Source: Achromobacter xylosoxidans (GTDB taxonomy: Bacteria; Pseudomonadota; Gammaproteobacteria; Burkholderiales; Burkholderiaceae_B). From it: DNA of 64,000 nucleotides. Below the pieces are notes generated by a model that was given only the letters and a program-made list of their open reading frames with translations, had not been told where the DNA came from and made no database searches. Made by a program: the position numbers and the translations under genes. The stretch spans positions 3,410,001 to 3,474,000 of the forward strand of contig NZ_CP061008.1 of NCBI RefSeq assembly GCF_014490035.1, written 5' to 3'. This document shows positions 1 through 64,000 of this stretch, in pieces (position 1 is the stretch's first letter; each line of letters begins with the position of its first letter).

Positions 1-927
1 CTGTTGCAGTCGCACGTGCGGCTGGCCCTGCAGGCCGGCTGTCCCTCCGCGCAGGCCTTGTCCAAACCGGTGTCCCGCAGCGCCATGCAGCAGGCCATCA
101 AGACGGCGTTGCGCAGCATCGACGAAGACGATGCCGCCTCGACCCGGCCGCGCTCGCTGCGGCGCGACGTCATCGAGGCGGCGTTGGGCCATGCGCTGAT
201 CACGGGGCAGGGCATGAGCGTGGTGCTGCAGCCGCAGATGAGCCTGTCGACGGGCCGCGTGCTCGCCGCCGAGGCGCTATCGCGCTGGGATCACCCCGAA
301 CTGGGCGCGATTCCGGCGGCGGACTTCGTGCCTGCCGCGCACCGGCTGGGGCTGGACCGGACCTTGTTCTGCTTGGTGACCGACAAGGTGCTGGAGCTGC
401 AGCAGCGCATGCATGCCGAGGACATCGCCGTGCCCATCGCGATCAACGCCTCGGCCTCCACGCTGTGTTCGCGCGACCTGCCGGGCCTGCTGGAGCAGCG
501 CGTTGCGCAGGCCGGCCTGCCGGCCCGGTTGATCAAGGTCGAACTGACCGAGGATGAGCCGGTAACCGATTGGCTGGCCTTGTCCTCGGCGCTGAACCTG
601 CTGCGCGTGCGCGGCTTTGAATTGGCGATGGATGACTTCGGCGCGGGCATCGCCTCCATGCGTCTGTTCTCGGCCATGCCCTTCACCGAACTGAAGATCG
701 ACCGCGACTTCATCGTCCATATGCATCGCGAGCCCGCGTCGCGCGCGGTGGTCGCCGCCGCCATCGAGATGGGCCGCGTGCTGGGCCGGCGCGTGGTCGC
801 CGAAGGCGTGGAGCACGAGCGCGACGTGGAGTTGCTGCGCGAATTGGGCTGCGACGTGGCGCAAGGCTACGGCATTTCCGTGCCGCTGGAACCCGACGCC
901 TTCGTCGAATTCTGCCGCAGCCATTGA
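1..927 (+). CDS. EAL-domain c-di-GMP phosphodiesterase, 5' end outside the window
   Basis: The reading frame is open at the first base, so the gene starts upstream. The EAL domain fills most of what is visible (from about codon 60 to the end) and should hydrolyse cyclic di-GMP to pGpG. Visible signature residues are AEALSRW (the EAL triad), KVELTEDEP, MDDFGAG, LKIDRDF and AEGVEHE, so the metal- and substrate-binding residues look intact. The first 30 codons contain LSKPVSRSAM, which resembles the conserved Lys-Pro end of a receiver domain, so the full protein may be a REC-EAL response regulator; that part is inference. It is a paralogue of the EAL protein at 25316-26230, sharing LQPQ and VELTED segments. 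No partner gene is visible on this side. Confidence 0.85.
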   Translation: MLQSHVRLALQAGCPSAQALSKPVSRSAMQQAIKTALRSIDEDDAASTRPRSLRRDVIEAALGHALITGQGMSVVLQPQMSLSTGRVLAAEALSRWDHPELGAIPAADFVPAAHRLGLDRTLFCLVTDKVLELQQRMHAEDIAVPIAINASASTLCSRDLPGLLEQRVAQAGLPARLIKVELTEDEPVTDWLALSSALNLLRVRGFELAMDDFGAGIASMRLFSAMPFTELKIDRDFIVHMHREPASRAVVAAAIEMGRVLGRRVVAEGVEHERDVELLRELGCDVAQGYGISVPLEPDAFVEFCRSH

Positions 928-1000
928 GTCATCCGCCCGGCGCGATGGGGTATCCTGGCGCAGGCCGGGTCCGTCCGGACCCTCCCGACTTTCGGCGGAC

Positions 1001-1014
1001 TTGACCCCGATCAA
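1001..1014 (+). promoter_or_regulatory. FNR/ANR box (TTGACCCCGATCAA)
   Basis: TTGAC-N4-ATCAA matches the FNR/ANR consensus TTGAT-N4-ATCAA with one change (C for T at the fifth base). It lies about 100 bases upstream of the flavoprotein start at 1117, with an A/T-rich -10-like stretch near 1032-1038, which is the spacing of a class II FNR-activated promoter. Oxygen-dependent control of the gene is inferred. Confidence 0.6.
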
Positions 1015-1116
1015 GACTGCGCCCGCGCATGGAAAATTGGCCCCACGGGTGGATTTACCATGGCTTCATGCGGGCTGCGCACGGTGGCGCGGTCCCCTCG
1101 ATGGAGCGAAGAACCG

Positions 1117-2427
1117 ATGCGACGCATACTGGCCGCCGTACTGCTGATTTCCCTGCTGGCCTGGGCCGGCGCCTATTGGGCGCAACCTCCGGCCGAACTC
1201 AACGTCTGGACCGCGCGCGATCAGCTCATCCTGCTGACAGGCCTGGGCGCCTACGCGCTCATGGCCTTGATCATGCTGCTGGCGGTGCGTCCCATGTGGC
1301 TGGAAACGCGCATAGGCGGGCTGGACAAGATGTACCGGCTGCACAAGTGGAGCGGCATCCTGGCCGCCGTGCTGGCGGCGGCGCATTACCTGATCAAATT
1401 GGGCAAACCGTTGCTGCTGGCGCTGTTCGATCCCGTGCCCAAGACGCCGCGCGCGGCCGCCTTGCTGGACATGTTCCGCGGATCCGCCAAGGACATCGGC
1501 GAATGGGCCGTGTGGATCCTGGCGGCGATGGTGTTGCTCACGCTGTGGCGGCGCTTTCCGTACCACATCTGGCGCCAGGTCCACCGCATCGCCGCGGTGA
1601 TCTTCCTGGTGGTCGCCTTCCATGGCGTGGTGCTGACGCCGGCCGCCTGGTGGTGGCAGCCCGCCGGCTGGCTGGTGGCGCTGTGCACCGCGGTGGGGAC
1701 GGTTTGCGCCGTCATGGCGCTGACCGGCAATATCGGACGCGGCCGCCGCTACCGGGGGCAGGTGCTGGCCATCGATCATCTTTCCGACGACATCCTGGCG
1801 CTCACCTGTAGGGTGGAGGGCAACTGGCACCATCGCGCCGGGCAGTTCGCGTTCCTGACGGCGGACCGGCGCGAGGGCGCGCATCCCTTTACGGTGTCCG
1901 GCGCGGACGACGGCACCGGCCGGGTGCAGTTCTCCATCAAGGCGCTCGGCGACTACACGCGGCGTCTGCAGCGCAGCCTGCAAGTGGGGCAGGACGTCAT
2001 CATCGAAGGCCCTTATGGCTGCTTCGACTTCCAGCGCGGCGATGGGCGGCCGCAGATCTGGGTGGCTGCGGGCATCGGCGTCACGCCGTTCATTTCATGG
2101 ATGGAATCCCTGCAGACGGACCCGGACACCGCGCCGGTCGCGACCCTGTACTACTGCGCCCGCAATGCCGGCGACGCGCCGTTCGCGGACCATCTGAAAG
2201 CGCTATGCGCGCGCGTGCCGAACGTGACGCTGCAGGTGCGCTACAGCGATACCCAGCGGCCGCTGACGGCCGCCGAGCTGGCCGCGGACCACAAGCCGGG
2301 CGCGCGATGGCCCAGCGTGTGGTTCTGCGGCCCGACGGGATTCGCCGATGCCTTGAAGGACGGCTTGCACCGGCGCGGCATGCCGGTGAGCGAACTGTTT
2401 CACCAGGAGGCGTTCCAGATGCGCTGA
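1117..2427 (+). CDS. Ferric-reductase-like transmembrane flavoprotein (FRE/FNR type)
   Basis: The protein has 436 residues from the ATG at 1117, which follows a GGAG ribosome site; upstream in-frame starts lack one. The N-terminal half has about six hydrophobic segments with spaced histidines (LHKWSG, AAHYLI, VHRIAA, AFHGVV) typical of bis-heme ferric-reductase-like domains. The C-terminal half is a ferredoxin-reductase module with the FAD motif HPFTVSG and the NAD(P) motif GIGVTPF. It should pass electrons from NAD(P)H through FAD and heme across the inner membrane. The acceptor cannot be told: ferric iron, oxygen or another oxidant are all possible. An FNR/ANR box upstream suggests low-oxygen control. 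It is convergent with the MuiA-like gene, with only five bases between the stops. Confidence 0.85.
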   Translation: MRRILAAVLLISLLAWAGAYWAQPPAELNVWTARDQLILLTGLGAYALMALIMLLAVRPMWLETRIGGLDKMYRLHKWSGILAAVLAAAHYLIKLGKPLLLALFDPVPKTPRAAALLDMFRGSAKDIGEWAVWILAAMVLLTLWRRFPYHIWRQVHRIAAVIFLVVAFHGVVLTPAAWWWQPAGWLVALCTAVGTVCAVMALTGNIGRGRRYRGQVLAIDHLSDDILALTCRVEGNWHHRAGQFAFLTADRREGAHPFTVSGADDGTGRVQFSIKALGDYTRRLQRSLQVGQDVIIEGPYGCFDFQRGDGRPQIWVAAGIGVTPFISWMESLQTDPDTAPVATLYYCARNAGDAPFADHLKALCARVPNVTLQVRYSDTQRPLTAAELAADHKPGARWPSVWFCGPTGFADALKDGLHRRGMPVSELFHQEAFQMR

Positions 2428-2432
2428 GCGCA

Positions 2433-4088
2433 TCAGATGCCGGACACCTCGATGTCGCCCGGATAGTCGACCGAAAACTTCAACACCGTTTCGCGCGACT
2501 TGCCGGGCTCCATTTCCCAGTCCCACACCAGCTTGCCGTCTTCCTCGCGCTTGATCTCGCGGTCTGCCGGCGACAGCAGCTTGACCACGATCTTCTCGTT
2601 GCGCGAAATGGGCAGGCGGTCCTTGAACGACACCTGCTCCTTGGTGGCCTTGCTGTTCTTGACCGTGATCTTGTACTCGTAGGTCACGCGCTTGCCGCTG
2701 CCCGAAAAGCCGGTGCTTTCGGTATAGCGGTTGACCAGCTGGCGCTTGATCGAGATGCCATCGTCGGCGCCCAGCGCCAACTCGAGCTTCTCGCCGGGCA
2801 TCACCGCCTTCATGGAGCTGGCCGCGACGAAGGCGTCGTCCAGGAAGGTGTTCAGCGAACCGGCCAGGAAGGGGAATTCCGTGTTGTTGCTGGCGTGCGC
2901 GGTCAGGAACATGGCTTCGCGCAGGGCCGGCGTGGACTGGTACTGCAGCGTGGCAGGCAGCTTGGCCGTGGCAATGGCCACGCGTTGCGAAGAATTGTCG
3001 GACAGCAGCGTGGCCGGATTCTTGATCTGGAACGATGCGCTGGTCGCTTCGGCCTGCACCTCGGCGGTCGCCTGCTCCAGCGGTTCCGGCCTCATCTCGG
3101 CAACCGGCGCGGCGGCGTCCTCGAAGGACTGGACGCGCTGGCGCGACATCTTGGCTTCGGCTTCTTGCCTGGCCGCGGCGACCGGCGCCGGGCTGGGGCG
3201 CGGACGGGGCGGAGGAGGCGGGGCGGCCACGTCGACGATCCAGGGCTGCAGCGCGGGCGCGCCGCCGCCCAGCGAGGGCCGCGCGGTGGACAGCGTGAGC
3301 TTGACGTTATTCCAGTCTTCGCCGGTGTTCTGGCGGATGACGCCGAAGTAGCCCAGGTCCACGCTGCGGTCGGCAGGGCGCAGGCGCGCATCGTAGGCGG
3401 GCGTCCAGCGGGCGCCGGCCACGGCGTAGGAAACGTTCAGATCCAGCTTGCCCGCGCGCGCCAGGTTGACGCGCAGGGTGACGGTCTTGGTGCGGCGGTT
3501 GAGCGAACTTTGCAGCTGGCCCAGTTGGTCTTGCAATGCGGTCAGTTCGCGCTCCAGCGCCTCTTTCTGTTCGGCCACCCGGCGCAGTCCGGCCAGCGAC
3601 TTGGCCAGGGAGTCAGCGCTCAGGGACTGGATCGCCTTCAGTTCGTCCAGCGTCAGGCGCGCGCCGTCCTTCGAGGGCTCGGTGGCGCCGCGCTGCATCA
3701 TCAGCACCAGCTCACGCTGGTTGTCCAGCACTGCCGCTTCGTCGTCCAGCAGCGCCTGCTGGCCCTGCAGCTTGCGTACCTGTTCCTCCAGCTGCTTGAC
3801 GCGTTCGTTGGCGGTGTCGGCCTGATAGGCGTCGCGCACCTTCACATCCAGCAACGTCGCCTGGCCGGTGCTCTTGGCAGAGACTTGCAGCGAATTCTCC
3901 TGCAGGCTGGCCGGCAGCTTCTCCAGCACCAGTTCGTGTTCGCCCGCGGCCAGCTCGCTGCTGGCGGCGCGCGTCACGACCGCGCGGTCCTGGTAGACGG
4001 TCACGGAACCGATGGAGGAAGGCAGCCCGGCGGCTGCGGCCAGGCCGGGGATCGTCGCAATGGCCAAGGCCAGAAGGGTACGTCGCAC
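2433..4088 (-). CDS. MuiA-like protein with DUF4140 and DUF4139 domains
   Basis: The protein has 551 residues from a GTG start chosen because AAAGGTGA sits just before it and the product then begins with a clean signal peptide ending in GLAAAAG. After the signal come a DUF4140 domain (SSIGSVTVYQDRAVVTR), a coiled coil (about residues 85-135, rich in Gln, Glu and Leu), the first part of DUF4139, a proline-rich linker (PPPPPRPRPSPAP) and the rest of DUF4139. The family is named for a mucoidy inhibitor; the molecular function is not known. It is predicted to be periplasmic or surface-exposed. It stands alone, convergent with the ferric-reductase-like gene. Confidence 0.8.
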   Translation of the reverse strand: MRRTLLALAIATIPGLAAAAGLPSSIGSVTVYQDRAVVTRAASSELAAGEHELVLEKLPASLQENSLQVSAKSTGQATLLDVKVRDAYQADTANERVKQLEEQVRKLQGQQALLDDEAAVLDNQRELVLMMQRGATEPSKDGARLTLDELKAIQSLSADSLAKSLAGLRRVAEQKEALERELTALQDQLGQLQSSLNRRTKTVTLRVNLARAGKLDLNVSYAVAGARWTPAYDARLRPADRSVDLGYFGVIRQNTGEDWNNVKLTLSTARPSLGGGAPALQPWIVDVAAPPPPPRPRPSPAPVAAARQEAEAKMSRQRVQSFEDAAAPVAEMRPEPLEQATAEVQAEATSASFQIKNPATLLSDNSSQRVAIATAKLPATLQYQSTPALREAMFLTAHASNNTEFPFLAGSLNTFLDDAFVAASSMKAVMPGEKLELALGADDGISIKRQLVNRYTESTGFSGSGKRVTYEYKITVKNSKATKEQVSFKDRLPISRNEKIVVKLLSPADREIKREEDGKLVWDWEMEPGKSRETVLKFSVDYPGDIEVSGI

Positions 4089-4233
4089 TATTTCACCTTT
4101 AGACAGGTTGGAATCGCGCGGCGCCGTGTCCTTTGGGCAGGGACGGCCCGCCGCGCGCGCCAAATTTACATTGTGGCCTGGGCGCTGGTTTTACAGAAGA
4201 TGACAAACGCGACAGGGCGATACCGCGCGGCCC

Positions 4234-5124
4234 TCAGGGATGGGCCAGCGCGCGCAGCATGTCCACGGCGTTGCCCGCCGCCGTCGAGCGGTCGTGGCGG
4301 CGGTAGGCCATGTCCAGCAAGGCATGCGGCGCGTCGCCCTTGATGGGCCGGTATTCGATGCCTTGCGCGCCCATGTGCCGCATCGCCGCCGGCACGATGG
4401 AAATACCCACGCCGGCCGCCACCAGGCTGACGATGGAAGCCATCTGCGGCGCTTCCTGGATGACCCGAGGCACGAAGCCGGCGCGTTGGCAGGCCGACAT
4501 GATGGCGTCGTACAAGCCGGCCCCGATGGGGCGCGGATACAGCACGAAGTCCTCGTCCGCCAACGCGGCGATGGGCACGCTGCGCTTGCGGCTCAACGCA
4601 TGGTCTGGCGGCAGCGCCACCAGCATGGGTTCGTCCAGCACGCGCTCGGACTCGAACTCCGGGTCCAGTACGTAGGGCGGCCGCACGAAGGCGACGTCGA
4701 CGTCGCCCGCGCGCAGGCCGCGCAGCAGCGTGACCGTATTGCTCTCGGTAAGCGTGACGCGCACGTCGGGATAGCGGTCCCGGTACGCGCGGATGGCCCG
4801 TGGCAGGTAGGGGTGGAACACCGCCGACGCCGTGAACCCCACGGTGATCGCCCCGCGCTCGCCGCGGCCCAGCCGGCGGGCCGTGTCGATGGCGCGATCG
4901 GCGCTGGCGAGGATGGCGCGGGCGTCCTCCAGGAACTGGGCGCCGGCCTCGGTCAGCGCGATGCCCCGCGGCAGGCGCAGGAACAGCGGGGTGCCGATTT
5001 CGCGTTCCAGCTGCTGGATCTGCTGGCTCAGCGGCGGCTGGCCTATGCCCAGCCTGGCGGCGGCGCGCGTGAAGTGCAGCTCTTCGGCGACGGCGGTGAA
5101 ATACCGCAGGTGGCGCAATTCCAT
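4234..5124 (-). CDS. LysR-family transcriptional regulator
   Basis: The protein has 296 residues, the normal LysR length. The winged helix-turn-helix is at residues 1-60 (MELRHLRYFTAVAEE, FTRAAARLGIGQPPLSQQI) and the periplasmic-binding-like effector domain spans about 90-290 (ITVGFTASAVFHPYLP, VAAGVGISIVPAAM). It is divergent from the MFS gene at 5229 with about 100 bases between them, so it probably controls that transporter and itself. The small-molecule effector cannot be predicted from the sequence. The start is well supported by alignment of the first helix with the family pattern. Confidence 0.92.
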   Translation of the reverse strand: MELRHLRYFTAVAEELHFTRAAARLGIGQPPLSQQIQQLEREIGTPLFLRLPRGIALTEAGAQFLEDARAILASADRAIDTARRLGRGERGAITVGFTASAVFHPYLPRAIRAYRDRYPDVRVTLTESNTVTLLRGLRAGDVDVAFVRPPYVLDPEFESERVLDEPMLVALPPDHALSRKRSVPIAALADEDFVLYPRPIGAGLYDAIMSACQRAGFVPRVIQEAPQMASIVSLVAAGVGISIVPAAMRHMGAQGIEYRPIKGDAPHALLDMAYRRHDRSTAAGNAVDMLRALAHP

Positions 5125-5132
5125 CGTTATTA

Positions 5133-5169
5133 CATATGGTCGGGGTGACTTTCATATATTGGACATATG
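5133..5169. promoter_or_regulatory. Candidate LysR operator: spaced CATATG repeats
   Basis: Between the LysR and MFS starts two copies of CATATG begin at 5133 and 5164, with CATATA at 5153. The outer copies with their flanks (CATATGGTC and GGACATATG) form an imperfect inverted repeat. They are 31 bases apart, about three helical turns, on one face of the DNA. This suits a LysR tetramer, but binding is inferred. Confidence 0.45.
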
Positions 5170-5228
5170 CAGGGGAAAAGTCTACTTTGATTACGTGGGC
5201 TGCATGCCCGCCGTTTTCGAGAATCCCG

Positions 5229-6536
5229 ATGTCTGCCCCCTTAGCCAGTCCCTCGTCCCCAATCGCCGCGTCCGCGCCGGCGGAACCTGTCTCTGCGCCT
5301 ACTGATCATCTCGCCCGCGGCACCCCCGGGTTGCGGCGCGCCCAGTGGGCCTTGTTCGCGGCCGGTTTTTCCACTTTTTCCCTGCTGTATTGCGTGCAGC
5401 CGCTGATGCCGCTGTTCACCCATGCGTTCGGCGTGTCGCCCGCGCAGAGCAGCCTGGTGCTATCGCTGTGTACCGGCTTCCTGGCTGTCGCCATCTTCTT
5501 CGTGGGCTTGTTTTCGCAAGCCGTGCCGCGCAAGCGCGCCATGGCGCTGTCGCTGTTCGCGTCCGCCTTGCTGGGCACCATCGCCGCCGCCGCGCCCGAC
5601 TGGCACAGCCTGCTGGCGCTGCGCGCGTTGCAAGGGCTGGCGATGGGCGGCGTGCCGGCGCTGGCCATGGCCTACCTGGCCGAGGAGGTCGAACCCGGCA
5701 CCCTGGGCTTCGCCATGGGCCTGTACATCGGCGGCAGCGCGTTCGGCGGCCTGTCCGGCCGCGTCATCACCGGCCTGGTGTCGGATCATTTCGGCTGGCG
5801 CGCCGCGCTGGGCACGCTGGGCCTCCTGGGCATCGTGGCGGCGGTGCTGTTCGTGTGGCTGCTGCCCGCGTCGCGCCGGTTTGCGCCGCAGCGGGGCAGG
5901 GGCTGGGCGGGCGTGTGGGGCGATGTGCGCGCAGGCGCCGCCTCGCACCTGAAGAATGGTCCCCTATGCGGGCTGTTCGCGCTGGGCGGCCTGCTGATGG
6001 GCGCGTTCGTCACGGTCTACAACTACGTGGGCTTTCGCCTGCTGCTGCCACCATTTTCGCTGAGCCAGACCTTCATCGGCTTCATCTTCGTGGTCTATCT
6101 GGTCGGCATCTTCGCGTCGACCTGGTTCGGCCGCCTGGCCGACCGCCATGGGCGCGGCGCGATGCTGTCGGCCGCCACCGGAATGGCGCTGGCGGGGCTG
6201 CTGCTGACGCTGTCCAACTGGCTGCCGCTGCTGATCGCCGGGATCGTGGTGTTCACTTTCGGCTTTTTCGCGGCCCACGCCGTCGCCAGCGGCTGGGTCG
6301 GACAGATGGCGCGCGGCTACAAGGCGTTGGCGGCGTCGCTCTATCTGCTGGTGTACTACGTGGGTTCCAGCGTGCTCGGATCCCTGGGCGGACACTTCTG
6401 GACCACGGGCCAGTGGGCCGGCGTGGCCGCGATGGCGGGCGGACTGCTGACTTTGGCGCTGGCCATCAGCGCGGGCCTGTACAAGCGCACTGGCCGCGTG
6501 CCGGCATCGGCCGCGGTGGGGCGGGGCGTCTCCTAG
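5229..6536 (+). CDS. MFS transporter, YnfM-like
   Basis: The protein has 435 residues from the ATG at 5229, giving a soluble N-terminal tail of about 40 residues and then about twelve hydrophobic segments. The loop between helices 2 and 3 reads SQAVPRKRAM, and the matching loop in the second half reads GRLADRHGRG, both typical of the major facilitator superfamily. It is closest in style to YnfM-type drug:H+ antiporters (12-helix DHA1). The substrate is unknown. It is divergent from a LysR regulator that probably controls it. An upstream in-frame start exists at 5136 but would overlap the operator region and lacks a ribosome site. Confidence 0.85.
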   Translation: MSAPLASPSSPIAASAPAEPVSAPTDHLARGTPGLRRAQWALFAAGFSTFSLLYCVQPLMPLFTHAFGVSPAQSSLVLSLCTGFLAVAIFFVGLFSQAVPRKRAMALSLFASALLGTIAAAAPDWHSLLALRALQGLAMGGVPALAMAYLAEEVEPGTLGFAMGLYIGGSAFGGLSGRVITGLVSDHFGWRAALGTLGLLGIVAAVLFVWLLPASRRFAPQRGRGWAGVWGDVRAGAASHLKNGPLCGLFALGGLLMGAFVTVYNYVGFRLLLPPFSLSQTFIGFIFVVYLVGIFASTWFGRLADRHGRGAMLSAATGMALAGLLLTLSNWLPLLIAGIVVFTFGFFAAHAVASGWVGQMARGYKALAASLYLLVYYVGSSVLGSLGGHFWTTGQWAGVAAMAGGLLTLALAISAGLYKRTGRVPASAAVGRGVS

Positions 6537-6547
6537 AATGCCATAAA

Positions 6548-6562
6548 AGATATTAATTCTCA
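6548..6562. promoter_or_regulatory. Fur-box-like site (AGATATTAATTCTCA)
   Basis: The 15 bases match the 7-1-7 Fur model TGATAAT-N-ATTATCA at 11 of 14 positions. The site lies in an A/T-rich island that stands out from its GC-rich surroundings, about 60 bases upstream of the DUF2325 gene. Iron control is inferred from the match alone. Confidence 0.45.
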
Positions 6563-6618
6563 TTTATAATTTGCGGCACGCTCGGTGAGCGCCATCCCAT
6601 CCAGATCCGAGGGCCGCG

Positions 6619-7329
6619 ATGAATCCTATTTCTCCCGACAGCCATAACCTGCAGCGCGAGCATGCCGCGCTGCTTGCCGCCTACGGACAGGCGCAAGCGC
6701 ATTGCAGCCGACTCCTGGCGGCCCAGGCCGCGCGCATCCTGTATCTGGAGAGCGAGGCCATGCGCCTGCGCGCAGCCGTCATCCAGCGCGACACGGCGCT
6801 GGCCTGGGCGCGTGAAGACCGCAATACGCTGGAGACTTCCATTCCAGGGCTGCCCAAACGCGTGGCGCTGGCGCGCCGCGTCGCCCAGTTGATGGAGCGC
6901 GTGCAGACGCTCATGCGCGAGCGCTTGGCCTGGCAGGGCCGGGCCGGCGCTGGCGCGCGTGAACTCGAGACGCTTGCGGAACCGCCTGCCTGGCGTCCCG
7001 CGCCGCCCGCGGTGGTGCTGCGCGAGAAGGCGGTGCTGTGCGTCGGCGAGGACGCGGTGGCACTGGCGCTGACCCGCAAGATGGTCGAACTGGCCGGCGG
7101 GCGTTATCTCGGCCATGACGGCGGCGCGGATGCCGATGGCGAAACGCTGGAAGCCAGCCTGGTGGCCGCGGACCTGGTGATCTGCCAGACCGGCTGCGTC
7201 AGCCACGGCGCCTACTGGCGCGTCAAGGACCATTGCACCCGCACCGGTAAACAATGCGTGCTGGTCGACAAGCCCGAAGCCTTGCAGGCGCTGCGGCTGG
7301 AACGTCAGCCGCTGAAGACGGGCAACTGA
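6619..7329 (+). CDS. DUF2325 domain protein
   Basis: The protein has 236 residues. The N-terminal half (about 1-130) is helical and probably coiled-coil (HAALLAAYGQAQAH, ALARRVAQLMERVQ). The C-terminal DUF2325 domain (about 138-230) begins at KAVLCVGEDAVA and carries the family signature QTGCVSHGAYWRVKDHC, with two cysteines and a histidine that could bind a metal. The biochemical role of DUF2325 is not established. The Fur-like box upstream suggests a link to iron. It stands alone between the MFS gene and the hybrid kinase; no ribosome site is striking, but the first Met follows a GAGG. Confidence 0.8.
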   Translation: MNPISPDSHNLQREHAALLAAYGQAQAHCSRLLAAQAARILYLESEAMRLRAAVIQRDTALAWAREDRNTLETSIPGLPKRVALARRVAQLMERVQTLMRERLAWQGRAGAGARELETLAEPPAWRPAPPAVVLREKAVLCVGEDAVALALTRKMVELAGGRYLGHDGGADADGETLEASLVAADLVICQTGCVSHGAYWRVKDHCTRTGKQCVLVDKPEALQALRLERQPLKTGN

Positions 7330-7413
7330 GCCGGGAACCGTAGCGTCGCGTTACCTAGCGTTTCGGCTGCGCGCCCACAGGCGCAATACAGTCGAGGGGC
7401 AAGGGGGGCCGAC

Positions 7414-10400
7414 ATGCTGACCAAGCGGGACCGAGTGGCGCTACCCTGGACGGACACGCTTGCCCGCCTGGAAGACGAGCGCATCATGTTGCAGCGCATA
7501 GCCGCCGGCATGCCATTGGCCGAAGTGCTGGAGCACGTGCTGCATGCCATCGAGGCGCAGTCCAGCGTGGAGCTGCGCACATCCATCGCACTGGTGGACG
7601 AAACTGGCGGCTTCCTGCTGCACGGCGCCGCGCCCAGCCTGCCGGTGGCCTACAACACCGCGGTGCATAAGGCCGTCATCGGCCCCGGCAGCGCATCCTG
7701 GGGCGAGGCGGCCTACACAGGCAGCCCGGTCTATGTGGAAGACATCGCCCTGAATCCGGGTTGGGAGCGCTGGCGCGACCTGGCCCTGTCGCACGGTTTG
7801 CGGGCCTGCTGGTCCACGCCGATCAAGGCGCCCGATGGCCGCCTGCTGGGCGTGTTTTCCAATTACTACGCGGTGGTGCGCTCGCCATCGGCGCACGATA
7901 TCGACGCGATCGCGCTGGTGACGCGCAGCGCCGCCCTGGCGATCGAACGGCATCTGACGGAACTGGCGCTGCGCCAAAGCGGCGAACGCTGGCGTGCGAT
8001 GTTCGCCGGCATGCAGGAGGCGTTCTTTCTCAGCGAGGCGCTGCGCGACGATGTCGGCCGCATCGTCGATTTCCGCTTCCTGGAGGTGAACCCCGCGTTC
8101 GAGCGCCAGACCGGCATGAAGGAAGGCGATACGCTGGGCCACACGCTGCGCGAGATGATCCCGGGCGTGCCCGGGCAGATCATGGACACCTTCGCCCAGG
8201 TGGTCGAGACCGGCGAGCCTATCCAGTTCGAGTTCATGGTGCCGGCGCCCAAGGAAGCCTGGTACGAGGCGCGCGCGCGCAAGGATGGCGCCGGCCGGAT
8301 GATGGCGCTGTTCCTGGACGTGACCGCGCGCAAATCGGCCGAGGCTGAACTGTGGGAAGGGCAGCACCGCAAGAATTACCTGGCTGCGCTGGGCGACCGC
8401 ATGCGCGAACTGCATCGCGAGGAAGAGATAGAGCAGGCCGCCTGCGAAGGGCTGTGCCAGCATCTGGCGCTTGGGCAGATGGCGGTGCTGGATACGCGGG
8501 GCGAGGATCATACCCCGGTCATTTCCTCGGTCTGGCCCCCGGGGTCCGCGCTCCTCGGCCAGCCGCCGCATACGCTGGATGCCTTGGGCGACGACTATCA
8601 TGCGGCCTTGCGGCTGGGACGCACGACCTACCTGGCGCCGCTGCTTGGGGAAGCGGGCGGCGAGATCCGCCCATGGGCCATCGTCGTGCCGCTGCGGCGC
8701 TGGGGCCGGCATGCAGGCGCGATGCTGGCATGTCCCGGGTCGGGCAGCAGGCTCAAGAGCAGCGACATCGCGTTCATCGAGGAAGTGGCCGAGCGCATGT
8801 GCGCCGCGGTCGAGCGCTCGCAGTACGCACGGACGCTGGAACAGCGCGTCGAGGATGCGATCGCGGAGCGTGACCGCATTTGGCGTCTTTCCCCGGAGCT
8901 GCTCGCGGTGATCGACCGCCAAGGGCGCTTCGCCAGCGTCAACCCCGCGGTGCGGCCCATCCTGGGCTGGACTCCCGAGCAATTCATGTCGATGGCGCTG
9001 CGCGACCTGATCCATCCGGAGGATTTGGCGGCGACGCTGGCGGCGTGGAGCTGGGCGTCCGGCGACGCCGGCCCCCGTCCTGGTGCGAAGCATCTCGAGA
9101 ACCGCCTGCTCAAGCGCGAGGGTGGCTATTGCTGGATAACCTGGAGCATGTCCTGGACCCAGGACAGCCTGTACATGACCGGCCGGGACGATACCGACCT
9201 CAAGCTGCAGGCCGAGGCCTTGCACGACACCGAGAACGCGCTGCGGCAGTCGCAGAAAATGGAGGCGGTGGGGCGCCTGACGGGCGGCATCGCCCATGAT
9301 TTCAACAACATGCTGCAGGGGATCTCGGGCGCGCTCTACCTGGTGGAGCGCAAGATCACGGCGGGCGCGCCGGAACAGGCGCTGCGCTTCGTCGACGTCG
9401 CCATGGATTCCGCGAACCGGGCCGCGCACCTGACGCAGCGGCTCCTGACGTTCTCGCGCCGCCAGCCCATCGACCCCAAGCCGTTCTGCGCGGCGTCCGC
9501 ACTGCAATCCATGGTGGCGCTGTTCCACCGCTATACCGGCGAACGCGTGGCGCTGCGGCTGGACCTGCAGCCGGAACTGTGGACGGTCTGCTGTGACAAG
9601 AACCAGTTCGAGAACGCCATGTTGAACCTGGTGATCAACGCCTGCGACGCCATGCCCAACGGCGGCGCGCTGACGGTTGCCGCGCGCAACGTGGAGCCGG
9701 ACGATCCGCTCCTGTCGCAATGCGCCGGGGAGCATGCGGGACGCTACGTGGAAGTATCGGTGAAGGACGTGGGCTGCGGCATGCCGCCGGACGTGCTGGC
9801 GCACGCGTTCGACCCGTTCTTCACCACCAAGCCCTTGGGCCAGGGCACCGGGCTGGGCCTGTCCATGATCTATGGCTTCGCCAAGCAGGCTGGCGGCGCG
9901 GCCAGCCTGGAGAGCACGGTGGACGTGGGCACTACGGTCAGGCTGTTCCTGCCGCGCCATGACGGCGCGCCCGAAAGCGTGCAGCACGGCGAACTCCCGG
10001 CGGCCGCTACGCGCGGCGCGGCGCGCAAGGAAGTCGTGCTGGTGGTGGAAGACGATGCGAACGTGCGCGAGATGGTGCGCGAATGCCTGGCCGAACTCGG
10101 CCTGGAGGTGTTGACCGCCGTGGACGGCGAGGCCGGACTGGAGGTGTTGCAGTCCGCGCGCAGCATCGACCTGCTGGTGACCGATGTGGGGCTGCCGGGA
10201 CTCAATGGCAGGCAATTGGCCGACGCCGCGCGCCTGGCGCGTCCAGGCCTGCGCGTACTGTTGATGACCGGATACGCGGAAAGCGCGGCGCGCGGCCAGG
10301 GCTTTCTTGAACAGGGGCTGGAGCTGATCGTCAAACCCTTCCAGCTCGACAAGCTGTCCGAACGCGTGCAAGGCATGCTGGACAGTGCGCCGGGCAGGCC

Positions 10401-10422
10401 GGGGCAGCAGGCCCGGCCCTGA
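7414..10422 (+). CDS. Soluble hybrid sensor histidine kinase (GAF-PAS-GAF-PAS-HK-REC)
   Basis: The protein has 1002 residues with no membrane segment. In order: GAF (about 30-185), PAS (about 190-310), a second GAF-like domain (about 320-470), PAS (about 485-605), HisKA with His628 in GGIAHDFNNM, HATPase with NLVINACDAM, DVGCGMP and GTGLGLSM, and a C-terminal receiver (about 870-995) with Asp924 in VTDVGLPG. The H-box type is the one often paired with NtrC-family regulators. It senses a cytoplasmic cue. The next genes are the sigma-54 factor and two sigma-54 activators, one with an unpaired receiver, so it is a plausible cognate kinase; that pairing is inferred. It is convergent with rpoN, 11 bases between stops. 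Confidence 0.9.
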   Translation: MLTKRDRVALPWTDTLARLEDERIMLQRIAAGMPLAEVLEHVLHAIEAQSSVELRTSIALVDETGGFLLHGAAPSLPVAYNTAVHKAVIGPGSASWGEAAYTGSPVYVEDIALNPGWERWRDLALSHGLRACWSTPIKAPDGRLLGVFSNYYAVVRSPSAHDIDAIALVTRSAALAIERHLTELALRQSGERWRAMFAGMQEAFFLSEALRDDVGRIVDFRFLEVNPAFERQTGMKEGDTLGHTLREMIPGVPGQIMDTFAQVVETGEPIQFEFMVPAPKEAWYEARARKDGAGRMMALFLDVTARKSAEAELWEGQHRKNYLAALGDRMRELHREEEIEQAACEGLCQHLALGQMAVLDTRGEDHTPVISSVWPPGSALLGQPPHTLDALGDDYHAALRLGRTTYLAPLLGEAGGEIRPWAIVVPLRRWGRHAGAMLACPGSGSRLKSSDIAFIEEVAERMCAAVERSQYARTLEQRVEDAIAERDRIWRLSPELLAVIDRQGRFASVNPAVRPILGWTPEQFMSMALRDLIHPEDLAATLAAWSWASGDAGPRPGAKHLENRLLKREGGYCWITWSMSWTQDSLYMTGRDDTDLKLQAEALHDTENALRQSQKMEAVGRLTGGIAHDFNNMLQGISGALYLVERKITAGAPEQALRFVDVAMDSANRAAHLTQRLLTFSRRQPIDPKPFCAASALQSMVALFHRYTGERVALRLDLQPELWTVCCDKNQFENAMLNLVINACDAMPNGGALTVAARNVEPDDPLLSQCAGEHAGRYVEVSVKDVGCGMPPDVLAHAFDPFFTTKPLGQGTGLGLSMIYGFAKQAGGAASLESTVDVGTTVRLFLPRHDGAPESVQHGELPAAATRGAARKEVVLVVEDDANVREMVRECLAELGLEVLTAVDGEAGLEVLQSARSIDLLVTDVGLPGLNGRQLADAARLARPGLRVLLMTGYAESAARGQGFLEQGLELIVKPFQLDKLSERVQGMLDSAPGRPGQQARP

Positions 10423-10433
10423 CCTGAGACGGC

Positions 10434-11873
10434 CTAATGGCGGCGGCGCAATTCCGCGGGCGGCATGCGCAATTGCCCGCGGTACTTCGAGACCGTTCGC
10501 CGCGCCAGCAGGATGCCGTTGGCCGCCAGTTGCTGGGTCAAGGCCACATCCGACAGCGGCATCGCCGGGTCCTCGGCCTCGACCATTTCCTTGATCAGGG
10601 CCCGCACGGCCGTGGCGGAGCAGGACCCGCCAGTGTCGGTGGCCAGTTCGCGGGAAAAGAAGTGACGGAATTCGAACACCCCGCGCGGCGTCACCATGTA
10701 CTTGCCGACAGTGGCGCGCGACACCGTGGATTCGTGCATGTCCAGGTCATCGGCGACCTCGCGCAGCATCAAGGGCCGCAAGGCCACGTCGCCATATTCG
10801 AAAAAGGTCTGCTGGCGCTTGACGATGGCTTCGGCCACGCGCTGGATCGTGATGTAGCGCTGTTCGACGTTGCGCACCAGCCAGCGGGCTTCCTGCAGCT
10901 CCTGGGCCATGGGGCTGCGATCGTCCAGGCGGGCGCGCCGGAACAGTTCGGCATAGGTCTGGTGCAGCCTCGCCTGGGGCATGGCGTTGCGGTTGGGCAG
11001 CACGCGCCAGCGCGATTGCCATTTGTCGACGAACACGTCGGGCACGACGTAGACGGGCGCTTCGGCGCTGTAGCGGCCTCCCGGTTTCGGGTCCAGGCTG
11101 CGGATCAGCGCGCAAGCCTCGCGCAAGGCGTCTTCAGAACAGCCCAGCTGCTGGCGCAGGCCGGCGCAGTCGTTGCGGGCCAGCCGCTCGAGCTGCTCGG
11201 CCACGATGCGCATGGACAGGGCGCGTAGCGCGTCGCCGATGCCGGTCGCTGCCGCCAATTGCAGCAACAGGCATTCGGCCAGGTCGCGCGCAGCCAGTCC
11301 AGGCGCATCCAGCTGTTGGACCAGGCGCAGCGCGGTCATCCATTCGCCTTCGTCGGGGACGGCTTCGGCGCCGCGGCGTGCATCGCCCCACAGGCTGGCG
11401 AGCGGCACCCGCAGGTAGCCGTCGTCATCCAGTGCATCGATGATGTACTCCGCCAACAGCCGGTCGCGCGGCGCCAACTGATAGTTGCCCAGCTCCAGCG
11501 ACAGCCGTTGGCTCATGGACAGCGTGGACGCGGCCCATAGGCCCTGGTCACGCTCGGGGCCGTCGCCCTGGCCGCGTGTCGGATAATCGCCGGAGTAGGC
11601 CGGCGCGTCCGGCAGCGGCGGTTCTTCCTGCGGGACGGGTTCCGGCGGAGCCGGATCGGCGCCGTCCGCCAAAGGAGGAAAGACCGCAACGGCGGGGCCT
11701 GCTTCGGCCTCCTGCTCATCGGCGTCTTCCAGGAAGGGATTGCTGGCCAGGGCCTGCTCGACCGCGGTGGTGAACTCCAGGGCGGTCATCTGCAGCAGCT
11801 TGACGGATTGCTGCAGGCGGGGCGCCAGCGTCATCTGCTGACGCAGGCGCAATTCTTGCGAGGGGTAGACCAA
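10434..11873 (-). CDS. rpoN: RNA polymerase sigma-54 factor, RpoN paralogue outside the usual rpoN locus
   Basis: The protein has 479 residues. I choose the TTG at 11873 because AGGAGA sits six bases before it and the product then starts close to region I (ELRLRQQMTLAPRLQQS), as in other RpoN proteins; the ATG at 11912 lies at the predicted transcript start. Region I is followed by an acidic low-complexity region II, the core-binding domain and the C-terminal RpoN box ARRTVSKYRG (canonical ARRTVAKYRE). It directs polymerase to -24/-12 promoters and needs an AAA+ activator. Its neighbours are two such activators, not the lptB/hpf/ptsN genes of the housekeeping rpoN locus, so it is probably a second copy. 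A sigma-54 promoter precedes it, suggesting autoactivation. Confidence 0.92.
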   Translation of the reverse strand: MVYPSQELRLRQQMTLAPRLQQSVKLLQMTALEFTTAVEQALASNPFLEDADEQEAEAGPAVAVFPPLADGADPAPPEPVPQEEPPLPDAPAYSGDYPTRGQGDGPERDQGLWAASTLSMSQRLSLELGNYQLAPRDRLLAEYIIDALDDDGYLRVPLASLWGDARRGAEAVPDEGEWMTALRLVQQLDAPGLAARDLAECLLLQLAAATGIGDALRALSMRIVAEQLERLARNDCAGLRQQLGCSEDALREACALIRSLDPKPGGRYSAEAPVYVVPDVFVDKWQSRWRVLPNRNAMPQARLHQTYAELFRRARLDDRSPMAQELQEARWLVRNVEQRYITIQRVAEAIVKRQQTFFEYGDVALRPLMLREVADDLDMHESTVSRATVGKYMVTPRGVFEFRHFFSRELATDTGGSCSATAVRALIKEMVEAEDPAMPLSDVALTQQLAANGILLARRTVSKYRGQLRMPPAELRRRH

Positions 11874-11923
11874 TCGAGTCTCCTGGACAGCGGCTGCCGA
11901 CGGGCAGCTCATCCTGAAACTCA

Positions 11924-11939
11924 AGCAAAGACCATGCCA
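11924..11939 (-). promoter_or_regulatory. Sigma-54 promoter of rpoN (TGGCATG-N4-TTGCT)
   Basis: On the minus strand TGGCATGGTCTTTGCT matches TGGCACG-N4-TTGCW with one change. The expected transcript start (near 11913) leaves a leader of about 40 bases before the TTG start of rpoN with its strong ribosome site. It implies that the sigma factor drives its own gene. Confidence 0.8.
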
Positions 11940-11961
11940 GGTGCCCCAGCGGGCGGGGGGC

Positions 11962-11986
11962 GGCCGGCGCGCGTGCGGCGCCGGCC
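11962..11986. repeat. Inverted repeat, 9-base arms, upstream of the rpoN promoter
   Basis: GGCCGGCGC and GCGCCGGCC are perfect inverted arms separated by seven bases, 23 bases upstream of the -24 element of the rpoN promoter. It could be an activator-binding site or a transcript hairpin after the upstream activator gene; no T-run follows in the direction of transcription. Confidence 0.4.
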
Positions 11987-12057
11987 CAGTATTACAAGGA
12001 AGCGGTAAGAAATGCTCTCCCGCGCGGTCCGGATGCTCACGTGCCGGCGGGATCCCG

Positions 12058-13047
12058 CTAGTCCTTCTCGTAGTCGTCGAGCCGGTTGTAGAGCGTCTTC
12101 AGACTCAAGCCCAGAGTCTCGGCGGCGCTGCGCTTGTCGCCCGCGTGATGGGCCAGCGTCGCCAGGATGAATGCGCGCTGTGCCTGGCCCAGCGACATGC
12201 CGATGGGCAGCGTCAACGCGCCGTCGCGCAGCATGGCATGCCGCCCGCCGCGGTTCCGCGGCAACAGCTCGTCCTCGAGCTCGCCGTCGGCCAGGATGAA
12301 CGCGCGCTGCACGGCGTTGCGCAGCTCGCGGACATTGCCTGGCCAATCATGCAGGGAGATCGCATCCAGCATCTGCGCAGAGAAGGTCTTCTGCGTACCG
12401 TTGGCGGTGTTCAGGGTATTCAGGAACCAGTGCGCCAGCACCAGCGCATCGTCGCCGCGCTCGCGCAACGGCGGCACGCGCAACGGAATCACCAGCAGCC
12501 GGTGCAGGAAGTCCTGGCGCAGGCGGCCTTGCGCGACGGAGGCGAAGGGATCGCGGTTGCTGGCACAGATGATGCGGACATTGGCGCGCAGCAGGTCCGA
12601 GCCGCCCACGCGCTGATAAGTGCCGGCCTCCAGCACGCGCAGGAAGTTGACCTGCAGGTCCGGCGGCATTTCGGTCACTTCGTCCAGGAACAGCGTGCCG
12701 CCGCTGGCGTACTCGAAGTAGCCGGCGCTCTGTGCCACAGCGCCGGTGAAGCTGCCTTTTTCATGGCCGAACAATTCGGCATGCGCCAGGCTGCCGCTGA
12801 TGGCGCCGCAGTTCACGGCCACAAAGGGCTGTTCCCGGCGTTCGCTGGCGTCGTGGATGGCGCGCGCCACGATTTCCTTGCCCGTGCCGCTTTCGCCCAC
12901 GATGAAGACGCTGGCGTCGGTGGCCGCAGCCAACTGCAGTTGGACGCCGAGCTTTTGCATCACGGGCGACAGGCCCGACGCGTCGGTCAGTACGTCCGGG
13001 GACGCCTGCGCCGGCGCGCGCGCGGCGTTCGGGGTGCGATTCGGCAT
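12058..13047 (-). CDS. Sigma-54-dependent activator without receiver domain (PspF-like layout)
   Basis: The protein has 329 residues from the ATG at 13047, preceded by AGGAAT. It consists of a short N-terminal tail, one AAA+ domain (Walker A GESGTGKE, sigma-contact loop GSFTGA, Walker [13 protein letters not shown], arginine region PPLRERGDD) and a C-terminal Fis-type helix-turn-helix ([15 protein letters not shown]). There is no receiver or other sensory domain, so its activity is probably set by expression or a partner protein, as for PspF. The loop has Ser where GAFTGA has Ala, the same change as in the neighbouring activator. It is upstream of and co-oriented with rpoN (184 bases apart) and is the likely activator of the sigma-54 promoters in this window. 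Confidence 0.9.
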
Positions 13048-13233
13048 GCTGATTCCTGGGTCCTGCACGGACCGTGAACGTCACAACCCATGCTAGTGAA
13101 CTGGACCAGGGCAGGATGCGACGATTTGCAAGTATTCGAAAATCTTGGTGGAAAGTATCGAACATTTACCCCCGGCCCACCTGTAGTCGCTATGCTGAAG
13201 GACTTACAACAACATCCGCGATACGGAGCAAGC

Positions 13234-14604
13234 ATGCCTCATCTGCTGATCGTTGATGACGACCCCACGATACGCGAAACCCTGGCCGAGATCGGACGCG
13301 AAAGCGGTTTTTCCGTGGCCTTGGCAGCGAGCGTCAAGGATGCGCTGATCCAGCTGGAGCGCCATGCGCCCGACTTGGTGTTGACCGACATCCGCCTGCC
13401 CGAGGGCAGCGGCATGGAGATCTTCAAGAGCGAGGCCGCCGCCAGCGCGGAGGTCGTCGTGATGACGGGGCACGGCACCGTCGACAACGCGGTGCAGGCC
13501 TTGCGACTTGGGGCCACCGATTACCTGGTCAAGCCGATCTGCATGGAGCGCTTGAACGGCATCTTCGCGCGAGTGAATGCGAATTCGGGCAGCGAGCTTT
13601 CGGGCGCCCCATTCGAGGAGCCGGGACGCTACGGCAAGATGTACGGCGCGTCGGACTGCATGCAAGAGCTCTATCGGCAGCTCGGCCGCGTGGCCAAGAC
13701 CAATGTGACGACCTTGCTGATCGGCGAAAGCGGCACGGGCAAGGAACTGGCCGCGCACGCCATCCATGAACTCAGCGCGCGCCGCCAGCGGCCGCTGATC
13801 GCGGTGAACTGCGGCGCAATCTCGCCCAACCTGATCGAAAGCGAAATGTTCGGGCACGAGCGCGGCAGCTTTACCGGCGCGGACCGCCAGCACAAGGGCT
13901 ACTTCGAGCGCGCCGACGGCGGCACCCTGTTCCTGGACGAAGTGACCGAAATGCCGCTTGACCTGCAGGTCAAGCTCTTGCGGGTCCTGGAGACCGGGCA
14001 GTTCATGCGCGTGGGCACCAATCGGGAGATCGCCTGCGATATCCGGATCGTCGCCGCGACCAACCGCGATCCCGAGCAAGCAGTGAAGGAAGGCAAACTG
14101 CGCGAGGATCTTTATTACCGGCTGAGCGTCTTCCCCATCAAGTTGCCGGCGCTGCGCGAGCGCGGCGACGACATCCTGTTCCTTGCGAATCGCTTCCTGC
14201 AAGGCTTGAACCAGGAATCCGGCAAGAGCAAGGAATTCTCGCCGCGCGCGCTGGCCGCGCTGCAGCAGTATGCATGGCCGGGGAATGTGCGCGAACTCAA
14301 GAACTACGTGCGCCGCGCCTTCATCATGGCGGACGGCGACACGCTGGAAGTGGACATGCTGACGCCGCGGGTGTCGCCGGCGGGCGAGGGCGGCCAGGTC
14401 AGCGTGCCTGTGGGAGAAACCTTGGCGGAAGCGGACCGCCGCCTGATCCTGGCGACGCTGGAGCGCTGCAACGGCGTGAAAAAGCAGGCCGCGGCGGTAC
14501 TCGGCATCAGCCCCAAGACGCTGTACAACCGGCTCGAGGAGTACGCCGCGGCGGACGCGGAAGGCGCCGCCGCGGCGCCTGGCCGGAAACAGGACCGGCC
14601 CTGA
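13234..14604 (+). CDS. NtrC-family response regulator, sigma-54 activator
   Basis: The protein has 456 residues from the ATG at 13234, with GGAG six bases upstream. The receiver (1-115) has Asp52 in LTDIRLPEG as the phosphorylation site and Lys in DYLVKPI. The AAA+ domain has [14 protein letters not shown] and [12 protein letters not shown]. The Fis-type helix-turn-helix is AAAVLGISPKTLYNRL. The recognition helix is almost identical to that of the receiver-less activator transcribed the other way, so the two probably share binding sites. No kinase is adjacent on this side; the hybrid kinase at 7414 is the nearest candidate. The 186-base space between the two activator genes contains no -24/-12 match, so both are probably transcribed by other sigma factors. 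Confidence 0.92.
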   Translation: MPHLLIVDDDPTIRETLAEIGRESGFSVALAASVKDALIQLERHAPDLVLTDIRLPEGSGMEIFKSEAAASAEVVVMTGHGTVDNAVQALRLGATDYLVKPICMERLNGIFARVNANSGSELSGAPFEEPGRYGKMYGASDCMQELYRQLGRVAKTNVTTLLIGESGTGKELAAHAIHELSARRQRPLIAVNCGAISPNLIESEMFGHERGSFTGADRQHKGYFERADGGTLFLDEVTEMPLDLQVKLLRVLETGQFMRVGTNREIACDIRIVAATNRDPEQAVKEGKLREDLYYRLSVFPIKLPALRERGDDILFLANRFLQGLNQESGKSKEFSPRALAALQQYAWPGNVRELKNYVRRAFIMADGDTLEVDMLTPRVSPAGEGGQVSVPVGETLAEADRRLILATLERCNGVKKQAAAVLGISPKTLYNRLEEYAAADAEGAAAAPGRKQDRP

Positions 14605-14606
14605 CT

Positions 14607-14990
14607 TCATTTGCCGTACCGGGTCTTCAGGTCGGCCATGCACGCGTCCTTGGCGTTGCCGGACATGGCGTCGCACTTCTCCTTGCCAACCTTGTAGTCG
14701 GCGTCGTTGCGCACCTTCGCCGCGTCGTGCGAGGCCTCGGCTTTTTCCTTGCCTGCCTTGGCGTCGGCCCGGGCCTTGTCGCGCGTGGCTTCGGCCTGCT
14801 GCTGGCAGACGTCCTTCTGGTTGCCTTTCATGCCGTCGCAGTGTTTTTTGTCCAGCTTGTACTGGTCATCGATCTGGGCGTTGCTGCGCACGGGGCCGGC
14901 GCTGGTTTGCGCGGTTTGTGCCTGGGCCTGAAACGCCAGGGCGGAAAGGCTCAGGGCGACGGCGGGGAAAACGACTCGGGACAGATTCAT
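14607..14990 (-). CDS. Secreted protein with two Cys-pair repeats, unknown function
   Basis: The protein has 127 residues with a signal peptide (VVFPAVALSLSALAFQAQA) and a mature part of about 100 residues rich in Lys, Ala and Asp. Two copies of a motif, HCDGMKGNQKDVC and KCDAMSGNAKDAC, flank a charged helical stretch (KARADAKAGKEKAEA). The four cysteines suggest one disulphide per repeat in the periplasm. Proteins of this kind are sometimes labelled TolA-like because of the Lys/Ala helix, but there is no real TolA domain. A divergent sigma-54 promoter sits 54 bases upstream of the start. It ends two bases from the response-regulator gene. Confidence 0.75.
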   Translation of the reverse strand: MNLSRVVFPAVALSLSALAFQAQAQTAQTSAGPVRSNAQIDDQYKLDKKHCDGMKGNQKDVCQQQAEATRDKARADAKAGKEKAEASHDAAKVRNDADYKVGKEKCDAMSGNAKDACMADLKTRYGK

Positions 14991-15043
14991 GGCTGACTCC
15001 TAGGGTGGGGACCCGGCATCGCCCGGGCCTGGCCGCATGTGCA

Positions 15044-15059
15044 AGCAAGCGGCGTTCCC
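15044..15059 (-). promoter_or_regulatory. Sigma-54 promoter of the Cys-repeat protein (GGGAACG-N4-TTGCT)
   Basis: On the minus strand GGGAACGCCGCTTGCT has the exact -24/-12 spacing. The -24 element has one change from GGCACG. The start codon is 54 bases downstream. It is back to back with the promoter at 15069, nine bases away. Confidence 0.75.
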
Positions 15060-15068
15060 GGGCCTGGC

Positions 15069-15084
15069 GGGCACGCCGCTTGCT
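15069..15084 (+). promoter_or_regulatory. Sigma-54 promoter of the 77-residue protein (GGGCACG-N4-TTGCT)
   Basis: GGGCACGCCGCTTGCT matches TGGCACG-N4-TTGCW at every position except the first base. The start codon of the small gene follows 72 bases downstream. It is divergent from the promoter at 15044-15059. Confidence 0.82.
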
Positions 15085-15156
15085 CCGGCACCTTGCCGCA
15101 GGCGCTGCCCATGCGCACGCTGCAAGCATTCATTGAACGACCACGGGAATACGAAC

Positions 15157-15390
15157 ATGCAAACCAAGCGCGCAGATCACGAAAAGGCGGACACGGAGCA
15201 AGGCAAGGCCAATGCGCCGCGCACGCAAACTGAAGCCGCGCATCGCAGCGGCCAGTTCGGGACGGACAAGCCGGACTTCGGCAAGCCGCCCGCGGCGCCC
15301 AAACGCGAGTCGGACAAGAAGCCCAATGACAAGGGCGCCGAGTACGAGGAAGGCGGCCAGTATCCGGGCAAGCGGCCCGGCTCAAAGTAG
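15157..15390 (+). CDS. Small hydrophilic, disordered protein (hydrophilin-like)
   Basis: The protein has 77 residues, almost no hydrophobic side chains, and many Lys, Glu, Asp, Pro and Gly (nine glycines). Segments such as GKPPAAPKRESDKKPND and EEGGQYPGKRPGSK mark it as intrinsically disordered. High glycine with high hydrophilicity is the definition of hydrophilins, proteins linked to water-deficit tolerance; the assignment is by composition only. The gene has a near-consensus sigma-54 promoter, which supports its being real. The ribosome site is weak (CGGGAA). It is convergent with the DUF378 gene. Confidence 0.7.
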   Translation: MQTKRADHEKADTEQGKANAPRTQTEAAHRSGQFGTDKPDFGKPPAAPKRESDKKPNDKGAEYEEGGQYPGKRPGSK

Positions 15391-15405
15391 CCGTTCGCGG
15401 CGGTT

Positions 15406-15729
15406 TCAGTCCGCCGCTTGTTCCGGCTGTTCGTCCGCGTTTACGTTCGTCTCTTGTTCGCCCAGCCGGAACAGCAGCACCACGCTGTATAGCGCGGCCA
15501 GTCCGATCAGGCCGTAGACGCCGCGCGTCGCGGCGGCCGACGGCAGCACCTTCGCGAAGACATCCAGGTTCACCGCCGCGATCAGGCCGCAGTTCAGCCC
15601 CCCCGCGACCACCGCGATCAACGCCGACCAGTCCAGGAGGGAGAGGCCGCGGGCCTCGGGAGGAACCGGGGGAGGAGCAGGATCTTCTTCCAGTTCGGAA
15701 AAATCTTCTTGGTTGCCGGGCATGTCCAT
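15406..15729 (-). CDS. DUF378 membrane protein
   Basis: The protein has 107 residues. An acidic proline-rich tail (SELEEDPAPPPVPPEA) precedes two hydrophobic segments that carry the DUF378 pattern: SALIAVVAGGLNCGLIAAVN and then GVYGLIGLAALYSVVLL. It is predicted to be an inner-membrane protein with two helices; the function of the family is unknown. The start at 15729 has AAGGAC ten bases before it. A sigma-54 promoter lies about 90 bases upstream, divergent from that of the next gene. Confidence 0.8.
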   Translation of the reverse strand: MDMPGNQEDFSELEEDPAPPPVPPEARGLSLLDWSALIAVVAGGLNCGLIAAVNLDVFAKVLPSAAATRGVYGLIGLAALYSVVLLFRLGEQETNVNADEQPEQAAD

Positions 15730-15817
15730 GTGGAAGTCCTTACGCAGAATGCGGGTAGGCGGGACTGCGGGCGGACGGCCTCTGAACCTGCCGGACCAGG
15801 CCGCTCGCCAGCGCTAC

Positions 15818-15833
15818 AGCAACTGCCATGCCC
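15818..15833 (-). promoter_or_regulatory. Sigma-54 promoter of the DUF378 gene (GGGCATG-N4-TTGCT)
   Basis: On the minus strand GGGCATGGCAGTTGCT has the correct spacing and a -24 element GGCATG. It is six bases from the divergent promoter at 15840, so the two -24 elements are almost touching. Confidence 0.78.
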
Positions 15834-15839
15834 GAGAGC

Positions 15840-15855
15840 GGGCACGGCGGTTGCT
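15840..15855 (+). promoter_or_regulatory. Sigma-54 promoter of the 196-residue gene and DUF4142 gene (GGGCACG-N4-TTGCT)
   Basis: GGGCACGGCGGTTGCT is a near-perfect -24/-12 element. The start codon at 15890 follows with a strong GAAGGAGA ribosome site. A perfect GGGAAT-G-ATTCCC palindrome lies just downstream at 15864-15876. Confidence 0.82.
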
Positions 15856-15889
15856 GGCAGCCAGGGAATGATTCCCGAAGGAGAGCACA

Positions 15890-16480
15890 ATGTCCCTGAT
15901 CGTTGCCGCCCGTTTCGACACTTTCGACCACGCCGCCGAGGCGGCGCGCAAGCTGTGCGCCGAAGGATTCACCGAAGACGACATCCATACCTTCTACATC
16001 AACACGGCGGGTGAACACGCGCGCTTTCCGATAGGCGGCGACCGCGTGGCCGACCCCGACGCCCGGGGCGGCCATTTCGGCGCGGTGGCGGGCGCTTCCG
16101 CGCTGGGTCTGGTGTTTGCGCTGCTGGGCGGGTTGATCGCCGCCCGGGTCGGGGCTTCGGTCTTGATCGTCATTGCCGCTGCGGGGGTAGGCGCTTATCT
16201 GGGCGCGCTGGCCGGCGCGCTATGGGTGATCGGGCGCGGACGGCGCAGGCATCCGGCGGCGTCCGTCGCCCGTGACGCGCATCCCGCCGTACGCCAGGCG
16301 GGCGTGATGCTGGCGCTGCACATATCACCGGACCGCGATGCGTTGGCAAGAACCGTGCTGACGCAGGCTGGCGGCACGGACATCGAGCGCGCACAGGGCC
16401 GCTGGTTGAATGGCAAATGGGAAGACTTCGACCCCTTGACGCCGCCGCGGCATGTGGAAGCGTCGACGATGGCGAACTAG
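15890..16480 (+). CDS. Membrane protein with glycine-zipper helices, unknown function
   Basis: The protein has 196 residues. The N-terminal 45 residues (VAARFDTFDHAAEAARKLC, FTEDDIHTFY) resemble the ferredoxin-like fold of YflT-type general stress proteins. Two hydrophobic segments rich in small residues follow (GAVAGASALGLVFALLGGLI and ASVLIVIAAAGVGAYLGALA), then a basic linker and a soluble tail ending in HISPDRDALARTVLTQ and GKWEDFDP. I do not recognise the whole protein. It is the first gene after a sigma-54 promoter, with the DUF4142 gene 16 bases downstream in the same transcript. Confidence 0.72.
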   Translation: MSLIVAARFDTFDHAAEAARKLCAEGFTEDDIHTFYINTAGEHARFPIGGDRVADPDARGGHFGAVAGASALGLVFALLGGLIAARVGASVLIVIAAAGVGAYLGALAGALWVIGRGRRRHPAASVARDAHPAVRQAGVMLALHISPDRDALARTVLTQAGGTDIERAQGRWLNGKWEDFDPLTPPRHVEASTMAN

Positions 16481-16496
16481 GCCGAGGGAGACGGAC

Positions 16497-17117
16497 ATGA
16501 AAAAGACCTTATGGCTCTGCGGCGTCGTCGCGCTATGCCTGCTGGCCGCGCCCGGCGTGCTGGGCGGGGTGCAGGCGCAGGAGCTGGCGGAGCCGGAAGC
16601 GCGCTTCCTGCAGGCGGCGGCGGGCTCAGGCATGTTCGAGGTGGAGGCGGCGGAGCTGGCGAAGAAGCTTGCGGGGGACCGCGACGTAAAAGCATACGCC
16701 GCGCGGATGCTGGAGCAGCATGGCGCCATGAACGCCCAGCTGAAGACCCTGGCCGGACGCAAGCAGGTGAAGCTGCCAGCGGAACCGTCCGAACCCGACC
16801 GCGACACCCTGCAACAGCTGGGCAACAGGACAGGCCCCGACTTCGACGCGCTCTATATCGAAAAGGCGGCCGTGGACGCGCATACTACCGCCAACCGCCT
16901 GTTCGAGACGGCTGCGCGCGAGTCCAAGGATCCGCAGGTGCGCGATTTCGCCGTGCGCGCGCTGCCCATGCTGGCCGAGCATCTGGCAATGGGCCGCAAG
17001 CTGCAACGCACGCCGCCCGCCGATGCGGACAAGATCCAGCCGGCAACAAAGGGCGAAGCGCCGGCGGTTTCACCCGCGTCGCGCGAAGCGCCCGCATCGA
17101 TCGCGCCGGCAAAGTAA
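16497..17117 (+). CDS. Exported DUF4142 (ferritin-like) protein
   Basis: The protein has 206 residues from the ATG at 16497 with GGGAG upstream. A signal peptide (VALCLLAAPGVLGGVQAQ) precedes a four-helix DUF4142 domain (about 30-170) with EARFLQAAAGSGMFEVEAAE, AARMLEQHGAMNAQL and KAAVDAHTTANRLFE. The tail is low-complexity and proline-rich. The family is ferritin-like and periplasmic or outer-membrane associated; a metal role is suspected, not shown. Homologues are frequent in bacterial general stress regulons. It follows the 196-residue gene and shares its sigma-54 promoter. Confidence 0.82.
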   Translation: MKKTLWLCGVVALCLLAAPGVLGGVQAQELAEPEARFLQAAAGSGMFEVEAAELAKKLAGDRDVKAYAARMLEQHGAMNAQLKTLAGRKQVKLPAEPSEPDRDTLQQLGNRTGPDFDALYIEKAAVDAHTTANRLFETAARESKDPQVRDFAVRALPMLAEHLAMGRKLQRTPPADADKIQPATKGEAPAVSPASREAPASIAPAK

Positions 17118-17132
17118 CGGGCCGCGCAGGCC

Positions 17133-18020
17133 TCAATCGCCCGCGCTGCCGGTAATGGGCAGGACGATGCCGGTGATGTAGCTGGCGCACACGGGCGAAG
17201 CCAGGAAGACATAGGCCGGAGAGATTTCCTCGGGCTGCGCCGGCCGCCCCAAGTCCGTGTGCTTGCCGAATTCCGTGATTTTCTCCGGACTTTGATCCGC
17301 AGGATTCAGCGGCGTCCATACGGGTCCCGGCGCCACTGCGTTCACACGCACGCCCTTGGCGGCGAGGTTGGCGGCCAGCGATCGCGTAAAGGCATGGATC
17401 GCGCCCTTGGTGGTGGAGTAGTCCAACAGCCTGGCGCTGCCGCGCAGGCCCGTGACCGATCCGGTATTGATGATGGAGGCGCCCGCGCGCAGATGCGGCA
17501 GCGCCGCGCGCGCCATCTGGAAGTAGGCGGTGATATTGGTGCGCAGCGTCTTGTCCCACTTTTCGTCGCTGATCTCGGGCAGCGTGTCCGTGTGCTGCTG
17601 ATAGGCGGCGTTGTTCACCAGGACGTCGAGCTTGCCGTACGCCCGGATCGTCTGTGCCACCGCCTGTTCGCAAAACGCGGGTTCCTGTACGTCGCCTGCG
17701 ATCAGCAGGCAACGGCGGCCTTCGCTTTCCACGGCGCGCTGGGTGTCTTCAGCGTCCTCTTGCTCGTTGAGATAGACGACCGCTACGTCGGCGCCTTCGC
17801 GCGCATACAGCAGGCAGACCGCGCGGCCTATGCCGGAATCGCCGCCTGTCACCAGCGCAACCATGCCCTCGAGCTTGCCGCTGCCCTTGTACTGCGGCGC
17901 CTGGTACTGTGGCTTGAGAACCATGTCGGCTTCCTGCCCCGGCTTTTCCAGGTGCTGGGCCGGCATGGGCGGTTTGGGATGCGGGCGGGCGCCGGTGTCG
18001 GCTTGATCGGGCTTGCTCAT
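17133..18020 (-). CDS. Short-chain dehydrogenase (YghA/YdaD-like)
   Basis: The protein has 295 residues from the ATG at 18020, preceded by GGAGG. After a proline-rich tail of about 50 residues comes a classical SDR fold: cofactor motif VTGGDSGIGRA, NNAAY, catalytic Ser in NTGSVTG and Tyr/Lys in YSTTKG, then VAPGPVWTPLNP. The extended N-terminus and the close match to general-stress SDRs such as YdaD suggest an NADP-dependent aldehyde or ketone reductase; the substrate is unknown. A sigma-54 promoter lies 47 bases upstream. It is convergent with the DUF4142 gene. Confidence 0.88.
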   Translation of the reverse strand: MSKPDQADTGARPHPKPPMPAQHLEKPGQEADMVLKPQYQAPQYKGSGKLEGMVALVTGGDSGIGRAVCLLYAREGADVAVVYLNEQEDAEDTQRAVESEGRRCLLIAGDVQEPAFCEQAVAQTIRAYGKLDVLVNNAAYQQHTDTLPEISDEKWDKTLRTNITAYFQMARAALPHLRAGASIINTGSVTGLRGSARLLDYSTTKGAIHAFTRSLAANLAAKGVRVNAVAPGPVWTPLNPADQSPEKITEFGKHTDLGRPAQPEEISPAYVFLASPVCASYITGIVLPITGSAGD

Positions 18021-18066
18021 GTGGGCCTCCTGGTGGGCAGGCGCGACAGGCGCCTCCCCATTGCCG

Positions 18067-18082
18067 AGCAAACGCCATGCCT
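18067..18082 (-). promoter_or_regulatory. Sigma-54 promoter of the SDR gene (AGGCATG-N4-TTGCT)
   Basis: On the minus strand AGGCATGGCGTTTGCT has the correct spacing. The predicted transcript start is near 18055, giving a leader of about 35 bases. Confidence 0.78.
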
Positions 18083-18103
18083 GGCCCGCCGCGCGCGCCG
18101 GGG

Positions 18104-18445
18104 CTACTGCCGTCCCACCACCACGCCAAAAAGGAAAGCTGCGCCGGCCACCAGGCCGATGGCCTGCCAGGGCCGGGCGTGGATGTACTCCTCGGTGCAG
18201 TCTATGGTCTCGCGCATCAGGTCGCCGGCGTGGTCGGAAGCGTCCCGCAAGCTGCGCCGCGTGGCGTGCAGCTGTTCGGACAGGCGCGCCTTGAGCGCCT
18301 CAAGATCGGTCGCCGAGGCATCGCTGAGCGTGGCTTCCAGATCGTCGATCCAGGCCTCGGGATGCCGTGCTCGCCTGTGCGCGCCGCGGTTGTCCGGGCC
18401 GTTTTCCGGAAAGTCTGAGGGCAGGGGGGTGTTGGTAGAGGCCAT
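18104..18445 (-). CDS. DUF883 family (ElaB/YqjD-like) membrane-anchored protein
   Basis: The protein has 113 residues from the ATG at 18445 with AGGAG upstream. A disordered N-terminus is followed by a helical region (IDDLEATLSDASATDLEALK, LSEQLHATRRSL) and a C-terminal membrane helix RPWQAIGLVAGAAFLFGVVV ending in GRQ, the DUF883 hallmark. Relatives in Escherichia coli tether ribosomes to the inner membrane in stationary phase. It lies 77 bases downstream of the Cys-rich four-helix gene on the same strand and is probably co-transcribed from the sigma-54 promoter at 18883. A second DUF883 protein is at 47919. Confidence 0.82.
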   Translation of the reverse strand: MASTNTPLPSDFPENGPDNRGAHRRARHPEAWIDDLEATLSDASATDLEALKARLSEQLHATRRSLRDASDHAGDLMRETIDCTEEYIHARPWQAIGLVAGAAFLFGVVVGRQ

Positions 18446-18522
18446 CGGTAGCTCCTGGCTGTCGGGCGGGAAATGCGCCTGCGCGGACCGGCCCGGGCGG
18501 CCGCGCAGCGGATCGGAAGGTT

Positions 18523-18852
18523 TCAGGCCTCCAGCATGTCGCGGCAGGCCAGGGTGCAGCTCAGGCACGCGCCTGCGCACACCTGGCAATGCTCTGCCTC
18601 GTGCGATGAGCATTCGCGCGCGCACGCATCGCATATCAATGCGCACAAGGTGCAAAGCGCATTGGCGAACTCGCCGTCGCGTGCCAGCATGGCCGCGCAA
18701 AGCCGGCAAACCGCGCCGCAATCGGTGCACAGCGCAATGCATCGCCGCATGTGCGCCGGGTTCTCGCGCAGGCAGGCGGACGCGCAAACATCGCAGGCGA
18801 CGGCGCATTCATAGCAGGCTTGCACACATTGCTCGAAATTTTGGTCTCGCAT
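18523..18852 (-). CDS. Cys-rich four-helix-bundle copper-binding protein (DUF326)
   Basis: The protein has 109 residues from the ATG at 18852, with AAGGAGA before it. Cysteines recur every few residues along predicted helices: FEQCVQACYECAVACDVCAS, RCIALCTDCGAVCRLC, LCTLCALICDACARECSS, CQVCAGACLSCTLACRDM. This is the pattern of four-helix-bundle copper storage/binding proteins (DUF326, Csp-like). With no signal peptide it should be cytosolic, storing or buffering copper(I). It heads a probable two-gene unit with the DUF883 gene under a sigma-54 promoter only 31 bases upstream. Confidence 0.85.
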   Translation of the reverse strand: MRDQNFEQCVQACYECAVACDVCASACLRENPAHMRRCIALCTDCGAVCRLCAAMLARDGEFANALCTLCALICDACARECSSHEAEHCQVCAGACLSCTLACRDMLEA

Positions 18853-18882
18853 TGCATCTCCTTGTGTGCGCCCGGTACGCGC

Positions 18883-18898
18883 AGCAACGGGCATGCCT
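18883..18898 (-). promoter_or_regulatory. Sigma-54 promoter of the Cys-rich protein/DUF883 unit (AGGCATG-N4-TTGCT)
   Basis: On the minus strand AGGCATGCCCGTTGCT has exact -24/-12 spacing. The predicted start near 18871 leaves a leader of about 19 bases that still contains the ribosome site. Confidence 0.78.
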
Positions 18899-18970
18899 GG
18901 GGGCCGGGCCACATCCGCTTGCAATTTGATGCCGCGCTGCGATGACCGCAGCGGCCTGGAGCCCTAGCAT

Positions 18971-18986
18971 GGGAACTCGTATTCCC
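18971..18986 (+). promoter_or_regulatory. Degenerate sigma-54-like site or GGGAA/TTCCC dyad
   Basis: GGGAACTCGTATTCCC has the layout of the GGGAACG-N4-TTGCT promoters but TTCCC in place of TTGCT, losing the key GC. It is also a GGGAA-N6-TTCCC inverted repeat. It is placed 28 bases before the small gene at 19015. It may be a weak promoter or a regulator site. Confidence 0.3.
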
Positions 18987-19014
18987 TACGGGGGAGCCAC
19001 TGCAGGAGCCACGC

Positions 19015-19266
19015 ATGAAGCCAGCATCCATACCCGGATCCGCGAAGCCGGCGCAAGCCGGCAAGCGGGCGGAAGACAACGCTAAGATACTGCCGCCGCG
19101 CGCTCTCGTCGATGTGCCGCGCAGACCGGATAAACCAGACGCCTCGACCCCGGACGAGGCCGCGCGCGACAAGCGCGTCGTGGCCGACACGCGCACCGAG
19201 TCGAACTGGGCGGACGGTTCCGCGCCGCAACCGCGGGCCAAGAACGCGCGCTCATCGATCCTTTGA
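19015..19266 (+). CDS. Small hydrophilic, disordered protein
   Basis: The predicted protein has 83 residues rich in Ala, Pro, Asp, Arg and Lys with almost no hydrophobic core (KPAQAGKRAEDNAK, RRPDKPDASTPDEAARDKR). A GGAG ribosome site precedes the ATG by six bases. It has no recognised domain. Like the small proteins at 15157, 20447, 26394 and 47666 it looks disordered. It overlaps the end of the topoisomerase gene on the other strand by 15 bases. Existence is supported by position and ribosome site only. Confidence 0.5.
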   Translation: MKPASIPGSAKPAQAGKRAEDNAKILPPRALVDVPRRPDKPDASTPDEAARDKRVVADTRTESNWADGSAPQPRAKNARSSIL

Positions 19267-20322
19267 CGCTTGCTTGGCGTTCGCTGCCGCAGCGGCCTCT
19301 CCGCCCAGGAAGGCAAGCAGGCGGCGTTCGTCCGCACTCAGTCCACGGGGCCCCCGCGGCGCCGCTGAGCGCGCGGGTAGCGTGCCGTCCAGATAGGCGG
19401 CCAGAATGGCCGGATGCACATAGCAGGCGCGACATACGGCTGGCGTATTGGCTAGGCGCCGCGCGACCTGCTTGATCACTTCCACCACCGTCTTCTGCGC
19501 CTGGGCGGCGCTCTCGTGCGGGTTCGCCTGAAGGGCGGCATAGGCCATGACGGAGCCTGCCCAGGTACGGTAGTGCTTCGCCGTGAAATCGCCCGCGCCG
19601 GCTGCGCGCAGATAGGCGTTGACCGCGCCCGAATCGACGGGATGGCTGCCGCCGTCCTCGTCCAGATACTGGAATAGTTGCTGGCCAGGTATGTCCAGGC
19701 AGCGCTTGATGATGCGCGCCACGCGCCGGTCCGCGGCGCTGACGTCGTGGGTCACGCCGCTCTTGCCCTGGAAGCGGAAGCGGAACTTGTCGCCCGTCAC
19801 GCTGGCGTGCCGCCGCTTGAGCGTGGTCAGGCCATAGGACTTGTTGGTTCGGGCGTACTCGCGCGCGCCGATGCGCACCAGCGTCGTCTCCAGCAAACGT
19901 ACCAGTACGGCTATCACCTTGTTCTGGGACAACCCGGCGGTACGGAGTTCGCGCTCGACCTGCCGCCGTATGCGCGGGAGCGTCTGGCCGAAGGCTGCAA
20001 GGCTCTGATACTTGCTCGCATCGCGCACTGCGGTCCAATCGGAGTGGTAGCGGTACTGCTTGCGTCCTCGGGCATCGCGCCCGGTGGCCTGCAGATGCCC
20101 GAGCGGGGTAGGGCAGATCCACACTTCTTCGTATGCCGGCGGTATTGCCAGGGCGTCGATGCGCTTGATTTCCCGCGCGCTGCGTATGCGTCTGCCTTGG
20201 GCGTCCAGGTAGTGGAAGGCGCTGCCGTTGACACGGACCCGGGCATAGCCTGCCTGGCTGTCGTCGTAATAGACCAGCGCTGCGCCGCCGCGGGCGGGTG
20301 CCGTTCGGGAACTTGGGTTCAT
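19252..20322 (-). CDS. DNA topoisomerase IB (poxvirus-type)
   Basis: The protein has 356 residues from the ATG at 20322; longer in-frame versions would run through the promoter region. The N-terminal domain carries YARVRVNGSAFHYLD and RIDALAIPPAYEEVWICP. The catalytic domain has RDARGRKQYRYHSDW, ARTNKSYGLTTLKRRH, the KxRxRF core (DKFRFRFQGKSG), YRTWAGSV and the active-site tyrosine in VCRACYVHPAIL. It relaxes supercoils through a 3'-phosphotyrosine intermediate without ATP. Such enzymes are common in bacterial general stress regulons. A sigma-54 promoter lies 40 bases upstream, divergent from that of the small gene at 20447. Confidence 0.9.
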   Translation of the reverse strand: MNPSSRTAPARGGAALVYYDDSQAGYARVRVNGSAFHYLDAQGRRIRSAREIKRIDALAIPPAYEEVWICPTPLGHLQATGRDARGRKQYRYHSDWTAVRDASKYQSLAAFGQTLPRIRRQVERELRTAGLSQNKVIAVLVRLLETTLVRIGAREYARTNKSYGLTTLKRRHASVTGDKFRFRFQGKSGVTHDVSAADRRVARIIKRCLDIPGQQLFQYLDEDGGSHPVDSGAVNAYLRAAGAGDFTAKHYRTWAGSVMAYAALQANPHESAAQAQKTVVEVIKQVARRLANTPAVCRACYVHPAILAAYLDGTLPARSAAPRGPRGLSADERRLLAFLGGEAAAAANAKQASKDR

Positions 20323-20361
20323 GTCGTCTGCGGCAAACAGGGGGACAGGGACGCTGTCATC

Positions 20362-20377
20362 AGCATGCGGCGTGCCC
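20362..20377 (-). promoter_or_regulatory. Sigma-54 promoter of topoisomerase IB (GGGCACG-N4-ATGCT)
   Basis: On the minus strand GGGCACGCCGCATGCT has one change in the -12 element (A for T) and keeps the GC. With the divergent promoter at 20399 it forms a long interrupted inverted repeat from 20358 to 20418, because each promoter is followed by GATG. Confidence 0.7.
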
Positions 20378-20398
20378 GCAATCCCCGACGAAGGGGCT

Positions 20399-20414
20399 GG
20401 GCACGCGGCTTGCT
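20399..20414 (+). promoter_or_regulatory. Sigma-54 promoter of the 55-residue gene and DUF3309 gene (GGGCACG-N4-TTGCT)
   Basis: GGGCACGCGGCTTGCT is a near-consensus element. The small gene starts 33 bases downstream. The sequence is almost identical to the promoter at 26333, including GCACGCGG and TTGCTG. Confidence 0.82.
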
Positions 20415-20446
20415 GATGGATGAGTGGATTTTCCCCGGAGACAGCC

Positions 20447-20614
20447 ATGCACATCGCGTACTCGTACTACCTGCACGTTCCGCCCAAGCCAGATCCGATC
20501 CCGCCAGGTTCGCCGCCCGGCGACCTGCCTGTTGATCCGGATACCGACGAACCGGACGTGGACCTGCCGCCCTTGTCGCCGCCCGGCAAGGAGATCACGC
20601 CGCCCAGCCCCTGA
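20447..20614 (+). CDS. Small proline/aspartate-rich protein
   Basis: The protein has 55 residues. A short aromatic start (HIAYSYYLHV) is followed by a proline-rich acidic tail (PPKPDPIPPGSPPGD, DTDEPDVDLPPLSPPG). It has no recognised domain and is predicted to be disordered. GGAG sits seven bases before the ATG and a near-consensus sigma-54 promoter lies upstream, which makes a real gene likely. The DUF3309 gene follows 48 bases later and is probably in the same transcript. Confidence 0.65.
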   Translation: MHIAYSYYLHVPPKPDPIPPGSPPGDLPVDPDTDEPDVDLPPLSPPGKEITPPSP

Positions 20615-20662
20615 CGCGGGCTGTGGCTTTTCCCTGATCCCAACAAGAACCGAGGAGTCGCC

Positions 20663-20815
20663 ATGTCGACCATCCTGCTGATTATTCTTATCCTGCTCCT
20701 GGTCGGCGCCGTGCCGGCCTGGCCCCATAGCCGCGGTTGGGGCTATTACCCCAGCGGCATACTGGGCATATTGCTGATCGTGCTGATTGTGATGCTGTTG
20801 ACCGGCCGGCTCTAG
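20663..20815 (+). CDS. DUF3309 small membrane protein
   Basis: The protein has 50 residues with two hydrophobic helices (STILLIILILLLVGAVPAWP and SGILGILLIVLIVMLLTGRL) joined by HSRGWGYYP. This is the full-length DUF3309 pattern, a tiny inner-membrane hairpin protein of unknown function that recurs in proteobacterial stress regulons. CGAGGAG precedes the start. It lies downstream of the proline-rich small gene and shares its sigma-54 promoter. A strong hairpin follows 22 bases after the stop. Confidence 0.85.
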   Translation: MSTILLIILILLLVGAVPAWPHSRGWGYYPSGILGILLIVLIVMLLTGRL

Positions 20816-20837
20816 CAGGTCCAATGCGGTCATGAAG

Positions 20838-20864
20838 GCGCGAGCCGTGTCGGACGGCTCGCGC
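20838..20864 (+). terminator. 11-bp hairpin after DUF3309, without T-run
   Basis: GCGCGAGCCGT and ACGGCTCGCGC are perfect arms around the loop GTCGG. It stands between the DUF3309 and dehydrogenase genes. No run of T follows, so it may stabilise the upstream messenger rather than end transcription. Confidence 0.45.
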
Positions 20865-20979
20865 ATCGGTCCGAGCGCCGGGCGGCCGTCTGGCGGACCG
20901 GCGGGTGGCGCGGGCTTGCGCCCAGGCGTAAGATCGCCGGGTTTTTGTGCAGCCCTCCGCCATCCGCGGCATTCCCGAC

Positions 20980-21921
20980 ATGACCATCCCCTTGCTTGTC
21001 TTGATAGAAAGCGTGCAGGATTACCTGCCCGAAATCGAAGCGCGCGGCTTTCGCGCGATTTTTGCGCCTACCGCCGATTCACGCGCGCAGGCGATCCGTG
21101 ATCACGGCCCGGAGATCCGCATCGTGCTCACGCGCGGAGCCACCGGCTTGTACGCGCAGGAAATGGCGGCGATGCCCAAGCTGGAAATCGCCTGCTCGCT
21201 GGGCGTGGGCTACGAAAACATCGATCTGGCCGCTGCGGCCGAGCGCGGGATCGTCGTGACCCATGGTCCGGGCGCGAACGCGGTATCGGTGGCGGACCAT
21301 GCCATGGCCCTGCTGCTGGGCGCGGCGCGGCGCCTGCCGCAAGCGGATGCGTCGGTGCGCCAGGGCCATTGGAGCGGCTTCATGGGACCGCAGGTCACCG
21401 GCAAGCGGCTGGGGATCCTGGGCCTGGGCACCATCGGATTGGAAATCGCGCGGCGCGGCGCCAACGGCTTCGGCATGAGCGTGGGCTATTACAGCCGCAG
21501 CGTTCGCCCGGAATCGGGCTATGCCTACTTCGACAGCCCGCGCGCGCTGGCTGCGGCATCGGATTTCCTGGTGGTGGCGACGCCGGGCGGATCGGACACG
21601 CGCCACCTGGTGGACGCGCAGGTATTGGAAGCGCTGGGGCCGGAAGGCTATCTGGTGAACATCGCGCGCGGCAGCGTGGTCGACACGCAGGCACTGATCG
21701 CGGCCTTGGCCGAGCGCCGCATTGCGGGCGCGGGCCTGGACGTGGTGGATGGCGAGCCCGACGTACCCAAGGCACTGATCGAGCTCGACAATGTGGTGTT
21801 GACCCCGCACAACGCGGGGCGCTCGCCGGAAGCGGTGCATGCCACCGTGGCGCTGTTCCTGGACAACGCCACGGCGCACTTCGGCGGCAGGCCGGTGCTG
21901 ACCCCGGTGCGCCGGGGCTAG
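20980..21921 (+). CDS. D-isomer-specific 2-hydroxyacid dehydrogenase (glyoxylate/hydroxypyruvate reductase type)
   Basis: The protein has 313 residues from the ATG at 20980; a GTG start 33 bases upstream is possible. The split catalytic domain surrounds a Rossmann fold with GLGTIGLEIA. The catalytic Arg is in NIARGSVVD, the Glu in DVVDGEPDVP and the His in LTPHNAG. The overall form matches GhrB/hydroxypyruvate-reductase enzymes that reduce 2-oxoacids with NAD(P)H. The exact substrate is not certain. It is convergent with the universal stress gene and has no sigma-54 element, so it is probably not part of the stress regulon around it. Confidence 0.88.
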   Translation: MTIPLLVLIESVQDYLPEIEARGFRAIFAPTADSRAQAIRDHGPEIRIVLTRGATGLYAQEMAAMPKLEIACSLGVGYENIDLAAAAERGIVVTHGPGANAVSVADHAMALLLGAARRLPQADASVRQGHWSGFMGPQVTGKRLGILGLGTIGLEIARRGANGFGMSVGYYSRSVRPESGYAYFDSPRALAAASDFLVVATPGGSDTRHLVDAQVLEALGPEGYLVNIARGSVVDTQALIAALAERRIAGAGLDVVDGEPDVPKALIELDNVVLTPHNAGRSPEAVHATVALFLDNATAHFGGRPVLTPVRRG

Positions 21922-21931
21922 CAAGCCAAGG

Positions 21932-22765
21932 CTAGTGCGAGAACATGACCGGCACGGTCATGCTCTTCAGGATGGACGCCGTCGCCCCGCCCAGCGCCCA
22001 CTGGCGCAGCTTGCTGTGGCCATAGGCGCCCATGACGATCAGGTCCGCGCTATGGTCGGCGGCGGCGTTCAGGATGGTGCTGCCCACGCCTACGCCCTTG
22101 ATGTCGCGGCGCACATGCTCGGGCGCCGGCATGCCCTGCGCCACGCAATAGGTGGCCAGGTCCTCGAACGGCGCTTCATGCTTGGGGCTGGCGGCGCCTT
22201 CGTCCATGGTCAGCACGACCATGTGCGAGGCCAGGCGCAATATCGGTGCCGCATCGGCCAGCGCGCGGGCGGCTTCGCGGCTGCCGTCCCAGCAGCACAG
22301 CACGCGGTCGCCGATGACCGGGAATTCGCCGCTGGACGGAATCGCCAGCACCGGCCGGCCCGCCGTCAGCAGGGTCTGTTCGACGAACTCGATCTCGTGC
22401 GCGGCCTCGACGTCCTCGCGGTTTTCCTGGCTGACCACGATCAGGTCGGTGGTGCGGCCCAGCAGCGCCACGGTCTCGCTGGGCGAGGAGGTACCCGCGC
22501 GCATGAATGCGGGCACGTCCGCTTCGGCCGCGGCCTCCAGAAAGGCGGTTTCCACCGCGTCGCGGCTTTGCGCCTGCAACTCCTTGATGATGCCCAGCGA
22601 ACGCGACATGAGCACGGACTCGCCGTAGTAATACTGCGGCGGCGCGGCGTTGGCGTAGATGCCGACCAGCTCGGCCTTGTGCCGCTTGGCCAGGGCCAGG
22701 GCAGCTTCAATGCGGCGTTTGCAGTCGAATCCGTGGTCCAGGTGGACGGAAATGCGGCGGTACAT
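21932..22765 (-). CDS. Tandem-domain universal stress protein
   Basis: The protein has 277 residues from the ATG at 22765 with AGGAGGC upstream. It holds two UspA domains (about 1-140 and 150-277). The second carries a nucleotide-binding loop of the GxxGx9G type in GAYGHSKLRQWALGGAT; the first is more degenerate (VVSQENREDVEAAHEIEFVE). Such proteins respond to energy, oxygen or redox stress. An FNR/ANR-type box lies 62-75 bases upstream with a CATATG -10-like element, so low-oxygen induction is likely; this would set it apart from the sigma-54 genes nearby. Confidence 0.9.
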   Translation of the reverse strand: MYRRISVHLDHGFDCKRRIEAALALAKRHKAELVGIYANAAPPQYYYGESVLMSRSLGIIKELQAQSRDAVETAFLEAAAEADVPAFMRAGTSSPSETVALLGRTTDLIVVSQENREDVEAAHEIEFVEQTLLTAGRPVLAIPSSGEFPVIGDRVLCCWDGSREAARALADAAPILRLASHMVVLTMDEGAASPKHEAPFEDLATYCVAQGMPAPEHVRRDIKGVGVGSTILNAAADHSADLIVMGAYGHSKLRQWALGGATASILKSMTVPVMFSH

Positions 22766-22826
22766 GAAGGCCTCCTTGTTTAAGCGTGCCATGTGCATAT
22801 GGTTACGCTTTCCGGCCTTCTCGCCC

Positions 22827-22840
22827 TTGATGCGCGTCAA
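22827..22840 (-). promoter_or_regulatory. FNR/ANR box (TTGATGCGCGTCAA)
   Basis: TTGAT-N4-GTCAA matches the FNR/ANR consensus TTGAT-N4-ATCAA at nine of ten positions. It is centred 41-45 bases upstream of the start predicted from the -10-like CATATG at 22796-22801 (minus strand), the class II arrangement. Confidence 0.6.
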
Positions 22841-22878
22841 GCCCGCGGCAGTTCGCCGGGGCGAGCGCAAACGGCAGG

Positions 22879-25005
22879 CTATGGCGCGGGGGGAGTCCGT
22901 TCCACGCGTTCGCGCAATTGGCGCAATTGGCGCGCCTGTTGCGCGATGCGGTCCAGCGGGGCTGCCAGTTCCGGATAGCCCGCGGCCACCGCAGGCGGCA
23001 CGGCCAGTTGGCGGTCGCTTGCGCGGGGTGCGGGCTGCTGCGGATGCAGCGCATGCGCCAGGGCCGGACCGTACTCGGAGAGCGCTTGGGCGGCGGGCGA
23101 TCCGGCGGGCGGGGCCGGCTGCAGCTCCAGCACCGTACCCGCCGCCGTGACGCGGCGCATGGCGTTGAGCAGGTTTTCCGCCGTACCGACATTGCGGTCG
23201 CGATGCACCGGATTCTGCTGCAGCCGCTGCAAGGACGCCTGCGCATTGTCGGCGGAAAGGCAGGCCATGCGGCGCAGCGCCACCAGGTCCTGCCCATCGC
23301 CGGCATCGCCGCTCTTGGCCCGCAACAGGGCGCGCGCATAGGCGGCGTGACGCTCCAGCGCCAGGCTGAGGGCGCCGGCCAGTTGCCGCGGCTCCTTTTC
23401 GGGCCAGACCAGAAAGCCCACCAGCAGGGCCAGGACGCCGCCCAGCACGCTGTTGAACGCGCGCAGGGCCGCGAGCATCGGCTCCTGGATCTCGGGCTGC
23501 TGGATGTGGGTGACCAGCACAAACTGCGAAGTCAGGAAGAACGTGAACAGCGCGTAATGAATCGTGCGCGCGGCGAAAGTGCCCAGCGCGATGGGCAGGA
23601 CCGCCAGGGCCACGGACAAGGGCGTGCTCAGGAACAGGCCCAGCAACGAAGCGCCGATGGCGCCGGCCACGCTGCCGGCCACGCGTTCCAGCGTGCGCTG
23701 CCAGGTGGTCGCGAAGTAAGGCTGCAGGATGAAGACCAGCGTCAGCGACATCCAGTAGCCGTGGTTGACGGCGAAGGTCTTGGACAGCGCCACGGCGATG
23801 GTGGCGCCCACGCCTACCCGCAGCGCATGGCGGAAGGCGTCGGATTCGAAGCTCAGGTTCTGGCGCAGTGCGCGCCAGGCGTCTTGCGCAGGGTTGGCTG
23901 CGCGGCGGTCGCGTGTGGGCGCCGCCGGGGCTTGCCCCTGGTCGAACAGGGACTGAGTGACGGCCTGCGCCGTGTGCAACAGCCGGTCCAGCACCGGCGC
24001 CATGGTGGCGAGTTCGGGTGCGTGGGCCAGGGCGCTGCCGCGCAGTTCATGCAGGCCGGCGCTGTAATGGGCCAGGCGCTCGCGCAGGCACTGCGTTTGC
24101 TTGGCGTCGTTGACGTCCGAAGTGCTGGCGATGGCATTGCACAGGCTGGCGTAGCGGTGCAGCGCATGCGACAGATGGGCGCCGGCGCCGCGCCCGAGCC
24201 AGCGCGGCGCGTTCGATTCCAGCAGATCGGCCGCGGCCACCAGCGCGATGAAGCTGTCCTCCGCATTGTCCAGCAGGTACAGCAGCTGGTGCGCGCGGGC
24301 GCGGCGCGAGGGTCGCGCGTCCTGCACTTCGCGGATGCGGGTGCGTGCGGCTTCGAGCGCCGCACGCTGGGCGCTGCGCTGCGGCCGCGTGACCGCGCTC
24401 CAGGCCTGGGGGCTGGCGGCGGGCGTCAAGCCCGAGTACATGCGGGCCAGCGCGTCGGCAAAGTCCGCCAGGCCGCGGTAGCAGTGCGCGACCGCGTGGG
24501 TGGCGTCCTTCCAGGGACGCCGGCGCCATACCAGCGCCGTCATCAGGATGGCCCAGGCCGCCCCGGCCAGGAAAAACAGCGTGTATGAGAGGCTTTCCGC
24601 CCAGGTCGGGGCGGGCAGTTCGGCCGCCACCACGAAGCCCGCGGACAGCAAGGTGCCGACGATGGCCGCGGCCGGCCCCAGCACGCGCAACAGGCCGCCA
24701 AATGTGCAGCACACGAAGGTCAGGGGCAGCAGCAGCCATAGATGGGCCGCGCTGACGCTGGCCAGAAAGCAGAACAGCGCGCCTATCAGCCCCAGCGCGA
24801 GCATTGCGCCCGCGCGCTGGCGCAGGGGACCGCCCGGATCCCCGAAGCAGGCCCAGAACGCCGCGATGGCGCTCCAGCCCAGGCGCGGCTCGTGCGCCAG
24901 CACGGCCAGGATGACGGGCGCGGCGCTGATGGCCGCGGCTTGGAGGGCGTCCAGCCAGAGGACGTTGCGCAACGAGGCGCGCCAACGGAAATACAGGTTC
25001 TTCAC
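22879..25005 (-). CDS. FUSC-family inner-membrane transporter (YccS/AaeB-like)
   Basis: The protein has 708 residues if it starts at the GTG at 25005; a TTG at 25056 is an alternative, and neither has a clear ribosome site. It has two halves, each with about five or six membrane helices followed by a cytoplasmic helical region: first at residues 10-165 (AAISAAPVILAVLA, LIGALFCFLASVSA), then at about 400-540 (VGATIAVALSKTFAVNHGYW, LVFILQPYFATTWQRTLERV). The motif around QPYFATTWQRT...RVAGSVAGA is the FUSC hallmark. Relatives export aromatic acids or fusaric acid. The substrate is unknown and no HlyD-type partner is adjacent. Confidence 0.85.
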   Translation of the reverse strand: MKNLYFRWRASLRNVLWLDALQAAAISAAPVILAVLAHEPRLGWSAIAAFWACFGDPGGPLRQRAGAMLALGLIGALFCFLASVSAAHLWLLLPLTFVCCTFGGLLRVLGPAAAIVGTLLSAGFVVAAELPAPTWAESLSYTLFFLAGAAWAILMTALVWRRRPWKDATHAVAHCYRGLADFADALARMYSGLTPAASPQAWSAVTRPQRSAQRAALEAARTRIREVQDARPSRRARAHQLLYLLDNAEDSFIALVAAADLLESNAPRWLGRGAGAHLSHALHRYASLCNAIASTSDVNDAKQTQCLRERLAHYSAGLHELRGSALAHAPELATMAPVLDRLLHTAQAVTQSLFDQGQAPAAPTRDRRAANPAQDAWRALRQNLSFESDAFRHALRVGVGATIAVALSKTFAVNHGYWMSLTLVFILQPYFATTWQRTLERVAGSVAGAIGASLLGLFLSTPLSVALAVLPIALGTFAARTIHYALFTFFLTSQFVLVTHIQQPEIQEPMLAALRAFNSVLGGVLALLVGFLVWPEKEPRQLAGALSLALERHAAYARALLRAKSGDAGDGQDLVALRRMACLSADNAQASLQRLQQNPVHRDRNVGTAENLLNAMRRVTAAGTVLELQPAPPAGSPAAQALSEYGPALAHALHPQQPAPRASDRQLAVPPAVAAGYPELAAPLDRIAQQARQLRQLRERVERTPPAP

Positions 25006-25315
25006 GCTAGGAATACAGCAGCAGCGGCGGTGGGCCCGGCAGGGCGGTAGTCGCAAACCCTACCATGTCGACAAGGCTTTCCGGCGAGGGCGGCGGCCGG
25101 GGCCGGAAAGGCCGTTTCATTCATGAATCCGAGCAGCTTAATACGTATGGATACATATATGTGACTTTGCCGCCGCAGCGGCGCAGAATTGCCTGGAAGA
25201 AAGTCTGGAAATGGCATACAAAAAGCGCTGTAGCTGGGAATACTCAGTCCAATGTGCCTCTTTCTGCGCCCGGACAGCGCAGGTTTTCGCCCAGGGGCGC
25301 GCAAGGAGTATCGAC
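25006..25315. other. 310-base space between FUSC and EAL genes
   Basis: The half next to the EAL gene holds an A/T-rich island near 25140-25165 (ATACGTATGG, ATACATATATG) likely to carry promoter elements for one or both genes. TGGCATACAAAAAGC at 25212-25226 has a good -24 element at the right spacing but AAGC where -12 should be TTGC, so I do not call it a sigma-54 promoter. Nothing else was recognised. Confidence 0.4.
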
Positions 25316-26230
25316 ATGATGTCGAATCAAGAGGCTTCCACAGACTCGGTGGCGAGCGACGACGAGATCGCCGCCATGATCACCGGCAAGGATGGCCTGC
25401 GCATGCTGTTGCAACCGCAGGTGGACCTGCTGACAGGCCGGATCGTGTCGGCCGAAGCGCTGGCTCGCTGGCGGCATCGCCGCCTGGGCATCATCATGCC
25501 TTCCGACTTCATTCCCGCCGTCAACCGCCTGGGCCTGGACAAGGTGCTTTTCGAGCGCGTCTGCCTGCGTGTCATAGACATGCTGCTGACGATGCGGCGC
25601 GCCGGAATCGCCATTCCCGTGGCCATCAATGCGCCTGCCTCCACCTTGTCGGACGAGGCCGCGGTGGATTTCCTGCTGGACCGCATCTATGCGGCTGAGC
25701 TGCCCGCGTCGCTGGTGCGCGTGGAACTGACGGAAGACCAGCCCATCCGCGAACTCGACGTGCTGCGCGCCACGCTGCTCAAGCTCGAGAATGCCGGCTG
25801 CGAGGTCAGCCTGGACGATTTCGGCACCGGCCACGCTTCGCTGAAGCTGCTGTCGGCGCTGCCGCTGTCCGAGGTCAAGATCGACCAGTATTTCGTCACG
25901 CGCATGCGCCGCAGCGCGGTCGCCTTCGAAGTGTTGCGCACCGCCGCGGAACTGGCGAACCGGCTCGGCCGCCGGGTGGTGGCCGAAGGCGTCGAAAACG
26001 TGGCGGACATTCCCGCCTTGCGCGCGGCCGGCTGCCGCTACGGCCAGGGCTTTGCGCTGGGCCGCCCCATGCCGCTGGACGAATTGACGGTGCGGCTGCG
26101 CACGCAACGCGACCAGGGCGAACCGCTGGCCGCGCCCGCCGCCTATGCGTCATCCTGGCTCGACGCCTACGACGCTTCCGCGCAGGAACCGCAGTCAGCG
26201 CGCGGCAAGCGCCACGCGGCCACGCAATAG
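25316..26230 (+). CDS. Stand-alone EAL-domain c-di-GMP phosphodiesterase
   Basis: The protein has 304 residues from the ATG at 25316, with AAGGAG before it (the next codon is also ATG). The EAL domain covers about residues 22-265: E47-A48-L49 in SAEALARW, VELTEDQP, LDDFGTG, VKIDQYF and AEGVENV, so it looks catalytically complete. There is no sensor domain and the last 40 residues are disordered. It is clearly a paralogue of the protein at the left edge. With no membrane segment it should act in the cytoplasm. Its relation to the surrounding stress genes is unclear. Confidence 0.88.
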   Translation: MMSNQEASTDSVASDDEIAAMITGKDGLRMLLQPQVDLLTGRIVSAEALARWRHRRLGIIMPSDFIPAVNRLGLDKVLFERVCLRVIDMLLTMRRAGIAIPVAINAPASTLSDEAAVDFLLDRIYAAELPASLVRVELTEDQPIRELDVLRATLLKLENAGCEVSLDDFGTGHASLKLLSALPLSEVKIDQYFVTRMRRSAVAFEVLRTAAELANRLGRRVVAEGVENVADIPALRAAGCRYGQGFALGRPMPLDELTVRLRTQRDQGEPLAAPAAYASSWLDAYDASAQEPQSARGKRHAATQ

Positions 26231-26332
26231 GGCTGGGCGCGCAGCGTATTTTTTACCAACCTGGCCGGACTTTACCGGCGGTCCTTGCGTCCGCTCGTAC
26301 GCGGGGCTGCGGGCTGACCGCCGCGCGGGTTT

Positions 26333-26348
26333 GGGCACGCGGGTTGCT
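26333..26348 (+). promoter_or_regulatory. Sigma-54 promoter of the Gln-rich gene (GGGCACG-N4-TTGCT)
   Basis: GGGCACGCGGGTTGCT is a near-consensus element, 46 bases upstream of the small gene. It is nearly the same sequence as the promoter at 20399. Confidence 0.82.
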
Positions 26349-26393
26349 GTATGGAATGCGGCGGAGCTTTTTCCGTCTTCCAGGAGACTTGCA

Positions 26394-26573
26394 ATGCCCA
26401 ATCAGAACCAGCCCGACCAGCAAAAGCAGCAACAGAAGCAACAGGCCCAGGAAAACCCCAGGGACCGCAATCAGCCCGGGCAGCAGCAGCCCGGCCAATC
26501 CGGCCAGCATGCCGACAAGGATCGGCAGCAACCTGGCCAGAACCCGGGCCAGCAAAGCAAGATGCCGCGCTGA
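26394..26573 (+). CDS. Small glutamine-rich disordered protein (hydrophilin-like)
   Basis: The protein has 59 residues, about a third of them Gln, with Pro, Asn, Lys and five Gly and no hydrophobic core (QPDQQKQQQKQQAQENP, GQQQPGQSGQHADKDRQQ). Composition fits the hydrophilin definition, so a role in protecting macromolecules under water stress is possible; this is inference. CAGGAGA precedes the start and a near-consensus sigma-54 promoter lies upstream. A long hairpin follows and probably ends the transcript. Confidence 0.72.
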   Translation: MPNQNQPDQQKQQQKQQAQENPRDRNQPGQQQPGQSGQHADKDRQQPGQNPGQQSKMPR

Positions 26574-26625
26574 CTCATAGACCGCGTGTTCCGGGCCCTG
26601 TAGTCGGGCGGGTATCGCGGTAAGG

Positions 26626-26659
26626 ACGGCCTTGTCCCGCTGTGGGCGGACAAGGCCGT
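26626..26659 (+). terminator. Hairpin between the Gln-rich gene and treY
   Basis: ACGGCCTTGTCC and GGACAAGGCCGT are 12-base inverted arms, with further pairing inside. TTTG follows on the plus strand. It lies between two convergent genes and could serve both directions. Confidence 0.6.
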
Positions 26660-26687
26660 TTGTGCTTCATGCATCGTCATTGAAGCG

Positions 26688-29381
26688 TCAAGCCGCCGCT
26701 GACAGCCACAGTGCTACCGGCAGTTCGCACAGCAGATCGGACAAGGGCAGCGCACCGTCGGCGCCGCGCCGCGCCTTTTCGTCGCCCATTGCATCGCGCC
26801 ACGCCAAGTCCCTGACCGCATCGGGCAGGCACAGCGCGGTATCGGCCCAGAATTCCCGCGCCGCCCGCGGCTCGCCGCGAGCGTAGCCGGACAGGCGCAG
26901 GGCGCACAGCCGCGGCGCGGCGATCACGGCACACTCGTCTTCATGACACCGCAGCCAGGCGACGACGTGCCGTGCATGCGTCCCGGTTGCAGCCAGGGGG
27001 ATGCACTCGCCCTGGCCGAACAATGCCGAGTGGCGCAGCCGCGCCGACAGCAGGCGCTGGATCAGGGCCTGCTTCACCGCGCCGCTGCGCCAGTCCACTG
27101 CGCTGGGTCGGACGGCGGCGCTGGCGCGAGCGCGGGCCAGCATGGCTATCCGCGGCGGATAGTCGACCGCGCGCCGGTTATCAGGGTCGACCAGGCTTAC
27201 GTCCCAGAACTCCGTACCCTGGTACAGATCCGGCACGCCCGGCAACGTGTTGCGCAACAGCGTCTGCGCCAGGCTGTTGATCATGCCGGCGGGGGCCAGC
27301 TCCAGGGCGTATGCGGCGATTTCGGCCAGCAGGCGCCGGCCGGGGGCCGCGTCCCGCAGAAACTCCAGTGCGCCAAGCCCGGCGGCTTCATAAGCGGAGT
27401 CAGGATCCGTCCAACTGGTATGGAGCTTGGCTTCGCGCAGCGCCTTGAGCTGCCACTGCGCCACGCGCTCGATCCATGCGGCCACGCTTGCCGGCCGCTG
27501 TTCGATGATGTCGGCATCCCAGCCGGCGGGCCAAGCCCCGATCAGCGTCTGCACCAGCAGGTACCGGTCCGCCAAGGTGAGTTGCCCGGCGTCGGGCAGG
27601 GCATGGATCCAGCGATACGCGGTCTTGCGCCAGGCTTGCGGCATTTCCGATAGCACCGCCAGCCGCGCGCGCGCGTCCTCCCCGCGTTTGTGGTCATGCG
27701 TGGCCGTGGCCAGCATGGCGTGGGGGAATTCGCGCGCCCGCGCTTCGACCAAAGCATGGAACGCCTCGGGCGCCAGCGCGAACCGCTGCGGCGATGCGCC
27801 GACTTCATTGCGCGACAGCAGCGGGCCGTAGCGATAGAACAGCGTGTCTTCCAGCGCTTTGGCGGCCAGCGGCGGCGTCAGTTGCTGGAACCGGCGCAGG
27901 GATTGCGCAGCTTCCGTTTCACCTTGCGCGAGCGGCGCGGCGGCATGATCCGCCGTTGCGGGGTCGGCGGGGAGTCCGCTCAGCCAACGATCCAATTGCG
28001 CCAGCAAGGCGGCGTCAGCCGAGCCGGGAAGGGCGCGCAGGAGGGTTGCGGCGCGTTGCGCGGCCGCATCGCAGCGGTCGCGGTCCGCGTCGCTGCGCCC
28101 GCCGTCCTCGGCATAGGTCCGGTACACCGGAAAGGCCGCCAGCCACGCGGACAGCACGCGGTCCATGGCCGGTGCGGACCAGTCGCGGGTGCGGCGGTCG
28201 TGCCGCGCCAAACGTTCCAGGCAGCGGACCAGCGCCAGGCGTTCCGCGGAAAAGTGCCGCTGCAGCATGCGCGTGCGCGCCGCTTCCAGCTGGCGTTGCG
28301 GCGTGCGCAGATCGCCCGTGAGCATCTGCCAGAACGCCCGCAGCGGCGCTTCGGCCTGCGGGTCGTGCAGCAAGGCGCCGACCTGATCCATGAAGTCGTA
28401 GCCGGTGGTGCCATGCAGCTGCCAGCGCCCATCGGGCGCTTCGTCCGACGCCAGGATCTTCTCCGCCACCAGATAGGCTTGCGATTGGGCGCAAGCCGGC
28501 GGACGGCTGGCTCCGGCTTCGGCCAGGCATCGATTCAGCCTGCGCAGATAGGCGCCCGGCGCGGCCAGTCCGTCGATGTGGTCGATGCGCAGTCCGTCGA
28601 GCAGGCCTTGCGCGTACAGGCGCAGCGGCAGCGCATGCACGGCATCGAAGACGGCTTCGTCCTCGACCCGTACGCCCACGAGCTCGCTGATCTCGAAGAA
28701 GCGCCGCCAGTTGATCTGATCGGCAGCGCAGCGCCACCAGGCCAGCCGGTAATGCTGGCTCTGCAGCAGCCGGTGCAGGCGCTCGCGGCCGGATGCGCGC
28801 GCCGGGTCGCAGCGGCGCAGCAGGGTTTGCGGTTCGAGCCCGCGCGCAAGCGATTCCGGCGCCACGGGATAACGCTGGCCCGAGACCTCCAGTTCGACGC
28901 GCCCGGTAGTGGCGTCGTGGCGCAGCGCCATTACGCCTTGATTCAGCGACTCGCCGTAGGAGTCGGGCAGGATGGGCAGCAGGACTTTGCCGCGCAGCGC
29001 GGGATCCGGCGCGTTCCAGTCGATGTCGAAGCAGCGCGCATGCGCGCTTGCGGCGCCGTGTTCGAGCACATCGCGCCACCAGGCATTGGCGGGATGTGCC
29101 GCCATGTGGTTGGGCACGATGTCCGCGATGAGGCCCAGCCCGCGCCGGCGGGCCGCCCGGGCCAGGTCCCTCAGCGCGGACTCTCCGCCCAGCTCCGGAT
29201 TGACCGCGCCATGGTCGATGACGTCATAGCCGTGCGTCGAGCCGGGGCGGGCGCAGGTGATGGGCGACAGGTAGAGGTGGCTGACCCCGAGGTCCGCGTA
29301 GTAGTCCACGCAGGCGTGGGCGTCGTGCAGCGTGTAGCCGGCATGCAGTTGCAGGCGGACCGTGGCGCGCGGCATGGTCAT
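26688..29381 (-). CDS. treY: Malto-oligosyltrehalose synthase TreY
   Basis: The protein has 897 residues from the ATG at 29381, which overlaps the malQ stop as ATGA; an earlier in-frame start would run far into malQ. It is a GH13 enzyme: VSHLYLSPI, IVPNHMAAH, the nucleophile Asp in LRIDHIDGLA and the acid Glu in YLVAEKIL. It turns the reducing end of a maltodextrin into a terminal trehalose unit, which TreZ then releases. Length is at the upper end of the family. It is the last gene of the eight-gene trehalose/glycogen operon. The gene ends near a bidirectional hairpin. Confidence 0.93.
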   Translation of the reverse strand: MTMPRATVRLQLHAGYTLHDAHACVDYYADLGVSHLYLSPITCARPGSTHGYDVIDHGAVNPELGGESALRDLARAARRRGLGLIADIVPNHMAAHPANAWWRDVLEHGAASAHARCFDIDWNAPDPALRGKVLLPILPDSYGESLNQGVMALRHDATTGRVELEVSGQRYPVAPESLARGLEPQTLLRRCDPARASGRERLHRLLQSQHYRLAWWRCAADQINWRRFFEISELVGVRVEDEAVFDAVHALPLRLYAQGLLDGLRIDHIDGLAAPGAYLRRLNRCLAEAGASRPPACAQSQAYLVAEKILASDEAPDGRWQLHGTTGYDFMDQVGALLHDPQAEAPLRAFWQMLTGDLRTPQRQLEAARTRMLQRHFSAERLALVRCLERLARHDRRTRDWSAPAMDRVLSAWLAAFPVYRTYAEDGGRSDADRDRCDAAAQRAATLLRALPGSADAALLAQLDRWLSGLPADPATADHAAAPLAQGETEAAQSLRRFQQLTPPLAAKALEDTLFYRYGPLLSRNEVGASPQRFALAPEAFHALVEARAREFPHAMLATATHDHKRGEDARARLAVLSEMPQAWRKTAYRWIHALPDAGQLTLADRYLLVQTLIGAWPAGWDADIIEQRPASVAAWIERVAQWQLKALREAKLHTSWTDPDSAYEAAGLGALEFLRDAAPGRRLLAEIAAYALELAPAGMINSLAQTLLRNTLPGVPDLYQGTEFWDVSLVDPDNRRAVDYPPRIAMLARARASAAVRPSAVDWRSGAVKQALIQRLLSARLRHSALFGQGECIPLAATGTHARHVVAWLRCHEDECAVIAAPRLCALRLSGYARGEPRAAREFWADTALCLPDAVRDLAWRDAMGDEKARRGADGALPLSDLLCELPVALWLSAAA

Positions 29382-31471
29382 GGCCGACTCCGCCCCGTGC
29401 GCAGGGCTTGCAGCCGGCCTTGCACGGCTGGGTCGGCGAAGCACGCCGCGCAGCTTGCGGTCAGGCGTCGACGCCAGTTGGGATGCTGATCCACGGTGCC
29501 GGGCAGGTTGGGCTGTTCCAGTTCGCCCGCCAGGTCTTCCATGGGCACCAGCAGCAGGGGACAAGGGCTGGAAGACACGAAGCGCAGCATGTCCTCCAGC
29601 GGCGGCCGCGCGGGTTCGACGGCGCAGCCCAGGGCTTGCGCAAGCAAGCTGCGGTCCATGCGCCGGTTGTGCCGCAGCGTGGCCTCGTCATCGCCGCCGC
29701 CCAGCAGGTTCAGTTCGGCGCGCACGTCGATGTCGCGCTCGGCCCACCAGCCGCGCAAGGTCGGCAGGTCGTGGGTCGAGGTCATGGCCACGGCCTGGAC
29801 GGGCCAGTCTTCGGAGGCAAGAAAAGGCGCCGGCTTGGGCGGCTCGGACGGCGGCGCGGTCATGTCAGGCTCCTGCCGCATGAACCACAGCACATTCATG
29901 CCCAGGATGCCGTGATCCGCCAGTTCGCGGTTGAAGCCTTCAGGCACCGTGCCCAGGTTTTCGCCGATGGCAAGCGCGCGGTGGCGCCAGGCTTCCAGCG
30001 CCGTCAGCGCCAGCAGTTCGCGCAACGGATAACGCAGATAGGCGCCCGCATCGGCGGCCAGTCCATCCGGTACCAGCCACAGCCGCGCCATGCCCAGGAT
30101 GTGATCGATGCGCAGGCCGCCAGCGTGAGCCAGCGCGGCGCGCAACATGTCGATGTAGGCCGCGTAGCCTTGGGCATGCATCGCGCGCGGCGAGAACGCG
30201 GCCAGATTCCAGTTCTGTCCTTGCGGATTGTGGATGTCGGGCGGCGCGCCTATGGACAGTCCTGGCATCAGGTCGGTCTGGCGGCTCCACGCGTGGCTGC
30301 CGTCCGGACTGTCGCCCACGGCCAGGTCGGCGATCAGCCCCACGCGCATGCCGGCGCGGCGCGCCGCCTTCTGCGCGTGGCCCAGGCTTTCGGCGGCCAG
30401 CCATTGGGCGTAGCGATGGAAGTCGACCTCGACCGGATGCTGCCGCGCATATCGCTCGACTTCCGGCGAGTCCGGATCGCGCAGGCCCGCGGCCCATTGC
30501 GTCCAGGGCAGGTGGTGTGCGCCATGCGCTGCCTGGGCGGCATGCAAGGCTTCGAATACGGCGTGGTCGCGCAGCGCCTTGCCGCGGCGGACGCAGAACG
30601 CCTCGTAGCGCTGGCGGGCATCCTCCGGTCCGATTGTGCGGAACTGGCGGTGCAGCGCGCGCAGCAGGCGCTGCCGCCATATCCCGGCCGATGGCCAATC
30701 TATCAAGTCGGTTACGGGCGGCTGGGCGGCCAACTCGGCCAGCGCCCGGCGCAAGGCATCGTCACCAAGGATGGAGGCGGGATCCGCGTACAGGGTGTTC
30801 AGGAACAAGCGGCTGGATGGCGCGTAGGGACTGCAGCGCTGCGGTTGCGCGGCAAACATGGCGTGCACCGGGCTGATGGCGAGCGCGTCGGCGCCCTCGG
30901 CCGCGGCAGCGGCGGCCAGCTCGCGCACCGCGCCGAAGCCGCCGAAGCCGCCGTCGCCAGCTTGGCCGGCATCGCGCCTGAGACTGTAGACCTGCGCGCA
31001 TAGTCCCCAGGCGCGCGGTCGCATGCCATCGGTCAGATCGTCCAGGCTGGGCGCTTGCCGGGGAGCCACCGCGAGCACGGTCTGGCCGCATGCCAAATGC
31101 AGCGAGTGATATCCCGGCTCCTGCGGCGCGATCAGGCTGCCGTCTTCTGCGACCTCGCCGTCGCAGGTCAGCCCGGACTCGCACACGATGCGGTAGCGGC
31201 CGCGCGCGCAAGCGGGCAGGGAGGCAGGCATGCCGCTGCGCGCGACCAGCAGGGGCGGCAGCCGGGCCCCGAGCTCCACGCCCAGGCGATGGTCGCTATC
31301 GCGGATGTCATCGGTGTTGCCCGCCGGCAGGCCCATGCCCTCCAGCAGCAGCCGTAGAGTATCCGGCGACACCTGCCGCGGACGCTGGCGCGCGTCGGTC
31401 CAGTGTTCGGCGATGCCGGCTTTGGCGGCCAGCGCGGACAAGGCCGGATCGCCGGCGGGCGTGGTGGTCAT
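29378..31471 (-). CDS. malQ: 4-alpha-glucanotransferase (amylomaltase) MalQ
   Basis: The protein has 697 residues and starts at an ATG that overlaps the treZ stop (ATGA). An N-terminal extension of about 150 residues precedes the GH77 barrel, as in Escherichia coli MalQ. Catalytic segments are GLRIDHILGMARLW (nucleophile Asp), AIGENLGTVP (acid Glu) and TSTHDLPTLRGWW (third Asp). It moves maltodextrin segments between glucans and frees glucose. In this operon it would recycle short oligosaccharides left by GlgX, TreZ and TreY. Its start and stop overlap both neighbours, a sign of translational coupling. Confidence 0.93.
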   Translation of the reverse strand: MTTTPAGDPALSALAAKAGIAEHWTDARQRPRQVSPDTLRLLLEGMGLPAGNTDDIRDSDHRLGVELGARLPPLLVARSGMPASLPACARGRYRIVCESGLTCDGEVAEDGSLIAPQEPGYHSLHLACGQTVLAVAPRQAPSLDDLTDGMRPRAWGLCAQVYSLRRDAGQAGDGGFGGFGAVRELAAAAAAEGADALAISPVHAMFAAQPQRCSPYAPSSRLFLNTLYADPASILGDDALRRALAELAAQPPVTDLIDWPSAGIWRQRLLRALHRQFRTIGPEDARQRYEAFCVRRGKALRDHAVFEALHAAQAAHGAHHLPWTQWAAGLRDPDSPEVERYARQHPVEVDFHRYAQWLAAESLGHAQKAARRAGMRVGLIADLAVGDSPDGSHAWSRQTDLMPGLSIGAPPDIHNPQGQNWNLAAFSPRAMHAQGYAAYIDMLRAALAHAGGLRIDHILGMARLWLVPDGLAADAGAYLRYPLRELLALTALEAWRHRALAIGENLGTVPEGFNRELADHGILGMNVLWFMRQEPDMTAPPSEPPKPAPFLASEDWPVQAVAMTSTHDLPTLRGWWAERDIDVRAELNLLGGGDDEATLRHNRRMDRSLLAQALGCAVEPARPPLEDMLRFVSSSPCPLLLVPMEDLAGELEQPNLPGTVDQHPNWRRRLTASCAACFADPAVQGRLQALRTGRSRP

Positions 31472-33246
31472 GCCGGCTCCTCCAGCAGCCACACGGTGCT
31501 GTCGCCGCACACCTCGCCCTGGACCAGCGCGTCGCGCGCGCCGGCCACGGATTCGAAGAGCAGCGTGGCATAGGCCTCGACGCCCGCCTGCAAGGCCTCG
31601 GGCAGCGCCAGGCGATCGGGGCCGAAGTTCGCATAGACCGTCAGGCGCGCGCCGCCCGCCAGTTCCCAGCGCGCGTACACGCCGCGTTCGCCGATGGCGG
31701 CCGCGCCCAGGCTGACCGCGCCAGCCAGCCGCGGCGCGATCAGGCGGGCGCGCAGATGCAGCAGGACCGCGTAGTCCCGCATCCAGGCATGCGCGTCCGC
31801 GGCGCTGGCGCGCGGCTTGCTGGCCAGGTAGGTCGCGGGATCGTTCGGGTCGGACAGCGCGCCCGCGCCCTGGAATTCGGGAAAGCGCGAGAACTCGCGC
31901 CGCCGGCCGTCGCGCACCGCTTGCGCCAGGGCCGGGTCGGCATGGCTGGTGAAGTAGTGGAACGGCGTGCGCGCGCCGCGTTCCTCGCCCATGAAGATCA
32001 GCGGGATCTGCGGCGACAGCAGCTGCAACGCGACCGCGGCGCGCAGCCGGGCGGGACTGTCCACCAGGCTGGTCAGGCGTTCGCCGCCCGCACGGTTGCC
32101 GGTCTGGTCATGGTTCTGCAGGAACAGCACGAAGGCGGTCGGCGGCAGTTCCGCGCTGGGTTCGCCCCGCGGCTGTCCGCCGCGGTAGGGTGAACGCTGC
32201 CCCTGGTACAGCCAGCCTTCGGCCAGACAGCGCGCCAGCGCCTGGGCCGGCTGGGCGCTGTAGTCGGCGTAATAGCCGTGGCTTTCGCCGGTCAGGAGGC
32301 AATGCAGGGCATGATGCGCGTCGTCATTCCATTGCGCATCGAAATCGCCTTGCAGCAGGCTGGCGCGGTTGTCGTCGTTCTCCAGCACCAGATGCACGTA
32401 GCGTTCGGGCGGAATATGCTGTCGCAGGTGCTGGGCCAACTCATGCAGCCATTCATGGCCCGCGATCGCATGCACGGCGTCCAGACGCAGCCCGTCGAAG
32501 CGGTACTCGGTCAGCCAGTACAGCGCGTTGTCCTTGAAGAACTGGCTGACCGCCGGCTGACGGAAATCAATGGCGTCGCCCCAGGGCGTGGCGACGTCTT
32601 GCCTGAAGAACGGCGCGGCATAGCGCGGCAGGTAATTGCCGTCGGGTCCGAAATGGTTGTAGACCACGTCCAGCATCACGCCCATTTCCAGCCCATGGGC
32701 CTCGTCGATCAGACGCTTGAGTTCGTCGGGCGTGCCGTAGGCCGCGTCGGGCGCATAGGGCAGCACGCCGTCATAGCCCCAGTTGCGCGGCCCGGGGAAG
32801 TCGGCAATGGGCATCAACTCCAGCAAGGTCACGCCCAGCGCTGCCAGCTCCGGCAGCCGCGCCAGCAGGCCCGCATAGCCTCCCTCCAGGCCGGCATGGG
32901 TTTCGTACAGCACGGCATCCTCCCAGGGCCGTCCGCGCCAGCTGCCGTAGCGCCAGGGGTAGGCATCCGGCGCGACCACGATGCTGTCGCCATGCACGTC
33001 GCCGTACTGCAGGCGCGAGGCCGGATCGGGCGCGACCGTGTCCGCGTCGAGGCGGTAGCGATAGCGGGCGCCGACGGGGCAGTCCACGTCGGCCTGCACG
33101 TAGCCGTCCGGGCCGGGACGCAGGGCGATGGCAGGATGGCCTTCGACCTCGAGCGCGAAGCCGGCGGGCGCGGTCGGCGCCCACAGCCGAAAGCGCGTGA
33201 CGCCGCTCTCCAGCGGGATTGCGCCGGATGCATAGTCGTATGTCAT
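31468..33246 (-). CDS. treZ: Malto-oligosyltrehalose trehalohydrolase TreZ
   Basis: The protein has 592 residues, usual for the family. An N-terminal beta domain (VTRFRLWAPTAPAGFALEVE) is followed by a GH13 barrel with LLELMPIADFPG, DVVYNHFGPDGN, the nucleophile Asp in FDGLRLDAVHAI, Glu in LVLENDDN and Asp in NHDQTGNRA. It hydrolyses the alpha-1,4 bond next to the terminal trehalose made by TreY and releases free trehalose. The start overlaps the glgX stop by ATGA and the stop overlaps the malQ start. Confidence 0.93.
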   Translation of the reverse strand: MTYDYASGAIPLESGVTRFRLWAPTAPAGFALEVEGHPAIALRPGPDGYVQADVDCPVGARYRYRLDADTVAPDPASRLQYGDVHGDSIVVAPDAYPWRYGSWRGRPWEDAVLYETHAGLEGGYAGLLARLPELAALGVTLLELMPIADFPGPRNWGYDGVLPYAPDAAYGTPDELKRLIDEAHGLEMGVMLDVVYNHFGPDGNYLPRYAAPFFRQDVATPWGDAIDFRQPAVSQFFKDNALYWLTEYRFDGLRLDAVHAIAGHEWLHELAQHLRQHIPPERYVHLVLENDDNRASLLQGDFDAQWNDDAHHALHCLLTGESHGYYADYSAQPAQALARCLAEGWLYQGQRSPYRGGQPRGEPSAELPPTAFVLFLQNHDQTGNRAGGERLTSLVDSPARLRAAVALQLLSPQIPLIFMGEERGARTPFHYFTSHADPALAQAVRDGRRREFSRFPEFQGAGALSDPNDPATYLASKPRASAADAHAWMRDYAVLLHLRARLIAPRLAGAVSLGAAAIGERGVYARWELAGGARLTVYANFGPDRLALPEALQAGVEAYATLLFESVAGARDALVQGEVCGDSTVWLLEEPA

Positions 33247-35351
33247 GGCGGATCTCCCGGCACGTAGGTCGCCGCCAGCAACACCACACTGTGCGCGGCC
33301 ACCGTGACGGCGGGCTCCGACAAGGGCGCGGCAGGCGCCTGCGTGGCGGAATCCAGCTCGCGGATCCAGGCCAGTTCGGGCGGCGGCATCTGGAAAACCG
33401 CGTCTTCCGCGCCTGGATTCAGCAACAGCAACGTTACGTCGACGCTGCCGTCTTCGCGGCAGGCGGCGCGGCGCAGGACCAGGGCATTGGCCTCCGACTC
33501 CCAGGCGGCGGCGTCCAGTTCGGCGCCTGCTGGATCGAACCAGGAGATGGCTTTCACGCCAGGCGCGAGCTCCTGGCCCGCGTCGCCATAGCGCGCGGCG
33601 CGCGTGCTGGGGTGGGCGCGGCGCAATGCGATCAGGCGCGCCGCATAGCGGGATAGCTCACGACCGTCGTCAGCCTGCGCTTGCGTCCAGTCCAGCCACG
33701 ACAGGGCGTTGTCCTGGCAATAGGCATTGTTATTGCCTTCCTGGCTGTTGCCGAATTCGTCGCCCGCCAGCAGCATCGGCGTGCCATCGGCCAGGAACAC
33801 GCAGGCCAGCTGAGCCCGCTGCACCCGTTTCCGGGTGTCCAGGATGGCGGCGTCCCCGGTCGGGCCTTCGGCGCCCCAGTTATGGCTGTAGTTCTCGCCG
33901 TGGCCGTCGTTGCCGCCTTCTCCGTTGGCCTGGTTGTGGCTGCCGTCGTAGCTGACGATGTCGGCCAGCGTGAAGCCGTCGTGCGAGGCCACGTAGTTGA
34001 CGCTGCTCCAGGGGCGCCGGTGGCGGCGGTCGAACAGGTCGCGCGATCCGCACAAGCGCGCCGCCATCTCGCCGCGCATGGCGGGATCCCCGCGCCAATA
34101 GCGGCGGGTGGCATCGCGGAACTTGTCGTTCCACTCGGCGAATCCGGGCGGATGGTTACCCAGTTGGTAGCCATCCGGGCCCACGTCCCAGGGTTCGGAA
34201 ATCAGTTTCAGGCGGGCAAGGGCAGGGTCCTGCAGCACGGCGTCGAAGAAGCCCGAACCCGGGTCATAGCCGGTGCCTTCGCGGCCCAGGGTGACGCCCA
34301 GGTCGAAGCGGAAGCCGTCAACGCCATAGGATTGCGCCCAATAGCGCAGCGAATCCGTGACCATTTGCAGGACGCGCGGATGCGACAGGTTGACGGTGTT
34401 GCCGCAGCCGGTGTCGCTGATGTAGTAGCGTTCATCGCCCGGCACCAGGCGGTAGTAGCTGGCGTTATCCAGTCCGCGCCAGGACAGCGTGGGCCCCAGC
34501 TCGCTGCCCTCGCACGTGTGGTTGTAGACCACGTCCAGGATCACTTCGATGCCGGCGGCATGCAGCCGGCGGATAGCCTGGCGCAGTTCGTTCGGGTTGT
34601 GCTGCAGGTAGGCGGGCTCCGGCGCAAAATACGATAGCGTGCTGTAGCCCCAGTAGTTGCGCAGGCCGCGTTCGGTCAGGAAGCGGTCCTGCAGGAACGC
34701 ATGGACGGGCAGCAGCTCCACGGCCGTCACGCCCAGCCGTTGCAGGTGTTCGATGAAGCGCGGGTCGGCCAGCGCGGAGCAGGTGCCGCGCAAGGGCTGG
34801 CGCAGGTCTTCGCGCAGCATGGAGGCGCCGCGCACGTGCACCTCGTAGATCACGGTATCGTTCCAGGCCGTGGCCGGCGGCCGGCTGTTGCCCCAGGTGA
34901 AGGGCGTTTCCTCGGCCACGATGGCCTTGGGCATGGCGGGCGCGCTATCGCGCCGGTCGATGCTGAGGTCGGCGCGCGCATGCTTCATGCGATAGCCGAA
35001 CAGCGCATCGCTCCAATGCAGCGGCCCGGTCAACTGGCGCGCGTAGGGATCGAGCAGCAGCTTGTGGGGATTGAAACGGTGCCCGTTGCGCGGATCGTGA
35101 GGGCCGTGGGCGCGATAACCGTACACCAGCCCGGGATGCGCGTCGGGCAGGTAGCCGTGCCAGATCTCGTCGGTGCATTCCGGCAGGTCGAAGCGGCGCA
35201 GTTCCTTGCGGCCCTTGGGATCGAACAGGCACAGCTCGATACGCGTGGCGTTGGCCGAGAACACCGCGAAGTTCACGCCCAGGCCGTCGCTGACCGCGCC
35301 CAGCGGATGGGGCTGGCCGCCGGCGATGCGCGTGAATTGGGAGGGATCCAT
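33243..35351 (-). CDS. glgX: Glycogen debranching enzyme GlgX (isoamylase/TreX type)
   Basis: The protein has 702 residues. A CBM48-like domain (GVNFAVFSANATRIELCLFD) precedes a GH13 barrel with VTAVELLPVHAF, DVVYNHTCEGSELG, the nucleophile Asp in GFRFDLGVTLG, Glu in KLISEPWDVG and Asp in VASHDGFTLAD. It cleaves alpha-1,6 branches of glycogen and supplies linear maltodextrins to TreY/TreZ and MalQ. It starts six bases after the glgB stop, with GAAGG before the ATG. Confidence 0.93.
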   Translation of the reverse strand: MDPSQFTRIAGGQPHPLGAVSDGLGVNFAVFSANATRIELCLFDPKGRKELRRFDLPECTDEIWHGYLPDAHPGLVYGYRAHGPHDPRNGHRFNPHKLLLDPYARQLTGPLHWSDALFGYRMKHARADLSIDRRDSAPAMPKAIVAEETPFTWGNSRPPATAWNDTVIYEVHVRGASMLREDLRQPLRGTCSALADPRFIEHLQRLGVTAVELLPVHAFLQDRFLTERGLRNYWGYSTLSYFAPEPAYLQHNPNELRQAIRRLHAAGIEVILDVVYNHTCEGSELGPTLSWRGLDNASYYRLVPGDERYYISDTGCGNTVNLSHPRVLQMVTDSLRYWAQSYGVDGFRFDLGVTLGREGTGYDPGSGFFDAVLQDPALARLKLISEPWDVGPDGYQLGNHPPGFAEWNDKFRDATRRYWRGDPAMRGEMAARLCGSRDLFDRRHRRPWSSVNYVASHDGFTLADIVSYDGSHNQANGEGGNDGHGENYSHNWGAEGPTGDAAILDTRKRVQRAQLACVFLADGTPMLLAGDEFGNSQEGNNNAYCQDNALSWLDWTQAQADDGRELSRYAARLIALRRAHPSTRAARYGDAGQELAPGVKAISWFDPAGAELDAAAWESEANALVLRRAACREDGSVDVTLLLLNPGAEDAVFQMPPPELAWIRELDSATQAPAAPLSEPAVTVAAHSVVLLAATYVPGDPP

Positions 35352-35357
35352 ATGCGT

Positions 35358-37552
35358 TCAACCTTCGTAGAGCAGAAACAGGGTGGACAGCGGCGGCAAG
35401 GTCAAGGACAAGGCCTGGGGCTGCCCATGGGACGCGCTGAGGCCGGTGCTGGCGCCGCCCTGGTTGCCCTGGCCGGATCCGCCGTAGTGCGTGGCGTCGG
35501 TATTCAGCCTTTCCGCCCAGCGGCCGGCCCGAGGCACGCCGATGCGGTAGTCATGCCGCGCCACCGGCGTGAAATTGGCGACCGCGAGCACATGATGGAC
35601 GCCGTCGCTGCGGATGAATGCGACCACGCTGTTGTCCCGGTCGTCCAGGATCGTCCAGGCGAAGCCCGCCGGATCGGCATCCAGCGCATGCAGCGCCGGC
35701 ACTCCGCGGTACAGGCCATTCAGGTCGGCAACCAGCCGCTGTATGCCCAGGTGGCCGGGGCGGTCCAGCAGGTCCCAATCCAGCGGGACGTCATGGTTCC
35801 ATTCCCTGGGCTGTGCCATTTCGCCGCCCATGAAGAGCAGCTTCTTGCCCGGATGGGCCCACATGAAGCCGAGGTAGGCGCGCAGGTTGGCGAGCCTGGC
35901 GGCCGCGTCGCCCGGCATCTTGGCCAGCAGCGAGCCCTTGCCGTGCACCACCTCGTCGTGCGATAGAGGCAGGATGAAGCGCTCGCTGTACGCATACACC
36001 ATGCTGAAGGTGATGTCATGGTGGTGATGCTTGCGGTGCACGGGGTCCTCGGACAGGTAGCGCAAGGTGTCGTGCATCCAGCCCATGTTCCATTTGTAGT
36101 GAAAGCCCAGCCCGCCGTCGCTGACCGGCGCGGTGACGCCGGGCCAGGCCGTCGATTCCTCGGCGATCATGATGGCGTCCGGCACTTCATGTCGCACGAT
36201 GCCGTTGAGCGCCTGCAGGAACTGCACCGCCTCCAGGTTTTCGCGGCCGCCGTAGCGGTTGGGGATCCATTGGCCAGGCTGGCGGCTGTAGTCGCGGTAG
36301 AGCATGGACGCGACCGCGTCCACCCTCAGGCCGTCGACATGGAAGCGCTGCAACCAATGCAGCGCGCTGGCTATCATGAAAGCCTGCACCTCCGTGCGGC
36401 CCAGGTTGTAGACCATGGTGTGCCAGTCCGGGTGATAGCCTTCGCGCGGATCCTCGTACTCGTACAGCGCGGTGCCGTCAAAGCGGGCCAGGCCGTGCGC
36501 GTCGTCCGGGAAGTGCGCCGGCACCCAGTCCAGGATCACGCCGATGCCCGCGTGGTGGCAGCGGTCGACGAAACGGGCGAAGGCGGCGGGCGGACCATAG
36601 CGCGCCGCGGGCGCGAACATGCCCAGCGGCTGGTAACCCCAGGACCCGCCGAAGGGATGCTCCATGACGGGCAGCAGCTCCACATGGCTGAAGCCCATGG
36701 CGCGGGCGTAGGCCGGCAGCTTGTCGGCCAGCCGGTCCCAGATGCAGGCGCGCGAGTCCGGGTCGTCTGGCAGCCAGGAGCCCGCATGCACTTCGTAGAT
36801 GGACAGCGGCGCGTCCGAGGATTGGCGCGAGCGCCGTTGCGCCATCCAGGCCTGGTCTTCCCACGGATAGCCGGCGCCGTCCTCCACCACCGAGGCCGTG
36901 GCCGGCGGCGCTTCGCTGCGCCGCGCCAGCGGATCGGCCTTGAGGCGCTGATTGCCGGCGCGGTCGGTGATGGCGAACTTGTAGCGTTCGCCGGCCTGCA
37001 CGCCCGGGATGAAGATCTCCCAAACGCCGGCGCGGTGCCGCAGCCGCATGCCGTGCCGGCGGCTGTCCCAGGCGTTGAAATCGCCCACCACCGCCACGCG
37101 TTGGGCGTTCGGCGCCCATACCGCGCAGCGCAGTCCTGCCACGCCGTCGATTTCCATCAGCCGCGCGCTCAGGGCTGTGCCGACGCTGCGCCATGCGCCT
37201 TGCGCCAGCTCCTCCAGCGTGCCGTCTTCCAGCAGGGTGCCGAAGGCATAGGGGTCGGCGGTGATCTGTTCGGCATCGGGCCACTGGATCGCCAGACGGT
37301 ACGAGCCGCCGTCGCCGGAGCGGGCTTGAGGAACGCGTCCAAGAAACAGTCCCTGGCCCTGTTCGCGCAAGGGGATGCGCGCACCGGCGCCGTCCAGCGC
37401 AGCGACAGCCCGCGCGCCGGGGACATACACGCGCACTTCTCCCTCGTGTGGCCCCAGGAAGGCATACGGATCGCTGTGCAGGCCGCAGGCCAGCGCAGCC
37501 AGTTCGACGGGTGAGGTGGCGCTGAGGCTGCCGCCTGCGGGCATGTCCTGGC

Positions 37553-37556
<4 letters not shown>
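35358..37556 (-). CDS. glgB: 1,4-alpha-glucan branching enzyme GlgB
   Basis: The protein has 732 residues, close to Escherichia coli GlgB. It has an N1 domain, a CBM48 domain ([20 protein letters not shown]) and a GH13 barrel with nucleophile Asp413 in [11 protein letters not shown] and acid Glu466 in [18 protein letters not shown] is the conserved substrate loop. It adds alpha-1,6 branches to the linear glucan made by GlgA or GlgE. The start overlaps the treS/mak stop (ATGA). Confidence 0.95.
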
Positions 37557-40906
<3,350 letters not shown>

Positions 40907-40924
40907 GGCAATGGGCGCGCGGCG

Positions 40925-43900
40925 TCATCCATGCAGCGACAAGCGCCACACGCGATAGGGTTGATCGGGATGCAGCGTCAGTTCGCGGATCTGCCCCTGC
41001 CATGGCTCGCTGCGTTCAGCCAGCAGGTCTTCTGCGATCAGCCGGCCCGTGTCGGCCTCGCCGAACAGCCAGAATGGCGCCTCGATGCGCGCCGTCTGCG
41101 GCTGGAAGGGATCCAGGCTGATGACCGCGAGGATGAAATTGCCGCGGCCTGGCGTGGACTTGCAGAACGCCAGCACGCGGTCGTTGCCGCTATTCGCCAG
41201 GGTCAGGCCCCGATGGCTCTGCAGGGCCGGGTTGGCGCGCCGGATCTGGTTCAGGCGGGTGATCTCCGCGCGGATGTTGCCCGGCGCAAACCAGTCGCGC
41301 TGGCGCAACTCGTACTTCTCGGAGTCCAGGTACTCCTCCTTGCCCGGCAAGGCGGCCGACTCGCACAGTTCGAAGCCGCTGTACATGCCCCACAGGCCGG
41401 ACCCCAGCGCCGCCAGCGCAGCGCGTATCAGAAAGCCCGGGCGGCCCGAGGACTGCAGGAAGTAGGGGTTGATGTCCGGCGTGTTGACGAAGAAGTGCGG
41501 CCGGAAGAAATCGGCGGCGGGCGGCGTGGAGACTTCCTCCAGATAGGCCTCCAATTCCGCCTTGTCATTGCGCCAGGTGAAGTAGGTGTAGGACTGGGTG
41601 AAGCCGATCTTCGCCAGCCTGTACATCATCTTGGGCCGGGTAAAGGCTTCCGACAGGAAGATCACGTCGGGATGCTGCGCGTGGACCTCCGCGATCAGCC
41701 ACTGCCAGAACGGCAGCGGCTTGGTATGTGGGTTGTCGACCCGGAAGGTGCGCACGCCATGCTGCACCCAGAACAGCACCACGTCGCGCAGCCCGCGCCA
41801 CAGGGTCAGCTTGCGCGCGCGGCGGGCGACGGCGCCGTAGAAGGCGACATTGACAATGTCCTGGTACTTCTTCGGCGGATTCTCGGCATAGCGCAGCGAA
41901 CCGTCCGGACGCCAGGAGAACCAGTCCGCGTGCCGCGCCAGCCAGGGATGGTCCGGGGAGCACTGGATCGCGAAGTCCAGCGCCACTTCCATGCCGTGGG
42001 CGCGGGCCGCGTCCACCAGCCGCAGGAAGCCGTCCAGCCCGCCCAGCAGCGGTTCAACCGCATCGTGCCCGCCGTCGGCAGAACCGATGGCATAGGGACT
42101 GCCCACGTCGCCGGGCTCGGCGCGCAGGCTATTGTTGCGTCCCTTGCGGTTGCGTTGCCCGATGGGATGGATGGGCGGGAGATAGAGCACGTCGAATCCC
42201 ATCTCGCGCACGTCCGGCAGCCGCGCAATGACGTCGTCGAAGGTGCCATGCTGGCCGGGCAGCGCGGATTGCGAACGCGGAAACAGCTCATACCAGCTGG
42301 CGTGGCAGGCCTGGCCGCGATCCACCCAGACCGGATAGGGTGCGGGGCTGACGTATTCGAAAGGGCGGTCGTCCAGTTCGCGCATGGTGCCGGCCAGATC
42401 CTCGTCCAGCAGTGCATCGATCTGTTGCGGTGTGGGCGGGGCCGGTTTGTCTTCGGCGGCCTTGGCGAATCTCTGCAACGTGTTGCGCAACGTCATGGCG
42501 CCGGGGTGCGAGGCGTTGCGGGCGCGCGCCAGCGCCGCGCGCAGCATCAGCAGGCCTTCCTCCACTTCCAGCCGCAGGTCCACGCCGGCCTGGTGTTTCA
42601 CCTCGAAGTCATGGCGGAAGGTCTGCCAGGCGTCCAGCCAGGCATGCACCACGAACTCGTGCGGCCCGATGCGGCGCGGACGGAACGAGGCTTCCCAGCG
42701 GTCGTTCAAGCCGCGCGTGAAGGGTGCTGCGCGCCACGAACTTTCGTCGGCCGCGCGCCAGCGCAGTTCGGCGGCCAACAGTTCATGGCCGTCCATGTAG
42801 ATGTCGGCGCGCACCGGAATCCGCTCATGCGGGATGCTCTTGATGGGGAAGGCGCCGCCATCCACGGTGGGGCTGACCTGCTCGACCACGATGCGCTGGC
42901 TGGCGGCGCCGTCCTGGCGGCGCGCCACATGCCGCGAAGCTTCGCGCACGGGATGCGTGGGTTCGAGCAGATACATGGCGCAGCCCGCGGGCGCAATGGC
43001 ATTGCCTTGCGGCGCCAGGCCGTCCGGCACGCCTTCGGACAGGAAATCGGCCGGCGGCAGCAGCGGCGCCAGCGCGTCCCAATCCACGCTTGCTTCCTCC
43101 GTATCCGACGGGTTGAGCGCCAGGACGGCGGTGCCGGCCGCGCATTCGCGCAGCAGCATGGTGCAGTGGCCGTCGCGCCCGCCGGCCAGACGCAGCGGGC
43201 CGCGCAATCCGGCTTGCGCAAACCAGCGATTGGCCGCGGCTACGTCGGGCAGCCGGGCATCGTCCTCGCCATCGAACATCAGGACATCCGCGCATAGCGC
43301 CGCGGCCCAGGCGCCGCGCTTGTCCGGGACGTCGCGCGGCGGCGCGGCAACGACGGGGGCAATGGCGCGCAGCCTGCGGTCTTCCTCCGCCAGCCAGCCG
43401 GATTTGCAGTCCCACCAGGGCAAGGACGAGCACAGGCCGTCCAGGCCCGCGCCGCGCAAGGCCGCCAGCGACTCGGGCGTCAGTCCCTGCGCCCAGGCAA
43501 ACAGTTGCGCGGCGCGATCCGGACCGCGCAACGCCGCCGCCAATGCCGCCCAGTCCTGGGCCGGCAGGCATTGCGGCGCATGGAAGACATAGCCTGCGAC
43601 GCCGCGTTCGAACCAGCGCCGCAGCCGTTTGCTCCAGGTCTCCACAAAGCCCGGCGGCGGCGGCCCCGGACGCAAGTGCAGCGCCTCGCGCACGTCGGCG
43701 CTCATGCGCGGATCGCGCGCGGGGTTTTCGGCTGGCGGTTGATACCAGCCGGGGCCAGCCGTGTCGGCTACGGCGCCGATGGCGCAGCGGTCCATGACGA
43801 TATCGAGGTACAGGGCCAGGCCGTGTTCGGCGAGCTGCCCCGCGGCCTGCTCGATCCAGTCGGCCATGGGCACGCGCCCGCCTGCCAGCTGCGCGCTGTC

Positions 43901-44107
43901 GGCATCCAGCGGGGCGGGCGAGGCGCTTTCCGGCCCCTGCAGCCAGGGCGCCGGCAGCAGCAGGGCATTGAATCCGCGTTGCCGCAAGTGTGAATAAAGG
44001 CGCGGCCCGATTTCACCGCCACGGGCGCAGGCGTCCCCGCTTGCGCCGCCACGGGCGTGGTAGAGGCGCAAGGGAGCGTGCGGATGGGCTGGCGGGGCTG
44101 TGGGCAC
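40925..44107 (-). CDS. glgE: GlgE maltosyltransferase with an extra N-terminal degenerate amylase-like domain
   Basis: The protein has 1060 residues from a GTG with AGGAGG upstream. Residues from about 405 (RIVVEQVSPTVDGGAFPIKS) to the end match a full-length GlgE of about 655 residues: nucleophile Asp791 in TFRVDNPHTKP and acid Glu820 in FLSEAFTRPKMM, 29 residues apart as in characterised GlgE. It extends alpha-1,4-glucan with maltose from maltose 1-phosphate. Residues 1-400 are additional: FNALLLPAPW, LALYLDIVMDR, VAGYVFHAPQ and a beta-rich end (GTAVLALNPSDTEEASVDW) look like a GH13 barrel without the usual catalytic Asp and Glu. It may bind glucan or aid assembly. Operon position: second, after glgA. 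Confidence 0.93.
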   Translation of the reverse strand: MPTAPPAHPHAPLRLYHARGGASGDACARGGEIGPRLYSHLRQRGFNALLLPAPWLQGPESASPAPLDADSAQLAGGRVPMADWIEQAAGQLAEHGLALYLDIVMDRCAIGAVADTAGPGWYQPPAENPARDPRMSADVREALHLRPGPPPPGFVETWSKRLRRWFERGVAGYVFHAPQCLPAQDWAALAAALRGPDRAAQLFAWAQGLTPESLAALRGAGLDGLCSSLPWWDCKSGWLAEEDRRLRAIAPVVAAPPRDVPDKRGAWAAALCADVLMFDGEDDARLPDVAAANRWFAQAGLRGPLRLAGGRDGHCTMLLRECAAGTAVLALNPSDTEEASVDWDALAPLLPPADFLSEGVPDGLAPQGNAIAPAGCAMYLLEPTHPVREASRHVARRQDGAASQRIVVEQVSPTVDGGAFPIKSIPHERIPVRADIYMDGHELLAAELRWRAADESSWRAAPFTRGLNDRWEASFRPRRIGPHEFVVHAWLDAWQTFRHDFEVKHQAGVDLRLEVEEGLLMLRAALARARNASHPGAMTLRNTLQRFAKAAEDKPAPPTPQQIDALLDEDLAGTMRELDDRPFEYVSPAPYPVWVDRGQACHASWYELFPRSQSALPGQHGTFDDVIARLPDVREMGFDVLYLPPIHPIGQRNRKGRNNSLRAEPGDVGSPYAIGSADGGHDAVEPLLGGLDGFLRLVDAARAHGMEVALDFAIQCSPDHPWLARHADWFSWRPDGSLRYAENPPKKYQDIVNVAFYGAVARRARKLTLWRGLRDVVLFWVQHGVRTFRVDNPHTKPLPFWQWLIAEVHAQHPDVIFLSEAFTRPKMMYRLAKIGFTQSYTYFTWRNDKAELEAYLEEVSTPPAADFFRPHFFVNTPDINPYFLQSSGRPGFLIRAALAALGSGLWGMYSGFELCESAALPGKEEYLDSEKYELRQRDWFAPGNIRAEITRLNQIRRANPALQSHRGLTLANSGNDRVLAFCKSTPGRGNFILAVISLDPFQPQTARIEAPFWLFGEADTGRLIAEDLLAERSEPWQGQIRELTLHPDQPYRVWRLSLHG

Positions 44108-44131
44108 CTGCGGTTCCTCCTGTCGGGGCGC

Positions 44132-45688
44132 CTAGACGGCGGGCGCGGGAAAAGGCCCGCCAGAACGCTGGCCAGCGCGTAGGGCAGCCACCTCGGCCAC
44201 GGCCGGCACGCGGGGCCTTCTGTCGGTATCGGCCAGCGCGCGATAAAGCTCGGCGTAGGGCGCCGCGGCGGCGCGCCAGCTGAAATCCGCGTTCATGGCA
44301 TTGCGCTGCATGGTGCGCCAGAGCATGGCGTCCTCGCGCAGGCGCAGGGCGCGGGCGATGGCCGCATTCATGGCCGCGGGGTCGTCGCCGTCGAACAGCA
44401 AGCCATTGGCGCCGGCCATTGCCGAGAGCGGCGCGCGCGGCCCGGGATCGTCGATCGTATCGGCCATGCCGCCCACCCGCGAACCTATCGGGATGGATCC
44501 GTAGCGCATTGCATACAGCGGCGTCAGGCCGAAGGGCTCGAAGCGGCTGCCGTGCAGCAGCATGTCGGAGCCCGCGTGCAGCCGGTGGGCCACCGCCTCG
44601 TCATAGCCGATGCGGGTGGAGCAACGCCCGGGAAAGCGCGCGCACAGTCGTTTGAGAGCTTCTTCCAGGCGGCGGTCGCCCTGGCCGAGGATCGCGACCT
44701 GCAGGCGCGGGTGGCGATCCAGCGCCTCGGGCAAGGCCTGCGCGGCGACGTCCGCCATCTTCTGTTCCGTCAGGCGGCTGCCCATCGCCAGGAGCACGGC
44801 TTCGGCATCCTCATGCAAGCCGAACTCCCGCTGCAGGGCCGCCTTGCTGCGCGCCTTGCGGCCCAGGTCGCGCGCCGAAAACCGCAATGAGCCCAGATGC
44901 GGATCGCGCACCGGATTCCACACCATGTTGTCGATGCCGTTGGGGATGGCCACCAGATCCGCGGCGCGCCGCCGCAGCAGTCCCTCCAGTCCGCAGCCAA
45001 AGGCGGGCGTCAGGATTTCCCGGGCATAGGTATGGCTGACGGTGGTGACGCGGTCGGCGTAGCGAATACCGGCCTTGAGGAAATTCAAGCGGCCCCAGGC
45101 GCCGGCGGCTTCGTCGTTGCGGTAGCGTTCAGGTATGCCCAGGGAGGCGGCGCATTCCATCGGGAACTGTCCCTGGAACGCCAGGTTGTGGATGGTCATG
45201 ATGCTTTTGACGTCGCCCGGGCCGTATTCCCGCAGCAGCAGCGGCACGAGTCCGGCGTGCCAGTCGTGCGCATGCAGCAATTGCGGCCGCGCGATGCCGG
45301 GCAAGCCGCCCGCTACGCGCACCGCCGCATGGGCCAGCGCCGCGTAGCGCAGCGCATTGTCGGCGTGCTCGCAACTGTTTTCGTCCAGATAGATGCCAGG
45401 CCGGTCATAAAGCGCGTCGTTCTCGAGCAGCAGGAAGTCCAGCCCCGACTGGGCGCAATGCCCGGCGAGGAGCCGGGCTTCCCCTCCCGGCAGATTGTGC
45501 AGTGGCGCCACCACCCGCAAGCGCTCCAGCCGCTGGCGCACGCCGCGGTAGGCCGGAAGCAGCACCGTCACGGGCACGCCGGCTTCGCACAGCCCGCGCG
45601 CCATGCCCGTGATGGCGTCCCCCAGGCCGCCCGTCTTGGCCAGGGGAAACGCTTCACCCGCCACTACCAGGGTTCGAATCTTTGTCAT
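44132..45688 (-). CDS. glgA: Glycogen synthase GlgA (GT5)
   Basis: The protein has 518 residues. The N-terminal KTGGLGD loop with Lys18, LLHAHDWHAGLVP and the C-terminal RFEPFGLTPLYAMRYG with the catalytic Glu mark a GT-B fold bacterial glycogen synthase using ADP-glucose (or another nucleotide sugar). No glgC for ADP-glucose synthesis is in the window, so the donor must come from elsewhere. In actinobacteria related enzymes can make maltose 1-phosphate, but the KTGGL type here points to a normal GlgA. It is the first gene of the operon, 55 bases downstream of a sigma-54 promoter. Confidence 0.92.
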   Translation of the reverse strand: MTKIRTLVVAGEAFPLAKTGGLGDAITGMARGLCEAGVPVTVLLPAYRGVRQRLERLRVVAPLHNLPGGEARLLAGHCAQSGLDFLLLENDALYDRPGIYLDENSCEHADNALRYAALAHAAVRVAGGLPGIARPQLLHAHDWHAGLVPLLLREYGPGDVKSIMTIHNLAFQGQFPMECAASLGIPERYRNDEAAGAWGRLNFLKAGIRYADRVTTVSHTYAREILTPAFGCGLEGLLRRRAADLVAIPNGIDNMVWNPVRDPHLGSLRFSARDLGRKARSKAALQREFGLHEDAEAVLLAMGSRLTEQKMADVAAQALPEALDRHPRLQVAILGQGDRRLEEALKRLCARFPGRCSTRIGYDEAVAHRLHAGSDMLLHGSRFEPFGLTPLYAMRYGSIPIGSRVGGMADTIDDPGPRAPLSAMAGANGLLFDGDDPAAMNAAIARALRLREDAMLWRTMQRNAMNADFSWRAAAAPYAELYRALADTDRRPRVPAVAEVAALRAGQRSGGPFPAPAV

Positions 45689-45742
45689 GCCAACTCCCGT
45701 TCAGGCGGATCGTCGAGCGCGTCCGCCGCTGGGGCTTTCATC

Positions 45743-45758
45743 CGCAAGCGCCGTGCCT
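45743..45758 (-). promoter_or_regulatory. Sigma-54 promoter of the glgA-to-treY operon (AGGCACG-N4-TTGCG)
   Basis: On the minus strand AGGCACGGCGCTTGCG has the consensus -24 GGCACG and -12 TTGC. The glgA start is 55 bases downstream. No other promoter-like space exists inside the 19-kb operon, so it may drive all eight genes. Confidence 0.8.
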
Positions 45759-45777
45759 GCGCCGGCACCGGCGCAGG
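45756..45777. repeat. Perfect 10-base inverted repeat between divergent sigma-54 promoters
   Basis: CCTGCGCCGG and CCGGCGCAGG are separated by CA. The element touches the -24 end of the glgA promoter and lies 11 bases before the -24 element of the TPP-enzyme promoter. It could bind an activator or another regulator acting on both promoters. Confidence 0.5.
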
Positions 45778-45788
45778 CGGACACGGCC

Positions 45789-45804
45789 GGGAACGGTAAT
45801 TGCT
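45789..45804 (+). promoter_or_regulatory. Sigma-54 promoter of the TPP-enzyme gene (GGGAACG-N4-TTGCT)
   Basis: GGGAACGGTAATTGCT has the exact spacing, with one change in the -24 element. The ATG at 45849 follows with GGAG in between. It is divergent from the glgA promoter, 30 bases apart. Confidence 0.78.
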
Positions 45805-45848
45805 GGTCTGGGCGTTCTGTCGAATTGCGGGAAAACGCGGAGCATCGA

Positions 45849-47621
45849 ATGAAGACTGTGGCGGACTTTGTGTTGGAACGGCTGTCGCAATGGGGGGTCA
45901 GAAGGATCTACGGCTACCCCGGAGACGGTATCAACGGCCTGATCGGCGCCTTCGGCCGCACCCGTGAGCCGTTGGAGTTCGTCCAGGCCCGCCACGAAGA
46001 AGCCGCGGCGTTCATGGCCTGCGCCCACGCAAAGTTCACCGGGCAGGCCGGGGTCTGCCTGGCGACCTCCGGTCCCGGCGCCATCCATCTGCTGAATGGC
46101 CTGTACGACGCCAAGCTGGACCATCAGCCCGTCGTGGCCCTGGTCGGCCAGCAGGCCCGCAGCGCCCTGGGCGGCGACTACCAGCAGGAAGTCGACCTGA
46201 TCAGCCTGTTCAAGGACGTGGCGCACGATTACGTGCAGATGGCCGCGACCGCCGAACAGGCGCGCCACATGATCGACCGCACCATGCGCATCGCCCTGGA
46301 GCGGCGCAGCGTGACCTGCGTCATTTTTCCAAACGATGTGCAGGATTTGCCGGCGGTGAAGACGCCCGCCCGCGAACATGGGACCGTGCCGACGGGCATA
46401 GGCTTGACCTCGCATGCCGGCGTGCCGGGCGAGGCCGCCTTGCGCAATGCCGCAGACATCCTCAATCGCGGCGAACGGGTCGCCATGCTGGTCGGGGCGG
46501 GCGCGTTGCAGGCCGGCGCGGAAGTGCGCCAGACCGCTGAACTGCTGGGCGCCGGCGTGGCCAAGGCGCTGCTGGGCAAGGCGGCGGTACCCGACAGCCT
46601 GCCGTACGTCACGGGCTGCATCGGATTGTTGGGCACGCAGCCCAGCTGGGACATGATGAACGAGTGCGACACCCTGCTGATGGTGGGCACGTCGTTTCCG
46701 TACTCGGAATTCCTGCCGCCGCCAGGACAGGCGAGGGCGGTGCAGATCGATCTGGACGGCCGCAAGCTCAGCCTGCGCTATCCCGTTGAACTTGGCTTGG
46801 TCGGCGACAGCCGGTTGACCCTGCAGGCCCTGATTCCCTTGTTGCAGCCCAAGACCGCGCGCCGCTGGCGCGAACGCATCGAGGGCAAGGTCGCGCGCTG
46901 GCACGAAACCGTGGAGGCGCGCGCAATGGTGCAGGCCCGGCCGCTGAATCCGCAACGTCCCTTCCTGGAACTGTCCAAACGGCTGCCGCCGCGCAGCATC
47001 CTGACCTGCGACTCGGGCTCGGCGGCGAACTGGTATGCGCGCGACATCGCCATGCGCGAGGGAATGATGGGCTCGGTATCGGGTGGCCTGGCCACCATGG
47101 GCTGCGGCGTGCCTTACGCGCTTGCCGCCAAGCTGGCGCATCCGCAGCGGCCCGTCATTGCGCTGGTCGGAGACGGCGCCATGCAGATGCTGGGCATGAA
47201 CGAGCTGATCACCATCGCCCACCGCTGGAAGGACTGGGCCAACCCGACCTTGATCGTCATGGTCCTGAACAACGGCGACCTCAATCTGGTCACCTGGGAG
47301 CAGCGCGTCATGGGAGGCGACCCCAGGTTCGCGGATTCGCAATGGCTGCCCCGGTTTTCGTACGCGGAGTATGGCCGCCTGCTAGGCCTGGAAGGCATAC
47401 GGGTGGACAGCCCGGACGCCGTGGGAGACGCCTGGGATCAAGCCCTGGCGGCGACCCGTCCGGTCGTGCTGGAAATGGTGACCGACCCCGAGGTGCCACC
47501 CTTGCCGCCGCACATTCCGGCCAAGCAGGTGGCCGCGTACTTCCAGGCGCTGCGCAAGGAAGAGGGCGGCGCGGCAGGCGCGGCCTTGCGCGCGACCATC
47601 AAGCAATGGTGGGCGGGATGA
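45849..47621 (+). CDS. Thiamine-diphosphate enzyme of the pyruvate oxidase/acetolactate synthase family
   Basis: The protein has 590 residues from the ATG at 45849, preceded by GGAG. The PYR domain has the catalytic Glu in RHEEAAAF and GPGAIHLLNGLYDAK, a central domain spans about 190-330, and the PP domain has the TPP motif GDGAMQMLGMNEL ending in VLNNGDLN. It should decarboxylate pyruvate or a similar 2-oxoacid, most like PoxB-type quinone-dependent oxidases that feed electrons to the membrane and yield acetate. FAD use cannot be judged. A sigma-54 promoter lies 45 bases upstream, divergent from the glycogen operon, linking it to carbon overflow in stress. Confidence 0.85.
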   Translation: MKTVADFVLERLSQWGVRRIYGYPGDGINGLIGAFGRTREPLEFVQARHEEAAAFMACAHAKFTGQAGVCLATSGPGAIHLLNGLYDAKLDHQPVVALVGQQARSALGGDYQQEVDLISLFKDVAHDYVQMAATAEQARHMIDRTMRIALERRSVTCVIFPNDVQDLPAVKTPAREHGTVPTGIGLTSHAGVPGEAALRNAADILNRGERVAMLVGAGALQAGAEVRQTAELLGAGVAKALLGKAAVPDSLPYVTGCIGLLGTQPSWDMMNECDTLLMVGTSFPYSEFLPPPGQARAVQIDLDGRKLSLRYPVELGLVGDSRLTLQALIPLLQPKTARRWRERIEGKVARWHETVEARAMVQARPLNPQRPFLELSKRLPPRSILTCDSGSAANWYARDIAMREGMMGSVSGGLATMGCGVPYALAAKLAHPQRPVIALVGDGAMQMLGMNELITIAHRWKDWANPTLIVMVLNNGDLNLVTWEQRVMGGDPRFADSQWLPRFSYAEYGRLLGLEGIRVDSPDAVGDAWDQALAATRPVVLEMVTDPEVPPLPPHIPAKQVAAYFQALRKEEGGAAGAALRATIKQWWAG

Positions 47622-47665
47622 GGCCGCGGCCGCATCGATCGCATTCTGTCGTTCAGGAGCATGCC

Positions 47666-47872
47666 ATGACCAAGACCAAGACCAGACCTTCCGGACCCTC
47701 CCGGCCCGCGGACCCCAAACCGCCGGGTCCGCAGCAGCATCCCGCCGAACAGCCCACCCCCGACCCAGGCCGGCACGAGACCGACCGGCACGGCCGTTGG
47801 CCGCCCGACAGCCTGCCCAACCCCATGCCCGGACTGGATCCCCAGCAGACGCCAGGGATCGACAGGCTTTGA
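47666..47872 (+). CDS. Small proline-rich disordered protein
   Basis: The protein has 68 residues: KTKTRPSGPSRPADPKPPG, HPAEQPTPDPGRHETDRHG, then a slightly more ordered end PMPGLDPQQTPGIDRL. It is hydrophilic and predicted to be disordered, like the other small proteins of the window. CAGGAG precedes the start. It lies 44 bases after the TPP-enzyme gene and is probably in the same transcript. No domain is recognised. Confidence 0.65.
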   Translation: MTKTKTRPSGPSRPADPKPPGPQQHPAEQPTPDPGRHETDRHGRWPPDSLPNPMPGLDPQQTPGIDRL

Positions 47873-47876
47873 GGAA

Positions 47877-47904
47877 CCGCGGCCTTCTGCCGCACACGTT
47901 TTTT
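47877..47904 (+). terminator. Weak hairpin with T-run before the DUF883 gene
   Basis: GCGGC and GCCGC pair around CTTCT, and six T follow after five bases. The stem is short, so it would at most lower read-through into the next gene. Confidence 0.35.
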
Positions 47905-47918
47905 CACAAGGAGCACGT

Positions 47919-48257
47919 ATGAACAAGCACCACGGATTGCGGGACATGATTCAACCCGCCGACAACAACACGCGCACGGTGCGCGAACTGATCGCTGGCA
48001 CCGAGGCGCTCTTGCGCAGCACCGCGAGCTATAGCGGTTCCGAGATCGAAGCTGCGCGCGACAGCCTCAAGCAGCAGCTCGAAGCCGCGCGCGAGCACGC
48101 CAAGGGCTGGGAGCGTGCGGCCTGGGAGCGCGCCCGGCATGCTTCCCATGCCGCCGACGAGTACGTCCATGAAAACGCCTGGAAGAGCCTGGCGGGCGCG
48201 GCGCTGATCGGCGTGCTGGCGGGCGTGTGCCTCATGGCCGACCATAAACGCCGCTGA
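47919..48257 (+). CDS. DUF883 family (ElaB/YqjD-like) membrane-anchored protein
   Basis: The protein has 112 residues with CAAGGAG before the ATG. A helical cytoplasmic part (TRTVRELIAGTEALLRSTA, EIEAARDSLKQQLEAAREHA) leads to VHENAWKSLAGAALIGVLAG, the DUF883 membrane anchor, and a basic end. It is a better match to the ElaB/YqjD pattern than the paralogue at 18104. The role suggested by the family is anchoring ribosomes at the membrane in slow growth. It follows the small proline-rich gene and may share the sigma-54 transcript from 45789. Confidence 0.85.
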   Translation: MNKHHGLRDMIQPADNNTRTVRELIAGTEALLRSTASYSGSEIEAARDSLKQQLEAAREHAKGWERAAWERARHASHAADEYVHENAWKSLAGAALIGVLAGVCLMADHKRR

Positions 48258-48339
48258 GCGCCTAATCCTTTTTGCCCATTGATAGGGCGGGGCGTTTCCA
48301 GGACCATGCTCGGATTGCGCCGCAACACCGGAATCCACG

Positions 48340-49449
48340 ATGAATCTCGACCCAACCGCGCCACGCCGCAAATCGCCATGGGGGAAAGCCCTGGCGGTCG
48401 TGACCCTGGTTGCGGCGGTGGGCGTCGTGCTGGCGTTCGCCGCCTTGCGCATCGCCGAGCAGCGCATCGCCAACATGCTGGGTCCGCGCGGCGAGGTGGG
48501 GCAGGTCGACATCGGCTATCGGCAGGTGATCCTCAAGGACGTGACGATATCCGGCGGCACGGGCCAGGCAGGAGCCCGCGCGCGGCACGTGATCCTGGAG
48601 CCGGACTGGTCTGCCTTCCTGCGCCATGAGACGGTCTTCAAGACCGTCATCATCGAAGGCTTCGACTTCACCGTGGTGCGCCGGGCCAATGGCGATATGG
48701 ACATTGCGCCCGCGTTGCAGGCCTCGATGCGGGCGGGCGAAGGTGGCGACGGCCAGCCGCGCCGCAACACGCCTATCCGCATCGCGGAATTGATACTGCG
48801 CGACGGCCGGCTGGATTTCGAGGACGCCGCAGTCTCGCGGCCCGCGCATAGGATCCCGTTTTCGGGCGTCGAGGCGAGTCTGCGTCCGCTGACCATCCCC
48901 GGCGACGGCTCGCGCAGCGAGATGGAATTCTCCGGCAATGTCGAAGGCAACCGCAACGGGGCCGCCACGGTGCGCGCGCAGGGTTGGCTGGTGCTGGGCG
49001 GCACGGATGCCGACATCAAGGTGGCGGTGCGCAACATGGACATCCAGCATGCCGCGCCGTACCTGGCCGACAACGGCGCCACGTCCTTGGCCGCGGGCGC
49101 CATGGACCTGGACATGCGCACCGCCATCACCAAGCGACGGCTGCAGGCCACGGGCACCGTGGCCCTGCGAGGCTTGCGCTTCGGCGGCAACGGCGACCTG
49201 TTTTCACTGCCGCGCAAGGCGGTGCTGGCGGCGCTGAAGGACCAGAGCGGCACGCTGCGTTTCGATTTTTCCCTGGCAGGCGACCTCGACAATCCCAAGT
49301 TCTCCGTCGCGCGCGGCTTTACCGCCCAGGTGGCCCAGGGCTTCAGCCATGCGATCGGCGTGGGCGCCGAAGGTGCGGCCGAAGGCGTTACCGGCGCCGT
49401 GAAGGAACTGGGCAACGCCTTGTCGGACCTGCTCACGCCTAAGCCTTGA
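48340..49449 (+). CDS. AsmA/DUF748-like membrane-anchored periplasmic protein
   Basis: The protein has 369 residues. A basic N-terminus and one membrane helix (ALAVVTLVAAVGVVLAFAAL) are followed by a periplasmic beta-rich region with repeats of the AsmA/DUF748 kind (VDIGYRQVILKDVTISGG, IRIAELILRDGRLDFEDA, ATGTVALRGLRFGGNG). AsmA-like proteins act in outer-membrane lipid transport; this one is short for the family. It overlaps the ybhN-like gene on the other strand by 11 bases at the 3' end. It starts 82 bases after the DUF883 gene and its promoter is not clear. Confidence 0.75.
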   Translation: MNLDPTAPRRKSPWGKALAVVTLVAAVGVVLAFAALRIAEQRIANMLGPRGEVGQVDIGYRQVILKDVTISGGTGQAGARARHVILEPDWSAFLRHETVFKTVIIEGFDFTVVRRANGDMDIAPALQASMRAGEGGDGQPRRNTPIRIAELILRDGRLDFEDAAVSRPAHRIPFSGVEASLRPLTIPGDGSRSEMEFSGNVEGNRNGAATVRAQGWLVLGGTDADIKVAVRNMDIQHAAPYLADNGATSLAAGAMDLDMRTAITKRRLQATGTVALRGLRFGGNGDLFSLPRKAVLAALKDQSGTLRFDFSLAGDLDNPKFSVARGFTAQVAQGFSHAIGVGAEGAAEGVTGAVKELGNALSDLLTPKP

Positions 49450-50470
49450 ACGAGTGGCCGGCGTCGTTGCGGCGCCTGTCAGCCGCAGCCGGCCTGGGCT
49501 CAACTTCCGGTTGCGCGCGCCTGTGCCTCAGTTTCACCTCCAACGCGGCAAAGGCCGCCAGGGCCAGGAACAAGGGCGCGAACGCATAGAGCGCCCGGTA
49601 GGCCAGCGCCGCGCCCAGCACCTCGGCAGCAGGGATCCCGGGCGCGAGCGTGGCCACAAAGATGGCTTCCGTGGTGCCCAGTCCGCCCGGCACGCGGATG
49701 ACCAGGGCCGCGAAGCTGGCGCAAAGCAGGATGCCGAGCACCGCAAAATAGCTGGCCTTGCCTTGCAGCAGCAGATAGATGATGGCCCCCATGATGGCCC
49801 ACGACAGGCCCGCGACCACGCTTTGCGCCACCGCCATGCCGGCGCCGGGCAGCACCGCATGCTGTCCCATCCAGGTCCAGGTGCGCCGCTTCGCCCGTGC
49901 GCACACAGCCACGTAGCCTGCCGCCAGCAACAGCAACGCGACGCCGAGTGCACGCAGCAGGTGTGACCCGATGGCCCAACCCTGCGGCACGGACACCGCG
50001 CCCGCCGCGAACAGCGCGCCCGCGATCCACGCGTAGCCTATCCAGTTCGACACTGCCGAAAACAGCGTGACGCGCGTCGCCACCGACTTGCGGCAGCCCA
50101 GCCGCGCGTACAGCCTGAGGCGCGCGCCCAGGCCGCCGAGCAGCACGCCCAGGTTCAGATTCAGGGCATAGCTCATCATGGCCACGCCCAACACCTTGGG
50201 CCAGGGCAGGGTATGCCGGGTGTAGCGCTTGCTCAGGAGATCCATGCCGCCGTAGGTCAGGTAGCCCGCCACGACCAGTGCGGCGGCAGCGGCTATGGTC
50301 CCCGGCGGTATCCTGCGCATGGCGATCCAGACCTGCGCCCAGTCTACCGAGCGGCCGAAGTAGTACAGCAGCGCCGCCACCAACGCCAACACGATCACCG
50401 GCAAGGCACGCTTGACCCGCGGCCAGCGGTGCCTCCACGCGCGCGTCAACGTGGAGCGGAACACTCTCAT
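49439..50470 (-). CDS. ybhN: YbhN-like integral membrane protein (LPG synthase transmembrane family)
   Basis: The protein has 343 residues from the ATG at 50470, whose ATGA overlaps the clsB stop; AGGAG lies just before. About eight membrane helices are seen (LPVIVLALVAALLYYFGRSV, GTIAAAAALVVAGYLTYGGM, ASFAALVIRVPGGLGTTEAI). The segment RVPGGLGTTEA is the hallmark of the UPF0104/lysylphosphatidylglycerol-synthase membrane domain, here without the synthase part. The order ybhP-clsB-ybhN is the same as in Escherichia coli, pointing to a joint role in phospholipid synthesis or movement. The operon has a sigma-54 promoter. Confidence 0.85.
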   Translation of the reverse strand: MRVFRSTLTRAWRHRWPRVKRALPVIVLALVAALLYYFGRSVDWAQVWIAMRRIPPGTIAAAAALVVAGYLTYGGMDLLSKRYTRHTLPWPKVLGVAMMSYALNLNLGVLLGGLGARLRLYARLGCRKSVATRVTLFSAVSNWIGYAWIAGALFAAGAVSVPQGWAIGSHLLRALGVALLLLAAGYVAVCARAKRRTWTWMGQHAVLPGAGMAVAQSVVAGLSWAIMGAIIYLLLQGKASYFAVLGILLCASFAALVIRVPGGLGTTEAIFVATLAPGIPAAEVLGAALAYRALYAFAPLFLALAAFAALEVKLRHRRAQPEVEPRPAAADRRRNDAGHSFKA

Positions 50471-51660
50471 GCCGACTCCTGTTGCGCCTGGATAGGCAGC
50501 GACTTCAGGCGGGGCTTGTGCGCGGGCAGGCTGCCGGCCCAGGCGGGAAAGCGCCGCAGGAAATGGAATACCACCACGCCGATCCACAGCCGCCGCAAGC
50601 GCCGCCTGGACCCCTCGGGCAGCTCGATGCGCCGGCAATCCTGTTCGATGAGCCGGTCAAGGCTGCGGCGCAGCGCGGCGTTCAAACCGGCGTCGCGCGC
50701 CACCACGTTGGCTTCCAGATTGAGCGCCAGGCTGAGCGGGTCCAGATTGCTGGATCCGATGGTGCTCCAGTCTCGGTCCACGCAGGCAACCTTGCCGTGC
50801 AGCGGGCGCTTGCAGTACTCGTAGATCTCCACGCCCGCATCGATCAGGTAGTCATACAGCATGGACGCCGCCAGGCGGGCGACCAGCACATCGGGTTCGC
50901 CTTGCAGCAGCAGCCGCACGCGCACGCCGCGACGGGCGGCGTTGGCCAGGTCGTGCAGCAACTGATATCCGGGGAAGAAATAGGCGTTGGCGATCAGCAC
51001 GTCCTCGCGCGCGGCGCGCACGCCGGCCCGGTAGTAGCGTTCGATGTCCGTCTGATGCTCGATGTTGTCGCGCACCACCAGGCGGCCGCCGCCGTCGCCT
51101 TCCGGCATGGGATCCATGCGCGCCGGCCGCCGCCGCTTGCGGGTCCACGCGTCCACCGCTAGCGCCTCGCGCGCGAAGTCCGCGACGTCCGCGGCCAGCG
51201 GGCCTTCCAGCCGCACCGCATAGTCCTGCTTGGCTTGCGGCCCGTAGTCGGGCAGGTGGTCGGCGGAAAGATTGATACCCCCGACAAAGGCGACCCGGCG
51301 GTCGACCGCCACGATCTTGCGGTGCATGCGCCTGAACACATTGGTGCGCACGCCGAGCAAGCGCGGACGCGGATCGAATACATGCACACGGATGCCGCTT
51401 TCGGTCATGGCGCCGACGAAGGCGCCGTCCAGCTCGTCCGAGCCATAGCCGTCCACCGTCAGGTCCACGCTGACGCCGCGATGGGCGGCGGCGATCAGGG
51501 CGCGCTGGAACTCCTGCCCCACGGCGTCGTCGAACAGGATGAAGGTTTCCACCAGCACTTCGCCGCGCGCCGCGGCAATCGCATCGAGCACGGCCGGAAA
51601 ATACCCGGTGCCATTCTCCAGCAGCGTGTAGCGGTTGTTCTCGCGCCAGCGCAGGTTCAT
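50467..51660 (-). CDS. clsB: Cardiolipin synthase B
   Basis: The protein has 397 residues and no N-terminal membrane anchor, as in ClsB. It has two phospholipase-D motifs: H113-x-K115-x4-D120 in MHRKIVAVDRRVAFVGG and H288-x-K290-x4-D295 in LHGKVACVDRDWSTIGSSN. ClsB joins phosphatidylglycerol with another phospholipid or an alcohol to form cardiolipin or phosphatidylglycerol. The start overlaps the upstream nuclease-family gene stop by ATGA, and the stop overlaps ybhN, so the three genes are translationally coupled. Confidence 0.92.
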   Translation of the reverse strand: MNLRWRENNRYTLLENGTGYFPAVLDAIAAARGEVLVETFILFDDAVGQEFQRALIAAAHRGVSVDLTVDGYGSDELDGAFVGAMTESGIRVHVFDPRPRLLGVRTNVFRRMHRKIVAVDRRVAFVGGINLSADHLPDYGPQAKQDYAVRLEGPLAADVADFAREALAVDAWTRKRRRPARMDPMPEGDGGGRLVVRDNIEHQTDIERYYRAGVRAAREDVLIANAYFFPGYQLLHDLANAARRGVRVRLLLQGEPDVLVARLAASMLYDYLIDAGVEIYEYCKRPLHGKVACVDRDWSTIGSSNLDPLSLALNLEANVVARDAGLNAALRRSLDRLIEQDCRRIELPEGSRRRLRRLWIGVVVFHFLRRFPAWAGSLPAHKPRLKSLPIQAQQESA

Positions 51661-52424
51661 AGCGCGATCTCCGCGCAGATCGGCACATGGTCGGACAGGC
51701 GCGACCAGATCCGCGAGGCCAGCGGCACCGGCTGCCAGTCCCGGACGTTGCGCACGTAGATGCGGTCCAGCCGCAACAAGGGCCAGCGCGCGGGAAACGT
51801 GCGGGCGGGGCGGCCCAGGCGCGACGTGTAGACCTCGCGCGTGCCGCAATCCCGCATCAGCGAGTCGGCGCGCAGGCGCCAGTCGTTGAAGTCGCCTGCG
51901 ATCAGCAGCGGTTCGCTGGCGGGCACGCCTTGCGCCACCAGTTCGCACAGGCGGCGCAACTGCTTGCCCCGGTGGCCTTCCAGCAGGCCCAGGTGCACGC
52001 ATATCGCATGCACCGGCGTATCCAGCGAGGGCACCCGCAGCACGCAGTGCAGGAGTCCGCGGCCCTCATGCCCATGCACGGTGACGTCATGGTTTTCGTG
52101 GCGTTCGATGGGATATCTCGACAGGAGCGCATTGCCATGGTGTCCCGCCGGGTAGACCGCGTTGCGGCCGTAGGCGAAATCGGTCCACAGCGAGTCCGCC
52201 AGGAATTCGTACTGGGACAGGGCAGGCCAGGCCTGATGCCGTTCGGCGTGCCCCTGGTGTTCTCCCAGCACTTCCTGCAGGAACACGATGTCGGGACTCG
52301 CCATCCGCAAGGCTTCGCGCAGTTCGTGCAGCATGAAGCGGCGGTTGAAGCTGGTGAAACCCTTGTGCGTGTTCACGGTCAGCACGGTCAGCGTGGTGGC
52401 ATCGATGTAGCGGAAGGAGGGCAT
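51657..52424 (-). CDS. ybhP: Endonuclease/exonuclease/phosphatase family protein (YbhP-like)
   Basis: The protein has 255 residues from the ATG at 52424, preceded by GGAG. The EEP fold is shown by TVNTHKGF, IVFLQEVLGEH (metal-binding Glu), IAGDFNDWR and RLSDHVPICAEI. EEP enzymes cleave phosphodiesters in nucleic acids or lipids; next to clsB a lipid or head-group substrate is likely, but unproved. It is the first gene of the ybhP-clsB-ybhN operon, and a sigma-54 promoter lies 33 bases upstream of its start. Confidence 0.85.
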   Translation of the reverse strand: MPSFRYIDATTLTVLTVNTHKGFTSFNRRFMLHELREALRMASPDIVFLQEVLGEHQGHAERHQAWPALSQYEFLADSLWTDFAYGRNAVYPAGHHGNALLSRYPIERHENHDVTVHGHEGRGLLHCVLRVPSLDTPVHAICVHLGLLEGHRGKQLRRLCELVAQGVPASEPLLIAGDFNDWRLRADSLMRDCGTREVYTSRLGRPARTFPARWPLLRLDRIYVRNVRDWQPVPLASRIWSRLSDHVPICAEIAL

Positions 52425-52456
52425 GGACGCTCCGGATGGGTCGATCCGGACAGCGG

Positions 52457-52472
52457 AGCAATCCGCGTTCCC
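52457..52472 (-). promoter_or_regulatory. Sigma-54 promoter of the ybhP-clsB-ybhN operon (GGGAACG-N4-TTGCT)
   Basis: On the minus strand GGGAACGCGGATTGCT has exact spacing and the same -24 variant (GGAACG) as the promoters at 15044 and 45789. The predicted start is near 52446, giving a leader of about 20 bases. Confidence 0.78.
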
Positions 52473-52546
52473 AAAACGTAAAGAGGCGTAACTGCCGGGG
52501 CGGCGCCCTGATCCGGCCTCGGCGGCGTTGCGCCAGGCGGGCAGCG

Positions 52547-53260
52547 CTACACGGTGCGGGCGGCCCAGAAGGCAGTGCGCACGGCGGGCGAGGCCGCGAT
52601 GCTGGCGGTCACGCGGTCCAGGTCCAGCTCGTCGACCGAGGCCTCGCTCAACGCCGCCTCGATTTCGACTTCGTTCTCGCCGAACTGGTCGATCTTCAGT
52701 TCGGACAGGGGCAGCTGTTCGGTTTCGAGCACTTCTTCCAGCACCGTCATGGCCGCCTGCCGCTGCTCCACGTTCGCGATTACATGTATCACGGTCGTGA
52801 CTTCGGTGGTCTGCGAGTCGACCGGCTGGCGGTTGACGTAGCTGACCACCGGACGCAGCAAGGTGTTCGCCGCCAGCACGAAGGCGGTGGCGGCAACCGC
52901 TTCCAGGATCAACGATGCGCCCGCGCAGGCGCCGATGGCGGCGGAGCCCCACAACGTGGCGGCGGTGTTCAGGCCGCGGATGCTGCCGCCTTCGCGCATG
53001 ATGGCGCCGGCGCCCAGGAAGCCCACGCCCGAGACCACGTAGGAAATGACGCGCGAGCCGCCATCGGCGCCGCCCACTCGGAACGCCAGGTCCACGAAGA
53101 TGGCGGCGCCCACCGCCACCAGCACATTGGTGCGCAGGCCGGCCGTGCGTTGGCGGAACTGGCGCTCAAAGCCGACCACCGAGCCCAGCACGAACGCGGT
53201 CAGCAGGCTGACCAGGGTATTGGCCAGCGTGATGAATTGGATGTTTTCGAAGTTCTTCAT
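52547..53260 (-). CDS. mgtC: MgtC/SapB family membrane protein
   Basis: The protein has 237 residues. The N-terminal 140 residues hold four or five membrane helices with the MgtC signatures [25 protein letters not shown] and [24 protein letters not shown] (split here as GVGFLGAG and GLNTAATLW). The C-terminal cytoplasmic part is an ACT-like domain. MgtC helps growth in low magnesium and acts on the F1Fo ATPase in Salmonella. It is the last of three genes on one transcript, after a 35-residue membrane peptide and an ACT-like protein. Confidence 0.9.
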
Positions 53261-53305
53261 CTTCTTCTCTCTTCTTCAGCATGTTATGGATGGGCGCGGG
53301 CGGGC

Positions 53306-53413
53306 TCAGGGCAGGCGCCAGACCGACGCCAGGACCAGCAGCAGTCCCGCCAGCCAGATCAGCGCCAGCAGGACGACGCGCGCAATCATCAGGGTTTTGT
53401 ACGGATCTTTCAT
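53306..53413 (-). CDS. 35-residue membrane peptide in the mgtC operon (MgtR-like position)
   Basis: The peptide has a charged start (KDPYKTLMIAR) and one membrane helix (VVLLALIWLAGLLLVLASVW). AGGAGG lies nine bases before the ATG, a very strong site for such a short gene. In Salmonella the mgtCB operon encodes MgtR, a 30-residue single-helix peptide that promotes MgtC degradation; layout, size and the end of the helix (LVLASVWRLP against LVLCLALWQ) are similar, but homology cannot be claimed from so short a sequence. It lies between the ACT-like gene and mgtC. Confidence 0.7.
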   Translation of the reverse strand: MKDPYKTLMIARVVLLALIWLAGLLLVLASVWRLP

Positions 53414-53439
53414 GACAGCCTCCTGGCCGCGAGTTGGCG

Positions 53440-53802
53440 TCAGGCGGGCAGCACGGCAATGGCCGCGCCGGACTCGCATTCCCAGTGCACCCGGCGCACG
53501 TCCGGGCTCTGGCCCAGCCGCAAGGCCACCGCGCCCAACAGATTGCGCAGATGCGGCGGGCAATGCAGCGTGACGACGGTGGATGCGAGCTGGTCCGATT
53601 CGGCGCGCGAAATCCGCACCGCCAGCACGCGCAAGTCCAGGTCGCGCAGTTCGTAGTAGAGCTGCTTGCGCAGCGCGTTGAGCGTGTCGCCCAGGCTCAC
53701 GATGGTGAATTGATAGGTGGTAGGGGCCGTCTTGGACGCGGCCGCCATGGGCGCGGCCGCGCCGCTCCGGTCCAGGAAGGGCAGGAATTGCTTGATACGC
53801 AT
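53440..53802 (-). CDS. Small cytoplasmic protein with ACT/ferredoxin-like pattern, first gene of the mgtC operon
   Basis: The protein has 120 residues from the ATG at 53802, with AAGGAGA upstream. After a disordered start come alternating strands and helices (TYQFTIVSLGDTLNALRKQ, LRVLAVRISRAES, TVVTLHCPPHLRNLLGAVAL, DVRRVHWECESG) in the beta-alpha-beta-beta-alpha-beta order of ACT-like domains. MgtC itself ends in such a domain, so this may be a free regulatory copy. The function is inferred from layout only. It begins the three-gene mgtC transcript. Confidence 0.7.
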   Translation of the reverse strand: MRIKQFLPFLDRSGAAAPMAAASKTAPTTYQFTIVSLGDTLNALRKQLYYELRDLDLRVLAVRISRAESDQLASTVVTLHCPPHLRNLLGAVALRLGQSPDVRRVHWECESGAAIAVLPA

Positions 53803-53949
53803 GATCGTCTCCTTAGCGGGGAGTACGGTGGCAGGTCCACATGCATGCGCCGCCAGGCCGGTGCGCAGGCGCGCGCAACAAGGCGCAACGCATCGCGTCG
53901 GCAAGCAGTAGGGGAGAGGGCTGGCGGTCCCGTGTCGGGTACCGAAGAG

Positions 53950-53994
53950 CCGGGTCCTGGCTGTCAGACAGGACCGGCGCGGACTATTTCCGCG
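53950..53994. repeat. Two adjoining hairpins in the mgtC leader
   Basis: CCGG(G)TCCTG pairs with CAGGACCGG (53950-53977, one bulged G) and, directly next to it, CGCGGA pairs with TCCGCG around CTATT (53978-53994). They lie about 150-190 bases upstream of the first gene of the mgtC operon and would fold in its leader transcript. Confidence 0.5.
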
Positions 53995-54095
53995 GATCCT
54001 GCGTCAAGCGGCGCTTGCAGTCGTGTTCCGACTACATCCGTCGTTGTCCACATTGATCTCTGGTGAGTTGAAGGTGCCCGCAGTATATCGCCGAC

Positions 54096-54188
54096 CTAGG
54101 GTAAACACCAGTAAAAATGCCGCGAAAGAAGGGCGTCCGCGGCATGGCCTGCCTGGGCTTCGTCGGATGCGGGAGAGAACGGATTCAT
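54096..54188 (-). CDS. Possible 30-residue leader peptide upstream of the mgtC operon
   Basis: The frame begins MNPFSPASDEAQ and ends LLSRHFYWCLP. A GGGAAA site lies 15 bases before the ATG, which is distant. The second half of the frame runs through a hairpin with a T-run, the layout of a leader peptide whose translation could decide whether transcription goes on. The evidence is positional only; it may be chance. Confidence 0.3.
   Translation of the reverse strand: MNPFSPASDEAQAGHAADALLSRHFYWCLP
54113..54145 (-). terminator. Intrinsic terminator-like hairpin in the mgtC leader
   Basis: On the minus strand ATGCCGCG pairs with CGCGGCAT around 13 bases and is followed by TTTTAC. It lies about 310 bases before the first gene of the mgtC operon and inside the possible leader peptide. 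Confidence 0.5.
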
Positions 54189-54539
54189 GTAGTATTCAGT
54201 TTCCCGTAAGAAAGAGAGCAAGGCGGGCGCTCTATCCGTTTGCTGCCCCGGCAGCCTGAGCCGTCCGCCATCTATGACTGAAGACCCACCCCCTAGCAGG
54301 GCGCCGCAAGCAAGCCGGCGCCCGATGCCCCATCTTCCCGCCACGGCCCGGGCGCGCAGCCCGCAAGCCGACTCCATGTTCGCCGCCGCGGCCACGCCGC
54401 GCCTGGGCGGTCGCGCTCCGCCGGCCGTCCTTGGGGCCGTTCGCGCCCGCACTGAGCCTCATGCCCGCATCCGCGGCGCATTCCCCTTGATCCTGGCCGG
54501 CGCCGCATGGCGCCCGGTCCCGATTTGCATGGAACCTCG

Positions 54540-56117
54540 ATGATTTTCGATTGGATGTCCGACCCCACCGCCTGGCTGGGCCTGGCGACCCTGGTCGTGC
54601 TTGAAATTGTGCTGGGTATCGACAACCTGGTGTTCATCGCCATCCTGGCCGACAAGCTGCCGCCCGAGCAGCGCAACCGCGCGCGCCTGATCGGCCTGAC
54701 GCTGGCGATGGTGATGCGCCTGGGCCTGTTGGCGAGCATCGCGTGGGTGGTCACGCTGACCGAACCCATGTTCACGCTGCTGGGCGCGGAGATCTCCGGA
54801 CGCGACCTGATCCTGATCCTGGGCGGCCTGTTCCTGCTCTTCAAGGGCACCATGGAGCTGCATGAGCGCGTGGAAGGCAGCGCCGGCCACGAGCAAGGCC
54901 AGAAGCCGCAGCATGCCGTGTTCTGGCAGGTGATCCTGCAGATCGTGGTGCTGGATGCGGTGTTCTCGCTGGACTCGGTGATTACCGCCGTGGGCATGGT
55001 GCAGGACCTCAGCATCATGATGATCGCGGTGATCGTGGCCATGGCCGTGATGATGCTGGCCAGCCGCCCGCTGATGGCTTTCGTGGGCCGCCACCCGACG
55101 GTGGTGATCCTGTGCCTGGGCCTGCTGCTGATGATCGGCTTCAGCCTGGTGGCGGAAGGCCTGGGCTTCCACGTGCCCAAGGGTTATCTGTACGCCGCGA
55201 TCGGCTTCTCGATCCTGATCGAGCTGTTCAATCAGCTGGCGCGCCGCAACCGCGTCAAAGGCACGCACGCCCTGGGCCGCCGCCAGCGCACCGCGCAGGC
55301 CGTGCTGCGCCTGCTGCGCGCCGGCCGTGCGGGACAGGCCGCCGGCCAGGCCGACGAGGTGGCCGCGCTGGTCGACGGCGCGGACGGCGAACCGGCCTTC
55401 GCGCCCGAGGAAAGCACCATGATCGAACGCGTGCTGTCGATCGGCGGGCGGGACGTGCGTTCCATCATGGTGGCGCGCGGCGACATGGTCTGGCTGGACG
55501 TGGCCGATACGCCGGAGATCATCGTGCGCAAGTTCGGCAGCGGCCACTCGCGCCTGCCGCTTTGCGCGGGCGATCCGTCCAATGTGTTGGGCGTGCTGCA
55601 CTTCAAGGACGTATTGCCGCTGTTGCAGAACCCTGGCCCGATCGATCTGGTGGAGCTGGCGCGCGAACCGCGCTATGTGATGGAAACCATGCCGGTGCTC
55701 AAGGTGCTGGATGAGCTGCGCGGTTCGCGCGAGCACATGCTGATCGTGGTCGACGAGCACGGCGTGTGCGAAGGCCTGATCACGCCCATGGACGTGCTGA
55801 CCGCCGTCGCGGGCGACCTGCCCGAGCATCAGGAAGACCAGCCCGAAGCCTTGCAGCTGGCGGACGGAACCTGGCTGCTGGAAGGCCGCCTGGCCGTTGC
55901 GGAAGCCGCGCGCCTGCTGGACGCGCCGGACCTGGCCGAGGAGTACCCGGATGCCACGCTGGCGGGCTGCCTGCTGCGCGCCGGCGGCCGGATCCCCGAA
56001 GCAGGGGACGCGATCGAGTGGCGCGATTGGCGCTTCGAGGTCACCCGCCGCGACGGCCTGCGCATCGATCAGGTGCGCGCCAGCCTGATGCGGCAGGAGG
56101 CGCCGCAGGCCGGCTGA
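54540..56117 (+). CDS. TerC-type membrane protein with CBS pair and CorC domain (YoaE/YegH-like)
   Basis: The protein has 525 residues from the ATG at 54540. Residues 1-245 are a TerC domain with about seven helices and the acidic membrane motifs [15 protein letters not shown] and [15 protein letters not shown], which may bind metal. Then come two CBS domains ([40 protein letters not shown]) and a CorC/HlyC transporter-associated domain at the end. Members are linked to metal-ion (Mn, Mg, Te) export or loading of exported metalloproteins. It is divergent from the mgtC operon. A strong terminator follows. Confidence 0.88.
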
Positions 56118-56146
56118 TGTTGCAAGGCCGGCGCCAGCGCCACGGC

Positions 56147-56176
56147 GGGGATGCCTGAGGGCATCCCCGTTTTTTT
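56147..56176 (+). terminator. Intrinsic terminator of the TerC-type gene
   Basis: GGGGATGCC pairs with GGCATCCCC around TGAG, and GTTTTTTT follows. It is the clearest intrinsic terminator in the window. Confidence 0.92.
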
Positions 56177-56285
56177 GTCTGCGCAATAACCTTTCTTCAT
56201 CCTGAACGCAATGGGTTACGGCCTATGGCGAGTATTGGTGAAAGTAAAACTCTGTGCGAAGATTGCGACAGATTTCACGACTTTG

Positions 56286-56310
56286 GATCTCGGCACGGCT
56301 TGCCGAGATC
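56286..56310 (+). repeat. 10-bp hairpin upstream of the outer-membrane protein gene
   Basis: GATCTCGGCA pairs with TGCCGAGATC around CGGCT. It lies 57 bases before the start at 56367, in an A/T-rich stretch that probably carries the promoter. It could be a leader hairpin or an operator. No T-run follows. Confidence 0.5.
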
Positions 56311-56366
56311 AGCATTTCCGCACGGCGCGTCTTTGCATTTTGTTATCTCTCTCCGGGGTACATCGC

Positions 56367-57194
56367 ATGGGCAGTACGCAGTCTGCATTCAAGGAAATAG
56401 GTAGAAGAGGAATCGCGGCGTGGCTGATGATGGCTGCGCCGCTGTGCTTTGCGCAGCTTGCCCACGCCCAGTCCCAGTCGGCGGATGACGCCAACAAAAG
56501 CAACAACCCGCTGAACCTGGCGGCGTCGTTGAATTTCCAGAATTACTACACGCCGAAGTTGTTCGGCAGCAACGCTCACACCAACGACTTCCTGATCAGG
56601 CCGACCATTCCTGTCGCGCCCGGCGAGTTGGTCGGCGTGCCGCAGATATTCCGCATCACGGCCCCCGTCAGTACGCGCCCGCAGGCCGACGGCAGCTACA
56701 AGACTGGCCTGGGCGACATCAATGTGTTCGACATTTTCCTGTTGCAGCAGGGCGCGGTGGATCTGGGCGTGGGACCGATGCTGACCATGCCCAGCGCGAC
56801 CGGCAGCGAGCTGGGCGCGGGCAAATGGTCCGCCGGACTGGCCGGCGTGGCGGTGCACTCCAGCAAGGAAGGGCTGCTGGGCGCGCTGGTGCAATGGCAG
56901 CATTCATTCGCCGGCCAGGCCGCGCGCGACACCGTGCATACCGCCACCTTCCAGCCGTTCTTGATACGCAACCTGCCGCAAGGCTGGTACCTGAGGTCCA
57001 CCGCAACCTGGACCTTCGATCTGCAGAAGAACGACTACTACATTCCCTTGGGGCTGGGCGCGGGCAAGGCCTGGCGTGTCGGGAAGAACATCTTCAACGC
57101 GTTCGCGGAGCCGCAATGGACGGTTGCGCACAAGGGAGAGGGCCTGCCCCAATTCACGTTGTTCGCCGGTTTGAACATCACCTTCGGGAATTGA
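56367..57194 (+). CDS. Outer-membrane beta-barrel protein (transporter-like), unknown substrate
   Basis: The protein has 275 residues from the ATG at 56367. A long signal peptide (IAAWLMMAAPLCFAQLAHAQ) is followed by alternating strands with aromatic girdles (SLNFQNYYTPKLFG, WYLRSTATWTFDL, YYIPLGLGAGKAWRVG) ending in the strand FTLFAGLNITFGN, which closes with a polar Asn instead of the usual terminal Phe. It resembles small outer-membrane channel or neuromedin-U-type proteins of proteobacteria. The next gene, 36 bases downstream, encodes another barrel. Confidence 0.75.
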   Translation: MGSTQSAFKEIGRRGIAAWLMMAAPLCFAQLAHAQSQSADDANKSNNPLNLAASLNFQNYYTPKLFGSNAHTNDFLIRPTIPVAPGELVGVPQIFRITAPVSTRPQADGSYKTGLGDINVFDIFLLQQGAVDLGVGPMLTMPSATGSELGAGKWSAGLAGVAVHSSKEGLLGALVQWQHSFAGQAARDTVHTATFQPFLIRNLPQGWYLRSTATWTFDLQKNDYYIPLGLGAGKAWRVGKNIFNAFAEPQWTVAHKGEGLPQFTLFAGLNITFGN

Positions 57195-57230
57195 TCCCGT
57201 CAGCGTTTTCCGATCTTGCGGAGGGTAGGC

Positions 57231-58196
57231 ATGCAGAGCGCGATTGCGGCAGTTGCTGGGTGCTTGGCGGTGCTGGCCGGACTGGTCCTGCCGTCGTCCG
57301 CCTGGGCCACCGAAGGGGCGCTGGGACGCCAGATCACCGGCACCAACGTGCAGCCCAATGCCGGCATCGTTTCTCCCGAGCCCATCTGGGCCGTCAACCT
57401 GTCGCAGATCTACCTGGACGGCAGCGTGGGCGGCAGCCGCGAAGTGCCGGTAGGGGGCCGCACTTCGCTGGGCCTGGACGCGAAAGTCGCGTTCACCCTG
57501 GCCACCGTGCTCAAGACCTGGGACACCGGCCCCGGCCGCTGGAACTTCGCTTCCAGCTTCACCTTGCCCTATGTCTGGAACAAGGTGAATTCCACGGTCA
57601 CGGGGCCGGGCGGGCGCAACGTGGAGCAGAGCGACACTGCCTCGAACCTGTTCGACCTGTATTTCTCGCCCATCATCGCGGGCTATCACTTTTCCGAAAC
57701 CTCCCATATGGCGCTCAGCCTGAACATCTGGGCGCCCACCGGCAAGTACAACGCCAACGACATGGCCAACCCCAGCCTGAACAACTGGACCTTCATTCCC
57801 CAGGTGGCCTACACCAAGATATTTCCGGAATCCGGCTTTCAACTGGACACCGTGGCCGGCGTCCAGTTCTACACCCGCAACAACGCCACGGACTATCGCA
57901 ACGCGCCGCTGTTCAGCATGGACGTGATGGGCCGCAAGATCTTCAGCAATGGGGTGAGCGCGGGCCTGATCCTGGGCACCATCCAGCAACTGGGCAGCGA
58001 TTCGGGGCCGACCGCCGACCGGCTCAACGGCTTCAAGGGGCGCGACTGGGCGCTGGGCCCGATCGTGACCTATGACACGAAGCTGGCGGACAAGCGCTCC
58101 CTGTCCCTGAGCCTGCGCTGGGTACCCACGGTCAGCAGCACGAAGCGTCTGGACAGCAACGACACGGTCATGGCGACCGCGACGCTGGTGTTCTGA
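57231..58196 (+). CDS. Outer-membrane barrel protein of the phenol MetA degradation (PF13557) type
   Basis: The protein has 321 residues from the ATG at 57231 with GGAGGG before it. The signal peptide (AGCLAVLAGLVLPSSAWA) precedes a barrel of antiparallel strands (SSFTLPYVWNKVNSTVTG, SNLFDLYFSPIIAGYHFSE, SLSLSLRWVPTVSSTKRLD) with the typical end TATLVF (terminal Phe). The PF13557 family is found near degradation pathways for aromatic compounds and is thought to help uptake through the outer membrane. No catabolic gene is in view. It may be co-transcribed with the preceding barrel gene. Confidence 0.78.
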   Translation: MQSAIAAVAGCLAVLAGLVLPSSAWATEGALGRQITGTNVQPNAGIVSPEPIWAVNLSQIYLDGSVGGSREVPVGGRTSLGLDAKVAFTLATVLKTWDTGPGRWNFASSFTLPYVWNKVNSTVTGPGGRNVEQSDTASNLFDLYFSPIIAGYHFSETSHMALSLNIWAPTGKYNANDMANPSLNNWTFIPQVAYTKIFPESGFQLDTVAGVQFYTRNNATDYRNAPLFSMDVMGRKIFSNGVSAGLILGTIQQLGSDSGPTADRLNGFKGRDWALGPIVTYDTKLADKRSLSLSLRWVPTVSSTKRLDSNDTVMATATLVF

Positions 58197-58276
58197 ACGT
58201 CAGCACGATTTCAAGGGGCTGCCAGCCCCGGGCGCGGCACGGCCGCACCTGAACCATCAGCTTTGGGGTGATAGCA

Positions 58277-59440
58277 ATGGCAAACCAGACAAAGGGAAAG
58301 ACACGCTACGCCAGCGCATTGCTGCTGGCCGGCGTGGTGCTGGGCGCGGGCGCCAGCACGGCCTACGTGGTCATGGGCAAGAACGGGCCGCCCGAAGCGG
58401 TGAAGGTGGTGCTGGGCGACGGCAAGAGCGGCCCGGCGGGCATGGCCTGGGTGCCGGGACGCGAGTTCCTGATGGGCAGCAGCCACAAACTGGCCCAGCC
58501 CAATGAAATGCCGGCGCACAAGGTATCCGTCAGCGGCTTCTGGATGGACGTGAACGACGTGACCAACGCGCAGTTCCGCCGTTTCGTCGAGGCCACCGGC
58601 TACGTCACGACGGCCGAGCAAAAGCCTCGATGGGACGACTTGAAGGTGCAGCTGCCGCCCGGCACGCCGCGTCCGGACGACAGCCTGCTGGTGCCCGGCG
58701 CCATGGTGTTCGTCGGCACCGAGAGCGAGGTGTCCCTGCGCGACTATTCGCGCTGGTGGCGCTATGTGCCCGGCGCGAACTGGCGTCATCCGCAAGGCCC
58801 GGGCAGTTCCATCGCCGGCAAGGACGACCACCCCGTGGTGCAGGTGTCGTACCAGGACGCCACGGCCTATGCCAAATGGGCAGGCAAGCGCCTGCCGACG
58901 GAATCCGAATGGGAAATGGCCGCGCGCGGCGGGCTGGAACAGGCGACCTATGCCTGGGGCGAGGAGTTGCTGCCTCAGGGTAAGCCCATGGCCAATATCT
59001 GGGACACGCAGCAACAGCAGCCGTTTCCGGTGGTGAAGGACGAAAAGGTGCAGGTCGGCACCATGCCGGTGGGCAGCTTCTCGCCCAATGGCTATGGGCT
59101 GTACGACATGGCCGGCAACGTCTGGCAATGGACCGCCGACTGGTACCGCGCCGACGCCTTCAAGATCCAGGCGCAGTACCGCCAGCCGCCCGCGGATCCC
59201 GCGGGGCCGGCCGACAGCTACGACCCCGACGACGGCATCGTTCCGCCCGCCGCGCCCAAACGCGTGACGCGAGGCGGCTCGTTCCTGTGCAGCGACACCT
59301 ATTGCATCAGCTACCGCACCAGCGCCCGGCGCGGCACGGACCCCATGAACGGCATGTCGCACCTGGGTTTCCGCACCGTCATGACGCCCGAACAATGGAA
59401 ACTGGCCCAGACCGCCAGGAACGGCGTCGCCAGCCGCTAG
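58277..59440 (+). CDS. Membrane-anchored formylglycine-generating-enzyme-like (SUMF1) protein
   Basis: The protein has 387 residues from the ATG at 58277, with GGGGTGA before it. An N-terminal anchor (ASALLLAGVVLGAGASTAYV) puts the FGE domain (about 50-385) in the periplasm. Recognised parts are MAWVPGREFLMGS, WMDVNDVTNAQFRRFVE, RLPTESEWEMAARGG, YDMAGNVWQWTADWY and RGGSFLCSDTYC, with Cys338 and Cys343 at the positions of the copper-binding active-site pair of true FGE. It could therefore oxidise a sulphatase Cys to formylglycine, yet no sulphatase gene is in the window. The moxR gene follows 31 bases downstream. Confidence 0.87.
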   Translation: MANQTKGKTRYASALLLAGVVLGAGASTAYVVMGKNGPPEAVKVVLGDGKSGPAGMAWVPGREFLMGSSHKLAQPNEMPAHKVSVSGFWMDVNDVTNAQFRRFVEATGYVTTAEQKPRWDDLKVQLPPGTPRPDDSLLVPGAMVFVGTESEVSLRDYSRWWRYVPGANWRHPQGPGSSIAGKDDHPVVQVSYQDATAYAKWAGKRLPTESEWEMAARGGLEQATYAWGEELLPQGKPMANIWDTQQQQPFPVVKDEKVQVGTMPVGSFSPNGYGLYDMAGNVWQWTADWYRADAFKIQAQYRQPPADPAGPADSYDPDDGIVPPAAPKRVTRGGSFLCSDTYCISYRTSARRGTDPMNGMSHLGFRTVMTPEQWKLAQTARNGVASR

Positions 59441-59471
59441 CCGGCAAACCATCGATCACGCAGGAGAGGGT

Positions 59472-60449
<978 letters not shown>

Positions 60450-60456
60450 GTGCGCC

Positions 60457-61416
60457 ATGCCGTCCGCCGCTCCTTCCCCGGAAGTCCAGGTCCGCATCAC
60501 GGACCTGATGGCGCTGGAACCCGCCGCGCGCGGCCTGGGGTTCTTCAGCCGCCAGCCGGTGCGCAGCATCCTGGCCGGCCAGCATGGCTCGCGCCTGCGC
60601 GGGCGCGGCCTGGACTTCGAGGAGTTGCGCCGTTACCTGCCCGGCGACGATCTGCGCCAGCTGGACTGGCGCGCCTCGCAGCGGCTGGGCAAGCCCTATG
60701 TGCGCACCTACAGCGAGGAACGCGACCGGCCGGCGCTGGTGGTGGTGGACCAGCGCATGGGCATGTATTTCGGCTCGGTGCGCAGCTTCAAGTCGGTGGT
60801 GGCCGCGCGCGTCGCGGCGCTGTCCGCCTGGATGGCATATCTGGCGGGAGACCGCGTGGGCGGCTTGGTGTTCAGCGATGCGGGCATCGACAGCGTGCGC
60901 CCGCTGCGCAGCCGCGAACGCATCCAGGCGCTGTTCGCGGCCATTGCGCGGCGCAGCCAGTCCATGGGCGCGGACCAGCCCGACGTGGACGCATCCGGAC
61001 GGCTGAACGAAGCGCTGCAAGGGGCGCTGGCGCACGCGCCGCATGATTGCCTGGTCTGCCTGATCAGCGACTTTGCCGGCGCCGACAGCGCTACCTTGCG
61101 CCTGCTGCGCACGCTGGCCGCGCACAATGACGTGGTCGCAACGCTGGTGTACGACCCGCTGGCGTTGCGCATTCCCTTGAGCGGCCGGCTGGTGGTGACG
61201 CAGGGCGAGCTGCAGGTCGAGGTCGCGGCGGATCGCAAGCACGTGCGCGAGCCGTTGTCGGCGTTCTTTTCCGGGCGCCTGCAGGACGTGGCCGAGTTGC
61301 TGCGCCGCAGCCGCGTGCCGCTGCTGTCCATCGACACGGCGGCCGACACCGTGGCGCAGTTGCGCCGCGAACTCGGCCGCGAGGCCAGTGTTGCGCAAAC
61401 CCGGGGCCGGGCATGA
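60457..61416 (+). CDS. DUF58 domain protein (BatA/MoxR-operon type)
   Basis: The protein has 319 residues. The DUF58 hallmark is LDFEELRRYLPGDDLRQLDW with RTYSEERDRPALVVVD next to it; the fold is a degenerate von Willebrand A domain. No membrane segment is clear. Together with MoxR it is thought to help assemble periplasmic or membrane complexes; the direct role is unknown. It follows moxR by seven bases and its stop overlaps the next start (ATGA). Confidence 0.9.
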   Translation: MPSAAPSPEVQVRITDLMALEPAARGLGFFSRQPVRSILAGQHGSRLRGRGLDFEELRRYLPGDDLRQLDWRASQRLGKPYVRTYSEERDRPALVVVDQRMGMYFGSVRSFKSVVAARVAALSAWMAYLAGDRVGGLVFSDAGIDSVRPLRSRERIQALFAAIARRSQSMGADQPDVDASGRLNEALQGALAHAPHDCLVCLISDFAGADSATLRLLRTLAAHNDVVATLVYDPLALRIPLSGRLVVTQGELQVEVAADRKHVREPLSAFFSGRLQDVAELLRRSRVPLLSIDTAADTVAQLRRELGREASVAQTRGRA

Positions 61417-61913
61417 ACGCCGACGCCGCTCCGTCCATCGAACAGCTGCGGCAGCTGCCGCTGCCCGAGCCAGTCAGCTACTGGCCGCAGACCTGGGGCT
61501 GGCTGGTCCTGCTGGCCGTGGCGCTGGCGCTGGCCGCATGGGCCGCGTGGCGGATGGCGCGCCGCCACCGGCGCAATGGCTATCGCCGCGCGGGCCTGCG
61601 CATGCTGGAAGCGCTGCGGCGCGAAACGCAGGCGGATCCGCTGGCCGCGCGGGCCTTGCCGGACCTGCTCAAACGCGTCGGCCTGTCGTCGGTGGCGGCC
61701 GCCGACCGCAACCGGGTGGGCGCGCTGCAAGGCGCGGAATGGGTCGCTTTCATGGATGGCGGCGCAGCCGTGTTTCCGCCCGACGCGGCCGTGCTGCTGA
61801 GGGCGCTTGCCTATGCGCCGCCCGAAGCCTTGCGGGCCATCGACCCCGCGCGCGCGCGGACCTTGTTCGCCGCCAGCCGGCAATGGATGGAGCGTCATCA
61901 TGTGGCGGCTTGA
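61413..61913 (+). CDS. DUF4381 membrane protein
   Basis: The protein has 166 residues. A short polar start (IEQLRQLPLPEPVSYWPQTW) is followed by one membrane helix (GWLVLLAVALALAAWAAWRM) and a cytoplasmic helical tail. This is the DUF4381 layout found between DUF58 and vWA genes in Bat-type operons. Its function is unknown. The start overlaps the DUF58 stop and the end overlaps the next gene by 14 bases, so the cluster is tightly coupled. Confidence 0.88.
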   Translation: MNADAAPSIEQLRQLPLPEPVSYWPQTWGWLVLLAVALALAAWAAWRMARRHRRNGYRRAGLRMLEALRRETQADPLAARALPDLLKRVGLSSVAAADRNRVGALQGAEWVAFMDGGAAVFPPDAAVLLRALAYAPPEALRAIDPARARTLFAASRQWMERHHVAA

Positions 61914-62922
61914 ATATCCCTGGCTGCTGGCGCTGCTGCCCCTGGGCTGGCTGGCATACCGCTATCTGCCGCCGTATGTGCAGCGGCGCAGCGCCGTACG
62001 GATTCCGTTCTTTGAATCGGTGGCGCGCAGCACCGGCCAGACGCCGCGGCGCCCCGGGGTGCGCGGCGACCGCTGGCAGCTGGCCTTGAACGCGCTGGTA
62101 TGGCTGCTGCTGGTCCTGGCGCTGGCGCGGCCAGAGCGGGTCGAGCCGCCGCTGGAGCACCGCCAGCCGGTGCGCGACCTGCTGTTGGCCATCGATATCT
62201 CGCAATCGATGGAGACCGAAGACTTCGTCGCGCCGGACGGCCGCCGCGAGGACCGCTTGAGCGGCGTCAAGGCAGTGGTGGCCGACTTCATCGACCGCCG
62301 CAAGGACGACCGGCTTGGACTGATCGTGTTCGGCACCGCGGCCTATCCGCAGGCGCCGCTGACCCAGGACCACGCCACGCTCAAGCTGCTGCTGGGGCAG
62401 GTAAGCACGCGCATGGCTGGTCCCAATACCGCCATCGGCGACGCAATCGGCGTGGCGATCAAGCAGTTCGAGCATGCCGGCGAACACGATCAGGTCCTGA
62501 TCCTGCTGACCGACGGCAACGACACCGGCAGCGCCGTGCCGCCGGACCGCGCCGCGGCCATGGCGGCCGCGCGCCACATCGTCGTGCATACGGTGGGCAT
62601 GGGCGATCCGCAGGCGCAGGGCGAGGAGAAGGTCGATTTCGACGCCTTGCGCGCGATCGCCGCCAAGACCGGCGGCCGCTTTTTCCCGGCGCAGGACCAG
62701 GCCTCGTTGCGGCAGGTCTACGCCGAACTGGACCGCATCACGCCGCACGAGGTGCGCGAATTGCGCCACCAGCCCAAGCAGGATTTCTTCTGGGTGCCGC
62801 TGGGCCTGGCGCTGTTGCTGCTGGCTGGCTGGCACCTGAGCGCCGCGCTGCGCGGTTGGCGTCATGGCGCCGGGGCGCAGGGCAAGAGCGGCGTGGAGGA
62901 GGGCAGATGGAAATCGACCTGA
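61900..62922 (+). CDS. von Willebrand factor A domain membrane protein (BatA-like)
   Basis: The protein has 340 residues from the ATG at 61900 (GGAG seven bases before, within the previous gene). Two N-terminal membrane helices flank a short loop, a vWA domain follows (about 90-290) with the metal-ion site DISQSME, later TRMAGPNTAIGDA and ILLTDGNDTG, and a membrane helix (FFWVPLGLALLLLAGWHLS) lies near the C-terminus. It is a typical BatA, thought to hold partners in the periplasm. It overlaps the next gene by 16 bases. Confidence 0.92.
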   Translation: MWRLEYPWLLALLPLGWLAYRYLPPYVQRRSAVRIPFFESVARSTGQTPRRPGVRGDRWQLALNALVWLLLVLALARPERVEPPLEHRQPVRDLLLAIDISQSMETEDFVAPDGRREDRLSGVKAVVADFIDRRKDDRLGLIVFGTAAYPQAPLTQDHATLKLLLGQVSTRMAGPNTAIGDAIGVAIKQFEHAGEHDQVLILLTDGNDTGSAVPPDRAAAMAAARHIVVHTVGMGDPQAQGEEKVDFDALRAIAAKTGGRFFPAQDQASLRQVYAELDRITPHEVRELRHQPKQDFFWVPLGLALLLLAGWHLSAALRGWRHGAGAQGKSGVEEGRWKST

Positions 62923-64000
62923 GCGCCTTCCATTTCCTGCGCCCCTGGTGGCTGCTGGCGGTCGTGCCCGCGGCCTTGCTGCTCTGGCGGCGGCGCGGCG
63001 AGGACGGCCGGCTCGGCTGGCGCAGCAACATTGCGCCGGCGCTGCTGCCACACCTGACCGTGCGCACGCAGGGCAGCCGCGGGCCGCGGCCGGTGCAATT
63101 ACTGGCCGCCTTGCTGGCGCTGGGCGGCCTCGCCGCCGCGGGACCGACGTGGCAACAGGACCGCCCGGCCTTCCTGGACAATCTGGCGCCCCTGATCGCG
63201 GCGGTCGACCTGTCGCCTTCGATGGATGCAGCGGATCTGCCGCCCAGCCGGCTGGAGGCTGCCAAACGCAAGCTGCGCGATCTGCTGAAGCGGCGCGCAG
63301 GCGCCAAGACCGGCCTGATCGCCTACGCCGGCTCGGCGCATCTGGTGCTGCCGCCGACCGACGATCCCGCCTTGCCCGACATGTTCGTGCAGGCCTTGTC
63401 CACCGGGCTCATCGCCGCGCCCGGCAAGGACGCGGCGGGCGCGATCGCGCTGGCCGCCAGCCTGCTGCAATCGGGCGAGGCGGGCGGCACCCTGTTGTTG
63501 GTGACGGACGGCGCGGACACCCGCCAACTGGCCGAGGTCGAGCGCCTGGCGCGAGCCAATTCCTTCCAGGTCCTGGTGTGGGCGGCGGGCACGCGCGATG
63601 GCGGCGTGGTGCGCGACGCCCGCGGCCAGCCGCGCATCGACGCGCAAGGCCGGCCCTTGCTGGGCAGTTTCGACGAGGATGCGCTGAAACAGCTGGCGCA
63701 AGCCGCCCGCGCGCCCCTGGGCAGCCTGACCCTGAACGACGACGACCTGGACTGGGTAACACTGCATGCCGAGCGGCATTTCCAGGAGGTGCAGGACGCC
63801 GACAAGCCGCTGCACTGGAAGGACGCGGGCTATTGGCTGTGCTGGCCGCTGGCGCTGCTGGCATTGCTGGCGCTGCGGCGCGGCTGGAACATCAACTGGA
63901 CGGCCTGCCTGCTGCTCGCCGTCACGGCCGCGCTGCATGCGCCGCGCGCGGAAGCAGGCGCGCTGGCCGACGCCTTCTTCACGCCCGACCAGCAGGGCCG
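62907..64000 (+). CDS. von Willebrand factor A domain membrane protein (BatB-like), 3' end outside the window
   Basis: The frame is open from the ATG at 62907 to the last base (364 codons visible). The N-terminal helix (WWLLAVVPAALLLW) and a second helix are followed by a vWA domain with AVDLSPSMDAADLPPSR as metal-ion site and LLVTDGADTRQLAEVE. A membrane helix (YWLCWPLALLALLALRRGW) and the start of a periplasmic part (ALADAFFTPDQQG) come last. BatB/BatC fusions continue with TPR repeats, so the missing end probably carries them. The start overlaps the batA-like gene. Confidence 0.9.
   Translation, partial: MEIDLSAFHFLRPWWLLAVVPAALLLWRRRGEDGRLGWRSNIAPALLPHLTVRTQGSRGPRPVQLLAALLALGGLAAAGPTWQQDRPAFLDNLAPLIAAVDLSPSMDAADLPPSRLEAAKRKLRDLLKRRAGAKTGLIAYAGSAHLVLPPTDDPALPDMFVQALSTGLIAAPGKDAAGAIALAASLLQSGEAGGTLLLVTDGADTRQLAEVERLARANSFQVLVWAAGTRDGGVVRDARGQPRIDAQGRPLLGSFDEDALKQLAQAARAPLGSLTLNDDDLDWVTLHAERHFQEVQDADKPLHWKDAGYWLCWPLALLALLALRRGWNINWTACLLLAVTAALHAPRAEAGALADAFFTPDQQG

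Follow-up and report, generated by a model that had tools for sequence, protein, structure and literature searches.

A second sigma-54 factor as the likely general-stress sigma factor of Achromobacter

Introduction

The sigma-54 paralogues RpoN1–RpoN4 of Rhodobacter (Cereibacter) sphaeroides are not interchangeable; in the available parts of the published account, those studied each have their own activator and gene set, AprX being the activator that serves RpoN3 (PMC11999139). The Achromobacter paralogue described here is likewise a non-housekeeping second copy, and it may be paired with its own activators in a similar way. According to the same parts of that account, position -11 distinguishes the R. 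sphaeroides promoters of RpoN1 from those of RpoN2, and the gene sets comprise nif genes, flagellar genes or one regulator gene, whereas in Achromobacter the -24 element differs at its first base and the genes concerned are of stress type. In Ralstonia solanacearum, rpoN2 (Rsp1671) lies near two activators marked by GSFTGA (Rsp1667 and Rsp1668) and is itself listed with an RpoN promoter; the sections available report no observed virulence or metabolic role and suggest an antagonist role (PMC4676750). The Achromobacter rpoN2 is also close to two GSFTGA activators, a likeness to the description in those sections.

In the accessible portion of a study of Burkholderia pseudomallei, katE expression is seen in the wild type at 48 to 72 hours and is undetected in an rpoN2 mutant (PMC4745423); Burkholderia also has RpoS, as far as the available text goes (PMC4745423; PMC12322963). 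The B. pseudomallei protein is assumed here to be one of the Burkholderia RpoN2-like proteins that are sister to the Achromobacter group, and few 10-kb flanks around rpoN2 in Burkholderia contain the motif discussed below. The Borrelia Rrp2–RpoN–RpoS pathway, in the part of the source available, has sigma-54 activating another sigma factor, which in turn controls the regulon (PMC2940757). That second factor is RpoS, whereas the one proposed for Achromobacter is another sigma-54.

RpoS and EcfG are sigma-70-type factors that do not require an ATPase activator, whereas the Achromobacter candidate is a sigma-54 factor. The genes placed behind its candidate promoters (glycogen/trehalose, Ku, entericidin, BON and DUF883) resemble members of the RpoS and EcfG regulons. 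The window, that is, the whole stretch of DNA analysed, comprises 64,000 nucleotides of Achromobacter xylosoxidans (GCF_014490035.1, NZ_CP061008.1, positions 3,410,001–3,474,000, forward strand), or 0.95% of the 6.76-Mb genome; coordinates below are window positions.

The rpoN2 locus

The gene rpoN2 (10434..11873, minus strand; called start TTG at 11873) encodes a protein that scores over the cut-off with all three sigma-54 Pfam models (activator-interacting, core-binding and DNA-binding). It is one of two sigma-54 genes in the genome, whose products are 43% identical. The RpoN box of RpoN2 reads ARRTV[S/T]KYR and lacks the final Glu, as compared with ARRTVAKYRE in the genome's own RpoN1. The replacement of Ala by Ser or Thr and the loss of the final Glu recur in rows from Achromobacter, Bordetella and other genera (L185–L204), Ala being kept in L063. 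RpoN2 proteins form one clade (SH-aLRT 100), with the Burkholderia RpoN2-like proteins as its sister. Changes at R336 of E. coli RpoN bypass activators. Region I of RpoN2 aligns and the residue matching R336 is Arg.

Two activator genes lie beside rpoN2, encoding an AAA+ sigma-54 activator with a Fis-type HTH and no receiver domain (12058..13047, minus strand) and an NtrC-type response regulator (13234..14604, plus strand). The original prediction of an rpoN paralogue with two activators was borne out by the Pfam domains and by GSFTGA in both activators, a motif shared by 84 of 88 related stretches. The nine other strong activators of the genome carry GAFTGA (six) or no match to the motif pattern (three), and for six of the nine genes a T-class site (see below) is no more than 3.2 kb away. 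Convergent with rpoN2 is a gene for a hybrid histidine kinase with GAF, PAS, HisKA, HATPase and receiver domains (7414..10422, plus strand). It is close to rpoN2 in 29 of 32 loci, including one at 39%, but not in the two Bordetella loci.

The promoter of rpoN2 itself is TGGCATGGTCTTTGCT (11924..11939, minus strand); among its 31 aligned rows, 24 have T as the first base, four have A and three have G. It was found in 17 of 20 other-genus loci and is T-first in all 17. Judging from its canonical first T, the housekeeping RpoN is the likely reader of this promoter. The seven G- or A-first rows belong to six Achromobacter loci and L063; consequently, autoregulation by RpoN2 is possible there. Farther upstream lies a palindrome, TTACCGCTTCCTTGTAA (11992..12008, minus strand), which is a putative enhancer of rpoN2; genome-wide, TTACCN8GTAA matches nowhere else (control, 20). 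It is exact in 25 of 31 rows, and in 28 of the 31 its distance to the promoter is 67–71 bases; the exact palindrome is absent at 18 of the 20 other-genus rpoN2 loci.

Two classes of promoter

Thirteen -24/-12 sites had been predicted in the window, two of them with one change in the -12 element, and all were recovered in place. Eleven match GGMAYGN4TTGCT exactly, and the one-change sites are those at 20362 (ATGCT) and 45743 (TTGCG). When one mismatch to RGGMAYGN4TTGCT was permitted, 14 window matches were obtained, namely the thirteen and one at 24086, which falls within a FUSC-like gene. The thirteen do not form a single set: twelve are of the R-class, RGG[C/A]A[C/T]G-N4-TTGCT, while the site of rpoN2 has the canonical first T (T-class). 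All ten exact R-class sites of the window are intergenic and directed at the next gene, as had been proposed.

Two of these sites precede a gene for a 127-residue protein (site 15044..15059, minus; gene 14607–14990; strictly R-class in 24 of 26 rows) and an SDR gene (18067..18082, minus; 17133–18020; present in all 17 rows, of which 12 are strictly R-class). Others precede a gene for a 77-residue protein (15069..15084, plus; 15157–15390; 9 of 11 rows), the pair formed by 15890–16480 and a DUF4142 gene at 16497–17117 (15840..15855, plus; 18 of 25 loci), and the pair formed by 20447–20614 and a DUF3309 gene at 20663–20815 (20399..20414, plus; 14 of 18 loci). Most sites are kept among close relatives, as had been expected, but conservation is weak at the DUF378 gene (15818..15833, minus; 15406–15729; 12 of 21 loci) and at the DUF326 and DUF883 genes (18883..18898, minus; 18523–18852 and 18104–18445; 2 of 15 rows, including the window itself). 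The one-change site of the topoisomerase IB gene (20362..20377, minus; 19252–20322) corresponds to a full site at most 110 bases upstream in 9 of 18 loci, two further listed matches not being at the gene. The motif scan also placed sites before genes for a Gln-rich 59-residue protein (26333..26348, plus; 26394–26573) and a TPP enzyme (45789..45804, plus; 45849–47621), before ybhP-clsB-ybhN-like genes (52457..52472, minus; 52424–49439), and before the operon glgA-glgE-treS-glgB-glgX-treZ-malQ-treY (45743..45758, minus; 45688 down to 26688). All 34 glgA loci have a G- or A-first site upstream of the gene, which is full in 6, departs by one change in 22 and by two in 6; most of these sites end in TTGCG, a point against the reading preferred below.

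The gene families named in the original prediction were found wherever scanned. It had also described the products of 14607–14990 and 15157–15390 as a Cys-repeat and a disordered protein, the unit at 15890–17117 as glycine-zipper/DUF4142, and the product of 20447–20614 as having 55 residues.

With a site finder blind to the first base, 105 aligned rows of regulon promoters gave G in 85, A in 16, C in three and T, the first base of canonical TGGCACG-N4-TTGC, in one. The rpoN2-promoter rows differ from them (Fisher p 2e-19, the rows being related). The classes also differ in position and gene content. The genome has 25 exact R-class sites (reversed control, 5). Most are intergenic with respect to the called genes, 20 in all, comprising every one of the 10 in the window and 10 of 15 outside; T-class sites outside the window are intergenic in 18 of 26. 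The regulon is local in that 10 of the 25 R-class sites fall in the window, but not only local, since 11 of the 15 outside are placed before genes. One of these, 31 bases before an entericidin start, is overlapped by a doubtful called ORF; four R-class sites fall within ORFs. Among the genes behind R-class sites are those for Ku, SodC, entericidin, a PRC-barrel protein and an iron permease. T-class sites outside the window precede nitrogen and transport genes, the genes behind intergenic ones (10 of 18 scanned) including glutamine synthetase, P-II and four solute-binding proteins. Against the preferred reading, a small Pro-rich protein of a type seen behind R-class sites is encoded after one T-class site (L114). 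Two R-class genes (L004, L012) encode AlgH-like and receiver proteins, not typical stress genes, and a third (L116) gave no Pfam family in the Pfam scan.

Distribution and alternative explanations

RpoN2 is present in 41 of 43 genomes of the genus and in 22 of 48 other family genomes. Among these 48, the median R-class count is 13 with RpoN2 and 2.5 without, or 3.18 versus 1.13 sites per Mb (22 and 26 genomes; one-sided p 2.9e-6, and 7.4e-6 once genomes below 2.5 Mb are dropped, kinship being ignored in both). T-class counts do not follow RpoN2 in the same genomes (p 0.85; reversed control p 0.06; kinship again ignored). Several genomes count against the association: G050, G079 and G089 have rpoN2 but only four R-class sites apiece; G128, a genome from outside the family that encodes a member of the wider RpoN2 clade, has one; and G047 has 11 (control 6) despite having no RpoN match. 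With the TIGR02394 cut-off for RpoS, 0 of 91 family genomes pass, versus 29 of 59 outside the family. Since 26 of the 48 other family genomes lack both RpoN2 and RpoS, replacement of RpoS by RpoN2 is not obligatory.

These counts bear on an unlikely alternative, in which R-class sites are ordinary sigma-54 promoters readable by either RpoN, stress specificity comes from the local response regulator and activator, and RpoN2 adds dose or antagonises, as suggested for Ralstonia. The R-class motif does remain a good -24/-12 match, and the RpoN2 proteins of Ralstonia and B. pseudomallei each restore some functions in an E. coli rpoN mutant, in the parts available of both studies (PMC4676750; PMC4745423). 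However, a tie of R-class but not T-class counts to RpoN2 would then be unexpected, as would the first-base split and the changed RpoN box, and the 21 regulon promoters searched yielded no common activator site.

It is considerably less probable that the clustered sites mark a stress island that carries its own regulator and was transferred or passed down as one unit, and that R-class sites elsewhere are unrelated. G007, a complete Achromobacter genome without rpoN2, also lacks the stress island and has 4 R-class and 17 T-class sites (genus R-class median, 23); part of its low R-class count therefore reflects lost genes. Gene content near rpoN2 also differs between genera. Against this stand the 15 exact R-class sites outside the window, and rpoN2 itself looks old, given its presence in both the genus and the wider family and the clade shared with Burkholderia RpoN2-like proteins. 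Chance or composition-driven matches, with the stress genes under another factor, are hardly credible even for a window of 68% G+C and a partly G+C-rich motif, as none of 100 dinucleotide shuffles reached the 11 window sites (mean, 0.22; largest, 3), the genome holds 46 exact GGMAYGN4TTGCT sites (11 in the window) versus 9 for the reversed pattern, and sites hold their position in orthologues.

Proposed circuit

The preferred reading is that RpoN2 is probably the general-stress sigma factor of Achromobacter, with its own promoter dialect, switched on via the housekeeping RpoN, which is predicted to be a poor reader of R-class sites. The NtrC-type response regulator, the receiver-less activator or both would bind the palindrome and switch on rpoN2 through the housekeeping RpoN, the hybrid kinase perhaps feeding the response regulator. 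RpoN2 and the two activators would then transcribe genes for glycogen/trehalose, the envelope, DNA protection and oxidative stress. The earlier suggestion that stress genes are placed under a sigma-54 factor encoded beside them is supported by the promoter pattern. Of the refuting conditions set for it, both that sequence can address, namely the placement of R-class sites relative to genes and their conservation in close relatives, gave outcomes in its favour. At 21 regulon promoters (L004 and L012 left out), TTAC-N9-GTAA had no match and no palindrome or word beat shuffles; the best palindrome profile score was 8.6, versus 26.4 at rpoN2. Consequently, regulon output would be set by the amount of RpoN2 made. 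The activator may act on these promoters while free in solution, or while bound to a site that is degenerate or far away. The circuit would be a cascade from one sigma-54 to another in a family with no RpoS detected, RpoN2 doing the job done elsewhere by RpoS.

A bolder extension is offered tentatively: that sigma-54 serves as a bulk general-stress factor, with a sole enhancer at rpoN2 and none at the dispersed promoters, dozens of genes being set by the level of RpoN2 and its partner activator without DNA looping at each promoter, and a first-base code separating two sigma-54 programmes. If so, sigma-54, seen as a promoter-by-promoter enhancer machine, could be a general stress factor where no RpoS is detected in the family. 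The Ralstonia and Burkholderia RpoN2 paralogues, so far credited with no phenotype or a single target, would gain a concrete job, and the one-base promoter code would be testable by a single substitution. R-class sites near rpoN2 in other genera precede glgA, DUF883, BON, glycine-zipper and Ysc84 genes.

Gene content and promoter sites

Two sigma-54 genes are present in this genome: that of the housekeeping factor RpoN1 and, in the window, the paralogue rpoN2 (called start 11873), whose closest named relatives, at 89-90% identity, come from A. xylosoxidans, A. aegrifaciens and A. insolitus. Its surroundings include genes for a hybrid histidine kinase containing GAF and PAS domains (7414-10422) and for a receiver-less AAA+ activator whose HTH is of the Fis type (12058-13047), followed in divergent orientation by one for an NtrC-type response regulator (13234-14604). 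Next after the response regulator come the DUF378, DUF4142, SDR, DUF883, DUF326, topoisomerase IB and DUF3309 genes, farther along the glycogen/trehalose run (GlgA, GlgE, TreS, GlgB, GlgX, TreZ, MalQ, TreY), and beyond it a TPP enzyme, then ClsB and its neighbours.

The original prediction placed thirteen -24/-12 sites ahead of such genes, and all of them were recovered when the window was searched with RGGMAYGN4TTGCT and one change was allowed. The exact pattern GGMAYGN4TTGCT occurs 11 times in the window; shuffled sequence gives 0.22 on average, and none of 100 shuffles reaches 11. The whole genome, a single contig of 6.76 Mb in which the window spans 3,410,001-3,474,000, holds 46 exact sites including these 11, while the reversed-pattern control gives 9. 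A further one-change match at 24086-24101 (+ strand), within a FUSC-like gene and antisense to it, is probably due to chance.

Two promoter classes

The thirteen sites do not form a single promoter class, which is ruled out by the base preceding GG. Promoters were aligned for orthologues from the window and from the relatives' loci L033-L064, with a site finder blind to that base; a locus gave a row when its match started no later than residue six and a site lay at most 170 bases away. Sites were found in 26/26 rows for the gene starting at 14607 (24 strictly with G or A before GG), 17/17 for the SDR gene (12 strict), 13/17 for the gene at 20447 (13 strict), 9/11 for the gene at 15157, and 2/15 for DUF326, the window itself being one. 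In 105 rows of eight regulon promoters, that is, those before stress-type genes, G predominates at this base (85), followed by A (16), C (3) and T (1), as against 24 T, 4 A and 3 G among the 31 rows of rpoN2's own promoter (Fisher p 2e-19, on related rows). The -12 ends are TTGCT (95) and TTGCG (10) in the regulon rows, and TTGCA (17), TTGCT (10) and TTGCG (4) in the rpoN2 rows. The published sigma-54 consensus, as quoted in one study, is TGGCACG-N4-TTGC (PMC4676750). Among 20 loci from other genera, an rpoN2 promoter was recognised in 17, and all 17 are T-first. Seven Achromobacter loci (L052, L053, L055, L056, L057, L058, L061) have G or A in place of T at rpoN2's own promoter, which could represent a switch towards autoregulation.

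The sites with G or A first (R-class) and those with the canonical T (T-class) are associated with different jobs. TGGMAYGN4TTGCW occurs 27 times in the genome, and its sole occurrence in the window is the promoter of rpoN2. Of the 26 outside, 18 lie between called genes; the downstream proteins scanned for 10 of these 18 are glutamine synthetase, P-II, four solute-binding proteins, aldehyde dehydrogenase and three others. The genome encodes 11 strong sigma-54 activators, and six of the nine outside the window have a T-class site no more than 3.2 kb away. The 15 R-class sites outside the window comprise 10 between called genes, 4 within ORFs, and L001, located 31 bases upstream of an entericidin gene beneath a doubtful ORF. 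Scanning nine of the 11 genes behind the placed sites (those of L015 and L121 excepted) gave entericidin, Ku, SodC, a PRC-barrel protein, a low-affinity iron permease, a CDP-alcohol transferase, an AlgH-like protein, a lone receiver domain and one protein without a Pfam family. The tidy division is broken by the T-class site L114, which precedes a small Pro-rich protein. In other genera, where 10 of 21 proteins were scanned, R-class sites near rpoN2 stand ahead of glgA, DUF883, BON, glycine-zipper 2TM and Ysc84 genes, as well as an SDR gene and a methyltransferase gene.

Distribution among relatives

In 150 relatives, rpoN2 was called present when the best match had at least 54% identity and at least 452 bits, as read from the strongest matches listed, which include all matches of rpoN2 level. 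It is present in 41/43 genomes of the genus and 22/48 other genomes of the family. Genus genomes with rpoN2 have a median of 23 R-class sites (13-42); the complete genus genome G007, which lacks rpoN2, has 4, and G033, which is 57% complete, has 7. Most of the stress island is gone from G007 too, and it has no glgA match. Elsewhere in the family, genomes with rpoN2 have a median of 13 and those without it 2.5, or 3.18 vs 1.13 per Mb (one-sided p 2.9e-6, and 7.4e-6 when genomes below 2.5 Mb are excluded, kinship being ignored in both). Under the same neglect of kinship, T-class counts show no rise (8 vs 7.5, p 0.85), and the reversed-pattern control gives 3 vs 1 (p 0.06). Outside the family, R-class sites number 3 per genome at the median and 10 at most.

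Several genomes depart from this trend. G050, G079 and G089 possess rpoN2, yet have 4 R-class sites apiece, and no recognisable rpoN2 promoter was found in G050 and G089. The wider RpoN2 clade also has a member in G128, a genome from outside the family with 1 R-class site. The family genome G047 has no sigma-54 match and still contains 11 R-class pattern matches (control 6); the pattern by itself is therefore no proof.

No RpoS protein exceeded the RpoS model cut-off in any of the 91 family genomes, so that the 26 family genomes without RpoN2 lack both factors. In other families of the order, RpoS is over the cut-off in 29/59 genomes.

The RpoN2 protein and its activators

RpoN1 in this genome has the RpoN box ARRTVAKYRE. 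The RpoN2 counterpart, in Achromobacter and Bordetella as well as at the other-genus loci L185-L204, is ARRTV[S/T]KYR, and the next residue is G, A, T, S or D, never E. A 2011 survey describes the RpoN box as contacting the -24 element (PMC3162934); the changed first base of the promoter thus fits the changed box, and we infer a contact between the two. RpoN2 proteins form one clade (59 rows, SH-aLRT 100, in a quick tree without bootstrap), and Burkholderia RpoN2-like proteins are the sister of the family's RpoN2 group in this quick tree. An activator-bypass form of RpoN2 was considered and rejected: region I and the R336-aligned Arg are both kept, and from these sequence features RpoN2 is expected to depend on an activator.

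Both window activators carry GSFTGA, as do 84/88 related stretches in relatives; elsewhere in the genome, six of the nine strong activators have GAFTGA and three have no match to the motif pattern. The HTH ends of the two window activators, GISPKTLYNRLEEY and GLSLKTLYNRLDDY, are nearly alike, and both proteins may thus bind one common site.

Within the open-licence text examined, differences between sigma-54 paralogues have been described elsewhere. Rhodobacter RpoN1 and RpoN2 promoters are reported to differ at -11, each factor having its own activators (PMC11999139, PMC4676750). The 2011 survey assumed its promoter predictions to be valid for multi-copy species because the differences then known were single bases at -11 or -12 (PMC3162934). 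Late-growth katE of B. pseudomallei is reported to require RpoN2 (PMC4745423), and one account of Ralstonia RpoN2 reports seeing no part for it in virulence or metabolism (PMC4676750). Among the matches and titles listed from open-licence PubMed Central, none deals with stress genes controlled by a sigma-54 paralogue in Achromobacter, Bordetella or this family, and no paper in that text has RpoN2 together with Achromobacter.

Putative enhancer and proposed regulatory order

Upstream of rpoN2, the palindrome TTACC-N8-GTAA (11992-12008) occurs once in the genome vs 20 times for its reversed control. TTAC-N9-GTAA is exact in 25/31 rpoN2 rows, including Bordetella L060 and L062, and the distance from palindrome to promoter is 67-71 bases in 28/31. 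A composite of palindrome and promoter was found in 27/43 genus genomes, each time adjoining rpoN2 by coordinates, and has one further occurrence, in G086. The palindrome does not serve as a mark of the whole family, being exact in just 2/20 other-genus loci (L195, L202).

An enhancer common to the regulon promoters was sought in 21 of them, namely 12 in the window and nine of the 11 placed sites outside it (L004 and L012 set aside). The rpoN2 palindrome is present in 0/21, and gapped palindromes, 6-8-mers and the rpoN2-palindrome profile gave nothing above shuffles: the best gapped palindrome, in 6/21, was equalled in 11/100 shuffles, and the best single profile score, at L116, was reached in 4/100.

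A likely order of events can be proposed from the arrangement of genes and sites. A signal would first pass through the kinase to the response regulator, which would act on the putative enhancer upstream of rpoN2; RpoN1 would then transcribe rpoN2, and RpoN2 would read the R-class promoters with the GSFTGA activators and no fixed enhancer. The kinase gene is near rpoN2 in most Achromobacter loci and absent there in two Bordetella loci.

Arrangement and conservation of the sites

At 15044-15084 and 15818-15855, sigma-54 sites stand back to back, with -24 ends 6-9 bases apart, one spot serving two divergent genes. A third pair arranged in this way lies at 2006904-2006944 of the genome, and one of its two sites is C-first. 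The second DUF883 gene of the window (47919-48257) has no site upstream within one mismatch; in Bordetella L060, a DUF883 gene near the TPP enzyme has an R-class site.

Conservation ahead of glgA was assessed in 34 sequences, the best 30 glgA matches plus four loci, which represent 30 Achromobacter (the window's own included), two Bordetella, L195 and L197. All 34 carry a site with G or A first (6 full, 22 with one change, 6 with two), and 27/34 end in TTGCG, as in the window. In Bordetella genomosp. 5 (L060, 7063-14013) and genomosp. 1 (L062, 7086-14016), the response-regulator, activator and rpoN2 genes directly adjoin a glgA operon that has an R-class site, an arrangement that is a tighter version of the window.
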